The notes beneath the pieces are model-generated. The model saw only the letters and a program-made list of their open reading frames with translations, was not told where the DNA came from and ran no database searches. A stretch of 64,000 bases of DNA from Entophlyctis helioformis (taxonomy: Eukaryota; Chytridiomycota; Chytridiomycetes; Chytridiales; Chytriomycetaceae): positions 1 to 64,000 of the forward strand of contig JAHLKH010000109.1 of the NCBI GenBank assembly GCA_025526915.1, written 5' to 3'. Both the position numbers and the translations under genes were made by a program. Each line of letters starts with the position of its first letter. Position 1 is the first letter of the stretch. Shown piece after piece: positions 1 to 64,000 of the stretch.

Positions 1-3000
1 GGTCGGCGCACTCAGCACAGACTCTAGGCTGTTTGTCTCGACAAATGGGCGGCTCTTTGACCGTGCGTCTACAGATGAGCTCTGTGACACCACCACCTTC
101 TCGTCGACGCGCACTTCGCAACTGGTGACTTGGTCCTCCTCGTCGTCATCGTCTGCCAGGAACATGATCTTGCGTGCGACCCGCTTTCTCTGCACAATCG
201 TCGTGCTTGCGTCGTTCTCCTTGTCCACGTCATCGTCGCCGTCACGATCAATGGCACTGTTCTCATCACCGTCTGCAGGCATACCAGCAAGGTCGCCGCC
301 CTTGCGTCGCAGCCTGCGTCTGCGTCCATGCACACCAATCTGCGATCCCTGCCCACCAAACCGTGTCAGCAGCCCATACAGCAAGGATGCGGTCGGCCGT
401 CACTGATGATTCACCTGACTGTTGTTGGCAGCACTGGCGCTGCGGAGAGACGCTGACCGTGCGAGATTCGGCGCGCTACTGGATCCGAGCCGCCTGATAC
501 GCATCTCGTCCGTTTCGTCTTCTGAATCAGAGGAGATGAACCCAGCCTTGTCGTGCACCTCGACATCAAAGCACTTTGCAAACGCCATCGTCATTGGATT
601 CTGGGCTGATCCATGCATCGCACAGTCATGGTCAGCCGTATCCACACCACACAGGCATACCATTCAATCAAGCCTGACCAAGTTTCTCGAGCGTCTTTTG
701 CGCAGACTCGTCGTCATCGCCTGCTTTGTCTTTTTTGGGCCGCAACTGGTCGCGAATCCGTCGCAGCAGCTCCTCGTTCTCCTCGTCGCTGTCCACGTAG
801 TCGAGTCCCTTGCCACTGGCATCGCCGCCGCGTCCTGCCCGCTTGCGCAGATTTCCGCTCGTGACATCGTTCAGCAGCGTCTGGAACGCTGCCTTGTCCT
901 TTTCCATCATCTGCGCACGGTGGAGCTCGCCCAAGGCATCGGCATCGACTTCCTCGCCGTCCGAGTCGGCAAGCAGCTCGCGATCGTACTCGTTCATGGT
1001 CTCGTCTTCGCCATCTGCGCCGCCCAAGTTCATGAACTCGTCTTCCTCGACCTCTGCCTCCTCTTCAATAAACTTGGAGCGCGACTGGTGCGTCTGCATG
1101 GGCTGAGCGAGAATCGACTGGATCGCTGCGCTGAGAACTGACTTGCCTGTCCCAGCACCATCGCCTTCGTCGTCGTCATCATCATCATCACTGCTGCTGC
1201 TACGGTCAGTGTCCCCACTCGCGGTGTTGGGGTTGTTGTCGTCGTCGCTGGACTCGGCACTGCTTTGGCTGCCCTGCGAGTTGGTGTCTTCCATCACAAC
1301 CACTCTGCCTGGACCAGGTGCCGTGACGGCTGGCTGGTCCCTTTCCAGTTCCTTTTCGCGACGGAGGGCTGCGAGCTGCTCCTCGGACTTGGACATGATC
1401 TCGTTGAACTGGGTTGTGGCGGTCTCGGCATCGGGCATCACGAAATCGCCCGACAGAACGCGAGGATATCGTCGTCGACCTTGTCTGCATCTGTATGGAT
1501 AGATTTGCCGTTCAGTGCCGGTGTGGCGGTCGTGGTTGCCTTGGGTGCATCTGGTGTCTGCGACGGCTGGCCAGGTGTGGCTGGGAACGAGCCAGACAGG
1601 AGCTCAAGCACACCGGACATGTTGCCAGAGAGTGGCTGCTGCTCCTGCTGTGTTGACTGAGTGGCGGCCTGCAGCTTGCTGGGGCTGATTCGTGGCTGGA
1701 GTTGCAGATGCATCTTGGAGCATCCTTGCGGCGGCAGAGGCGGTCTCGATGCTGATGCCAACGCGTCCATTAGATCGTCTGCCGTCTGGCCAAGCTCTGC
1801 GGCCAGAGGCGTGCCCGGAGCGTCGTCATGAGCAACCACTGGCGAATCATCCATGCCGCCAAACACCGAGTCTTGGCTGTCTTGAAGACTGTCGAGACTG
1901 TACGGATCATGCGAACCCATGCCAAGCTCATACCGAGCACCTTTGGCATCGTCGTCGTCATTGCCATTGCCAATACTGCGATCGTCTTGGCCGTCATCCT
2001 GGTCTTGCGCGTCTTCCTCGGCGTCGTCGTCCCACAGACCAAGCCGCTTGGCAACAGCGTCAGAGGCAGCGCGGTCCAGCAGCAGCCGCTCCATCGAATC
2101 CGCCTCGTGCATTTTGCGCCTTCTTGCAGCAACAAGGTCCTCGTCCTGCGACGGCTGCTCGGAAAAGACCTTGTGGCCAACATGCCCATCGTCGGCCAGA
2201 CTCATTGTGGCGTCAGTTGGTGTACCAGCACTGCCCGCCTCTGTCCTCATGCTGCGGCTGTCTGGCCCATCACCAGACACGCCGTCCGCATCTTGGGACT
2301 CTGCTGCAATCGCCGCTGCGGCTGCTGCTGCTGCTTCGGCCGCCTCGCGCGCGGCAGCACGAGCAGCACGCCGCTCCTCCTTCTTGCGCGTAAACTCTTC
2401 AAACAGCCGCTGCCGCTCTGCCGCCTCTGCCTGGCGTCTGAGCCTGATCTGCTCGTCGGCAAGTTGCAGCAGCTCCCGGTTGCGCTGTCCCTTGGACGCC
2501 GGCAGCCGGCCCGCACTAGCCTTGTCGGCCTTGGATGCCGACGAGCCAACAGGCATGGTGTTTGAAAAGGCCACGACTTGGAGTTCGAGGGTGTCGGAGT
2601 CTCCGTCGCTGTCGTCTGCGTCGCTGGTGGCGATCCGCTTGGGATTGGAGTTGGCGGGGTTGGTCGGCGACTGTGCCCTTGACATGAATGCGCTGACAGT
2701 GGCTGTGGCGTCGGCCAGAGCGGACACGTGGCGATCAATAATGATGGGAAGCGGCTTGTGACGCAAATGCTCCTTCTTTGGCTTGACCGCAGCCGTTCCG
2801 CTGGAAGCCATGGCGTCGTCTTGCGTATTGCTGCTCGCGATCTGCGTGTCTGACTCTGGCGCATGGCGCGGCTTTGTTTTGACCAGCTCGTCCTTGATCT
2901 CGGCGAGTGTGCGCGGTTGGGATGAACCTGTTGGGTTGTCTGTGCTCGACGAAGCAACGAGTGCAGGCCGCTTTCCTTGGCTGAGATTGGCAGTGTCAAT

Positions 3001-3789
3001 CGCATTGGTTCGTGTCGTGGCATGGCATGGCATGGCACAGATCAAGCGAACGACTGACCGCACAATGCCCTTGGATGCAAGGAAAGAGTCGAGCGTAAAC
3101 GAGCTGCGCTTGATGGGGACGCTCACTTCCCGCTCACGCAGAAGGCGGTTGGTTTCCTTGCGCAGCTCAAACAGATCGCTCTTCTTGAGCTTCTTGGGCC
3201 GCTTGGCCTTGACTGCCTTGCCGGTCAGGTTCACCTGCCACGTTCAGATCGCAGCGTTAGATCAGAGCACATGCGCGAGCATATGCCGACAGACTGCATC
3301 CGCCGGCGGCTTGCCTTGGCGTGCATGTTGCCATCCGAGTCTTCTCCCTCGGCATCCTGATCGTCCTGTTGGGCTCGTCGTCGCTGTCAACGCTGGCACT
3401 CGGCTTCGTGGTGTCTGCTGAATCGGCATCGTCTGCATCGGCGGTTTTGGCTGCCGCATCCCCTTCATCAGCATCCTCATCCTCGTCGCTGCTGAGCACA
3501 GCTCTTCTTCGATCTACGTTGGCGCCGTTTCCACTGCCGCTTCTGCCCTTGACGGCAGCAGCAGTCGAAGCCGCAGTCTTGGTGAGCTTGTCCGAACGAG
3601 CCTTCCCGTCGTTGTCGTCGTCGTCGTCGAACATGGAATCCAGCTCGCTCTTGACGGAACAGTCGCCCGCTTGAACCTGGTGCCTGTGTCTGTGCGAGGC
3701 TCGTCGTTTGCGCCTGTGCCATGGTGGGGGCTGGTGCTGCCGTGCTGCTCGACAAGCAGCCGGCCGTCTGGCTCGTTCTCGGTCTGCAT
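1..3789 (-). CDS. Claspin/Mrc1-like replication checkpoint mediator (3' end outside window)
   Basis: Claspin/Mrc1 travels with the replication fork and links ATR/Mec1 to the effector kinase. The best match is the segment after an intron near 3236: KKLKKSDLFELRKETNRLLR followed by basic residues and FTLDSFLASKG, which fits the Claspin motif with helix, ETQRLxRE and a PCNA-box-like tail. The exon at 1441-668 carries the Mrc1-like acidic domain (SKFIEEEAEVEEDEF, LGGADGEDE, then GNLRKRAGRG). The exon at about 663-400 and the last part (360-1) are acidic and basic tail sequence running off the window. A very acidic, Ser/Gln-rich protein is typical of the family. The start at 3789 is tentative: the N-terminal part reads through at least two frame changes (about 3660 and 3350) without obvious introns, which may be sequence errors. 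The gene lies tail-to-head behind the WD40 gene. Confidence 0.8.
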
Positions 3790-3879
3790 CTCGTTCTGTC
3801 AAAGCCGCTCGTCCGAATCAGCTCGAAATCTGGACAAGAAGCGTTTGTTGCCGACCGTCAAAGTCTGGCGGCATGCACA

Positions 3880-6800
3880 CTAGGCCTTCTGAAGTTCATT
3901 CGATGTGCGATACTCGGTTGCCATAAAGGTGTTGTCAGACGAGATGGTCAAGAGCGACGGCACCGCCGCGCCATTATAGAACTTGGCATGTAATATCTTG
4001 TTTTCTACCATCAAGCACACTTGTCAGCAGCGCATCCTTGACACCTACAGCCGATCCAGACAGCAGCCAATCATGCCCACTCACCATGGATCGTCAGCAC
4101 CTGAGTCGGGCCGTTGACCTTGTTGTACCGCATATCCCATATGTTGAGTTTATGACCGTTTGTCTGGCCCATCGCGACAAGGAATCCGTTTGGATGGATG
4201 GACGCGTGCTGGTACCGCGACTGTGAGCCTTTATCGGCCGTGCTGATGGAGGCCTGGTTGTCTATGAACCCATTGCTGATCATGCTGTTGCCGAGCGTGG
4301 CGGTATCGTCGCCAGCCGTGAGACTGAGGACAAACTGGTTGGTGCGCAGGTCGACGAGCCGGATGTGGCTGTCCTTGTCCATGAACGACACCATGAGCAG
4401 TGACGGGCAGTTTGGAACACCAAGCACGTCGCGGATCTGTGGCATGCCCGTGTCAGAGATGACATGCTTGATCAAGGCGAGACATGGCCATCCAGCACTG
4501 AAGGTCATTGGAGACTTACGGGGCCCATGTGGCGGACGTTGGGCATGGTGAGCTTGCTCGTTTCTAGCGACCATGCAATCAGCCGAGAATCTGCACCGCC
4601 AGAATAGACAACGTTGGACGAGCTCTCGTGGTAGATGGAGTAGATCGCGCTTGTGTGGTGATGATGCAGGTCTAACGTCGAGATGGGATTGTACGACTTT
4701 CCCTCTGTCTTGAATGCCGAGTCAAACGACCACAAGAACTGCACACCAAGCAAGTCGGTCAGCAGGAGCACCGAGACCAGCCATTCAGAGAGACTTACAA
4801 TCTTGCGATCCAATCCACCTGTCAACCAGCGGGTTTTGTCGAGCATGGACGACATGGGAGCAATCGTCGACACACCCTTGTCATGCGGCATTTCGTTCAG
4901 GTGCTTGAGCTGGAAGTCCAACACGCCAAACACAAACGCGTTGCTTCGCTTGATGCGGCAGTTGTAGATGAGCGCAACCTGGTGAGGCACACGGTCGGGC
5001 AGTTTGTTCTTTTCAGACGTTACAGACGGCGAGACTCCCAAAATGTCCGAGCCGATCCAGCACTGTCGCGCGAGACAAGAAGGTGTAAGTTTTCAGGCCG
5101 AGAGCGAATGATATGGCATGGATTTTGCAGATGCGCACCATGTCTTCTGCCCATCCGTTGCGCATGACCTCGTCGGTGATGACGTACATACTCCTGCGCG
5201 ATTTGATGTTCCACGACTGGATCTGTCTGATGCGCATCCATCGGCCATTGATGCAGCTTGTGTGTCAACACGACTGCCATTCAGCGTTTTCTGCCAACCA
5301 GCAGCGTGCCACTTACCCGCCCAACGTGGACGTGACTGCAATTTCGGACAGGGCAGAGTTTGATGCGGGTGGAAGCAGAAGCGATCGCGGCTTGCGTCCC
5401 AAGCCTCCAAATGAATGGGTGCTCAAACTGCTCAGGATCTCGACCGATGCGCTCGTCTTGTATTTCCACTCTGCCAGAACGTCTGGCACCGGTGTGGCTG
5501 GTGCCGAGTTGACAGCTTTGGAATGTGTATACGGGGTTGCGTTGGCTGTTGTTGGTGCATAGGAAGGAGGTGCGTCTCGCACTGCTGGGTATCGTTCATG
5601 CACTCTGGCCGACGAGCTGTCTCGCAACATCTCTGCGGGAAGAGCTGTCGGATCAGAGAGATGACTTGCTGCCTGGCGTGGTGCACTTTGCGGCACTGGC
5701 TGTTGCGGTGCACGCGACAGATGAGCAAACAGCTCTGCAGCCGGATGCTGCTCATACGATGAATGCAACGAGTGCAAAGGCTGCTGCGGTGGCCGTGATG
5801 CTTGGCCTGGTGCGGGGTATGTCGGTGCAGATGCGTGTATGGTTTGTTGTACTGGGCGAGGGGGATGCGGATGTGCGTATGCTGGTCCTGGATGCGTGTC
5901 TGCAGGTTCGTCTCTGCCGGCAGACTGTAGTGCTAGCTGCGGCGGGAGTGCACGCTGTGCATCTGTCATGACAGACGGTACATTCGAGGGTGCTGCCGAG
6001 CTGCTGGAGCTGGAAGGCGACGCGCGACTGACGAGCAGACGTCCAATGTAGCCAATCTTGCGCGACGTTCGGTTGACGCTGGTTGTCAGGAGCGACAGCT
6101 TGTAGTTTTCCTTTTTGAGCAGCGCATTGAGCTCGGCAAGGGATCTGTGCGAGATGTCCTCGTCAGAGTCACTCGAGACGGCCATTGCAGCCGCTCCAGT
6201 GTCACGGGCATGCTCTGGCCGCGTTTGCGCTGGAATCGACGCGTTGTGTTGTTGCTGCTGCTGCTGCTGGTATGGCTGCTGCTCCCGCCCGCGATGCGGC
6301 TGTTGTTGCTGCTGCTGTTGATACTGCTGGGGAGGATATAAACGACTGGAAGAAGGGCCTGATGGCACTGCTGGCATTCGGCTCAGATCTTGTGGCGCTT
6401 GACCAGACTCGACGATCTCTACTTCAACCTCACCGGCATAGCTTGCTTCTACACTCACGCTCCGACGCATGCGCTTGAGTCCATCGGTGTGCATGGCAGC
6501 GTCGTCCATGAACCGCCCTTTGCTGCCACTGCCGGCGTCATGGCTGCTGCCTGACGGGCTTCTGCGAACGGCGAGTCCAGGACCGGGATCGCTTACTCGA
6601 TGCAAGTATGGCTGGCTGGGGCCGTGCGACTGGTTGAGGTGGTGGTGGTTGTTGTAGTCGTTGAACTGGGCATGTGCGGTAGGAGGGCGGTAGGCGGCGT
6701 GGGCAGGCGGCTGGATGGGCAGCTCTTGCGAGAGCGGCATGGCGGGGTCGAACAAGCCCGGTGATCTCGAGCGACGCCGAGCGTCGTTTCCGAGAGCGTG

Positions 6801-7175
6801 TCCGGGAGGGGAGGGGCGGTGGTCGGCCGGGTGCTGTGGGCAGGCAGAGCAAGGGCGGGGCGGCGGGTCAGTCGGCTGGCCGCCGTGTGTGGTTGCGGCT
6901 GTAGTTGTGGTTGTGTCTTGTCGCATGCATGCCTGCATGTATCTGTGTGCATGCCGACTTGTTGCAACGAGCACCAACGAGCACCAACAGGCAAACGTCG
7001 TACCGCAGTGCTTACAGGAGCGTGCCGTGGCCGCAGGATGGAAGAGCGAAACGCCGCGTGCGGCTGCGTGGCCCTCTGCGGCTCTCGCTGCATGTCTCGC
7101 TGCAAGTCTCGATGGTCCCGATTGTCTCGATGGTCTCGCCGCGACGACATGGCGAGAATCTGAAGCAAAGCTCAT
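3880..7175 (-). CDS. WD40-repeat protein with long disordered N-terminus
   Basis: The protein has a Gln/Pro/Ser-rich N-terminal half (about 600 residues, poly-Q near 6240-6320) and a beta-propeller-like C-terminal half. Exon 1 ends about 5327 at a GTAAGT donor. The frame continues after an acceptor at about 5262, so the large upstream reading frame and the WD40 exons are one gene. Further introns have clear donors near 5153, 4795, 4517 and 4094. Propeller-type segments include SAIYSIYHESSSNVVYSGG, ADSRLIAWSL, HIRLVDLRTNQFV and LNIWDMRYNKV. The last exon encodes LLTISSDNTFMATEYR and stops at 3880. A helical stretch before the propeller (SLAELNALLKKENYKL) may be a coiled coil. An extra intron around 7020-6935 is likely. 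I do not recognise the family beyond WD40, so no function is assigned. Confidence 0.7.
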
Positions 7176-7404
7176 GATTGTCCGAAAACGGCCGGAAGGC
7201 TCGGGAACACGGCGCTGGACCACCCTCACGAGGTGGGTCTGCTTGAACGGCTCGCGCAACAACCGGCACTTGTGCTTATCCAGAACGATCGAGAGTTGCC
7301 ACGTGTATGTTGACCAACAGCCGCGCAGGCATCACCAGTGCAGAGGAACTTTGGGTGCGGAGCAACCGCTCTTCATTCTATGAGTCACCGACACGAGGTG
7401 AGAC

Positions 7405-8837
7405 TCAGAACAGGGGAATAAGGGGCATGAGGATGGCAAGCACGGCGGCCGTCGCGGCAAGTCCAACGGCGACGGGTGCAGGCACGGCGTGGGCTGCGTT
7501 CTTGGTGGTGTTGCCGCCGGTGCCGGGTGCAGGTGCACCGCCAGCGACAGTGCCAGAAGGCGCAAGCGGAACAGCCTCGACATAGCGGGCCTTGACGGCC
7601 GCAAAGTCCTGCTTGAAGGCGTTGAGGATCTCGGTCTTGTTGGTGATGCGGAAGTCGCGGTCGTCGGGCTGGCCAAGCGTGTTGACCTCTTCGAACTTGC
7701 GGAACTCGAAGAGCGAGATGAGCTTGATGCGAGGGAACGCGTCGAGGAACGTGGCGTTGGTGATGTACTGGCGCCACCAAGACTGCTTGGTCGCAAGCTC
7801 GCCGACACCAGGTCCAGTCGGCGAGTTGATGTGGAACGCAGAGGCGGACTCAGAGAGCATCAGCGGCTTGTTCTTGGTAACGGCGTAGGTCTGGTAGAAG
7901 TTGGCAATGCTGATGATCTGCGCAACACGGCCAGGAGGTGCGATCGTGTTGTCCTGCCACGGGAACGTGGGGCCGTAGTAGTACACAGACATGCCGATCC
8001 AGTCAACGAACTCGTCGCCAGGGTAGTAAGGCGAGTAAGGGTCGTCCTTTGCATCAACGACGCCGTCCTTGGTGGTGTCGAGAAGCGCAAAGTCGGCTGC
8101 CGACACAGTCGTGGGAGTGATGGTGCGGTACGGATCTGCACGTGCAAGGATGGTATGTGTGTGAGCAAGGATGGTGTCAGGAGCTGGGCAGATCTGCAGT
8201 GACTCGATGTGAGCACTCACAGCCGTTGCCCGACGAGGGACCCCAAACAAGGGCCGTCTGGGGAGCGTCGCGGCGAAGAGCGGCGTGCACACGACGCCAC
8301 AGCGCCACAAACGCCGTTGGCTGCTGGCCCCACGCCTTCCAGTTGCTTCAACGACGAGCGAAAGAGTCAGCATGCGGCCGTGGAAATGACAAGCAGAACA
8401 GCCGCACAGCCGCACGGCACTCACCCATTCATCTCGGGGCCGAAGCGCAGCAGGATGCGGCGGCCCTGCGAGTTGATGCGGCCGCACATCTCGGTGAGCG
8501 TCGAGATGTCCTTGTCGGTGATGGTCCACGGCGACGGCTCGGGGTTGACGCTCAGCACGATGACGGCGTTGTTGCCCGTGGCCTCGACCTGCTCGATCGG
8601 GAACGGATAGTCCACGATGGGGATCGGCTGGCCGTACTGGACCGAGCCGAGCTCAAAGCCGAGGCGGCCGTTGAGCAGCTTGGGGCGGTCGCCGTCGCCT
8701 GCACCGGGACGGCTGTCGGTCGTGTCGAGCCATGCGCTGAGGTACAGCCTGCCTGCGGGCGGCTCGATGGCGCTCTGGGCGTGCACAGACGTCGTCAGGG
8801 CAGCAGCAGCAGCGAGAACAAGAGCGTTGATCAGCAT
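7405..8837 (-). CDS. Secreted GH26-family glycosidase, copy 1
   Basis: Three exons (about 8837-8421, 8352-8221 and 8143-7405). The start at 8837 gives a classic signal peptide (MLINALVLAAAAALTTSVHA). The first junction assembles RFGPEMNGNW, the GH26 motif holding the acid/base glutamate. The third exon has KPLMLSESASAFH, where the glutamate fits the GH26 nucleophile. An EF-hand-like loop (LDTTKDGVVDAKDD) follows the second intron. The C-terminus is a Gly/Ala/Pro spacer and a hydrophobic tail after NTTKN, resembling a GPI-anchor signal. GH26 enzymes are mostly beta-mannanases or beta-1,3-1,4-glucanases; the substrate cannot be decided here. It is the intact member of a three-gene tandem array with the same exon layout as the copy upstream. 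Confidence 0.85.
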
Positions 8838-9480
8838 GATGTTGGCGATGGCAAGCCGGGCAGTCTGAAAATCTGCTTCGTCACGGCCCGTCACAGCCAT
8901 CGAGCTGCAATCTTGTGATTTTCCCGCCTCGTCTTCTGGCCATCATCGCCACTTTCTCGCCAGCATGGCCAGCTCAAACGAGGGCAAGTCCGCGCCGCTC
9001 GAGGCGTCGTCGGCAACAGTCGCTTCGCCACAAGCCAGCCCAGCATGGGACGGTGCGGCTTACCACGGCGACAACGGCAAGATCGCCGACAAGCGCACAG
9101 CGCAGGCAAAGGTGGCAAGCACGCCAAAGCAGTCGCGTCTCTGAAGGTGCATTCCGAAAAGGACACTGGCAGCAGCAGCGCCACGATGCCATCACAATAC
9201 CTGCCATGGCAATGGGCAAACGTGCAAATTGCGTGGCTTCAGATACACGCAACACAGCCACACAAGAACAAGAGTTTGCAGCTTCCAAGTAGTGTCGCTG
9301 ATGTTGTTTGGCATGTCGAGCGGTGTGGCATGAACAAAGTCGTTTGGAAAGGAGATGCTGTATTCTGCTGTATTCAAAGTCAACTGCATGTCGAAAGAAC
9401 CGGTCGAAGATGGCCCAAGACGGCACAGGCTTGCCGTGGCGACCACAACGACAACCACTGTGGATGTGCACTCCAGATCA
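8838..9480. other. Intergenic spacer between GH26 copies 1 and 2
   Basis: This 643-bp stretch holds the promoter side of GH26 copy 1 and the 3' flank of copy 2. I see no convincing exon, RNA gene or repeat in it; open frames on both strands lack family resemblance. Confidence 0.5.
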
Positions 9481-11047
9481 TCAAGCAGCGGCAAGCAGAA
9501 TGAGCGCGATGCCTGCGACGGTTGATACCGCAGCAGTAAGACGGATGCGGTCCGAGTCAGACTTGGAGCTGCCCGTGTTGGATCCAGTGCTGCTGCCACC
9601 GTTGCCACCGTTTCCGCCGCTGATCACAGCGCTTGGCAAGGGTGCAGGTGCACCGCCGTTGGGACGCAGAGGGCCAGACTCGATGTAGCGCGAACGCACA
9701 GCCGCAAAGTCCTGCTTGAAGGCGTTGAGGATCTCGGTGTTGTTGGTGATGCGGAAGTCGCGGTCGTCGGGCTGGCCGAGCGTGTTGACTTCCTCAAACT
9801 TGCGGAACTCGAAGAGCGAGATGAGCTTGACCTTGGGATAGGCATCGAGGAACGTGGCGTTGGTGATGTACTGGCGCCACCAGGGCTGCTTGGTCGCAAG
9901 CTCGCCGACACCAGGTCCAGTCGGCGAGTTGACATGGAACGCAGCGGCCGTCTCGGCGATCATGAGCGGCTTGTTCTTGGCGACCGAGTAGGTCTGGTAG
10001 AAGTTGCCGACGTTGAGGAAGCTCTCGAACTTGCCGAGCGGTGCGATCGTGTTGTCCTGCCAGGGGTAGGTGGGGCCGTAGTGGTAGATGGACACGCCGA
10101 CCCAGTCGACATACTCGTCGCCAGGGTAGTAGGGCGAGTAAGGGTCGTCCTGGGCATTGATGGTGCCGTCCTTGTTGGTGTCGAGAAGCGCAAACTCTTC
10201 GGGAGGAATGTCGTGGGGGTGAAGGCACGGTATGGATCTGTTGCGGAGCATCATGCATCTGTTGGTCAGACGACAGGGCGACGTGGCTGTGGGTGGCACT
10301 TTACAGTGCGAGTGTGCATGTGTGTGTGCATGTGTGCATGTGTGCACCAGACGGCCACTCACAGCCGTTGCCAGAAGAGGGAGCCCAGACCAGACCCGTC
10401 TGGGGAGCGTCGCGGCGCATGGCAGCGAACACACGGCGCCACAGGGCAATGTACCTGCTCGGCTGCTGGCCGTAGTAGTTCCAGTCGCTGCGAGCGTTGG
10501 CGGGCACGGATCGGAGGGCAGGGATCGATGGGCACGGATCAGTCAGCCGTTCAGTCTGCGCGGTGCATGGAGACAAAGGCAGTGCCAACACCGCAGCGGG
10601 CAGTGCCAACAGCGGCAGGTGGCGGCGCACTCACCCGTTCATCTCGGGGCCAAAGCGCACGAGCACACGGCGGCCCTGCGAGTTGATGATGCCGCACTGG
10701 CGGGTCAGGTTGGTGATCTGCTCGTCGGTGACGGTCCACGGCGTCGGGCGGGGATAGACGGTCAGGTAGATGAGCGAGTCGGTGCCGGTTGCCTCGACCT
10801 GCTCGATCGGAAACGGGAAGGTGTCGATGGGGATGTTCTGGGCGTACTGGAACGAGCTGAGGTTGAAGCCCAGACGCTGGTCCATGCGAACGGGCCGGTC
10901 GCCATCGCCGACGCCGGGAGCGCTGTCGGCCGTGTCGAGCCACGCACCGAGGTACAGCCTGCCGTTGGGCGGCTCGTTGACGTTCTGCGCAGCCGCAGTG
11001 GTCGCAAGAGCCGCAGCAGCGACCGTGGCAATGAGGCGGGCGAGCAT
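9481..11047 (-). CDS. Secreted GH26-family glycosidase, copy 2, with a one-base frame break
   Basis: Same layout as copy 1: signal peptide (MLARLIATVAAAALATTAAA) from 11047, a first junction giving RFGPEMNGDW (acid/base glutamate), a second exon ending SSGNG, and a third exon with LDTNKDGTINAQDD, KPLMIAETAAAFH (nucleophile glutamate) and a GPI-signal-like tail (last residues RLTAAVSTVAGIALILLAAA). The third exon enters in the wrong frame if spliced at the acceptor used by copy 1. A run of five G at 10215-10219 (C on the coding strand) is one base short of what would give YPYRAFTPHDIPPEEFALLD. This is either a sequencing or assembly homopolymer error or a very recent inactivating mutation, since the rest of the frame is open. 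Confidence 0.75.
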
Positions 11048-11240
11048 GTGGCGAGGATTGTTGGTTGTGGAGGAAAGGCAGTGCTTGGCTCCGACGGCGA
11101 GATCAGGGCTCCACGCCGCGAATCTGGTTTCTCCACGAATCTCGCGCATCTCCGCTCAACTCAGCAGCGGCGGCCAACAGCAAGGGACAAGGAAGTACAA
11201 ACTACAAGATGATGTTCATGGATGCATTCATGGATCGTGT

Positions 11241-11834
11241 TCAGAAGGAGAGCAGGCCGGCAGAGAGCAGCACAAGAAGAGTGCCCACAAAGCTGCGGGC
11301 AGCCTGGGCAACGCCGGCGTTCTTGGTGGTGTTGCTGCTGGTGCTTGGTGCTGGCGCACTGCCACTGCCCGTCGGCGCAGGTGCACCGCCAGAGACAGTG
11401 CCAGAAGGCGCAAGCGGAACAGCCTCGATGTAGCGCGAACGCACGGCCGCAAAGTCCTGCAGGAAAGCGTTGAGGATCTCGGTGTTGTTGGTGATGCGGA
11501 AGTCGCGGTCGTCGGGCTGGCCAAGCGTGTTGACTTCCTCAAACTTGCGGAACTCGAACAGCAGATGAGCTTGACCTTGGGATAGGTGTCAAGGAACGTG
11601 GCGTTGGTGATGTACTGGCGCCACCAAGGCTGCTTGGTTGCAAGCTCGCCGACACCAGGACCAGTCGGCGAGTTGATGTGGAACGCAGAGGCGGACTCAG
11701 AGAGCATCAGCGGCTTGTTCTTGGTAACTGCATATGCCCGGTACAGGTTACCAAGGTTCAGGATGTCCTCAAACTTGCCGAGCGGTGCGATCGTACACGG
11801 ACACGCCGACGGAATCCTCCTTTGCATCAAAGCA
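11241..11834 (-). pseudogene. Truncated GH26 pseudogene, copy 3
   Basis: The 3' third of a GH26 gene, about as close to copies 1 and 2 as they are to each other: KPLMLSESASAFH, GPGVGELATKQPWW, then TLGQPDDRDFRIT in a second frame, and a GPI-signal-like tail ending LLVLLSAGLLSF. One base is missing near 11560, where copies 1 and 2 read KLISLFEFRKFEE. Two internal deletions follow near 11794 and 11811. The 5' part with the acid/base glutamate is absent, and the homology stops at the target duplication of transposon copy A. The transposon may have displaced or separated the missing half. Confidence 0.85.
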
Positions 11835-11859
11835 GGGCCCGGTTCTCATACCATTACCC

Positions 11860-11943
11860 CTGGTGGAATCGCTGTGATTGGTCAACTCTTGGTGGAATCG
11901 CTGTGATTGGTCGATCCTGGTGGAATTGCTGTGATTGGTTGAT
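11860..11943 (+). repeat. Three 28-bp iterons at the left end of copy A
   Basis: Three tandem 28-bp units beginning CTGGTGGAATCGCTGTGATT, each followed by GGTYRAY. Each holds an inverted CCAAT box (ATTGG). The same unit occurs twice at 19074-19129. They sit just inside the left terminus, where transposase-binding or promoter iterons are usual; the role is inferred. Confidence 0.85.
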
Positions 11944-12070
11944 CTAGTGTGACATTGTGAAGTGCTGACACTGCGCGATGCGAGCACAGCAGCAACGCGC
12001 CATGCCAGATCCAGACGCTGCTGCACTTGCCGCCCAACTGCACACAAGCAACAACGAGCCCATCAACGAG

Positions 12071-12684
12071 CCGTTGTGTGGGCATTTGGCATCGACTTTA
12101 CAGGCCAAGGTGGCAGGCATGCTGTGTTTGAGAGGTTTCTCATCAGGCATCTGCGGTCGTCTGGATATGCCTATGTGCGTCTGATGCCACGCTGTCCATC
12201 CATCCATCCATCCATCCATCTGTGCACCAACTGACACACGATCATGCACACACACAGATCTACCGCTGCAACGAGAACCTGACCAGCCAGATGTGCCCGC
12301 AGTGCAAGCAGGGATCCCATACGAGAACCGCACCAACCTGCGACGCTACGAGTGCATACCATGCGAGACCGTCTACCACCGAGACGTGCTTGGAGCCACC
12401 AACATCGGATGGTGCACTGTGGCATCTGCTCGATGGAACGGCCGCTCTACTTGACGCACACCAAAGCCGACAGCAATCCAGCCACGCCAGAGTACCTTGC
12501 AGACATCAAGGCAATGCATACTGCCATCCAGTGGCGTGCACAACATCACATCATGCTGCTCGTGACACCGCCTGATCAGCCTGTCGTCCAGCAGCCTCCG
12601 TCACCCGATCTGCTTCCCTTCAAGTCGCATGTGGCCTCATGGGATCAGATCATGCTGCCATGTCTGCCAACAACAACACTTTGA
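12071..12684 (+). pseudogene. Remnant of Fanzor-type RuvC/zinc-ribbon C-terminus in copy A
   Basis: This is homologous to the C-terminus encoded at 42530-43214. It opens VVWAFGIDFTGQGGRHAVFE, the RuvC-II region, in one clean frame where the large copy is shifted. An intron (gtgcgt at about 12175 to cacag) leads to IYRCNENLTSQMCPQCKQ. One base is then missing (AAGCAGGGATCC against AAGCAGCGGATCC), so the second half of the zinc ribbon and the RuvC-III region read out of frame. There is no upstream protein, so this is a passenger remnant. Confidence 0.85.
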
Positions 12685-12880
12685 ATCGGGGAACCTCCCG
12701 ATCGACCTAACGGGTCACTTCAATAGAAGGTGAGATGCTTGTTGGATGTGCCTCGCCCGCCTGTCGTCGCATGCTCGTTGCTGACTCGAACCTTCAATCA
12801 CGTGATATGTGGGTTTGCATTCGACGCCTCTTGGTCGAATTTAACTCCAAAATCCTTGGTAATTGTATAATATCGGGCCC
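12682..12880 (+). ncRNA. Candidate omega-RNA scaffold / right end, copy A
   Basis: This is the noncoding tail after the remnant stop codon, conserved with 43212-43418. Visible helices are ATCGGG/CCCGAT just after the stop, GACC/GGTC beside it, and a perfect 7-bp stem ATTCGAC/GTCGAAT around a GCCTCTTG loop near 12818-12839. TnpB and Fanzor guide RNAs are encoded at this position. Expression is not shown by sequence alone. Confidence 0.35.
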
Positions 12881-12895
12881 AAAGCAGCGTTCGAC

Positions 12896-14553
12896 ATGCG
12901 ATTCCTTTGGGCCTCTGCTGCCGTGCTGGTCGCGCTCCTGGCGCCGTCGACTGTCCGCGCCGAAACCGCCCTCGCCGCACCTGCCCACGCAGGCACCTCG
13001 GCTGCTGGCCCGTCTGGCCCGTCCGTCCCGTCCGTCCTGCCCGTCCTGCCCGTCGTGGGCACCCCAGCACAGACTGCCTCGCCTTCCAGCGCTGTCGGCC
13101 GAAACGCTCGAATCGTTGCCCGTGCAGTCGACGAGGCCGCTGACACTGCTGCTGCGGCTGCCGCTGCGGCAAAAGCCCAGGCCCAGGCCGCTGCCAGCAA
13201 AGCCGGTGCTGCCAAGGCAGACCCTCGCGCCAAGCCCGCCGCTCCTGCTGCCGGCTCTGGCGCTGGCCCGGGTGCGGCGCCGGCCGATGCCGCCACGCCC
13301 CAGCCGCCTCCTCAAGGCGCCATCATCGCTGCAGAGCACCTCAACCAGCTCAAGGAAGAGCGAATGCGCGAGCAGCAGACGGCCAAGGAGCAGGGCACCA
13401 AGCTGCAGCCGTCCGCCCACCACGGCGGCCAGCGCCGCCAGCTGCCCACGCTCGAGCAGGTCGTCAAGCACGAAGAGAGCCGCATTGGCCGGCCGCTGAC
13501 CGACGAAGAGAAGCGAGAGATTGCCAACACGCTCAAGTACCTCAAGGAGCACGAGGGCCACGAAGCCCAGCACGCCGAGATGGCCCTGATCATGATGGGC
13601 TCGCTCCTCGTGTCGCAGATCGGCATCATGCTCTGGAAAAAGTACCATGTGCGCTCCTACAACGTGGCGACCCTCCTGGGTCTCTGGATCGTGCCCATGC
13701 TGATGGGGCTCAATGCCGGAAACTACCGCTATGTGATCTTCTGGTTCGTGTTCTCGGCTGTGAACACGTACATTGTCACGCTGGCGCTCGAGTCGCCCAT
13801 GAAGTCCACCACGCCCAAGCTGGTGTACCGGTGGTACTCGTGGGTCACCCATGTGTCGTACCTGGTGGGCATTGCTGGCGGTGTGGTCATGTTCCTCGCC
13901 ATGTTCCACATTCCTGGCATTTTCGGCGTCTCGCTCGAAGGCGAGGCTGGTGTCTTTGAGGTGTGTTGCCTGTGCCCCCTCCTAGCCATACCACGCGATG
14001 CACTGTCCTGCCATGAACGCCAGCTGACGCCGTGTGCAACAGTTTGGCATCATTGTTCTGTTCTATGGACTCTACTTTGGCACGCTTGGCCGTGACTTTG
14101 TTGACCGGCTCGCAGACCGCATGGCCATGGCCATGGGATACTACTCGCGCACTGGATTCCCTCGCAAGCACCTGCGCGACCACATGTGCGCCATCTGTGG
14201 CGAGTCGACCATCAAGAGCAACGAGCCTATCCACACCCTCAACTGCAACCACACCTACCACGAGCAGTGCATCCGGTACATACGCGTGCTCACGCCTTGC
14301 CATCCATCTGTTTGAGCGCGCTGACACATGGCTGCCTTGTGCATCCAACAGGGGATGGACCATTATCGGCAAAAAGGACAGCTGCCCATACTGCAAGGAA
14401 AAGGTCGACCTCAATGACTTTAAGAAGAATCCCTGGGACACGACGCAGCAGATGTACCTTGGCCTGCTCGACACCCTGCGATACCTTCTTGTCTGGAACC
14501 CGATTGTATTTATCGTTATCCACGTCTTGTTCAAGATCTTTGGGCTGAAATAA
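12896..14553 (+). CDS. RNF121/RNF175-type membrane RING E3 ubiquitin ligase
   Basis: Exons 12896-13960, 14043-14275 and 14352-14553 join in frame. The protein has a signal peptide (MRFLWASAAVLVALLAPSTV), an Ala/Pro-rich luminal linker of about 150 residues, a helical EEKREIANTLKYLKEHEGH stretch, several membrane helices (for example QIGIMLWKKYH, WIVPMLMGLN) and a C-terminal RING: CAICGES, CNHTYHEQCIR, then GWTIIGKKDSCPYCKEKVDL across the second intron. The C-terminus (LRYLLVWNPIVFIVIHVLF) is a further hydrophobic helix. RNF121 acts in the ER/Golgi on membrane-protein quality control in animals; a similar role is assumed here. The long N-terminal linker is unusual for the family. The start codon lies 15 bp from the end of transposon copy A, so the transposon probably supplies the 5' leader or promoter. 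Confidence 0.9.
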
Positions 14554-14725
14554 GCTCGGGTCGGGCTCTTCCCTCAACTGGCGGCTGGCCCCCTCCCCAT
14601 CTCGCCGACTCTCTCCACCATCTCCCACCATCCTTTCGTGTTCCACTCGTAATTCTGACTGGCGTGCGATACTGTGACAATACATACAGAGATTTGCTTG
14701 TTTGTGTTGGTCGATATGGCAGTGT

Positions 14726-17700
14726 TTATGCGGGTTTAGGTGACGGGATGAGGGCGTAGAGGTAGTCGATCATCATGGCATCGGCGTCGTTCGTGTGTGT
14801 CATGCCGTCCACGCATGTCTGAACAACGAGTTTGCTCCACAGGCTGTTGATTGCACGAATCTTTTCGTTGGTTTCGATGCTCTCGTCTACCAACGACCGC
14901 ACATCTGCCGTTGAGTCGAGTCACAGAGACGCGACTCCAAGCGTCAGTGTCTGGTGAGCAGATGCGTGGCGCGGTGGAGACTCACAGGTCCGCGCATCGA
15001 TCTGCTCGTGGGGCTGGCCGCTCGGCTTGGCGATACGGGCCGACTCTTGCACCAGCGATTTCAAATGCCCTGTACAGTCCCAGAACATAACCACGCGTGG
15101 CCAAACGGGCGTCAGTCCACAGCCCCTGCACGCCACATCCATGGCCGCAAACAGCCATTACCAAACTGCGACCGAGACTCTTGGCGTGCGACTTCAGAGA
15201 CGCTTGATCCGCACAGCCGTTGCAGCGAGTCTGCCATCATGCATACAACAAACGGCCGGAACAGGCTCAGCCGCGTGATGGCATTCTCGGACGATATGTC
15301 CAGATCCACCAGGTGCTTGAACCGGGTCAGCGGCTGAATCTATCCGCCCAGTCGGTCAGTCGCGATCCAAGTGCAACAACAGCAACAACAGCAGTAGTGG
15401 ATGCAGCCCGTCCATGCTGTACATGCAAGCAAACGCACTTGTTTGAGGCTTGAGAGGCCAGTGGGGCCAAGCGTCAGCGACGACAGGTGCGCAAACTTTT
15501 CCAGTTTGGTGAACGCAGTGTCAAGACGCGCAAACTGGATCAGATGGAACTGGATGGCCGTGATGCTCTGTGGGTCGATACGGTCCAGCACAGCCATGCC
15601 ATTGCCGTATCTGTATGTCATGTCCATGATGATCAGCTGTGCCACGAGCAGTCGCAGCCATGTCTGGCAATGCTTACATGCTAAGCGTTGCATCGTCCAG
15701 CTCGACGTACGCGCTCTTGCCGTCAAATGCCTTGTCTGCAAGCCAACTCGACCGTATCAGCCATCATCGCCAGACAGTCTGTGAACACCATTGACATACT
15801 TCTCGACGTTGGGCTTGAATTGGGACGCGCCAGTCTTCCGTTGCCGTGCTTGGCATCACGCCCCGTCGAACCGAGAGTCCCCGAGGCCGAAGCAGCAGCC
15901 AGCAGACTGTCTTGGCCATCATGTCCGCCATCGTGTCCGCCATTCCCAGTAGACGACATTTCGCGTTCCCACACCTGCTGGATGTAGGCAATGCACTTTT
16001 TCCTAGACGCTTGCCAAACCTTAGTCTATGCACGCAACGTCGCTGATCACCCAACATGCCTACTCACCGCTCTTCCACCTGGTTGCTCCGCCGCTCGATC
16101 TCGCGCCGCCTGTCAGCCTCTCGCTTGGCCAGCCGCGTTGCCGATCGGCGCTCTTCCTCCAGCACTCGGCGGCCGTCGAGCAGCTTGACGCTCTTGCACC
16201 GACTGACAACCAGCGCGCGGTAATGGTCCTGGCTGGCAACCTTGTTCTGATCCATCGTCAGCTCGACGAGGCCGGGGATGTCAAACAGGAACGCAATGTC
16301 GTCGATGGAGGTGATTTTGTTGTCGCTGAGAACAATGCGGCGCAGCTGGTCGAGATGCGTGTTCTTGTCAAACACCTTGATCTGGCAGGGTAGACAGGCG
16401 GGTCAGAGTGAGTTGGGCTGCTGCTGGCGAATGCACGGAAGGAGACACCTGCCTTGTTGTGTTTGAGATTGAGCTCGCCGAGGGCGTTGTTGCCCACCAG
16501 GGTCGGCACGCGCTCAATGGCATTGTCTTCCAGATTGAGGATGCGCAGAGCAGCCAGATGTGACAAGTGTTCTGTCATGCATGCACGTGTTATGGCCATG
16601 CCCTTCCATGTGATCGTGCCCTCCATCCAAAGCCATTGGCTTGCTGGCAATCACGCACCAATGGTCGAGATTCGGTTGCTGTGCAGGTCCAGAACGTCCA
16701 GTTTGACCAGCATGTCCAGGTTTGCAATCTGCTTGATGCGGTTTTTGCCCAGCATCAGCACCCGCAGGTTGACCAGCATGTCGAGTCCATTGATTCCCTG
16801 ATACACCCGGGCACGCTGTTAGCGACACTGGCAACAGCAACCGACAGCTGCAGCCATACACCACCTCGATCTGGTTGTTGTACAGATCCAGAAACACCAG
16901 ACTGTGCAAGTTGTGCATGTTCTCGATGCGCGTGATGTAGTTGCCCTGGTAGTTGAGCAGCCGCAGCCGGTCTTCGAACGGAAGTGGCGGGCAAACCTGC
17001 CGGTTGCGATGCCACATCAGCAATCGTTAGCTCTGGATCAGTAGATGCTGCGAGTTGGGATGAGCCCGCCGGCGACTTGCATAGAGATTCTTGCGGTTCA
17101 AGTTGAGTTTCTCGGGATTAGCGTCACGCTCTGCGTGCGATCGGACCGGCTGTGTTGGCGAGCATGCGCCGTATGAGTCTGGATGTCATGCACGTGGGCA
17201 AGGTGGCTGAACAAATGGAGACGCACCACCACGGCCGGCATTGTTTCGAGGGCCTCTTCGTACAGCATTCGCATCGAAAACGAGCTGGTGTGCTTGGCGT
17301 CTTCTGCGGCGGTTGGCAGCGCAGTCGGTATGGCCGCAGCCGTTGGTGGTGCAGCCGACAATGGGACGGCCACCGCAGATGGCTGTTGATCCTTTTTTGA
17401 TGGATGCGACCATCCTGGCGATGCCTGTTGCGATCGTGCACTTGGTCAGAAGACGGAGCGATGCTGACTGCGCAAGCGAGACAGCCAGACGTACGTGCGC
17501 TGGCCGAAATGGGCTGCTTCCCTGAAACTCAATGTCGACCTTGCCGACAGTGTCCTTTTGCTGCATTTGCGACAACAGATTCATGCTTTGCTGGGTTATG
17601 AACACGTTGGACGACGATGCTGACGACGACATTGTCAATGGCGTCATGGAGTCTGCCGGCGACTACAGCGTGGCATGTCAATTGGGAGTTGTTGCGCGGC

Positions 17701-18518
17701 ATGCCATGTTCCCGCCATTGTCACGCACGTCTATGGATGCGCTACTGCTGTATTGAGCAGATGACGGTGCAGACCATGCCGACTTGGCTGAGGAGGAATT
17801 GTCATTGAGGTCGATGTGAGAAGCGCGAGGGATGAAGGCATTTCAGATGGGTGCGATGTGTACCGTTTGGGGTCAATGCTGCGTTCAGGCTGAGATCAAA
17901 CGAGCTGGGCGAGCCAGCGGCGGTCAGCCTGCTGGTTGAGTCTGAACACGACTGGGCAGCGCGAATACGCGACGATCGCGACTGCGAGATGCGCCAGTGT
18001 CAGTGACAGTGTGGGCGGACGGCGGGAGCCGCTGCCTGCCGGCTGCCTGAGCGTACCTCTGTCTGAAGCAGCACGGTCGAGCCATACGAAGTTGAGCCAG
18101 GAATGGCAAAGTCTGTAGCCAGCAGATGGTGGCTTGAAGACAGTCAGTCGCGATGCGCCGGACTGCGTTGCCATGGCCGAGAGCGGACGCGAACGAGCGC
18201 TTACACAGAGAGACTGGACGGGACAGCGGCAGGGTTGCTCTGCGTAGGTGCAGGAGTCGCTGTGGCTGCAGAGGCAGTGCTAGTCGAGGTTGCAGAAGAC
18301 GGACGTGATGCGCCAGCAAGCACGAACGGCTTTGATGCCGTTGTGAGCAAAGCGCGTGTTCTGCTGAGACGCTTGAGAGCAGCACTTGCAGAAGAGCTGC
18401 CAGGGTGCGCGGCAGTGCCAGGGCTGCTCTTTGTGCGTGCCGAAGCGCCAGCAGATGCCGCCGAGAGGCCGGACGTTGGCGTGCTCGAGCGACTTGACTT
18501 TTGGGACGGTTTGAGCAT
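14726..18518 (-). CDS. LRRC49-type leucine-rich repeat protein (tubulin polyglutamylase complex-like)
   Basis: At least ten exons. The N-terminus is Ser/Ala-rich (MLKPSQKSSRSSTPTSGLSA from 18518). Small exons near 18130 and 17980 connect by consistent phase to SPADSMTPLTMSSSASSSN (17660). The core reads NPEKLNLNRKNL, then LPFEDRLRLLNYQGNYITRI, SLVFLDLYNNQIEV, LDVLDLHSNRIS, LRILNLEDNAIERV, LRRIVLSDNKITSIDDIAFL and a coiled helix EEERRSATRLAKREADRRRE. The order and spacing match LRRC49, a subunit of the tubulin polyglutamylase complex, better than the shorter SDS22. C-terminal exons include YGNGMAVLDRIDPQSITAIQ and end DYLYALIPSPKPA at 14726. Such proteins are normally found in organisms with cilia, hence the flagellated-fungus inference. 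Confidence 0.8.
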
Positions 18519-19067
18519 TTGGTTATGGGCAGAAGAAGCAAAATTTTCATTGAGACGAATAGGAAATGTCAGGAAATGTCCGCGCAGGCCAGGACGCATA
18601 CCCAGCAGCCCGAAGAGGCCAGGAGGGAGGATGAAGCCAGCAGAGGAGCACGCCCAGGTAGACGACTCGACCCTGCCAGCCGCAAGGGCCGCGCTAGTGG
18701 AAGCCGATATTTGCTTGTTTTGACACTCTGCACCAACGTAGAAACTGGTTGGTTGAGCAACTTGACCAAGCAGAGGAAGAAAAAACGGCGAGGGCTGGGG
18801 AGCGGGCAGAGTGGAGAGGAGAGGAGAGGCAGCAGGGGCAGCAGGTACAGGCACAGGCACAGGTACAAGCAGAGGCAGAGGCAGAGGCAGAGGCAGAGAC
18901 ATAGAGGTAAACAGCATGCAGGGTCTGTGCAGCGCAGACACGGAGCGGAACCTGCACTGCATAGGCCCTGCAGAGTGTTTCACTGCAACGTGGACAAGGC
19001 GGCGTGTGGGTTGCTTGGCAAGAAGCGGCAAATGGCGTGGAGTGAATTTGTGACTTGTTTGAGAGCG
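18519..19067. other. Intergenic spacer with AGGCAG-type simple repeat
   Basis: This lies between the LRRC49-like start and the left end of the large transposon. It holds a purine-rich simple repeat (GCAGAGGCAGAGGCAGAG, about 18865-18900). No convincing gene is seen; the long minus-strand frame here is an upstream extension with proline/leucine low complexity. Confidence 0.5.
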
Positions 19068-19073
19068 TTACCC

Positions 19074-19129
19074 CTGGTGGAATCGCTGTGATTGGTCAAC
19101 TCCTGGTGGAATCGCTGTGATTGGTCGAT
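19074..19129 (+). repeat. Two 28-bp iterons at the left end of the large element
   Basis: Units CTGGTGGAATCGCTGTGATT plus eight bases, tandem, identical in design to 11860-11943. Copy A has three, so unit number varies. Confidence 0.85.
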
Positions 19130-19444
19130 CTATAGAGCCCTTGCGCAGTGCTGACACTGCGCGATGCGAGTCCAGCAGCAACGGCAGTGGTGCAGGCAGC
19201 AGCGCCTGCTGTCTCGCTGGGCCGTGCGTGTGTGTCCTCCATGAATAAAGAGGGGCGAATGCATAGTCATGTGCAACGCTCTCTCTCTCTCTCTGAGGAG
19301 CATGCCATTCCACACACACAGACCAGTGCTCCATGTGTTGCTGCCAAACAATCAGAGCATGCCAATGCAAACAAACACCAGATCGCGACTTGCCACGACA
19401 CACAACAACACGCAACAACAAACCAACAAGCACGCCCAACACAC

Positions 19445-22400
19445 ATGGGAGTCGTCGGCGCGACTCCTCCCATCGACAAAGCAGGTGGTAGCAAAACCCT
19501 TGATCCCACAAACCCTCTCTCGGGTGCAATTCAGGTCGTGGTACAGCCCCCTCAAACACTGCAGCAGCACAACACAAAGCGTCCGCCCATCCAGTGTGTT
19601 GTGCATGTGGACGTTCTCAGTCTTTTTGCCGGCGATATCTACAAAGCAGCACCAATACTGCTGGCACAGCCAGAGGAAAACTGGACGCCGACACTCGAGC
19701 CGCTCATTGCCAGCCTCGCAGCATCGATTGGAAAGCTCCACACAGTCCGGCTCCATGTCGATGGCTCGCTTCTCAACACCAATATCAAGGCTGTCCGCAC
19801 TGAGCGGGCACGGGTAAATTTGGAAGCAGCATTGTCGATCCAGACAATGGTGGCCAAGCGAAAAGCAGACCAGAAAGGCAACAGGCTCACAAAGTATGCC
19901 ACTTGCTGTTGTTGATTTGCATGCCATGCTGACTGAGTGCCCTTCCAGGGACGAGATCCAGTCACTCCAGTGGGCATTTCCATTGACATGCAAGCGTAAG
20001 GCGGCAATCTGTGGGGCCATTGGGGGTCTTCTTGGATACTTTGGGGAAGGGTCGTCTGTGTGCCTTTGTAAAAACGAGGCGGATGTTTGCATTGCATGCC
20101 GTGTGCGCGAAGCAAGGTTGGTTGGTCTTCTGCATGCCTCTCCAATCCATGGCTCACGCGCCTTTCTTGACAGCAATGTGCCGGTTGTCGTCATCAGTGG
20201 TGATACCGACCTTATCTTTCATTGTGCCGGCTATTGCCCTGTCCTGCTGCTGCAAATGCGCGGCAGACAGATTGCGCAGATAAGATCGTACAACCACCCA
20301 GGTGTAGCATCTATTGCAGCCACCTTTGACTTGCCAGAGATTCTTGACATCTGCCGGTTGGTGGCAGCCGCAGCGAGAAATGACTATTTTCATTGTGATG
20401 AGATTGGTATGTTGGCTTGCCTGCTTTGCAATTTTGGATGCCATGCACTGCGACCTTGACTTACTTGTGATGCTGCGATGATGACTTGCAAGGGATCGTC
20501 ATGGCTGCAAAGTGCATTATGGCATGCATTAGTTTTGAGGCAACATGGGCAGGGATCACTGTCGCAGAGTTCTGTCAACGCCTGCAAGACCCAGACCTTG
20601 CCAGGATGTTTGTGGACGTCTTCAAGGCCTCATTTATGTTGCAGATGTACAAGATCGGCGGCAAGCCTCTTGCTCAATCATTCAGCAATGCCTTTGCGGT
20701 GTTTCTCGACCGTGACAAAACTGGAGCGGATATTGGAGAGTTCACAGACCAAAGCCATGGTTGTTATGGGGATGTTTTTGCTCGAATGATACCGCTGTAA
20801 GTCTTGCTTTGGATGCACTTGGACAGCATGGCATTGACATGAATGCATGCATCATCCAATGGCAACAGCAGGACTGCCAACAGGACTGCCTCGGCTCGAA
20901 AAAAGTAGGTGTGCTTGTGATCTCTGGAGGATTCTCATGGCACTGACTCTGATGGATGCCACTGGCAGATCTGCCTCTGCATGCACGGCCCGCAGTGGCT
21001 GCTGCTTGAGCCACACGACACAGCAGCGGAAGGGCAATGCCAGTGGTGCGGTTTGGCACGTTACACGGGATGAAGTCATGGTGCTCGCCAAGCACATTGT
21101 AACGGATGCCGCCGCAGTCCCGTGGTCACGTGACCTGCTGGCATTGATCTGGACGCGCCTCGCCCGGACTTGGCTTGGCCCTGTTGTTGTAGTTGTATCC
21201 AGCCGTAAGCCTGTATACTCACTGCCCCTCTGCCACCAGGTCTGTGCCTGAGTCTCAATGAAGTTGTATCCAGCCGTAAGCCTGTATACTCACTGCCCCT
21301 CTGCCACCAGACGACCAGCCGCTCTCGACGAGGACAGTTACACACATTGTCAACACAAGGCAACTGGACGACGTTTTTGTCATGCTCAACGGCTGCCGTG
21401 TCGTGTTTAGCTGCGTTCTCCGATGCACGGCAGACCTCCTCGCCGACGACATTCTCGATGGCCGCTGTAAGGAGACGGAAGTACTGCAGTCGGATGCACA
21501 AGAGTTCATTGTCAGACCAGTAGCAGAGACAGGCAGGGGAGATGGAGGGTACCTGCAGTCGGATGCACAAGACGACAGCTGGGGCAAGTCTGGTGCATCG
21601 ACCGCTGGCAAAAGGCGCGTTCCAATAATGCCCATGCAGCCATTGTGTAACTGTCCTCGTCGAGAGCGGCTGGCCGTCTGGTGGCAGAGGGGCAGTGAGT
21701 ATACAGGCTTACGGCTGGATACAACTTCATTGAGACTCAGGCACAGACCTGGTGGCAGAGGGGCAGTGAGTATACAGGCTTACGGCTGGATACAACTACA
21801 ACAACAGGGCCAAGCCAAGTCTGGGCGAGGCGCGTCCAGATCAATGCCAGCAGGTCACGTGGATCACGTGACCGCGACTGAGCATCCGTTACACTCCCCC
21901 CAGCGTAGACAGCCACTTATAAGAACGAAGAGTGGATGAACAGCGACTAAGAGGATGCATGGGCGTTGCACACACGAGAGGAAGAAGTGCGGGCAACGAT
22001 GGACGCATAGGACACAGGACGGGGAACCGTGCGCTCAGAGCGACGAGGTGGGGCGGGATGGTTGAGAGGGGGAAGAGAAGAGAGAGAGAAGGAAGGAGGA
22101 GAAGAGGGAGGAGGGAGAGGAGGGAAAGATGGAGAGAGAGAGGGAGATGCGGGTGCAGCAGGTGCGATCGGCTCGTCAGCCGGAGCAGGTGCCGCGGGCG
22201 TGGCTGCTGCTGGAGCAGGGGCCACTGGTGCAGGAGCAGGCGCAGTGCGCTTGCGGCGAGAGGGCTTGGATGCCTTGGGCTGCGTGGGAGCAGGCGCCGC
22301 GGCGGGGGCAGGGGCAGCCGGTGCAGGAGCCGCGTGTGTGGGCTGAGCCGGTTTGGACACCTTGCCTTAGGCGCCTTGGTCGGCCGAGCATGGAACGCCT

Positions 22401-25400
22401 TGACGAGGTCCTGGGCCTTGCGCATGTCGGCAGCTGGGACCCATGTGTTGTCGTCGGCTGGATAACCGACCCACTTGACCAGATACTCGATCTTGCCGCG
22501 ATAGGTGCGCGAGTCAACGATCCGCTCGACCTCGTAGTTGTCCGACGTGCCGTCGTCGGCGTGGTACTCGGGGTCAGGCCGGGAGGGCACATCCTTGCGG
22601 CCGGTGGGCGCAGACAGAGGGTCGACATACGGGCAGATCCGGTCGGCATGGAACACGTTGTGGACGCGGTGCAGCGAGGCAGGCAGCGCAAGCGTGTAGT
22701 TGAGGCCAGATTCACCAGAGTCCAGGCTGGTGATGGCAAAGGGGCCGAGCCACTTGGCGGCCGTGAGCGGCGGGCGGTGCGAGTCCGCCGGCCAGGAGAT
22801 GCCCTCAGCGTTGAGGAGCACCATGTCGCCGACCTTGTACGCAGGGTGACGGCGGCGACGCTTGTTTGCCTGAACGGCCATGGCTGCCTGGGCTTTGCGC
22901 CGATTCAAAATGGCCGAGTCGCGAGCAGCAGCCATGTCCAGCAGCAGGTCGCGGGCCGCGGCAGATGGTGCCAGGGCTGGCTCGGACGGGAAGGACCGCG
23001 GGTGGCGGCCAAACGCCAGGAAGAAGGGTGCAAAGCCAGACGACGCAGACGGCGCGCAGTTGAGGCCAAAGCAGGTGGGACCGAGCAGCAGCGGCCAGTC
23101 AGAGCCGTGGTAATCGGCCGCCTTGGCGAGCGCATCCTTGATGGTGCGGATGCTGCGTTCGGCCAAGCCGTCAGTCTGCTGGTGGCGAGCCGTGCTGAGG
23201 TTCTGCTTGATCCGGGCAGCAGTGCAGAGGCTCGACCAGAAGGCCGACAGCCAGCGGGCGTCGCGGTCCGAGACGATGTCGACCGGGAAGCCCTTGCCCG
23301 AGCAGACCCAGCGAGTCAGGAAGAGCTCGGCCAGCTCCTGGGCCGACGACGAGCGGCGGCACGGGAACGCGTCGCAGAGACCGGACAGGCGATCGACCAC
23401 AACCAGAGCAGCATCAAACGCATCGTCTTGTCCGCCCGCGGGCAGGAACATGACGTCCATGGCGACGCTCGAGAAGCAGTCGTCCGGGATCGCGAGTGGA
23501 TGCAGCAGGCCGTCGGCCGGTGGTTGGGCGTGCGGTGGCGCTGGCACACGTCGCATGAGGCGACGTAGGCGGCAATGTCCTCGGACATTCTGGGCCAGAA
23601 GTACCGGTTCGACAAGCGGCTGGTGGTCCGCTGACGTCCCTGGTGCGCGCCAAAGGGGAATCGTGGTAGTGGGCGAGCAGATCCGCGCGCAGAGACTGCG
23701 GCACATACAAGTGGTTGCCTTTGTACCACCACGCACCATCCAAGCACTCCATGTGCACTACGACCTTGCGGTCGGCCGGCGTGGCAGACGATGGGTCGGC
23801 CTTCCAGCCAGGCAGTCTGGAGGCGAATGGGTCGGCCGGCAACGCCGCACGCACGTCTTTCGCCCAGTCAGAGTCAGTGCGCAGATTGGCAGCACGGATT
23901 GGGACAGGCGAGCGACAGTTTGTGCAGAGAGGGGCCTTTGAGGGATCGCGGGACAGCAGATCGGCCAGCGCGTTGAGCTCGCCAGGCACGTACTCGATGG
24001 ATGTATCAAACTCCTGCAGAGACAGGACCCATCGAGCCTGCCGATCCGACAGGTGGGGCTGCGTGGCCAACCAGACCAGCGCCTTGTGGTCAGTGTGCGT
24101 GACAGAGCGCACACTGGACAGCAGATGACGGAAACGCGAGAAGAACTCCACGATGGCGAGCAACTCGCGTTCGTGGGTTGGATAGTTCATCTCGGCTGGG
24201 CTAAGCTTACGTGACCAGCAGGCCACCAGCTTCTCGCCATCTGGGTGGATCTGCGACAGGTAGCCGGCAATGACGTAGTTGCTGGCATCAGTGTAGACAT
24301 GCGTTTCCAGAGCCGGGTCAAAGAACCGCAGCTCGGTCGCTTTCAGCACTGCCTGTCGCAGGTCTTCCACAGCCTGCTTTTGAGCAGGGCCCCACTCCCA
24401 CTTGGCATTCTTGGCCAGTAGCTTGTATAGTGGCAAGCACATGGTGGCGTACGCCTTTGCAGGGTTCGGCCCACCAATGAATGACTTTAGCCATACCAGC
24501 TTGCCCAGCCAAGTTGCCAGAGTGGTTGTGTTTGAGATGTGTGGCGCTGCGGCCATCTCCTGCAAGTGCTTTGGCGCAATGGAATAACCAGTGGGCGAGA
24601 GCACGTGACCGCAGAACTCAATGTCCTGCTGCAGGATCATGCACTTAGATGGCTTAATGTACAATTGAGCCTCCAGTAGCAGCTTGAGAACAGTGCGTAG
24701 GTGTTTGATATGCTCCTTGTACGTCGCGCTGTAGATGTAGATGTCGTCCATGTACACCGAGACGCACGTGCCCAGCAGCTCATTGAGCGTCGACTGGATG
24801 GCTTGTGTAAACACAGCCGGAGCATTGGTCAGCCCAAAAGGCATGACCGTGAACTCAAAGTGACCAAACTGGGTGGAGAACGCAGTTTTCCACTGGTCCT
24901 CCGCCTTAACACGGATGTTAAGGAAGCCCTCGCGAATGTCAAGCATCGAGCGGAAGGGTTTGTTTGCCAAGTTATCACGGAGGGTCTCAATCTCCGGGAT
25001 CGCACTGTGGAACTTCACCGAGATGTTGTTCAAGCCGCGGTAGTCAATGACCAACCGCAGCGAACCATCCTTCTTGCGGACAAAGAGCGTGCCGGCGCCC
25101 AAAGGCGATGACGAGCGGCGGATGTAACCTTTGGTGTACCACTCGTCCAGCTGCTTCTTGAGCGCTACGGATGCATCCTGGTTCAGTTTCTTGAGGCCAC
25201 GACGCGGCGGCAGCTGCGCATCCTTAATGAAAGGGATCGCGATCTCGAACTCCGAGTCGTGCGCACGGCCTTGCGGCGGGCAGCAGACCTCGTAGTAGTC
25301 GATGAATGCCTTCTGCGTCTCCTCGTCCGGGCAGACTGGAAGGTAGGGGTACTTCTCCTTCAGCTCGTCCGGGGTGAGGCCGTTTGCAGCCGCGACGCGA

Positions 25401-28400
25401 AGGCGCGCATCCGCAGCTGCCTCACGGTCCTCAGGCAGGTCATCCACATAGACCAGCTCCGCGTACTCGTCAGGATGGGCGAGGATGTCCGACATGGTAA
25501 CCACGATGTCAGAGTGCGGCCGGTTGTGGGGTGCAGCAGGCGGCGGAGCGTCTTCGTGCTGCCAGATGTGGTGCACATCGGGGCGCGACTCGGTTGAGAA
25601 GCGGAAAACACCGCGACGGAAGTTGAATGACGCCTCCGCGGTGGTGCGCAGCCATGGCATGCCCAGGATGACATCATCCACACCGTCATAGACGAGGAAC
25701 CGCACCTGGCTGACCGCAGCTGATCTGTCGGCCAGCGTGAGGTATACCTCTGAATCTAGCCTCTGCAAGTTGCCGTTGGCAAACTCAAGAGTCACCGCCT
25801 GCCGGGTGAACGGCCGGGCAGCGGCGAGCAGGCCATTGGCATCCAACCAATGGCGAGCCACTAGATTCGCGCTGCTGCCAGTGTCCACCAGGACGCTGGC
25901 GCTGCGATTGTCCAGGAACACCGGAAAGGTGCACCGGTGTGTGGTGATGGGCCTCACCGGGGCAAGGTGCCCCTCCTTTAGCCGCGATGGCGGCATCACA
26001 GGACAAACAGGGTGATCAGGGGCCGCGGAGGGCATCTTTTTATTCGCAACACCACCCAATGGGTCACTCTTCTTCATCTGCGTCACTGTACCGCGTCCCG
26101 TCGTCTGAGAACGACGAGACGGTTTCGAGCGACTGCGAGCCGGAGCCATTGCTGGTGCGCCGTCGTCACGGGCAGGGACCGATGGAGATTCGGTGTCAGC
26201 ATTGGGCTTACGCCGGCTGCAGGCTTAGCCGCCGAAGCGTGCTTAGCCGCAGGAGCAGGAGGAGCCAGAGGGGGCGAGCGAACGTACCCGGTTGCCTTGG
26301 CCTTTGCCGCGATGCGCCCAACCTTAGAGTGGTGCTGGCGCTGGCTAGGCGATCGGCCAGCATGGTCGGCTGTCGCAGCAGGCGAGGCAGCCTTACGCGT
26401 CTCAGACGCGCTGCTGCTGCCTGAAGGCGCGGGGGTGGCAGCTTTGGGCGACGAGGAACTCCAAGAACGCGGCGACGCGGCAGCTGTCTTGCCAGAGCTG
26501 GGCTTTGACTGGGCCTCGAGGGCCTTGTGGGCATCTGCCAGAGCAGTGGCGGCGGCAGTCTCCAGGGCGTGCTCAGCTGCCTCTGAGTGATCCTCAAAGA
26601 ACGCGTCGCGGAGGGCGGCATACGTCTTGAACTTCCCTGGGGGCAGATCCTTGATGCGGGCACGGAGGAATCTGAGCTTCTGGTCATCCGTGTATCCCGC
26701 GTCGCTGAACAGCGGTTCGGCCTCCAGAATCCAATCCTGCGGGGCGCGGCCATGGCACAGCGTCGGCTTGAACAGGCTCGCCAGCTTCCCTTCCGCTTGG
26801 TTGCGAATCCGCTCTGGGTTGCGGTGGAGCGACTGGAGGTCGGCGAGGAACTGAGGGAACGTGAACAGATCATCGTCGGCAGAATGCGACTCGTGCCATG
26901 CGGTGACAAACTCGAGTGCGCGGCCAGAGAAATAAGGCAGCAGTAGCGAGAAGATGGCGCCTAATGGGATCGCGTCGACGCCGGCAGTGGTGCAGGCTTC
27001 CTTGTATGCTCCGCCGACTGCAATGACAAATGGCTTGAGGTTCTTGTGAGTGGCGTTCCAGTCGACTGAGGGAGCCGGGCCTTTGGTCATCACAAATCCG
27101 CTGAATGGTACCTGCTTGGCACCCAAGCAGTCTGTGAAAACCTTGGCGAGGTTTGGTGCACGGGCGTCCGCGGCTGCTGGCAGGCGTGCGTCCACCGAGG
27201 ACCCAATCGCGAGGGCCGAACGCGACGCCTGCAAGGCAGCCGTGGCAGCGACAGCCTTGTCCGCAGACTGCTGGGCCAAGGCAACTTGCTTGCTAAGGGC
27301 GATCATCGATTCCACGGTCTTGGTGGCCTGCGTCTGCAAGTTTCGCACGGCTGCCGTGTTGGCTGACACCGAGTTGAACAGAGCGGCCAGACGCTCCTCA
27401 TTGGACGCGGCAGACGTGGTGAAAGAGTCCGCCTGCTGGACTAGCAGCTCGTGGGTGTCATGCAGACGGGTCTGCAGGTCCTCGATGGAGACCTGAACCG
27501 CAGACAGCGATGCGGCGTGGTCATCCAGTGTGATCCGGACGTCCTCGCTGGCCGAATCCTGCAGCTGGTGCACAGAAGCGGACGCGGCGCCAACAGAGTG
27601 GACGGGAAAAGCGAGCGAGCCGCCCGCGCCGCCCAACAGAGCACCTCCGCCGCCCCGAGGCGCGGCAGAGGAGTGGCGAAACGCGGGCGTGCTGGAGGCC
27701 ACTGCAGAGGTTGCATTGCCCGATGGAGCACCCTGGCGGCCACGAGAGCCAGCCTGAGGGAGGCGGGATGCAGACATGCCGCTGGCCATGGAGCCAAGCC
27801 CAGAATCACGCGTGCGGCTATCAGCCCAGATGGTAGAGTTACCCGTAAACCCATGCAGGAGGTGTGACGGCTCGTCGGCAAACGAGGAGTCTGGCGAGGC
27901 GAATGAGGCGCTGTTGGCGTCCGGGTCGGCGTCGGCCGCAGCGCTGGCAGGGCCGGCGCCAGGGGTGGGCGTGCGAGACAGGCCCATAGGCGCACAAAAA
28001 AATTCGACGCCGCAGGTAACGGCGGCTGGCGGCGCGTCGGTGGCGTTGGTTGTTGTTGTAACTGTCCTCGTCGAGAGCGGCTGGCCGTCTGGTGGCAGAG
28101 GGGCAGTGAGTATACAGGCTTACGGCTGGATACAACTTCATTGAGACTCAGGCACAGACCTGGTGGCAGAGGGGCAGTGAGTATACAGGCTTACGGCTGG
28201 ATACAACTACAACAACAGGGCCAAGCCAAGTCTGGGCGAGGCGCGTCCAGATCAATGCCAGCAGGTCACGTGACCACGGGACTGCGGCGGCATCCGTTAC
28301 ACATTGACACGCGGCATCAGTGCACAATGAGAGACACATTGCAGCTCGTTACAGCCCCCCTTGACGAGAGATCCTTCATGGATTGATCGCCACAAAAGAG

Positions 28401-31400
28401 AGGTGCAATGTGGGTCACAGGTGGTGTGGCAGCCAGGTGGCTGCTGTGACAAAGACCAGCAGGCATCCAATGCGACTGTGGAGGCCGATCTGGCCGATCT
28501 GGCGGCTCTGGTGGTGGTCGCGTTGGAGCAGCTGAATCCAGATGAACAGACAGGATGGCGCAGACAGACAAGCCAATCCCACGCAATGGCGATCCAGACA
28601 GGTGGTGGGCAGAGCACAGAGATGCATCTGGCCCATGTCGATCAGTTGCGGTGACAGTTGTTGACGCTGCTGAGTTGGTAGCCGGCCAAGTGCAGGCAGT
28701 GTCGGTTGAGCAGTGGACAGGCTGCGATTGTTGATGCGGCTGGGTTGGCAGCATCTGCAAGGGCAGATCAGACGGGTAAGCGGGTGACGGTTGGTGTTCT
28801 GGCTGCAGCTGGTGCAGCTCAGTCGATGCGGTTGACGATTCAGTTGATGCAGTTGACGGTTGTTGTACTGGCTGCAGGCGATGCAGCTCAGTCGGTTCAG
28901 TTGACAGTACGGGCGACAGGTGAGGCAGATGGAGCGTTGCAGACAGTTGAGACGGGTGCGAGGGCGAGTGTGCCGACAGGCAGTGCGGCTGCTTGGCAAG
29001 GGCAGGTGCGGCGGTGTCGGCTGGATGCTGCTCAGTCGAGAGGCTGGGCAGAGCGGCTGTTGTTGCTGGTGCAGATGGCAGATCGATTGGCATCGGCGAT
29101 GGATCGGCTGATGCCGACCAATCAGATGCGGCTGACCAATCGGTTGGTGCCGACCAATCAGCTGCTGCTGACCGATTGGCACGCGTTGACCAATCAGATC
29201 GCGTTGGCCAATCGGCGCGCGCTGCAGGCGGCTGGATGGGCGAGCCTGCAGGACTGGCGACTGGGCTGCAGAGCGGGACAGACGGGGACGGGACGGACGG
29301 GTACGGGACGGACGGGTGCTCGACCATGCTGGCCGGGCTGACCGGTTCCAGAGGCGGCTGGGTCGGTCGGTGCTGCTGAGGCGGGGCCAGAGCAGTGGCG
29401 GTCGGAACGGGAGAACGATGCTGCTGATGCCGCGGCGTCAGGCCAGGCGTGCTGCCAGGGCCAGAGCGGCCGGGGCTGCGGACGGGCTGGTCGGGCAGCT
29501 GCTGCATGCAGAGCGGTTGGGGCTGTACATGGCCGGGGCCAGTGCAGATGGAACGGTGGCGAGGTCGGTGGTGCTGCAGCCGCGGCTGGTATTGCTGCTG
29601 CTGCTGCTGCTGTTGGAATCGATCAGAACGAAAAGCCACGAATGGATTTTCTGCTCAGTGCAGTTGATGGCGGCCTGTTTGTGCTGGATGGTTGCACGCA
29701 GGTCGCCGATCGTCTGCTCGAGCTGCTGCTGCTCCAGCTGGAGGCTGTCAAGCCTGGCCACGCCCTCCCGCAAGGCTGCGGCAGCCTGCTCGTAGCGGAG
29801 GCGGCCGGTTGGTGTTGGAGGGCTGAAGCAGGCGCGGCGGATGATGTGCATCTCTGCAAACGCCTCTGTGCGCCAGGCTGTCAGCTGTTGGATGGCGAGC
29901 AGGCAGTCGTCATGGTCAAGTCTGGTGGTGCGCAGCTGCCGGCGGGCCAGGCGCAGCTCCTGCCGGAGGCTGCTGGCGGTCGCCTGAAGCTGCTGGATCT
30001 GTTTGTTGGTGGCGGCAGTGGCGTGCTGCTGCTGCTGGTGAGTGGTTGCAGCAGTGGTGCGCTGCTGCTGCTGGTTGATGCCGCCTGGCTGGCCTGGGCC
30101 GCCAGAGGGCATGGCGTTGCTGCTCAGTCGGTGTCGGTCGCTACTTGTATGAGAGCTGTCGTGTAAGGAGACGGAAGTACTGCAGTCGGATGCACAAGAG
30201 TTCATTGTCAGACCAGTAGCAGAGACAGGCAGGGGAGATGGAGGGTACCTGCAGTCGGATGCACAAGACGACAGCTGGGGCAAGTCTGGTGCATCGACCG
30301 CTGGCAAAAGGCGCGTTCCAATAATGCCCATGCAGCCATTGACATGCGGCATCAGTGCACAATGAGAGACACATTGCAGCTCGTTACACGGTACCTGCGG
30401 TTGCCCACCTCAATGACCTGGGCCAATGAACGCAGCTCTCGCGCCTGGACACGCGGCATCACAGTGTTGGAGAACCACTCTCGGGCAGAGCCCCTCAAGC
30501 AGCGTTCTAACATGCGAATGCGAACAGGTTCCTCCCTGTAGAGCGCCAGGCAAATGCCCATGCTGCTTTCCAGGGCCGGGTGAATACTTTCCAGGCCCGG
30601 GCGTTGCCCAGCGGATCGGCCGCTGGGTCGCCATCAAACCTGAGCTCCTTGAGGTTGTTCTCAGCCTCTGTCTGCCGCGCGCGGAACAGCGTGGCATCGG
30701 AGGCTGCCGCTGGCGTCGGTAGATCCATCGTGCCGTGCTGACTGATGCTGATGGATTGCGATCGCGACGGTGCGGGTGCTTGAGCCAGAGACGAGTGAGC
30801 AGCAAACGCCGCTGAGTTGAACTGGGCGCTTGAGGAGTGAACCGACTGCGAGCTTGCTACCGAGGCCGCCTCGTCCTGGATGGCAGAATCCCGATGTCCC
30901 AGCGCGGCGAGGAGCGACCCATAATCCGCGACCGGTTGGATGTCTCCATCCTGCAGCAGGCTGCCGCCCTCAGGCACCGCGTCTCGCATCTCGGCCATCA
31001 ACTCGGGTCTCTTCAAGAGCAGCCTCATGGCCGCCTCTGCCAGGCTTGAGCCAAGGCGGTAGTTGGTGACAGTGCGGACGACGGTGACGGGTGTTGGCAG
31101 GCCGGTCTGGTGTTGCTGGTGTTGCTGGTGTTGCTGTTCAATGCTGCTGTCTGCTCCGACCGCACCAGTGCCCTCGGCACTGAGGCTGTCGGTCGTCATT
31201 CCTTCCGTCTGGTCACTGACTGTCTTGAGTCGTCGTGCAACAGGACGATGTGCAACGAGACAATGGGCGGCCTGACAGACGGCGGGTTTCAGTACACAAG
31301 GTTATTCATTGATATAGCTTCGTAGTAATAAAGGCATATGCATGGGCAATACCTGACAGACGGCGGGTTTCAGTACACAAGGCGACGACTGGGGCAAGTC

Positions 31401-34400
31401 GCCTTGTGGTCTGTCAGGATTCAAGTGGGACGCGCGACCGGTTGCACGCGTGTCACGTGATCGCGGCTGACTGTTACATACCGTCCGGCGCATCTCATCC
31501 AGCGTGCACAGCTCGTCATCGATCGTTTTGTACCCGCACCTGGCGAGGCGTGTGCCCAGTGGGGCGATCGTCTCACGGCCCTGCAACGCGACGCCGACGC
31601 CTCGGACGCCGCGATGATCAAGAAGGCGTACTCGCTGTGCTCACAGGAGCTGAAGGCTCGGATCGACATCTTGGAGGGTCCGGATGGTCTCGACGGCCCA
31701 CAGACGTTTGCAGACTACCTGGAGCTGATCGAGAAGCTCGACGCCAACATGCGGTCCAAGGCCGAGTATGCCCAGGCGGCTGTTTTGACGGCCGCGGCAC
31801 TCAATGGCACCCTGTCGACGCCATCTGCCAATGTGGGCTCAGGATCGGCTTCTGGAAGTGGACGCCGCCGCACGCAGACGGCTCCTGCACCGGCCAGAAC
31901 GCCGCCGGCTCCAGTGACGATCCCAGCAGCGCCGAGGACGCAATCCGTGTCAGCCCCAGCAAACAGCGCCGGCCTGGCCAGCGAGTGGCAGGCGGTGATG
32001 TCGCGCGTTGGTCGACCGCTCTCAGAGGCGGACCGCGAGTTCCTGAAGGCCAACCACGGCTGCTACGCCTGCCGCCGACCCGATCACGCATCCATCAGGA
32101 ACCCGGCATGCCCATTCCACCGCAGCGGCGGTGCACCAGTCGCAGTCGCCAGTGTGGCCCCCCTAGTGATCATGGTTCGGGAACAGCTGACAATACATCT
32201 GTTACCCACTGCTCGTCTTTGCCCATGCCGCCGGTCCGCTCGCCTATCCGATCGCATGTCATGGCAACCGCGATGGGTTCCCGTGCGTGGCCCTGCTGGA
32301 CACCGGCGCATCTGGTATGGTGATGTCGCGCAGTTTCGCGCGTCGGATTGGTGCACAGACCTGCTCCATTGAGCCGTTCACGGTCGAGTATGCCAACCAG
32401 GAGTGCCATCGCGTTGCGGAAGCGGTGACCATTACTCTTGGGGTTGGGGACTACGCGCAGCAGCTGCAGTTCTTTGTCGCGGACATCAGCACCGATGTGA
32501 TCCTGGGTACGCCATGGTTTGCTGAGGTGGTGATCACCAAGGGCGATATGGCCGACCGCTCATTTGCATTCCACCACAAGGCCATGGGGCGCGACTTTGT
32601 ATGGCGTCTGCACCCCTCAGCGGCACCCACACTTGACCCGACACCCGAACCAGTACCCGAACCCGCATCCAACCCGCATCCGAACCAGCACCCGAACCAG
32701 CACCCGAACCAGCACCCAACCAGTACCCGAACCCGCACCCGAACCAGTACCCGAAACAGCATCTGAACCAGCACCCGAACCACCCTGCGATCATGCTCCG
32801 ATGTCCCTTGAGGCCATTGCTGCGCAGCACGGCATTGAGTTCGTCAGCTACGAGGATTTCCATGCGGACGAGTCATCATATGTCGAGATCATGGCCCTGA
32901 CCAGCTGTGGGGACGCAGATACGGCAACCGACGCGGCCATTGCGGCGATTGACGAGGCGGATCCACTCGCCCATCTGAGCCTGGAGACGCAGCCTGAGGT
33001 TGTCCATCCGCTGTTGATCCAGTTCCAGGACCTCTTCCAACCGGGCAACCTGCCGCCGTCGCGGCCTGAGGATCATCGTATCAAGCTGGTGCCTGGTTCC
33101 AAGCCGCCGCCGCGCCGCCCTACGCGCAGCCTGCCGACTGAGCACCAGGATGCTGTCAAGGCGTTCTTGGACGACCTCGCCGCGCGTGGCATGATCCGCG
33201 GCTCTGTGTCGCCATTTGCTGCGGGTATCGTGATCGCCAAGAAGAAGGACGGCGGTCTGCGTCTGTGCATTGACTATCGTGGGCTGAACAACATCACGGT
33301 CAAGGATCGCGCGTCGATGCCCAGTATCCAGTCGCTCATTGACCGCGTCGCAGGCAAGCCGTTCATGTCGTCGGTCGATCTGCGGGACGGCTACTACAAC
33401 ATCCGCATCTACGACGAAGACATCCCCAAGACGGCGTTTGTGACCCGTTACGGCCACTACGAGTTCAAGGTGATGCCTTTTGGGCTCTGCAACGCTCCTG
33501 CCACCTTCAACGCCATGATGAACCGCATCTTCCACGACCTGCTGGACGTCTGCGTTGTCGCCTACATGGACGACATCCTGATCTACTCGGAGACCGAGGC
33601 GGACCACCTGCTGCACCTGGAGGAAGTGTTCCGTCGTCTGCGCGCCGAATCGCTCCGCCTGAAGATGTCCAAGTGCGAGTTCTTCTCGTCGCGGCTCGAG
33701 TTCTGCGGTCATCTGTTGCTGGGTGACGGCTACTCGATCCAGGACAAGCATCGGCTGGCACTGAAGACTCGGCCGATCATTGGGTCTGTTGGCGATCTGC
33801 GGCGCTTCATTGGGCAAGTCGTGTGGGTCAAGGATTTCATCAAAGACTACGCCGACATCTGTGTGCCGCTCACGGACATGCTGCGCAAGGACGTGCCCTT
33901 TGTGATGGACGAGGCCAAGTGGGCCATTGTGGACTTTATTCTGGACGCCATCACGAACGCTCCGGTGCTCAAGTACTTTGACCCATCGCTGGAAACGCAC
34001 GTGTACATGGACGCATCCGAGTTTGCCATTGGTGGCTGGATTGGCCAGAAGCATGTCGAGGCAGATGGCACGGCCAAGATCCATCCGGTCTCGTTCTACT
34101 CGCGCAAGCTCAATGATGCGGAACGCAACTACCCGACCCACGAGCGCGAGATGCTGGCGATCGTGGACACCTGCGACAAGTACCGGCACTACCTGCTCAG
34201 CGTGCATTTCACCATCCACACCGACCATGCCTCGCTGCGATGGATCTCGACGCAGCCCAAGCTGTCGTACCGCCAGGCTCGCTGGATCATGGAGCTGCAG
34301 GAGTTTGATGCTGTGGTCCAGTACATCCAGGGGGGCGACAACAACCTTGCCGACATGCTGTCGCGCCATGTGACTGTTGCCCCGCACTGCGCTCGATGCC

Positions 34401-36422
34401 GTGCAAAGGTTGAAGTGGATGCCTTGACCACCGCAACACCCGACATTGCCGACCGCGTTCGCCCGCTGCTGGCTGCCGATCCGTTCCTGCTGGACGTCGC
34501 TCGCTGGAAGGCCGATCCTGCTGATGCTGCTCTGCACGAGCGTCAGTTGGCCGCCAAGCTCGAGCTGGTCGACGGCCTGTGGTTCTACGAGGGTCGCATG
34601 TACATCCCAGAGGGTCAAGTGCGCACAGACCTGCTCACCTCGTACCACGAGCCGGCCCATGCCGGCCACCAGGGCCGCGAACGAACATACGGCCGTCTGC
34701 GTGCGCACTACTACTGGCCGGACATGGCTGCGTCGGTCGGCCGCTTTGTGGGCTCGTGCGACGCCTGCCAGCGGTTCAACTCGTCGACGCAGGCGCCTGC
34801 CGGTCTGCTGCACCCGCTGCCCATCCCTGCCGACCGCTTCCAGTCTGTGGCCTGCGACGTTGCGTTCATGCCCATGTCGGACGAGGGCAACGACGCTGCG
34901 TTTGTGATTGTGGATCGCCTGACAAAGCTTGTCAAGTGCGTGCCGACGCGACGCGATGCGACTGCCGAGGATCTTGCCGCGCTGTTCCTCAACCGATGGG
35001 TGCTTGCTGGCCACGGCCTGCCGTCGTCTATCGTCTCGGACCGCGACGCTCGCTTCCTGTCTGCCTTCTGGACGGCGCTCTGTGCGGCGCTGGACATTGA
35101 GCAGGTCATGGCAACGGCCCGCCACCAGGAGACCGACGGCCAGTCCGAACGCACCATCCGCACGCTCAAGGACCTGCTGTCCAAGTACGCCAACCACCGC
35201 GGCAGCAACTGGGAGCACATGCTCGATGCGGCTGTCCACGCCCTCAACTCTGCTCCAAGCGCATCGACTGGCTATGCTCCGTACTTCCTCGCCTTTGGTC
35301 TCGAGCCTCGCACGCTGCCACACGAGCCGGCAGCATCATCGCCGCCAGCTGTCCGCGACCTACTCGCCGCCATTGACAAGGCTCGCGTGGATGCCACAGC
35401 CAACCTGACCAAGGCTCAAGAACGACAGAAGCGCAACGCCGATCGCCACCGCCGGGATGCTCCTGCCTACGCTGTCGGCGACATGGTCATGCTGCAAGCC
35501 GCCGGCATTGTGTGGCCCACCGACACGCATCGCCCCAATGCGTTCCTGCCCAGCTGGTTGGGTCCATTCCCGATCACAGAGGTCAATGCCGCACTGGATG
35601 GTCTCAACTGCAAGCTGGCTTTGCATCCAACCATGCATCGTCTGCATCCGTGGTTCCACGTCCGTCTTCTGAAGCCGTACCGCGATCCGGCCGCCGCCTT
35701 CCCAGGCCGGCCGCTGCCTGCTCAGCCGCCTGCAGTCGCCTTTGCTGATGACCCTGCAACAGCTGAATGGGAGATTGACGCGATTGTGGGACACAAGGTC
35801 GCTCGCAACGGCCGCCGCTCCTTTGTGGTCTCGTACCTCGGCTACGGCCCGCAACACAACGAGTACCGATCGGAGGCCGAGTTGCGCGAGACTGCACCTG
35901 ATCTGCTGGACCAGTACCTCGCCGCCCTCCCAGCACAGCCGCCGGTCCGTCGCAGCCGCCGCCACGCTGGGGATGCATTGGACGTGAATGTGGCTTCCTT
36001 CTTTGTCTGTGCCGATTGTTCTCCAGAGGATCCCTCGTCAAGGGGGGCTGTAACAGTCAGCCGCGATCACGTGACACGCGTGCAACCGGTCGCGCGTCCC
36101 ACTTGAATCCTGACAGACCACAAGGCGACTTGCCCCAGTCGTCGCCTTGTGTACTGAAACCCGCCGTCTGTCAGGTATTGCCCATGCATATGCCTTTATT
36201 ACTACGAAGCTATATCAATGAATAACCTTGTGTACTGAAACCCGCCGTCTGTCAGGCCGCCCATTGTCTCGTTGCACATCGTCCTGTTGCAGCCGCGACA
36301 TCCTTGCTGATATCTGCGAGAATGCAAGCAAGCAGCTGCTGCAGGCTGTGCATGACTGGCGTATCGCTAAAGAAGCATATGCAAAGCTCAGTGCGGCTGG
36401 CAAGATTCTTTATCATGCATTG
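19445..36422 (+). CDS. XPG/FEN1-type nuclease domain, N-terminal part of the transposon gene (interrupted)
   Basis: Exons 19445-19893, 19949-20406, 20493-20796, 20869-20904 and 20969-21097, then 21348-21465 and 36297-36422 once the solo LTR and the 14.8-kb nested block are ignored. The phases agree at every junction and the sum is 540 whole codons. The protein starts MGVVGA, like the MGxxGL start of XPG/FEN enzymes. Predicted metal ligands are all present: D56 (VVHVDVLSLF), D106 (RLHVDGSLLN), E193/D195 (KNEADVCIA), D235/D237 (VISGDTDLIF) and D295 (AARNDYF), followed by a helix-hairpin-helix-like segment (GIVMAAKCI). The tail after 21097 is helical and unassigned (DDVFVMLNGCRVVFSCVL, LLQAVHDWRIAKEAYAKL). 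A structure-specific nuclease on a DNA transposon could process ends or flaps; that is inference. It continues toward the Fanzor-like part. Confidence 0.75.
21093..21347 (-). repeat. Solo LTR of family LTR1 with CACAT target duplication
   Basis: The LTR is 21098-21342 (245 bp, TGTAAC...GTTACA), flanked by CACAT at 21093-21097 and 21343-21347. It matches the LTRs of element 1 in opposite orientation. The host exon reads AKHIVNTRQLDD across the restored site. A solo LTR normally arises by recombination between the two LTRs of a full element. Confidence 0.95.
21646..21893 (-). repeat. 3' LTR of element 1
   Basis: 248 bp. It contains an internal direct duplication of about 50 bp (CTGGTGGCAGAGGGGCAGTG... 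twice), as do the other LTR1 copies. The U3 start differs from the 5' LTR and the solo LTR and looks partly like LTR3 (two CACGTG boxes, CGCGACTGA). Confidence 0.9.
21889..26149 (-). CDS. Element 1 Pol: protease, reverse transcriptase, RNase H, integrase, chromodomain (two frame breaks)
   Basis: Starts at MAPARSRSKP. Aspartic protease (VLVDTGSSANL), reverse transcriptase (VIDYRGLNN, MPFGLTNAPAVF, VYMDDIYIYS), RNase H (HVYTDASNYVIAGYLSQ, THTDHKAL), integrase zinc finger (HYHDSPL... CDVCQRH) and catalytic core (DVMFLP, IVSDRDARWLSAFW, ARHQQTDGLAERSIRT). It ends in a chromodomain (YEVERIVDSRTYRGKIEYLV then KWVGYPADDNTWVP) and a Pro/Ser tail. The frame changes twice inside the integrase zinc finger (about 23660 and 23550), so this copy is inactive as read or carries assembly errors. 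Ty3 chromodomains direct integration to marked chromatin. The stop falls at 21889, inside the LTR. Confidence 0.9.
26083..27987 (-). CDS. Element 1 Gag-like capsid polyprotein
   Basis: 634 residues. The N-terminus is Ser/Ala-rich. A long heptad-like region follows (LQTRLHDTHELLVQQADSF, VRNLQTQATKTVESMIALSK). A capsid-like domain comes after it (IPLGAIFSLLLPYFSGRALE, FPQFLADLQSLHRNPE, RNQAEGKLASLFKP, LRFLRARIKDLPPGKF). No CCHC zinc knuckle is visible. It overlaps the start of Pol by 67 bp in another frame, consistent with programmed frameshifting or reinitiation. Confidence 0.8.
   Translation of the reverse strand: MGLSRTPTPGAGPASAAADADPDANSASFASPDSSFADEPSHLLHGFTGNSTIWADSRTRDSGLGSMASGMSASRLPQAGSRGRQGAPSGNATSAVASSTPAFRHSSAAPRGGGGALLGGAGGSLAFPVHSVGAASASVHQLQDSASEDVRITLDDHAASLSAVQVSIEDLQTRLHDTHELLVQQADSFTTSAASNEERLAALFNSVSANTAAVRNLQTQATKTVESMIALSKQVALAQQSADKAVAATAALQASRSALAIGSSVDARLPAAADARAPNLAKVFTDCLGAKQVPFSGFVMTKGPAPSVDWNATHKNLKPFVIAVGGAYKEACTTAGVDAIPLGAIFSLLLPYFSGRALEFVTAWHESHSADDDLFTFPQFLADLQSLHRNPERIRNQAEGKLASLFKPTLCHGRAPQDWILEAEPLFSDAGYTDDQKLRFLRARIKDLPPGKFKTYAALRDAFFEDHSEAAEHALETAAATALADAHKALEAQSKPSSGKTAAASPRSWSSSSPKAATPAPSGSSSASETRKAASPAATADHAGRSPSQRQHHSKVGRIAAKAKATGYVRSPPLAPPAPAAKHASAAKPAAGVSPMLTPNLHRSLPVTTAHQQWLRLAVARNRLVVLRRRDAVQ
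28057..28301 (-). repeat. 5' LTR of element 1
   Basis: 245 bp, nearly the same as the solo LTR at 21098-21342 (reverse orientation). The inner side toward Gag lacks a primer-binding site I can assign. Confidence 0.9.
28317..29639 (-). other. Element 2 Pro/Ser-rich open frame
   Basis: An open frame of about 440 codons with no ATG at its edge. The sequence is low complexity: Gln-rich start, then Pro/Ser, WSAPTDWSAASDWSASAD-like repeats and THELHRLQP-like repeats. Its end (DLSSRGAV) overlaps the polypurine tract exactly as the Pol end of element 3 does (DPSSRGAV). It may be the C-terminal part of the element 2 Gag-like protein in another frame, or be non-coding. Confidence 0.35.
29438..30112 (-). 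CDS. Element 2 coiled-coil (Gag-like) protein
   Basis: Begins at an ATG at 30112 (MPSGGPGQPGGINQQQQ). A long coiled coil follows (NKQIQQLQATASSLRQELRL, LEQQQLEQTIGDLRATIQHK), then Ser and Ala-rich sequence; 224 residues. There is no enzyme motif. By position after the 5' LTR it is the structural (Gag-like) product of a non-autonomous element. Confidence 0.6.
   Translation of the reverse strand: MPSGGPGQPGGINQQQQRTTAATTHQQQQHATAATNKQIQQLQATASSLRQELRLARRQLRTTRLDHDDCLLAIQQLTAWRTEAFAEMHIIRRACFSPPTPTGRLRYEQAAAALREGVARLDSLQLEQQQLEQTIGDLRATIQHKQAAINCTEQKIHSWLFVLIDSNSSSSSSNTSRGCSTTDLATVPSALAPAMYSPNRSACSSCPTSPSAAPAALALAARLA
30162..30388 (-). repeat. LTR2, complete copy
   Basis: 227 bp, TGTAAG...GTTACA on the plus strand. 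It carries an internal repeat of GCAGTCGGATGCACAAG (two copies). The partner copy is split between 21466-21645 and 28307-28353. Confidence 0.9.
30391..31199 (-). CDS. Element 3 Gag, N-terminal part (inverted)
   Basis: Starts MTTDSLSAEGTGAVGADSSI after a 36-bp leader from the inverted LTR. Helical segments include LAEAAMRLLLKRPELMAEM. A Ty3 Gag core follows (RMLERCLRGSAREWFSNTVM). One frame change lies near 30570 (ARAWKVFTR to ALESSMGICLALYREE). The frame ends exactly where the element 2 LTR begins. Confidence 0.8.
31236..31478 (-). repeat. LTR3, inverted 5' copy of element 3
   Basis: 243 bp, TGCAAC...GTTACA on the plus strand. It is the reverse complement of 36049-36291 and forms a long inverted repeat around Pol. 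This is not the normal LTR arrangement. Confidence 0.95.
31479..36106 (+). CDS. Element 3 Gag C-terminus and Pol
   Basis: Gag-C (RPAHLIQRAQLVIDRFVP) ends with a knuckle-like CYACRRPDHASIRNPACPFH. A frame change leads to the protease (VALLDTGASGMVMS, VILGTPWF). A 13-bp tandem repeat (CCCGAACCAGCAC, about 32640-32780) contains another frame change. An open 1180-codon frame then runs through reverse transcriptase (LCIDYRGLNN, MPFGLCNAPATF, AYMDDILIYS), RNase H (HVYMDASEFAIGGWIGQ, HTDHASLRW), integrase (HHCC with CDACQRFN; SIVSDRDARFLSAFW; ARHQETDGQSERTIRT) and a chromodomain-like end (EWEIDAIVGHKVARNGRRSF). It ends in RRSRRHAGDALDV and reads into the LTR. The enzyme part is intact and looks functional. 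Confidence 0.9.
36049..36291 (+). repeat. LTR3, 3' LTR of element 3
   Basis: 243 bp after the tract AAGGGGGGC. It has a CACGTGA box near its start, a hairpin CACAAGGCGAC / GTCGTCGCCTTGTG near 36119-36152, and a 31-bp direct repeat starting CCTTGTGTACTGAAACCCGC present twice. It is followed by the GCCGC duplication. Confidence 0.95.
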
Positions 36423-36490
36423 GTGGGTTTTGCGAGGCTTGGATGCGTGTCTTGGCTGTCCACTGCATGCTGTTGCTGATCTTCAATGCT

Positions 36491-39400
36491 GCCGGCTTGA
36501 TCCATTACTGGGCCGAGCAGAAGGTGATAGCAAGACTGAATGAGCGGCTCAAGAAGTATCCAGGCTTGAAATGCGCATCTTTCAGGCGTCTAAAAACGCC
36601 AGGTTCGCTCTGCACGGGTTGACACAGTGTGGCATTGTGTATTCACCACTGATCACGGCATTTGTGTGACAGTCAAGGGTAAAAAGACAAAGCAGCCGCT
36701 CAGAAGGAGCACACGGATCGCGACCCCAGAAGCTGTTGCCGATATTCGCGAAACGGCCATAAAGACGCTCAACGCCCTGACAAACCCAACAGATGTCAGG
36801 CATGCTGATTTCCAAGTGTCAGAATTTGGCGAGTGTTATGACCAAGCAAAGCAGATGCTGCAGTCGATTATCAATCGAGTACCGGTGCATCTTTGCATTT
36901 GCTGGCTCTGTTTGCATGCAATGGCTTGCTGCGATTGCTTATCCTTCCACTCAACAGGCCGTCAAGCCACCAAAACCATGCAAGATGCTGCTGCCACCTC
37001 GAGCCGCAGATGATAGAGGCACAGATCGCGACAAGATCCTCTACATTGATGTGCTTCAAGACACAAGGACAACTGTGAGTTGAACTGCAGGCTTGTGATT
37101 GCGAGCATCTTGTGCACATTCAAGATGCATGCCTAACATTGCATTCAACCACGGCAGGATCCATATCTGGTCACACCGGCCATGCAGGCTGAGCGTGATA
37201 AGGAGCGAGCTGAGCAAGCTGAGAAGGCCAAGACCAAGAAGTTCATCCAGGAGCACAAGAAGGATGCAAGCAGGCAAGCCCGCCAGGCTCCATCTGAGGA
37301 CGAGACACGGGCGTAAGTGGCATATGGCATGGCATGTGCCTTGAGTGTGTGTGCTGACTGGTGCGTTCTTTGACAGATATGAGCGTGGTGAAAGATCGGC
37401 GATAGAGCAGATGCTTGAAAAGATCCACCGCATGATGGCATTGCCAGTCATGACGGCTGCTGCTGCCATCCATGGCAATGAGCCAAGGCCAGTGGAGAGC
37501 ACATACGATTGCCCTGAGCAGATCGTCAAAATGGAGGTATGAGTTTGGATTGCCAGGTTGCTCTGCATGTCTGGCTTTGTGTATGTTGACTTGTGCTACA
37601 TACAGGAAATGCTCTCTGGAGATCCAATGCTTGCAAAGTATTTTGGACACCAGGCCAAGACGGCACCGGCCACACAGACCCGCGGTTCGGTCTCAGAAAG
37701 CATCTTCAATGGCGTGTACCGATACACGGCTGACGTGCGGCGTGCATGCATCACTATGATTGGCGCCATCGTTGAAGAGCTCGTCTGTTAGATTATTGTC
37801 TGTTGGCTTTTCCAATTCCGTGTCTCGCGACTCTCCCTTCCCCTTGCTGTTCTATTCAATTGCCTGCCACAGACACTGTCGCCTGACAGCTCCTCTTCCT
37901 TTTGTCTGTGCCTCAGCCAAACCCGCAGTTCCCTGTGCCTTCGCCGCACTCGAGCAGGAACTCTGACAAGAACAGCCCGTAGAAACAACTACCTCGCCGC
38001 TCGCGGCACCCACCGGCCGTCCGGCCTGTTTGTCGCTTGCGGCACCGACCGGTCGCCCAGCCCCCACGTCCTTTGTGACATCCACCTCGTCGCTTGCGGC
38101 GCCTACCGCTTCCTCAGTCCCTATACTGCTCTCTTCGTGCTTCTCATCACGTTCAGTGCCCACACTATCTCTTTGTTGTCTCGCACCCGATCTGCTCAAA
38201 CATCACGCCCTTCGCCCACAACGCGTCTCCGATCCACTTCCTTGACATCCCGTCTCTGATTGGTCAATTTCTCCGATCCTCTTCCTTGACATCTTGTCTC
38301 CGATTGGTCAATTTCCACCGCGACCACTGCTCAGCCTGACGCGTCTCCAGCCCCCACATCGCACCCTGCACGGCCCAGCGACCACTGCTCCGCCTGCTGC
38401 GTCTCCAGTCCACCTTTACTACATCCTCCTCGTCGCTTGCGGCGCCTACTGGTTTGCCAGTCCCTACACTGTTCTCGTCGTCCTTCTCGGCGCGCTCAGC
38501 CTCCACCGGTCTCCCGGCCCCCACGTCCTTTGTGACGTCCTCCTCGTCGCTTGCGGCGCCTACTGGTTCGCCAGTCCCTACACTGTTCTCGTCGTCCTTC
38601 TCGGCGCGCTCAGCCTCCACCGGTCTCCCGGCCCCCACGTCCTTTGTGACGTCCTCCTCGTCGCTTGCGGCGCCTACTGGTTCGCCAGTCCCTACACTGT
38701 TCTCGTCGTCCTTCTCGGCGCGCTCAGCCTCCACCGGTCTCCCGGCCCCCACGTCCTTTGTGACGTCCTCCTCGTCGCTTGCGGCGCCTACTGGTTTTCC
38801 AGTCCCTACACTGTTCTCGTCGTCCTTCTCGGCGCGCTCGGTGCCCACTCCATCTCTTTGTCGTCTCAGTCCAAACATCTCGCCCTTCGTCCGCAACGCG
38901 TCTCCGATCCTCTTTCTTGACATCTCGTCTCTGATTGGTCGATTTCTCCGATCCTCTTCTTTGACGTCTTGCCTCTGATTGGTCGATTTCTGCCGCGTCC
39001 ATCTCACGTCCCACCACCGCCCTGATCGCATCCTGCACGGCTCAGCGACCACTGCTCGGCCTGCCGCGTCTCCAGTCCATCCCACATCCCACCACCGCCC
39101 TGATCGCATCCTGCACGGCCCAGCGACCACTGCTCAGCCTGCCGCGTCCATCTCACGTCCCACCACCACCCTGATCGCACCCTGCACGGCCCAGCGACCA
39201 CTGCTCGGCCTGCCGCGTCTCCAGTCCATCTCACATCCCACCACCGCCCTGATCGCATCCTGCACGGCCCAGCAACCACTGCTCAGCCTGCCGCGTCCAT
39301 CTCATGTCCCACCTCTGTCCTGATCGCATCCTGCATGGCCCAGCGACCACTGCTCAGCCTGCCGCGTCCATCCCACATCCCACCACCGCCCTGATCGCAT

Positions 39401-42400
39401 CCTGCACGGCTCAGCGACCACTGCTCAGCCTGCCGCGTCTCCAGTCCATCACACGTCCCACCACCGCCCTGATCGCATCCTGCACGGCCCAGCGACCACT
39501 GCTCAGTCTACTGTGTCTTCTTCACCGCCCACCCATGCTCAAGGCTTTTGACGTCCTCCGCGGATCATCAGGGGATGACGAGGCTTAAAATTTTTCTCTC
39601 CTTCTGCCGCCTTGGGTCCTCTTGGCCTCCTCGGCTAGGGGGGGGTGTTAGATTATTGTCTGTTGGCTTTTCCAATTCCGTGTCTCGCGACTCTCCCTTC
39701 CCCTTGCTGTTCTATTCAATTGCCTGCCACAGACACTGTCGCCTGACAGCTCCTCTTCCTTTTGTCTGTGCCTCAGCCAAACCCGCAGTTCCCTGTGCCT
39801 TCGCCGCACTCGAGCAGGAACTCTGACATCGTCGCACTCGACCCATATGCACCGCTGCCACTCAAGTTCTGCGTCATGGAGGCCAGGAGGAATGGTGAGA
39901 TGGAATATGTGTATATTGATCCTGATCACTTCAAGGATGAGAGCACGTGGCTCTACGCCGCTGGATGCGTCCTCAGATGGCCCGTTAATGCCCGGCGCAT
40001 GTACGGCGAGGGCCCGCTCTGCAGCAACACCGACATTGCTCACTATGGCGACTTGGTGAGACTTGAGGCGGGCACGATGGTCAAGATCTGCACCTTCACC
40101 GACGACACAGCACCAGCAGTAGCAACAGCAGCACCAGCAGCAGTAGCCGCCGCATCCAGCAGCACCGATGCCCAACCACCAGCCATCGAGCCACCACTAC
40201 AACGGGCAGTACCATTGGCAAATGATCTGCTCAAGGTGCTTACAAACAGCACCTCTAGTGGCGAGGGAGCCGTCACGATGCTTCTGCGATACCTGGGCTA
40301 CATTCTCACTGGTCAGGAGTCGGTCATGCCGTGGGCAACAAAGCATGTTGCCCACTCATGGATTGTGACGGTCATGCAGATGATCATCAACCGCAAATGG
40401 ACGCAGCAGATGATCCGGGACAGCATGACCAAGATGCGGGCTGGTGTGGCGCGGGCAGCAAAGATGGACGCGACGCAGGCCAGCTCATTGCTGTCAGCCA
40501 TTGTGCACATGGACGCAAGCATGATGCATGCCGTTTTGCCTGGCAGGCTTGATGACAGTTTGTGTACAGCTGCTCGGAACGACATCTACAAAAATCTGGC
40601 ACAGGGCATCTGTGGCATGCTTGCTGTGCACTTCATGACCCACCAGTCAATGCTCATTGACTGGGCAATCCACCGACTGATTCCTGGTTTATCTGCTGAC
40701 AAGGCAGCGGAATTTGCCAAGGCAATGGATACAGCCACCAGGGACGCCACGTCTGGCACGCCACTGTCGACCAGACAAGACAGACGCATTGTCGAGATCC
40801 CACAAGCACTGCACAGGCTCACGGCGGTCGTGCGCAACAAGTCGCTGTCAGAGGCGGGCAAGTTCAAGCAGTTGTGTGATCTCGCAGGCTCATCCCTCAA
40901 GTTGTGTCCGCAGCCTGCAGGCCGCAATCCGTTTGTCCTCATCACTGAGACCACCCTCTTTTGGGCGGTGATGAGGACAAAGGATGAGCGCATCCGTGGC
41001 AATCAGGATCCTGCTTTGCAGGCATTGAGACTACAGCTTCTGGCTGCACTCGGTTGGTCGCACTGCCTGTATATGCCATGTGTACACAATTTGATGCTGA
41101 CACTGCACTTTTCTCCAAGGCTATGAAGATGCTGAGTCAGCTCTTGAGTTGCCCAATGAGGATATCAGGAAAGCATTCAGCGCAAGTCGTGAGGTTTGCA
41201 TCTTTGACATCCTTCTCCCAGGTCTCTGCCCCAAGAAAGGTCGCTTCCAGACACCTTCAGAAGCCAAAGATGAGATGGACACGGTTACCAAGGCCACAGC
41301 CAAGGGACGCAAGAGGCTGATGAGCAGGGTCTCGGATGGCAAGGAGCGCGAGAAGCATATCAAGGCTGCGATTGATGCTGTGCGTCCAGCAAGACCAGCC
41401 AAGGCGATCCTACTTGGCAGCATCATGACGGATGGATACAGCATCTACCAGCTGGCTCTGGACTGCCGCACAAACCGTCCAGAGTCACCTCGCAGTATGT
41501 GGCGTGCTTGAATGCGATGGTGCACACATGGATTCTGACTGCCGCCTCGATCTGCAGATCCCAACGCGGCGTCTTCAGGCGAGCAGCTGTGGCTTGTTGA
41601 CGAGGCTGATGGCGAGCCCGATTACATTAATGGCAAATGTGAGTTGCTGTACCAATCCAGACGCGCACTTGTTGACCACACCGACTGACATGCCATCCAC
41701 AGCCGCCAATCCAGCCAACCCGTCAGCCACCAAGCCATACACGCCCAATCCTGTAAGCCACTTGCATGCCAACCTCGCACTTTGGTGCACATGCATTGCA
41801 CATCCTCACTCATGCCATGGCATGACAGGCAAGCGCAACTTTTACGCTCACAGCGACTGCCCAACATCGTCAACGCCAACAATCTGTTCACTGACCAAGG
41901 CTACCAGACTGTTCGCATTGTCAGCTTTGATTGGGGCCAGCGGTACCTGTATGGCGCGTCCAGTATCTTGGTTGATCTCAGAGACTTTTTGTATAAGCTC
42001 GAGTCCAACTACGTGCTCTCCTCTGGCATGGCACATGCTGAGGGCATCTTTCAGCGGTGGTATGCATGCAATGACTCTGCCACGCGCACTCTTGACCAGA
42101 TCAACTCACAGTGCCTGCCTCTTGTGCCAGGTTTGCTGATCGATATGCCAAGGCGTCCGACATCCAGGCGGCCATTGCATTCAAGACAGCAAAGCATGCT
42201 GATCCAAACGCCAAGCAGGCGAGAGAGCCTTTTGGGATCTGCGCTGCCATGCGTACTGCACGCCATTCCTGAATGCACGGGTACGTTTTCTCTGTTTCTG
42301 GATGCCCATTGCCATGGCCGCCATGCTGCTTGATTGCCTGCTGATTGCACTGGATGGCATGGCATGGCATGGCATTCCACAGAAGGTCAAGGCCAAGCGG

Positions 42401-43214
42401 TTCACCATGCGCAGCACCGCACGTCTGATCGCGGAAACGCTCTTGAGGGCATCATGAAGCTGGCAGGATCGACCACTGGAAGCGCGCATCTGCTGCATCT
42501 CAAGGCCGCTGTGACAAGCCAACAGAGAAGGACATTCCCGTTGTGTGGGCATTTGGCATCGACTTTACTGGCAAGGTGGCAGGCATGCTGTGTTTGAGAG
42601 GTTTCTCATCAGGCATCTGCGGTCGTCTGGATATGCCTATGTGCGTCTGATGCCGCGTTGTCCATCCATCCATCCATCTGTGCACCAACTGACACACGAT
42701 CATGCACACACACGCACAGATCTACCGCTGCAACGAGAACCTGACCAGCCAGATGTGCCCGCAGTGCAAGCAGCGGATCCCATACGAGAACCGCACCAAC
42801 CTGCGACGCTACGAGTGCATACCATGCGAGACTGTCTACCACCGAGACGTGCTTGGAGCCACCAACATCGGGATGGTCGCACTGTGGCATCTGCTTTTTG
42901 GACACCGGCCGCTCTACTTGACACACACCAAAGCCGACAGCAATCCAGCCACGTCAGAGTACCTTGCAGACATCAAGGCAATGCATCTATTCATCCAGGA
43001 TTGTGCACGAAATGCTCCACCTGTTGTCCCACAGCCTCAAACGCGGAAACACTTCAAGTCGCATGTGGCCTCATGGGACCAGATCAGCCTGCCGTCCTGT
43101 GGCGCTCAAGACACGGTCCATCCGTCGTCCAGCAGCGACCAGTACGCAGACAGCCTGCCCTCAAGTCACTTGACCTGCATCCCACACAGTGACTTGTTTG
43201 ACTACCAACTATGA
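36491..43214 (+). CDS. Fanzor-type RuvC nuclease region with zinc ribbon (broken by insertion and frameshifts)
   Basis: Probable continuation of the XPG gene, though the link at 36423-36690 has unresolved frames. Exons with good phases: EAVADIRETAIKTLNALT (36.7 kb), KILYIDVLQDTRTT, a charged helix AERDKERAEQAEKAKTKKFI, YDCPEQIVKMEEML, then across element 4 IVEELVALDPYAPLPLKF and a 400-residue helical exon to 41.06 kb. The next exon has FDILLPGLCPKKGRF and ILLGSIMTDGYSIYQLALD, matching the segment before RuvC-I in Fanzors. IVSFDWGQRYLYGA fits RuvC-I. KVKAKRFTMRSTARLI and VVWAFGIDFTG fit the RuvC-II region. NENLTSQMCPQCKQ ... YECIPCETVYHRDVLGATNI is the zinc ribbon plus RuvC-III aspartate. Frames shift at least three times between 42.39 and 42.58 kb, so this copy is probably inactive. 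Confidence 0.7.
38424..38870. repeat. 114-bp minisatellite, four tandem units
   Basis: Units start at 38424, 38538, 38652 and 38766 with near-perfect identity; diverged partial units extend left to about 37990. The 114-bp period is a multiple of three, so 38-residue repeats stay open in several frames (for example SSSLAAPTGSPVPTLFSSSF on plus, RAEKDDENSVGTGEPVGAA on minus). Whether any frame is translated is unknown. Confidence 0.9.
39005..39520. repeat. Second minisatellite of 69-79 bp units
   Basis: About seven units, each with CCTGATCGCATCCTGCACGG and CCCAGCGACCACTGCTCAGC, separated by variable CGTCTCCAGTCCATC spacers. Diverged forms precede the first array near 38340. It lies inside element 4. 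Confidence 0.85.
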
Positions 43215-43418
43215 ATCGGGGGACCTCCCGATCGACCTAACGGGTCACTTTTTCTAACGATAAAGGTAAGACCCTTGTTGGATGTGCCTCGCCCGCCTGT
43301 CGTCGCATGCTCGTTGCTGACTCGAACCTTCCATCGTGTGATACGCGGGCATCTATTCGACGCCTCTTGCGACGAATCCAATTCCAAAATCCTTGGTAAT
43401 TGTATGAATATCGGGCCC
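43212..43418 (+). ncRNA. Candidate omega-RNA scaffold / right end of the large element
   Basis: It starts at the stop codon and runs to the terminal GGGCCC. It is conserved with copy A in sequence and in helices: ATCGGG/CCCGAT, GACC/GGTC, and ATTCG-A-CGC / GCG-A-CGAAT near 43364-43386, which pairs with different bases from copy A (ATTCGAC/GTCGAAT). In TnpB and Fanzor systems the guide RNA scaffold overlaps the 3' end and right end, and the guide is the flanking DNA, here from 43419. Position and paired changes support structure; transcription is unproven. Confidence 0.4.
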
Positions 43419-43501
43419 GAAATTAGCGTTTGAGGCACGCATTTCACCCCCTCCATTTCGCGCTTCCCCCTTTCACTCTCAAACATACACCAAAGGCCAC
43501 C

Positions 43502-43998
43502 ATGTCGCAGCAAGACGAGCAGGCGCAGCACATCCAGCAGCAGCTGCAGCAGGCGCAGCAGCAGCAGGCACAACAGCAGCAGCAGTATCTCCTGCAGCAG
43601 CAGCAGCAATCGGCAAAGCACTTCCCGCCCTCGGGCACGGCCAGCGCGGCAGGGTCTCCGACTCCGACACAGGCCTTTGTGCCGGCAGCGGTCACCGCAT
43701 CGGCCGCAGCGCATGCCGACCCTGCCACCGCGCCATCCATGCCCCCAGCGTCCGTGCCGTCCGACTCGCCCAAGCCGTCGGTCGAAGCCGTGCGCACGCA
43801 GCTGGCCACCATGTCGGTTGCAGCCGCCCAGCCGCAGCCGCCGCAGCCCGTCGCCGTCACAGACCTTGTGTGGAACCGAGAGTCGTTTGTCAGGCTGCTC
43901 ACCGACGCAGCGCTGGCTGCCGAGTTCAAGGACTTTGTGCTGTCCAAGGAGCGGGTGCGTCTTGGTCTGTCTGTCCATCTGCCTGCCTGCCCTGTCCA

Positions 43999-44033
<35 letters not shown>

Positions 44034-46155
44034 GCCCTGCCCCGTCTGTCTGCCATTCGCCTGCCGCTCTGCCCCTTCAGTCGTCGCTTGCTCGTCGACG
44101 GCGACGACGACGCCAGACTCGGACACGAGCGAGCAAGCGTGTGGCATGATGGGCGCACCTCGTTCCCAGTGTGCCGTTTCTGTGTCGGAACAGCGGCGGT
44201 GATTTGCCGGTTGGCCGCAGCGCATGTGTGCAAGCCTGCGGCAGATAATCCGCGCGTGCGGTGTGCATTGCCCCCACGTTGCACGGCATCCTGCGGGGCC
44301 ATCCGGCAAATAGTGCGATGCGCTGCCCCAGCTGAGGCGCTGACCATCGGCGGCGGCTGTCTTTGCGTGCTATTTTGTCTGTTTGGCAGATGCGGGTGCC
44401 GCTGCGTGTGCCGCTGCGGGTGCTGGCGGGGTACCGTTGCGGCCAGGTGTACTGGTGCGCCGCAGCCTGTCCCACTGAAACCGTTTAGCCTGGCTGTTTC
44501 GGCGCTGGCGCTGGCGCTGTTTCAGTGCTGGCGGTGGACTGCGGCCCATGAGTGCATGCGCGCTTGTCCCGGCTGAACGGTTCAGGCATCAACCGCAGAT
44601 GATGCAGCGCTGACTGACCACCACCCACCGCCCTGCAATGGCACCGACAGAAGCACTCGCCGCCCAACAAGCCCATGTTCCAGTTCCTCGAGGGCTTCTG
44701 GAAGCTGCAAGAGGTCCTGGATGACATCAAGCGCAACCCAACTGCGCCTGCAAAGGGACCGTCCAACCAGTCGCCTCGCATCATCGCCTCGCACCCCGTC
44801 ATGCGCGAGTTTGCGTCCCGCGTTGCCAGCAAGCGTCGCGGCAGCGCTGCAACGCCGCTCATGATCACCGGCGACTCGCTCGACGATCTGGTGACGGTGC
44901 CGTTTTGGCTTGCCACGCAGATGCTGCGCTACTACGCCACGTTCATCGTGCCAGGTGCACCCGAAGAGATCCGCCCGCTGACGCTCAAAGCCCGCGAGAA
45001 GATTGCAGAGTCCCTGCTCGATCTCGGCGGCGACCGCAACATCTCGGTGCACTCGTTCAGCCCCGCGGCAGTCGAGGTCATTGAGCATCTCTTTATGGCG
45101 TGGTTCCCCAAGTTCCTGCTCGCATGGGGCATCGCCGTGCCGGACATCACCGTGACGCGACTGTCGACGCAGAGACGGGCACAAGCAGCGGCGACGAGAG
45201 CAACAGTAACGGCAACGGTAATGGCAACGGTCAGACCGTGCCTATGCCCTTGGTGCGCGGCGGCGCGTCTGCAGGCGGCAGCGGCAGCAGCGACAGCCGC
45301 GAGAACATGGCCAACATCCAGCCACGGACGTCATCGCAGCCGTCCATGTCCTCGTCGCCGTCGCTCTCGTCTGTCACCGGCAGCGCTGCAGCAGGCGCAT
45401 CCAACTCTTCCGTCATTGGCTTCAACGCCGACGGCCGCGGCACCGGCCGAAACTCGTCGAGCTCGTCGTCGGGCAACCTCAACAACGGCAACAACTCGGG
45501 CTCGTCCACATCCAACGTTGCCAAGCAGACCGGCAAGGCGATTACCAGCTTCTTTGCCAAGCTCAAGCCCAAAAAGGCCGTCAAGGAGGAGCAGCTCGAG
45601 CTCGGCTACTCGCGCGACTGTCTTGTGCGTCTCTTCCACCACCCGACCCTCTACCGCGACTTTGCGCTCTTTGTGCAGTCCACCCATTGTGGCGAAAACC
45701 TCATGTTCTACGAGGCGTTTCTGAAGCTCGAGAGCCGGCTCGTGAGCTCGGCAGCAGGCGCAGCCACCGCGGCCAACGGCGTTCCAGTCTCATCGACTGG
45801 TCTCCCCTACGAGCAGTCGCCCTGTCTCGAGCGCTTCATCCGCGTCGGCGGCACCACGAGCCAGCTGTCCGAAGAAGCCGTCCGGTCCGGCACCGTCCCC
45901 GTCATCCTCGTGCCCCTCGTGCTCCTCTTCCACTCCATGTTCATCGCGCCTGGGTCGCTCCACGAAGTCAACCTCACGCACTCGATGCGCAAGACGATCG
46001 CGTCCGAGCTGAGCAGGGGTCGCGGCCTGCGGATCCCCATCACCATCTTTGACGACCCCATCGACCATGTCCTTGCGCTCCTGTACGACAACTCGTTCAA
46101 GCTGTATCTCAAGAGCAAGGCACAGCAGCAGCAACAGCAGCAGCAGGACATGTAG
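43502..46155 (+). CDS. Protein with two RGS-like domains
   Basis: Exons 43502-43954 and 44651-46155. The start is Gln-rich (MSQQDEQAQHIQQQLQQAQQ). The first RGS-like domain spans the intron: WNRESFVRLLTDAALAAEFK, then KHSPPNKPMFQFLEGFWKLQ, MLRYYATFIVPGAPEEI and FSPAAVEVIEHLFMAWFPKF. A Ser/Asn/Gly linker follows. The second domain reads RDCLVRLFHHPTLYRDFALF, CGENLMFYEAFLKLESR, FIAPGSLHEVNLTHSMRKTI and DPIDHVLALLYDNSFKLYL. It ends in poly-Gln. RGS domains speed GTP hydrolysis on G-alpha subunits; some are only scaffolds. A frame change near 45165 (DITVTRLSTQ to AETGTSSGDESN) has no clear intron. The start codon is 84 bp from the right end of the large transposon. Confidence 0.75.
43955..44650 (+). 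other. Unusually long intron with CTGT microsatellite
   Basis: A 696-bp intron (gtgcgt to gacag) in the RGS gene, about ten times the local norm. It holds a TGTC repeat near 44000-44030 and no recognisable insertion or exon. Confidence 0.7.
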
Positions 46156-46406
46156 TAGTTGACTGGGTCTATCCAGCCCCGTTTCTTTAATTCTTGGCCG
46201 TGCCTCTCATCTTTTTGATATCATAAACACCCCTTGTAGAATGACCCTTTGAGAGAGACGTTCACGGAGACGCTGCACAGGGACGCTGCATAGAGACTCG
46301 CTGCACATTGCTTATCTTGAAACAGCCACAAGCAGCCACAACAACTTTTTGCGACTTATTTGTTGACGATTTTGTGCCGCGCCTTGCTGCAAATTGGCAC
46401 ACTCGA

Positions 46407-46770
46407 ATGACCCAACGCAAGACCGCCAAGCAGCGACAACGACAGGCACTCAAGGCCCGCAGACACTCGCAGCTGTCCCTGGCGTCCTCGCATGCAGCGT
46501 CATCAACCGAGTCGCTCGTTGTCGAGAGCGTCGAGCAGCACGAGCACCAGCAGCACCAGCAGCAGCAGCACGAACTCCAGCAGCATGTGGAAGAGCAGCA
46601 GCAGCTGACCGCCAGCGATGAACTGCTGAAACATGAGCAGGCCGTCACGCTGGTGCACACCGCATCGGCCGAGTCGCTTGTCTCGGCGGCCGAGAGCACG
46701 ATGCAGAGCAGCAGCGCCAGCACCACCATCGACACCACTGCAACGGCCACGTCCTCTGCTGCCCTTAACG

Positions 46771-46804
<34 letters not shown>

Positions 46805-49800
46805 GGCGCAGTCTGAGCGTCCTCCTGCGCCGACCGAGCCGTTGGCAGCACTGCCAGAGAATATTCCCGCTGACGGCCAGGCTGCACCGGCCCACGCACT
46901 GCTGGAGGGGCAGTCCGACAACAAGCGCTCTGTGGAGCAGCGGACAGCCGCTGCTGCAGAGCTGTCTGTCGAGGCCATCACCACCACCACCACGACGACC
47001 ACGACGACCACCACCACGACGACCACCACGACCACGGCCACGGCTGCAGCCAGCGACACAGCGGCGTCGGCAGCTTCGACGGAATCCGTGGCCGTCGAGC
47101 TCGTTCACACGCACACGCACATGCGCACCAGCTCAGCCGCCACTGTGCTGGCAGCCGCTGCCGTCGCCACCACGGCCACGGCCACCGAGGCGGCTGCGAC
47201 CGCCGAGACCGGCACGGCCGCTGCCGAGCATGCAGCCGACGTCCCCGCCGTCCTCCTGCCCAGCCCGCCCGGCTCGCCGATGCACCAATCACATGTCTTG
47301 GCGCACCACGACCTCGAGCCATTCCACCACCACAGCCAACCTGCTGCCCAGCACGACGACGTCGACGACGACCTTGAACTGATGGTGCAGCACACGCAGC
47401 AGCAGGTGGCCATCAACGCAGTCCACGTCGCCGCCGCCCTCGAGGCAGGCAGCACAGCCAACATCAACGACAGCGTCGCCTCTCTTGCGTCGATGGCGTC
47501 GATGGCCTCGATGGCCTCGATGGCGTCGGCCGAGTCCAGCGGGGGAGCATTCACACCACCGCTCACCGACACCGACACCGACTCGGCGTTTGCGGCCCTG
47601 CCGTCGTCTGCGAGCCTTGCGCACCTGGGCATGTCGTCCAACGCCGCGCTGGCCAGTGCCGCCGACCTGTCGTCGAATGCTTTCCTCGACCATGAAGACC
47701 AGCAGCAGCAGCAAGATGGCCACACGTCCCAGTCTGTTGTTGTGGATTCGGCGGCAACGTCAGCAACAGCCACCCACGGCCGCCGTGACGAGGGCCAGAT
47801 CAACAATGTCAGCAGCACCCGTGACCAGCAACAGCAACACGAGCAATTACAGCAGACGCAGCAGACGCAGCAGCGCAACACGTCCGGCATGCGCATCCAC
47901 ACAAGCGCCAGCTCCAGCACGCTCGCCAACAACGCCAACAGCTTCACCAGCCCAGACAGCACCAACCAGCAGCAGCAGATGCCCGAACACGCGCTGTCTG
48001 GAAAGCGCAGCTCTGCTTTCAAGCGCTTCAAGAACAACGTGTCGGCCATCTTCGGCCGCTCGTCGACTAGCCTGCACGCGCCGGACGACGCCAGCAGCAT
48101 CGCGAGCTCGAGCACAGACACCCGCAACCACTACGGCATCGCAGGCAGCAGCGTCCAGAACTCACCGTACCCCGACTCGGCCCCGGCATACCTGCAGCAC
48201 GCGCCGTCGCAGTCGTCGCCCTCGCTCCTGCTGTCGCACAACCAGCCGCTCCCGTCACCCGAGTCTCCAAAGGTGTCGTCCACGTCATCGGCTGCCACAG
48301 GCACGTCGGCTGCGACCAGCACCAAGCGTCGCTCGCTCATCCGATCCGCGTCCTTTGCCAAGCTCACGTCGCTGTTCCACTTTGGCTCGCAGAATGATCA
48401 GCAGCATGAGAGTGCCTCTGGTCAGGCAAGTGCCGGCAGCGGCAGCATCGGCAGCAGCAGTAGCAGCGCTACCAGCAGTGCCCACGGCTTGTACGGCCGC
48501 CGCCAGAGCCAGCAGCAGCAGTTCCACCACCAGCGTGGCGGCATTCGCGCCAGTGTGAGCACCATGGCCAGCGCCAAGAGCAACAGCAACCTCAGCATCA
48601 ACGGATCGTCTGCGTCTCTGTACGGCGTCAATGGAGCCAACGCATCCAAGCTCTCGATGGCGTCGTCGTCCATGGGCGGATCCTCGTCTGCACTCTCGCC
48701 ATCTGCGTCCATGGCGTCGCTCAACCTCGCGTCTGCAACTGGATTTGGCTCGGAGACGTTCAACCAGATGCACTCGGGCAGCCACGCCTCGGGCAGCAAC
48801 AGCAACAGCAGCAGCAACGAGGGCAGCCCCAGCGGCCTCCGCGCCAACCGATTCTTGGGAAGCAAGTTTGTGCGTCGTGCGCAGTCGCACATGGTGCTTG
48901 GATCCAAGGCCAAGCAGCAGCAGCACCAGCAGCAGCTCGAAGACAACCAGCTGCGGCCCGGCCCTCTCATGACCGGATTTGGCAGCATGAACGGCGGCTT
49001 CTCCGAGACGAGCAGCCCCACGGCCGTCGGCACGCCCAAGGGCAATTCGCTCGACACGGACGTGTCGGACGTGAGTGCACTCAACAGTACGGTCATCTCG
49101 GTGTCGTCGACCAACGGCGTCGTCGGGTCCACGGCGTGGGCCAATCTGCCGCCCATGTACGGCAACGGCAATGGTAACGGCTACAGCAACGGGCACAGTC
49201 AGAGTCACACGCGCAGCTCGTCCACGCAGTCGACCGCGTCCACCAAGTACAAGACGAGCTACTCGTCCAACTCGGTGCGGCTGTCCAACGCCGAGGTCAA
49301 GCCCAGCGACTTTTCCAAGATCCGGCTGATTGGCAAGGGCGACGTGGGCCGCGTGTACCTGGTGCGCAAGCAGGACGACGACCGGCTGTTTGCCATGAAG
49401 GGTGCGTTTGGCTGGTTGTCATTGACTGTTGTGTATTGACTGTCGTGTATCGACTGTCGTGTATCGACTGTTTTGTATCGACTGCCATGCACTCGTACTC
49501 ACCATCTCTCGTCTCGCGTGCGCACAGTGCTGTCCAAGAAGGAAATGATCAAGCGCAACAAGATCCGCCGCGTGCTCGCCGAGCAGGAGATCTTGGCCAC
49601 GGCCAACCACCCGTTCATCGTGACGCTGTACCACTCGTTCCAGAGCGACAAGCACCTGTACTTTGTCACCGAGTACTGCTCCGGCGGCGAGTTCTTCCGC
49701 GCGCTGCAGAGCCGCCCTGGCAAGTGCTTGCCCGAGCAGGACGCGCGCTTCTACGCCGCAGAGGTCATCTGTGCCCTCGAGTTCCTGCACCTGATGGGCT

Positions 49801-50519
49801 ACATCTACCGCGACCTCAAGCCCGAGAACATCCTGCTGCACCACACGGGCCACATCATGCTCGCCGACTTTGACCTGTCCAAGCCGTCCAAGTCGCCCGG
49901 CACGCCAAACATCATGCGCTCGGCTGCTACGCCCTTTGGCTCCAACCCGACCCAGACCGTCATCGACACCAAGTCGTGCACCTCGAGCATCCGCACCAAC
50001 TCGTTTGTCGGCACCGAAGAGTACATTGCCCCCGAGGTCATCCGCGGCAACGGCCACACGAGCAACGTCGACTGGTGGACCCTCGGCATCCTCATCTACG
50101 AGATGCTGTACGGCACGACGCCGTTCAAGGGCGCCAACCGCAGCATCACCTTTAGCAACGTGCTGCACATGGATGTCCAGTTCCCCGAACACCCGTTCGC
50201 ACCTATCTCGGCGCCATGCAAGCACGTTGTGCGCAAGCTGCTCATCAAGGACGAGAACAGGCGGCTGGGCTCGCGTGCCGGCGCTGCGGATGTCAAGGCA
50301 CACCCCTTCTTCAAGCCCGTCAACTGGGCACTCCTGCGCAACTCGACGCCGCCCATCAAGCCAACGGTCCGCGACCCCACCGATCCCAAGCTGTTCCGGT
50401 CCATCCGCGAGAGCCGCAGCCTGGACCTTTCAAAGGAGTCGCTTCTGGCCGAGGCCGATCTGTTGGGCGATGCCAACCCGTTCCGTGGATTCGAATCTGT
50501 TACCCTGCACCATTCCTGA
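46407..50519 (+). CDS. AGC-family protein kinase of the Fpk1/Nrc2 (flippase kinase) type
   Basis: Exons 46407-49401 and 49528-50519; the junction gives [15 protein letters not shown]. About 970 residues of Gln/Ser/Thr/Ala-rich disorder (poly-S near 46770, a run of threonines near 46985) precede the kinase. Catalytic features: [13 protein letters not shown] glycine loop (with Asp in place of the second loop residue), AMK lysine, [22 protein letters not shown] (DFD instead of DFG, as in this subfamily), a long activation insert, then [20 protein letters not shown] and [13 protein letters not shown]. The C-terminus has AGC-tail features and ends [12 protein letters not shown]. In yeasts this family regulates lipid flippases and polarity. 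The intron carries a 14-bp tandem repeat (about 49425-49490). Confidence 0.9.
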
Positions 50520-50617
50520 TCGCTTTCTTATTGGACAGTCATCATTGTCACCTTCATTTTTGCCCGTCCCTCCCCTCTCTATATTGAAAACGTTGCATCG
50601 TCCCCTTGCCCGCTTCA

Positions 50618-53496
50618 ATGCCGGAGCCTTTGCCAGATCCAGACCATGCTCCTGTGGATACCCGTCACGTTGACGCAGCTGCCCAACCGTCTGTGCCGTC
50701 GCCTCTGAAGCCTGATACACAAGCAGCGGCATCGGCAATCGCGGCGGGCGAGCACGACAAGCAGCAGGCTTCCAAGACAATGGCCATGCCCGCCATATCG
50801 TCCAAGAAGCAGGCAGTCACGATTCCTGTCAATGCCAGCACGGCGTCCAGTGCGCCGACGTCAGCCATCCCAGCCCGCCCACACCGCCCACAGTCGGCCA
50901 AGTCGTCTGCGTCGGCACCTGGCACAGGCGCATCTCACGGCACCTTCCCTGCATCATCCCTCGGCTCGCACCAGCCCAGACAAACGCGCTCTCCGTCGCC
51001 AGTCTTTATCGGCCTCGACATGCCGCCATCCGCCCCCGCCATCAGCAGATCTGCGTCACCCTCTGCCATCAACGCCGCCATCCTCAACAACCAAAACAGC
51101 ATCAACTTGTCCAGCACCGTCCCTGCTGCCTCTAGCGAACGCAAAGTCTCGTTCCAAGTGCCCCTCCAGCAGACTAGCAGACCCAGCTCGTCGAAACGCG
51201 ATCCGCTGCCTGGCCACCACGGACCGCCTGCGCAATCTCAGCTCCCGCTCCCCATCTTCAGCCCCAAGCGACCCGCCACCGGCCAAGCCGGTATGGGACT
51301 CGCCAATCTGCAGGCCGTTGTTGTGGACAAGCGCGGACAACACCCGCACCACCAGCACTCTGATCACTCCCAAAGCCACGGCCATGTGTCTGGACGGGTC
51401 AGTGCTGCCCATGAGCACCATCACGGGTTTGACCATCACCACGATGCGTCGCTGTCGGCAATCCCGCCTGGCACGCTTGTGATCCCTGGCGTGTATATTG
51501 TGGGGAGCAGTGCGGTGCCTGCCACGACGGCTACTACTGCACAAGCAGGCGGCAGTGGCGGCCAGAGACCGAGATCGGTGACACCGTCGGCCGGAATGGG
51601 TGGACAAGCCGGACAGGCCGGACAGGCCGGGCAGGCAAAGCGGCCGGGGAGTGGCGCGTCGCGAGCTGGCCGGCCTGCGAGCGCATCGTCTGCTGCTGCG
51701 AGTGCAACCAAGGTGCCCTTGTACCAACATCTGCAGTACATGAATTCTGGGCACGTTAACTTGCACCAGCATCCACCACAAGACAAACGTACGTTCTGCA
51801 CATGGCGTGGCTTGCTCTGCTGATGGCTAACCGTCTTGGATCGGTGGATCGGTGGAACGATGAACAGTGGTGCAGCTTGATGGCAACCTGGACGAGTTTG
51901 AGAGCGTGCCAGAGAACCCGTCTCTGCTGATGCGTCGTGGGTTTGATCGGCTGTCTGTGGGCAGTCGGGCATCAAGGTACGACCACTTGGCCGGCTTAAG
52001 ATGTGATGCACAGAGAACGTGCTGACAATCCACCCGAGTGCAGTCGGCCATCGTCGGCACGCAGCATCGCTCGCCGTGGCTTTTCTGGCGCTGTCGGTTC
52101 GCTTGCAGACGACCAGGCATCGCAGGACCGCAGTCTTGCAAATGGCGGCCATGGGCACGGACACCAGGCTCCGCGTACTGGTGGCTCTAAATCTGGCCCA
52201 GGAGCCACCATCGATCAGAGCCACAGCCACGAGCATGGTCATGGCATCACTCTGAATGAGCACCATGCCCATGCTCACGGCGGCGATGACGATCAAGGGC
52301 AGATGCGTCCGTTGACGTACATCCGGCCGAGTCTCATCAAGATGCAGTCGGTGCGCACCAACATTGACCATTTCCGTATCGAGCAGATCGCTCTCCGTCG
52401 CCTACGGTACGTGATCGAGCACAACCAAGCCGAGCACGACCATCTGTCCATCGTGCAGCTCCTCGAGCAAAGGTACCCTCACAACACGCTCTTGCTTTAT
52501 ACACTAGCCGCTGACACCAACACGACCCCCCACAGCTACGTGCCGGACACACTCATCCAGCGGTACTTTGGCACATCCTACACAACCATCCACAGCCTGC
52601 GCGTTCTGCTCCTCCAGTCCATCGACGCCACCAAACGGTACCGGCTGCGCACAGCTGCACCGCGTATCACAACGTCGCGCATTGTTCCTGACGACGACGA
52701 GGTGCTCCGCGATCTCCAGACCAACACTTTTCCGCATGCTCATGTACCGCATATCCGGCCTGCGCTTCCGCCGCGCCGACAGAACGCTCCGTCGCGCGGT
52801 TCAGCGCGATCGTACTCGACCAGACCACAGCAGCAGCAGCAGCAGTATCAGGTGGGCAACGAGCACGGACTAAAGCTCGACGGCGAGGATGAGTTGGCAG
52901 ACGTTCCCGTAGGCCGCGTGCCGATCCGCATGTACAAGCAGCGGGCCGAGGTCAAGACGCCTGCAGCGATTCTGTCTGTGCTGGAATCGGTCGACCGTGC
53001 ACGCGAGCGCGAGAGTGCAAAGGGCGTGCTGGGTGCTGTGAGACGGAGACGCAAGGGCGGATCGCCGGGCAGGGCTGGGAGCGGCGCGGGTGCGGGCGCT
53101 GGCCAAGCAGGTGGCAGACCATCGAGTGTTGGCATGGGTGCGTTCTTTGGCGTACACGCTCCCCGTGTCTCCCTCTCTGTCCCTGGCGCCAAGCCCAAGC
53201 ACGCCAAGCCAGCCAAGGTACGCATCCCGTCTTCTCTGTCTGCCAGAGACCTTGATTGCTGTTGCTGTCGAGCTGGGCTGACGAGTGTGTGCCAGATCAA
53301 GAGTGTCAAGGGAGCGGCACCCAAGGCGTACATTGAGGATCCGCCGCTCCTGCCAAACGAGAATCTGAATGTGCCGCAGCCGGAGCTCGTTGCTGCACCG
53401 ATACGCGCCAAGGACCCCGTCAAGGCGCTGGGCGTGGACAGCATCCTGCGCATGTTTGAAGCAAAACAACGAGAGCGATACGCGATTGGTGTCTGA
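50618..53496 (+). CDS. Unrecognised His/Gln-rich protein
   Basis: At least five exons. The first (50618 to about 51789) is Pro/Ser/Ala-rich with His clusters (HPHHQHSDHSQSHGH, HEHHHGFDHHHD). Small exons at about 51867-51975 (QLDGNLDEFESVPENPSLLM) and from about 52042 follow. A conserved-looking helical segment, LRRLRYVIEHNQAEHDHLSI then (after an intron at about 52470-52534) YVPDTLIQRYFGTSYTTIHS, is the only part that looks folded. Later parts are basic (VRRRRKGGSPGRAGS). The end reads LPNENLNVPQPELV and ILRMFEAKQRERYAIGV at 53496. I do not recognise the family. It is convergent with the Ash2-like gene, 46 bp away. Confidence 0.65.
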
Positions 53497-53542
53497 CAAT
53501 AAACGCGTGGCGACAACACCTGCAATGCTTCGCGAGCATGCT

Positions 53543-56500
53543 TTATTGGCCAGTCGGTGCGGTGGGTGCATCATTCATATGCACATCGACAGTCTCGCCT
53601 GTTGTCGTGGCTGCCGCCTGCTTCTCGCTATGCTCGGGGTCGCTATCCGATGCTTGTATGCGAGCATCCTGGCCAGCATCCGCGTGCTCATTGGACGCAT
53701 TCTGAGGATTAGGCGGTTGCTGCTGCTGCTGCTGCTGCTGCCGAGTCTCCAGCGGCGAGTGGGCGTCGGTTGGAGGCGTCTTGACATTCGCGTCGGCCGC
53801 ACCAGCAACATCAGCAGCAGTCACATCCTCCATCTTGGCCTCTATCATCACCGCGTCCGCTGCACTCACAACATCCGAGGCATCCAATATCGAGCTCAGT
53901 CCAGCAGCCTCGGTCTTTGGAGCAGCAGACGCAGCATTGGCCGCAACGTTCGCGGCGGCAGTCGCTGCAGCCTTGGCCAGTCGCTGCCGCTTCCGCTCCA
54001 TCCGCAATGCCTGCTTGCGCGCAACCTCTGCTGCTGCCTCATCCGCCCGTCGTCGCTTCATCTCGTCGCGCAGCTCGGCCCACGACCCAAGCTCCTGCAC
54101 CTCGCAAAACGGCCGTGCTCCGTCTGGCGGCGTGTATGCAAACTTGGGTCCAAAGTTCGCAGTCACGTTTCCGCCCTTGAACAGCGAGATGGCCGGGTGG
54201 TACTTCCCTGCAGAGTATTGCGATGCGTGAGCATGGCTTCCACGGCATGGCCAAGATCAGCCAACCAACGAGACGACACACCTTGAACGAGATCGCGAAA
54301 GGCAACACCAAGCGGCTGGCCATTCTTGTAGTATCGGATCTCGCTGCCTGGAATGGTCGCGAGCGGCTTGCTGTGGAATGGCATATACTGCAGCATGCGT
54401 GCAGGATCCCACAATCGACGCATCAGCTCTGGATCGACATTCAGGATCTCTGCGTGGGCTGGTGCTGCTGGTGCTGCTGTGGGCTGTGACGATGGCTCTG
54501 ACGCTGCATCACTTGCAAGCATTGACACAGCGGTATCGGCCGACAGGGCCGAGTCTGGATGCGCCGTTGACCCATTTGCTGCTTCACTTGCATCGACCGC
54601 CATCGGCTGTTCAGCTGGCGGTTCTGCCTGCTGAGCGTCCTTTGGCGCTGCCGAGCTTGCGATGCCAGCAGGGAGGAACGCGGCACTTGCTGTGGCTGGC
54701 TGGCTGGGTGGAAAGAAGATTGTCAGGCCAAGCACGTCTCCTGGTCCTGAGTGTCCATGAATTGTCAGTCTGGTGCTGCCGGGACACCAAACGCGAGGCT
54801 ACAACCTACCATATCCAGCAAGGAACTGCTCGGGCATCGGCTGTTTCTTTGACCGGTGGAACAGTGCCGCAGGCTTGTCGCGGTACGAGTAGCCAAACTG
54901 ATCGTATCCACACGGTGCTTGCAGGTCGCCACTGATCTGAGCCCATCCAATGCTGGCAGCCGAGTCGTTAGTCCACGAGTGCAGACGTATCAAGCAAGCC
55001 TAAACAGCAGTCCTACCGACTATTGCCAGAGTGCTCGTTGATCTTGACTTCAAAGTACCAGTATCCGTCCCAAACGCCATGCGATGCTTTGGCCATGCGG
55101 TAGCCCTTTTCGTTGGAGACCGAGTGGCCGCTGTCAAAGACCTTGACCTGTGGCGCTGTATGGGTCGGCTCGTCGCTGATGACGACGCGTGATCGCGGGT
55201 TGTCCACATCGGGATAGATCACTGGATGGCAACGCCGCCTGTTAGCAACAGGGTGCATCATAACATTGGCAAACAGTCTGAACCTACTGATCGCGGTGGC
55301 AGGGTCAATATCGTCCTCCAACGGAGCACCCGATGGCCCGGTTGCCACAGCTACCGATGCTCCTACTCCTGCTGGCGTTGAAGTGCTTCCATTCGCCGCT
55401 GTCGATGCAGATGTTTCGTCATCCGCCTTCTTTTTGGGCTTCTGCGTCTTCTTGGGTCGCTTTGGCGCTGTTACCGCTGCTGCTGATACTGCGGTTGCTG
55501 CCCCACTCTCAGGAGTACTGTTTTCTGTCGATGCTCCTGCCATACGAGATGCGCTTGCCACAGCCGCCGATGCTGCTGGTGTCGGCGCTGCTTCTGGCGT
55601 GCTTGCTGCATTGCTCGCGTTCACGACCGTTGTCTCGTCCGTCCCATTCGCGTTGCTGGCCGGGGTCGATGTCGCTAATCCGCCCAATATGGTGGCAGCA
55701 GATGCAGCTGTGTGGCTCGTTTTTTGCTGTTTGGGTTTAGGTGCTGGCTGCGTCTGCGCCTGCGCCTGCGCCAGTAGCTGCGGCTGCTGTAGCAATGTCA
55801 AGACTGCTGGGCCTTCAATGGGCGACGACTCGCCTGGTCCAGTTGCCGCGCCAGACGTGGCCGACTCGGCGCCGTCTTCTTCAGTCTTTTTCCTCTTCTT
55901 GTCCTTGCGAGCCTCGTCCTCGATCAGGCTGCCATCGGCTGCAATGTCGTACGCCACGGGACGCAACTTGCGCGAGTATTCGAGTGACACGGTCGAAGGA
56001 AACTCGAGCGCCACAGCCTCAAGTGCCCATAAGCCCTGCTCGTTGTCGTCAAACTGCTTCGTTCCAGAGATGAAGCGGATGCCGGTCGACAGGCAGCTGG
56101 CTACGCTGTTGCGCCATGTGCCTGCGCGACTCTTGAGCCAGAGGATGTCCCAGTTGGACTCGATAAATGTGCAAATGTCTTGCTTCCAGTGGTAGAACTT
56201 GCGGCCCTCTGGCGACACTTTGCGTGCCTGCATGGTCTGGCACAGATTGAACAGCACCAGATGGACCACATCAACCCTGATGGAGACATGCACACGTCAG
56301 CTCATCCATGTGTTGCAAGAGCTTGATGCTCACGTCATGCATGCCTACCATGACAAGCTCAGCCGTCTGATGACTTCTTGGCCACTGCCGCAGCCGCGAC
56401 ACGTAAACTGGTAGTAGTCATCGCCAAGAAGCGGCTTGTATGACCAAGCCTTGAGCGCGTCGATGCATGCTGACGTTGAAACGCTCGTAAGCATCATGAG

Positions 56501-57192
56501 CAGTCTTTGCAAGCCATGCACTGGATGACATACATTGGTGGAACCCATTGCCACACACGATGCAGTGGAAAAGTGGCCGACGCTTGCTGATCGCAGATGA
56601 ATGTAAGCGAACGCCTTGGTGGCAGCAGATACAGTCCAGGGCAGTCTTACTCTTCGCGCGCTTCACCGCAGTAGCATCGTGCTCCGTCCGATCCAGCGTT
56701 GTGGATCTGTCTGGCGGCAAGATGGGCATTGCCAATCTTTGACGGGCTGCCCGCCGCAGATACTGCGCCGCTGGACAGTGGCATAGCATGGTCTTGGTGA
56801 TGCAGCTGGCTTCCGAGCGGCGATGGAAATGTGGCGGCATCCTTCATGTCCACGTCGGCTGGATTCAAGTCGGCAAGTGCAGAGTGTGTGGTATCTTTGG
56901 TGTGTGCGGTATCTGCGGTATCTGCGACAGCCTCTTGCTTGACCGGCAGCTGTGCATCCGTCGCAGGATCGTCCGCCGGGCCTTGGCTTGGATCTGAGCC
57001 TTGCACAACGGCAGGTGGGTCGGTCTCGACGGGCAGCCTGACGAGCGGACGAGCTGGACTTGCTGGAAACGAAGCGTTGGCCTCGGCCGAGTCTCCGAGC
57101 AGGATGCCTGTGATGGACATTTGCGACGGCGGTGCGCTTTCGCTCGGCTGGCTCTCATCTGGGCCGGCCTGCATGCTGAGCGGTGTCCGCAT
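53543..57192 (-). CDS. Ash2-type subunit of the Set1/COMPASS histone H3K4 methyltransferase complex
   Basis: The N-terminus is disordered (MRTPLSMQAGPDESQPSESA). An atypical zinc finger follows (CICCHQGVRLHSSA, FHCIVCGNGFHQC). A winged-helix-like domain comes next (FYHWKQDICTFIESNWDILW, GTWRNSVASCLSTGIRFISG). After a Ser/Ala/Lys linker a SPRY domain starts (GYRMAKASHGVWDGYWYFEV, IGWAQISGDLQAPCGYDQFG, YSYRDKPAALFHRSKKQPMP, EQFLAGYG) and continues (IRYYKNGQPLGVAFRDLVQG, GPKFAYTPPDGARPFCEVQE). The domain order is that of Ash2/ASH2L, which stabilises the methyltransferase active site in the nucleus. The Lys-rich C-terminal helix (RRADEAAAEVARKQALRMER) is an extra. The start at 57192 is the first ATG after the CA repeat. 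Confidence 0.92.
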
Positions 57193-57273
57193 GACCGTCG
57201 TCAGCCGTCGTTGGTATGCGGTTGAGCGACAAGCTTGACGAATCTTTGGAATCTCAAAGGCAACTCGAGGCAC

Positions 57274-57276
<3 letters not shown>

Positions 57277-57310
<34 letters not shown>
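57277..57310 (+). repeat. CA microsatellite in a divergent promoter
   Basis: Pure (CA)n of about 34 bp in the 147-bp gap between the Ash2-like start (57192, minus) and the TRAPPC2L-like start (57340, plus). Confidence 0.95.
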
Positions 57311-57316
<6 letters not shown>

Positions 57317-57339
57317 GACAAGGACAGCAGTACACACGC

Positions 57340-58101
57340 ATGGCTGCCAAGGTCCACGCCGTCGCTGTTATCGGCAAGAACGTAGGTGCCGTTGGGCCAC
57401 AGCCCGACCTGCCGTATCTAAGCGAGGCTAACGGCATGTGGCCTGCAGAACAACCCGCTGTTCATCAAGACGTACACCGGACAGGCAGACCTCAAGTACC
57501 ACTTTATCGCCCACACCTCGTGCGATGTCATTGAGGAGCGAGGTGCGTTGCTGGCTGCCCGGCCCTTGCGTGCCTGCTCTCTGTTCGGCCGCCGTGGCGT
57601 GGCGTGGCGTGGCTGGACGGGCCGTTGAATGAAGCTTGTTCGAGGCTCACGCCAACACGACACGCTCCTTGTGTGCGGTGGACAGTCGCGCCAGGAACCA
57701 AGAGCTTCGACCTGTATCTGGGCCTGCTGTACGTCATGGAGGATCTGGCCGTGTTTGGCTACATGACCAACACTCGGGTCAAGTTTGTGCTCATGGTCGG
57801 TGCCGCAGACGTGATCATCAAGGACCAAGAGATCAAGAGTGTGAGTTGGCCGGTGCTTTGCAAGGCGATCTGCTGCGACTCTTGTCGGCTGCCTGGCTGC
57901 CTGTCTGTCTGGTACCGGGCTGTCTTCCTGCCCAGCTGACGCATGCGTGTACAATGACAGCTCTTCAAGAAGATCCATGCCGCATACATCGATCTGCTGC
58001 TGAATCCGTTCTGGGACCCCGAGGCACCAGCGATGATCAAGAACCGCCAGTTTTCTCGCCGCATCGATGATGTTATCCAGTCTGTCAATACACGAGCATG
58101 A
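57340..58101 (+). CDS. TRAPPC2L (Tca17)-type TRAPP complex subunit
   Basis: Exons 57340-57381, 57449-57542, 57695-57840 and 57961-58101, all phases consistent. The longin-like fold is recognisable: VHAVAVIGKNNNPLFIKTYT, LKYHFIAHTSCDVIEER, FDLYLGLLYVMEDLAVFGYM, TNTRVKFVLMVGAADVIIKD, LFKKIHAAYIDLLLNPFW. Length (about 140 residues) and motif order match TRAPPC2L rather than TRAPPC2. It is a small subunit of the TRAPP tether for vesicle transport at the Golgi. Shares a short CA-rich divergent promoter with the Ash2-like gene. Confidence 0.9.
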
Positions 58102-58122
58102 TGCTGCATGACTGGAGCATGA

Positions 58123-59590
<1,468 letters not shown>

Positions 59591-60076
59591 GAGTGGCCGC
59601 ATAAGGATGTGATGCAGATAGGCACATGTATTGTTGCATTTGGACTGACTGACGGACTGACTGTGACTGGCATGGCATGGCATGGCTTGGAATGGATAGG
59701 TTGTTGAGTATGTTCATCGATGCTGGATTCCGCTTTACCGCGAAATGAAAGGTGCACGACAGATGCTGGGCTGTAAGTTGATGATCAGAACCCACGCGCC
59801 GAACCTGCCAAGAGCAGTTGGGTGTGTCAGCTGGACAGGAACACAATGCGAACGAGAAGGAGATGTGCAGTCGGGGCGATGGCAGTCGGCATAGTAGGAG
59901 CGAAGACAACTCCTTCTATCCCTCGCTTTATTGCTTGGGCAGAGATTGCCAACGCTCCTATTGATGCTCAGCCAGGGAGGCAGGGGAGGCAGCCAAGATT
60001 ATAGAGTTGGGAAGAGGGGGAGAACAGCAGTCTATGTCAGGGTTGGGTTGAAGAGAAGGGGGGAATGGATCGGCAC
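59591..60076. other. Intergenic spacer between convergent genes
   Basis: 486 bp between the 3' ends of the Dim1-like and Vps45-like genes. It has short GGCATGGCATGG repeats near 59670 and purine-rich tracts near 60000-60060. No gene or structured RNA is recognised. Confidence 0.5.
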
Positions 60077-62557
60077 TCAGAAAGCTCTGGCGCTTCGCTG
60101 GACCGTCTCGGCAGGCGGCTGGCGTGTGCCTTCCTTGTCGTCCACGTCCTTACCGGCAGTTGTCCAGTGCAGCGTCGACTCAAACACCTCGCGCATAAAG
60201 CTCTTGGAGTTATGGATGGTCGTGCCGCCAAGCACTATCCGCACTCCAGGGTTCGTGGCGTTGAGCTTGGCAATCTCGCGAGCCTCGCCATAGGTCGCAC
60301 CGCCGATCATGAACACAATCAGGTCTTGAGGCCTGCCGCACAATGCAGGTGTGAGAAACCTGGACATACACACACATGCACCTGCATATGCAAAGCGCAT
60401 GCAAAGCGCGTGTCGTACTTGTCGCGAGTCGATCCCTCCAGGAAAGGATAGTTTTGCTCCTTGAGCTTGCCCTTGATGGCTTCGGTAAGAGTGTTGACGA
60501 TGGGCGGTGTGTGCTGCGTGTACACATTCTCGACGCCTTTGAGACCCTTGAGTACGTTCTTGGTGCGTGCGATAAGATCGCTGTTGAGCATAATGTCTTC
60601 CAGACGCACATCCTTGCCTCCATACTGCAGAATCGCCGGGACAAGCTGTGCGTTACAGGCATAGATAAGTCACGGCACTACTAATACTGCTGGTACTGCT
60701 GCTGCTGCTACTGTGGATAGAATGACGCGACTTACAGCCACTTTGCGGTCACTAACGCCGGCATTCTTGAGTGCGTTGACAAGGCCGGATAGGGCGTTGC
60801 CAGGCATCTTCTCGTATCGCAGGGCATAGAGCATGGCAAGGCGGACCTTGACATCTTCGCTGAGGATGGGATCTGAAATCAGGCGTTGCAGCGTCTGCCA
60901 TTGGCGCATCGTCAGTGCCAGCCACAAGGAGTAATGCAATGCCTTCTTGGATAATGGCCACCATCTGCCCGTTGCCCATGCCTACCTTGATGTCTGTGTT
61001 GTGGCTCTCGACACAGGCCAGACTCTGCTCTAGCTCGCCGGCTTCCAGCAGATTGCCCTTTTCAACGCGCTTGCTGAGCTCGCCAACCAACGTGACGTGC
61101 TTGGAGACATTTCCAGAGAGCTTGCGGAACTCTGGATAGTCCTCGACAAACTTCTTCATGTCGGAAATGGACTCGATGTTCTTGGACGAATGATGCTTCT
61201 GTTGAAAGTCGTCGACATAGCTCTTGATGTTGGCGCCAAGATCGCCAATGTTGAGGTACATGTTCTTGCCGTAGAACTGGTCATGTTCAATGGACAGCAC
61301 GACTTCCTGCGGCGTCCAGAGATGCACAGAAGCTTAGAGATGGCAACGGCGAATAAATGTCAGACAGTTCATCGCAGTCTACCCACCCGCATCTCTGGTC
61401 TGACATCTGCCATCTCGGACAGATCGACTCGGCCATTGAGGATTCCAAGCAGCTCGTGGACAAGTGCCTGGTAGGTCCACTGATGCAGGAGAGGCGTCAC
61501 AGGATCGTTGCGGCGGTCGAGAATGAGAAGAATGGGAGGCGTGTCTGGCTTGCGAAAGTCAAACAGCGGCCCCTCGTTCTGGATAGTGTACTGCAACCGA
61601 CCGATGCGGCACCATATCAAGCCGTGTCAGAGCTACTGGTGTTGGCCATGCACAACTCTGTGGGTATACATACGGTGATCTCTGCTGCCAGCTTTCGTGC
61701 GAGAGCCGAGTTGCGCTCGTAGCGGATGAGCGGCTTCTTCTTGAGTGAGAGCAGGATGCTGGCAATGCCCTCTGTGACGCGCGTCAGAGTGTTCGAGTCC
61801 CACGATGACGAGTTTTCGACGTAGAGCGGGTACTCTGGCACCGTGACGTTGAGCGAGAACAGATCGTTGTTGATGGCAAGAAAGTCTGCAAAGTACTCTT
61901 GGACCTCGCGGACGACTTCGTGCGTGTCACCCTCGGCCAGCCGCTCGATGGCCGACTTCTGGAGCGTGTTGGAGAAGTCTGGCGGTTTGGAGTGTTGGCC
62001 GGATGTGTTGATTGGAGGCAAGACGAGCAGGCCTGCGACGGCAACTTACACAGGTAGTAGTCGCCGTAGCACGGATCGCGCAGCTCCTCAATCAGCCACT
62101 GGATGGATGCCGGGGTCGGACGCACAAAGGCGACGCACTTGAGATGGCGCATCTTCTCGCGGTTGCGGTTCTCGATGCGGTCGACCAGGTAGATCTCGCG
62201 GGCGAGCAGCTGCGACTGGGTCACGACGACCGATATGATGGGTGTCTGTTTGCGTGCAGGCAGCGCCGTGGCAGGCGGTCAGCACGGCACAGGTGGGCCA
62301 GCAGGTGGGCCAGCAGGGGATGCCAAGCTGGCAGATTGCCTGTGGCTCTGCCAAGCTGGCAAGCGTCTGGCAGATGGAGGCATGCCACGCACCGTTTCCT
62401 TGTCGAGCAGCAGCACTTTCATGCCGGTGACCTCGGAGGTCATCTTGGTCAGATATCCCTAGCAGGCGCTTGTGTGTGAGCTCGGCTGCGTCCCAAGGCG
62501 GCCGCACACAGCACGCACACAGCACGCACACACCTGGACTGCGCTGATGACGTTCAT
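60077..62557 (-). CDS. Vps45-type Sec1/Munc18 protein
   Basis: About eight exons, first exon MNVISAVQ from 62557. Visible segments: [179 protein letters not shown] and near the end [20 protein letters not shown] and [19 protein letters not shown]. These match Vps45, which chaperones the endosomal syntaxin Tlg2/syntaxin-16 in Golgi-endosome fusion. It is head-to-head with the GST zeta gene with 47 bp between start codons. Confidence 0.93.
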
Positions 62558-62604
62558 GGCGGTTTCCGCGTTGACGGCAAACAGCAACAAACGATCGATC
62601 TACC
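62558..62604. promoter_or_regulatory. 47-bp divergent promoter between Vps45-like and GST-zeta genes
   Basis: The two ATG codons face apart with only 47 bp between them, so promoter and both leaders must overlap or lie in coding DNA. No clear TATA or CCAAT box is seen. Confidence 0.6.
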
Positions 62605-63579
62605 ATGGCAGACGCAGCCGCCGGCCAGAAGCTCAAGCTGTACTCGTACTGGCGCAGCTCGGCCAGCTGGCGCATCCGCATCATCCTCAACCACAAGGGC
62701 ATCGACTACGAGACGCTGTCCGTCAACCTTCTCAAGAGCGAGCAGGTGCGTGTGCGTGTGTGTGTGTGTGCAGCCATCCACTCGGCGCTCATGTGCTCAC
62801 ATGGCGCTCATGTGCTCACTCGGCCGACGCCGTCACAGCGCGGCGAGGCGTTCCTCGCCGTCAATCCCGCCGGCCTGCTCCCGGCCCTGCAGCTTCCCAG
62901 CGGCGAGATCATTGTCGAGTCGCCTGCCATTGCCGAGCTGCTCGAGGAGATGCACCCAGAGCACCCTCTCCTGCCCACGGACCTCGTTGCCCGTGCCAAG
63001 GTAACACGGCGATCGTTTGGCTGCGCTGCAAGGCACGCTGGCTGAACTCTTGCGGATGCACACAGATCCGGGCCATCATGAGCTTGATTGCATGCGACAT
63101 CCACCCTGTGCAGAACCTGCGCGTGTTGCAGTATGCCGGCGAGGACCGCAAGGCAGACTGGGCCAAGCACTTTATGACGCTTGGCTTTGAAGGTGCATAC
63201 GAGCATGCCATGGCCACCAGACTTGACTTGACCAGACCAGACCAGACTGCTGACACTCACAGCGATCGCGCGCAGGTCTCGAGGCTCTGCTCAAGCAGAC
63301 TGCCGGCAAGTACTGCTTTGGCGACGAACTGACGCTTGCCGATGCGTTTCTTGTGCCGCAAGTGTTCAATGCCTACCGGTAAGACGATTGCCATGCCACC
63401 ATGGCAGATCGCAAGCCATGATGCTCACCTCGTGCATGCGCACCAGCTGGGGCGTGGACATGACCAAGTTCCCGCTGATTGCCGCTATCGATGCCCGTCT
63501 GGCCGAGGTCGACGCCATCAAGAAGGCGCACGCCTCGAACCAGCCGGACGCCGTGCCTCCCCCTCCCTCATCTGCTTGA
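62605..63579 (+). CDS. Maleylacetoacetate isomerase (GST zeta class)
   Basis: Five exons. The N-terminal thioredoxin-fold motif [19 protein letters not shown] contains the zeta-class SSxSxRxR signature (catalytic serine and cysteine-less site). [40 protein letters not shown] and [20 protein letters not shown] follow, then a C-terminal helical domain ([51 protein letters not shown]). The enzyme isomerises maleylacetoacetate to fumarylacetoacetate in phenylalanine/tyrosine breakdown using glutathione. The end [15 protein letters not shown] has an extra Pro tail. Confidence 0.93.
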
Positions 63580-63638
63580 TCTCTGCTTGATTGTTCCCGC
63601 AGTTTTCCTTACCGGATCCTTTGCCAATATAACACCAA

Positions 63639-63663
63639 ATGGGACTTAAGTGGTTGCGTAAGA

Positions 63664-63697
<34 letters not shown>

Positions 63698-64000
63698 GCA
63701 GAAGCAGGAGAAGGAGAAGGAGCAGAAGCAAGAGCAAGAGCAGGTGCAGGACGATGCAGACCAGCTGTCTGGCCTGCTGCTGAACCTCGACATTGATGCG
63801 GCCACCGTTGCGGCCGTGACAGCCAGCCCGGCAGACCTGCCGCCGCCAAGCGCAACAGACTCGGCCTTTGGCGTGGAGGAGGACAAGCGTATTGGTGCGT
63901 TGTACTGCGCTGCGCTGCCTGCCCGCCGCTGCCTGCCTGCCTGTCTGTCTGCCCGCCGCCTGCCTCCTGCCTGCCTACTGACACGCATGCCAAACGCTGC
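63639..64000 (+). CDS. Start of an unrecognised gene (runs off the window)
   Basis: The first exon 63639-63892 encodes MGLKWLRKK, poly-Gln and a Lys/Gln/Glu helix, then ADQLSGLLLNLDIDAATVAA. A GTGCGT donor follows and the rest (CTGCC-rich) looks intronic. The family cannot be told from about 85 residues. Confidence 0.6.

Follow-up and report, generated by a model that had tools for sequence, protein, structure and literature searches.

Structure of the element

The locus examined here had been proposed to be a DNA transposon with both an XPG/FEN-type nuclease and a Fanzor-type RuvC nuclease. The window, i.e. the whole stretch of DNA that was analysed, comprises 64,000 nucleotides (positions 1 to 64,000, forward strand, of contig JAHLKH010000109.1, assembly GCA_025526915.1) of Entophlyctis helioformis (Chytridiomycota). 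An earlier note had placed both nuclease halves on one strand between shared ends, and this was borne out: both lie on the + strand inside one element, whose homology to other copies breaks off at 19068 and at 43417.

19068..43417, + strand: transposon copy (homology ends relative to other copies, TIR comparison, insertion edges)
21098..21342, - strand: insertion 1, 245 bp, solo LTR-like, TG...CA, flanks CACAT (repeat comparison, edges)
21466..36291, strand not given: insertion 2, a nest of chromodomain-bearing Ty3/gypsy-type retroelements, TG...CA, TSD GCCGC
37786..39828, strand not given: insertion 3, tandem repeats bracketed by 183-bp LTR-like direct repeats, TG...CA, TSD TCGTC

The flanking duplication of each of the three insertions is 5 bp long, and the repeat of insertion 1 occurs again at 28057-28301. 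When the lengths of the insertions are subtracted from 19068-43417, about 7.24 kb remain, which equals the size of related copies; the window copy thus consists of an element of ~7.24 kb and three LTR-type insertions. The alternative that two unrelated genes had been joined by the retroelement nest was ruled out, since both halves are colinear in copies without these insertions. The TIR comparison revealed that the window copy is devoid of the outer part of the 5' TIR, and five frameshifts are needed to read through its RuvC part, which indicates that this copy is dead; intact copies are present elsewhere in the genome. No Rfam RNA family was found in the window at the gathering threshold.

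A single predicted gene for both nuclease halves

The two nuclease halves are the opposite ends of what is predicted to be one intron-rich gene with a product of ~1980 aa. Splicing of copy L034, performed by hand (a protein-guided aligner was used for splicing as well), gave a full reading of 1978 aa without a stop codon. The gene has about 17 introns and takes up the 7.2-kb element except for its ends. The following parts were recognised in the window copy.

19445..19893, + strand: exon 1; MGVVG... start, FEN-type strands with Asp in VVHVD (19598-19621) and Asp in LHVDG (19751-19765)
19949..20116, + strand: exon 2; FEN-type Glu-x-Asp, NEADVCIA (20073-20096)
20174..20406, + strand: exon 3; Asp-x-Asp in ISGDTDLI (20193-20216) and last Asp in RNDYF (20376-20405)
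20493..21097, + strand: H3TH-like continuation (IGIVMAAKC...) and start of the middle region, introns present
21343..21465, + strand: middle region, piece between insertions
36292..37785, + strand: middle region
39829..41052, + strand: middle region, long exon ending at a predicted donor
41120..41494, + strand: exon with the Fanzor1-type TDG motif, TDGYSIYQ (41428-41451)
41829..42059, + strand: exon with the RuvC-I DWG, FDWGQRY (41926-41946); frameshift near 41844
42383..42640, + strand: exon with the RuvC-II region, FGIDFTG (42552-42572) and HAVFERFLIRHL (42584-42619); frameshifts near 42423, 42482 and 42574
42720..43214, + strand: last exon, containing E-alt and the zinc ribbon (NENLTSQMCPQC, 42732-42767) and RuvC-III HRDVLGATNI (42840-42869)
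43212-43214, + strand: stop codon of the element gene

An extra intron that the aligner placed in exon 1 (19485-19594) was dropped: the frame is open there, and the NCBI model P0003, from another copy, reads through. This model ends at 397 aa, where the splicing in our analysis runs on. The protein starts with MG in some subfamilies and with MT in others. Between the nuclease halves lies a middle region of ~1100 aa, whose identity to the first sequence is 40-50% across subfamilies and in which profile searches matched no Pfam or PDB family. No transposase family was recognised by Pfam and PDB profile searches, either in the 1978-aa protein or in the middle region. The predicted fusion into one protein and the unrecognised transposase both go beyond the earlier note.

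The NCBI gene models in this genome are fragments, split into short proteins, which would suit an element producing two separate proteins (from alternative transcripts or a cleaved polyprotein) and no working fusion. We consider this quite unlikely, because in L034 one frame runs through 1978 aa and the exons are separated only by introns of 61-103 nt, so that a second promoter or terminator would fit only within coding sequence.

The N-terminal EXO1/FEN/XPG-type domain

All seven acidic residues of FEN/XPG enzymes are present in the window copy (19598-20405), as the earlier note had claimed, and these positions are the sole invariant acidic columns of the N-terminal alignment A1, across subfamilies. 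Their spacing is 50/84/2/21/2/58, compared with 53/72/2/19/2/49 in 1a76 (the pattern was written after the sequence had been seen). This similar spacing is shared with the RAD2/XPG family (EXO1, FEN1, XPG, GEN1), as are a pair of invariant basic residues that follow the second Asp, the order of strands and helices, an H3TH-like GHG/GIG and an EAD as in EXO1. The domain differs from that family in being transposon-encoded and fused to a TnpB-type nuclease, in remaining under the Pfam cut-offs, and in its MG or MT start.

The profile XPG_I_2 (PF12813) gave E-values of 1.9e-4 to 0.014 in seven of nine proteins, under its cut-off of 24.2 bits. The search of the genome with PF00752 did not find the element family; its matches were three other loci only, including one Exo1-like (PDB search) and one XPG-like (our own reading), and on this basis a canonical host XPG gene was ruled out as the identity of the domain. 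When A1 was compared with five archaeal FENs by hhalign, the score was 15.9, lower than the 27.0 of the unrelated profile A5 and lower than the highest score among 60 column-shuffled profiles (21.3). An hmmsearch of the PDB with the A1 profile gave no match, and the NCBIfam and PHROGs searches gave no lead. Weak repeated Pfam matches were seen in members of A1, to FAD_binding_4 in three of eight and to DUF7742 in two of eight.

A first structure model of this part (pLDDT 44.3) had a best Foldseek E-value of only 0.3. A further predicted model of the domain has a pLDDT of 49.9; within its core (41-100 and 145-200), block means are 60-89. The best structural matches of this low-confidence model are human EXO1, T4 RNase H and FEN1, although the TM-scores of the top Foldseek rows are low, at 0.33-0.38. 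A PIN/FEN fold was found in this predicted model; the proposal of the earlier note had been made dependent on such a fold.

XRN1, XRN2 and Rat1 are likewise among the structural matches, and the domain might accordingly act on RNA, for example in XRN-like trimming of a guide RNA or its precursor, and not on DNA ends. This we regard as very unlikely, considering that DNA 5' nucleases rank highest among these matches and that the YEAD motif of the L034 group is the same as that of EXO1.

The C-terminal Fanzor1-like domain

The RuvC/zinc-ribbon region that had been proposed for the C-terminal half was confirmed: its motifs lie at 41428-42869 in the window copy, with a match to Pfam TNB (E=2.5e-9). 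The zinc ribbon needs correction, its actual spacing being CPQC-x16-CxxC instead of the reported CPQC-22-CIPC. The match of L034 to PF07282 reaches 38.3 bits (cut-off 26.3; E 1.5e-9), and all 150 scored genome matches among those listed pass this cut-off. The assignment to RuvC is based on motifs and Pfam. The C-terminal motif of L034, D1673-x188-TS-xx-C4-x5-RD, fits the pattern described for Fanzor1 and TnpB, D-X(125,275)-[TS][TS]XX-C4-X(5,50)-RD (PMC3627910).

The TDG motif, described as part of the WED domain in Fanzor1 (PMC10711439), was found in 20 of 22 reads (L037 and L008 being one locus); L023 is frameshifted at this site, and L006 does not extend that far. The described molecular fingerprint of Fanzors includes an E-alt glutamate immediately ahead of the zinc finger; its counterpart here is a Glu 7 positions ahead of the first zinc-ribbon Cys (22/22 reads). 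RuvC-I is DWG, not DPG, in all 21 reads covering the site; DPG is described as near exclusive in Fanzors (PMC10711439), and we therefore name the C-terminal part Fanzor1-like and do not file it as a fingerprint Fanzor. The PDB profile search with A2 returned one row only (E 0.64), for an AI-designed RNA-guided nuclease, with the match lying over the zinc ribbon.

Copies, pairing and selection

The 29.6-Mb genome contains at least 122 FEN-type loci, many of them incomplete (listed rows were reduced by hand). Among the matches listed, TNB lies downstream on the same strand in 60 of the 122, at a distance of 5.0-6.6 kb in 51 of these 60. No XPG-type copy was seen in an unrelated element, a situation that would have spoken against the earlier proposal, though 34 of 122 XPG-type loci have no paired TNB among the matches listed. 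A second genome listing, cited for the middle-region exon 39829..41052, was reduced by hand to at least 83 loci. In 20 loci picked by the middle region, not randomly, the XPG part was seen in 15; of the remaining five loci, two have it outside the stretch that was analysed.

The A1 protein search, which covered proteins of ~170-540 aa, yielded nine proteins, all of E. helioformis. Full-length and C-terminal protein searches gave none among the ~8000 scored candidates sharing most words, in which low-complexity words may dominate. Viral relatives were sought in two viral-contig scans; none of the 42 and 34 pattern matches was a relative by tblastn.

Both halves are under purifying selection, with dN/dS well below 1. 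This bears on the view that the RuvC half has degenerated into a passenger, that the FEN likeness is convergence and that the element has no nuclease function. The broken window copy and a DWG atypical of Fanzors could be cited in its favour, but the selection, the catalytic residues kept in both halves and the consistent fold matches make it hardly credible.

Element ends and the 3' non-coding region

The genome contains 76 5' TIR ends and 164 3' ends. Of these 5' ends, 41 pair with one of 100 listed 3' ends (of the 164), and 28 of the 41 paired elements are 7.2-9.8 kb long among the matches listed. Among the 41 TIR pairs listed, the range from 2.2 to 7.2 kb contains no size class. Comparison of the TSD 8-mers of nine elements gave 0, 1 and 1 mismatches in three and 4-8 in the other six.

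11836..12879, + strand: MITE-like internally deleted relative, 1044 bp, both TIRs, perfect 8-bp TSD CAAAGCAG
43215..43417, + strand: strongly conserved 3' non-coding end, 3' TIR at 43392-43417

The 3' end has a mean column identity of 80% and two nearly invariant hairpins (13 sequences); the covariation term of its RNA is unfavourable (+0.69). We consider 43215..43417 a candidate guide-RNA scaffold.

The fused protein may itself be the mobility enzyme. The middle region would then be an otherwise unrecognised transposase, the FEN-like and RuvC-like parts would process excised ends or gaps, and a partner element would be unneeded. A gene that occupies the 7.2-kb element save its ends, the missing size class among the listed TIR pairs, the little divergence of recent copies (nearly alike, dS 0.03-0.07) and a middle region kept between subfamilies are all in line with this. 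We nevertheless consider it unlikely, as the middle region has no transposase signature in Pfam and PDB profile searches and published Fanzor1 elements are described as possibly non-autonomous (PMC10711439).

Possible function and comparison with known systems

At the sequence level, a multi-copy TIR DNA transposon has been demonstrated, whose single gene is predicted to encode an EXO1/FEN/XPG-type domain, ~1100 aa and a Fanzor1-like nuclease. Its many copies, its ends, the predicted fold and the selection agree with the transposon carrying both nuclease types that had originally been proposed. Guided cleavage and end processing may, we infer, be coupled in one polypeptide. In the reading that we prefer, the Fanzor part would bind a guide RNA derived from the element's conserved 3' end and would cut matching DNA, e.g. 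an excision-vacated donor site or an empty allele. The tethered EXO1-like domain would then resect or trim the 5' ends at this break, and such resection would bias repair towards homologous copying, by which the element is restored or spread. We give this explanation as a whole a probability of about 0.5. Its stronger form, one giant protein in which an RNA-guided TnpB/Fanzor-type cutter, an EXO1-like resecting nuclease and perhaps a transposase in the middle force homologous copying, is put forward only tentatively.

In eukaryotes, DNA transposons encode TnpB-like proteins known as Fanzor1 (PMC3627910, PMC10711439, PMC10432273). They are described as stand-alone proteins, with a separate transposase present or absent, and why transposons keep them is presented as an open question. 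A Fanzor fused to a 5' resection/flap nuclease, with both active sites under selection, makes the hypothesis that such elements steer repair directly testable. The protein would also combine a guided nuclease and a resecting domain in one natural chain, of interest for homology-directed editing.

Our literature search found no published description of an Exo1/FEN-type nuclease paired with a Fanzor-type nuclease. An XPG nuclease is present in some Academ transposons. These resemble our element in being large and encoding non-transposase DNA enzymes, among them the RecQ helicase described for Academ, whereas the E. helioformis element has no recognised Academ transposase. Fanzor1 is approached in the D-x188-TSxx-C4-x5-RD motif, Pfam TNB, TDG, E-alt and a TIR element with a putative short TSD; the differences are the N-terminal FEN/EXO1-type nuclease, DWG in place of DPG, the lack of a recognised transposase and a length of ~1980 aa, compared with the 633 aa described for the prototype SPu-1-1p. 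The Fanzor1 element SPu-1 of Spizellomyces punctatus, as described, shares the chytrid host, the TIRs and a Fanzor as coding content. SPu-1 is ~2.1 kb long, with a single 633-aa ORF and putative TA target sites, whereas the E. helioformis elements are 7.2-9.8 kb long, with about 17 introns and putative 8-bp sites.

Linkage of the two nucleases in one transposon gene

We consider it very probable (about 0.9) that a FEN-type nuclease and a Fanzor-type nuclease are joined in one transposon gene in E. helioformis, a member of the fungal order Chytridiales. The search for pairing covered the whole genome (29.57 Mb in 482 contigs, the window being contig C109), which holds at least 122 FEN-type loci. 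Among the loci listed, 60 of 122 are followed, in the same orientation and no more than 15 kb ahead, by a TNB (the zinc ribbon PF07282 of the Fanzor-type RuvC part), and in 51 of these 60 the distance is 5000-6634 bp (median 6.1 kb); a TNB lies on the opposite strand at 4 loci and behind at none. When the middle region between the two nucleases was also counted, 88/122 loci were paired within 22 kb among the matches listed; for comparison, partners behind numbered 3 and those on the opposite strand 5. Among the same matches, 34/122 loci were left without a partner.

The exon pieces of the window copy (A to K) keep their order and strand in other copies, at ~30-45% identity in the most diverged. 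Hand splicing of one genomic copy, L034, at GT-AG sites yielded an uninterrupted frame of 1978 aa with 17 introns of 61-103 nt. For the copy on contig C18, the NCBI model P0003, which ends at 397 aa, agrees with our splicing at the junctions of the FEN part. Intactness was judged on six copies that cover all three parts: L030 and L034 contain no stops or frameshifts, L024 has one stop (at the site of a probable extra intron in its group), and L023, L032 and L038 carry frameshifts. In the window copy the FEN part is open and the RuvC part requires five frameshifts.

Structure and boundaries of the element

When other copies are aligned with the window, homology breaks off sharply at 19068 and 43417. 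The terminal inverted repeats (TIRs) are imperfect and ~23 bp long (in other copies, 5' end GGCCCGGTTCTCATACCATTACC and 3' end GGCCCGATATTCATACAATTACCAAG, the latter as reverse complement); the outer portion of the 5' TIR is absent from the window copy. A pattern search of the whole genome found 76 5' ends (at most 2 mismatches) and 164 3' ends (at most 3 mismatches). Among 100 of the 164 3' ends listed, at least 41 of the 76 5' ends face a 3' end no more than 30 kb away, with spans of 7.2-9.8 kb in 28 pairs, 1.0-2.2 kb in 3 and longer in 10, and the same-strand control gave no wrong pairs.

Target site duplications (TSDs) appear to be 8 bp long wherever one can be seen: that of L038, ATAAAGTC, is perfect, those of L024 and L027 have one mismatch each, and none is visible in 6/9 elements inspected. 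The window copy contains three insertions, each with a 5-bp duplication and TG...CA termini; without them its length is ~7.24 kb, in line with the 7232-7362 bp of seven group-1 relatives.

The copies L022 and L026 have a common 5' flank (~70 bp) and different 3' flanks, as if recombined after insertion.

The Fanzor-type half

The TNB of the L034 protein scores 38.3 bits (Pfam), and the Bao-Jurka motif, as given in PMC3627910, occurs there as D-x188-TSxx-C4-x5-RD. Both the TDG motif of the WED domain and the alternative Glu (E-alt) upstream of the zinc finger, as described in PMC10711439, were found in this half. The RuvC-I motif DPG, which belongs to the Fanzor fingerprint in the same paper, was not found, its place being taken by DWG in 21/21 covering reads. 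Judged from sequence, the predicted nuclease is named Fanzor1-like, and not plainly Fanzor, because of this replacement. No paper mentioning both Fanzor and XPG was found in the searched literature (subscription papers and Repbase lay outside its scope), and Fanzor occurred there with chytrids in PMC10432273 only. In that literature two papers mention Fanzor along with flap endonuclease, and one mentions TnpB along with XPG.

The last ~230 nt of the element show 80% mean column identity across 13 sequences and include two near-invariant hairpins. Their base pairs vary hardly at all, and the alignment therefore gives no verdict, for or against, on a putative RNA.

Selection, probable exchange and a possible mechanism

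The FEN part has a dN/dS of 0.23-0.48; in the RuvC part the values are 0.31-0.53 (nine pairs for each part). Subfamilies resemble each other much more in the 3' half of the element (RuvC/TNB exons with the introns between them, and the 3' end) than in the FEN part; this holds for L034/L030 and for other pairs. For L034/L030, dS was 1.43 in the FEN part versus 0.44 in the RuvC part, and 3' halves have therefore probably been swapped or converted between subfamilies (gene conversion or modular exchange).

TnpB-type nucleases are RNA-guided DNA cutters, and nucleases of the EXO1 type degrade 5' ends and flaps. With both joined in one chain, the simplest use would be for that chain to cleave the donor site or allele once it is empty and to resect it. 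That such guided cutting and resection of the empty site favours homologous copying is a tentative proposal, to which we give somewhat less than even odds. The middle 1100 aa have no convincing Pfam or PDB family match; hence, a transposase may possibly be hidden there.

Other features of the window

7526-11794: three diverged direct segment copies (starts 7526, 9629 and 11374; spacing ~2.1 and 1.7 kb)
11836-12879: MITE-like, internally deleted relative of 1044 bp, with both TIRs and part of the TNB exon region, flanked by a perfect 8-bp TSD, CAAAGCAG
31236-36291: Ty3/gypsy-like pol ORF with a chromodomain, with 243-bp perfect inverted repeats on both sides
37786-39828: non-autonomous LTR-type insert, with 183-bp identical ends around 71/78-bp and 114-bp tandem repeats

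Two ORFs tested in the first of these regions (7405-8529 and 9481-10449, minus strand) gave no Pfam matches at E 0.001. Two further short TIR pairs of ~1 kb are present in the genome, on contigs C35 and C436. The repeats at 31236-36291 are inverted, not direct, which is unusual for an LTR element.
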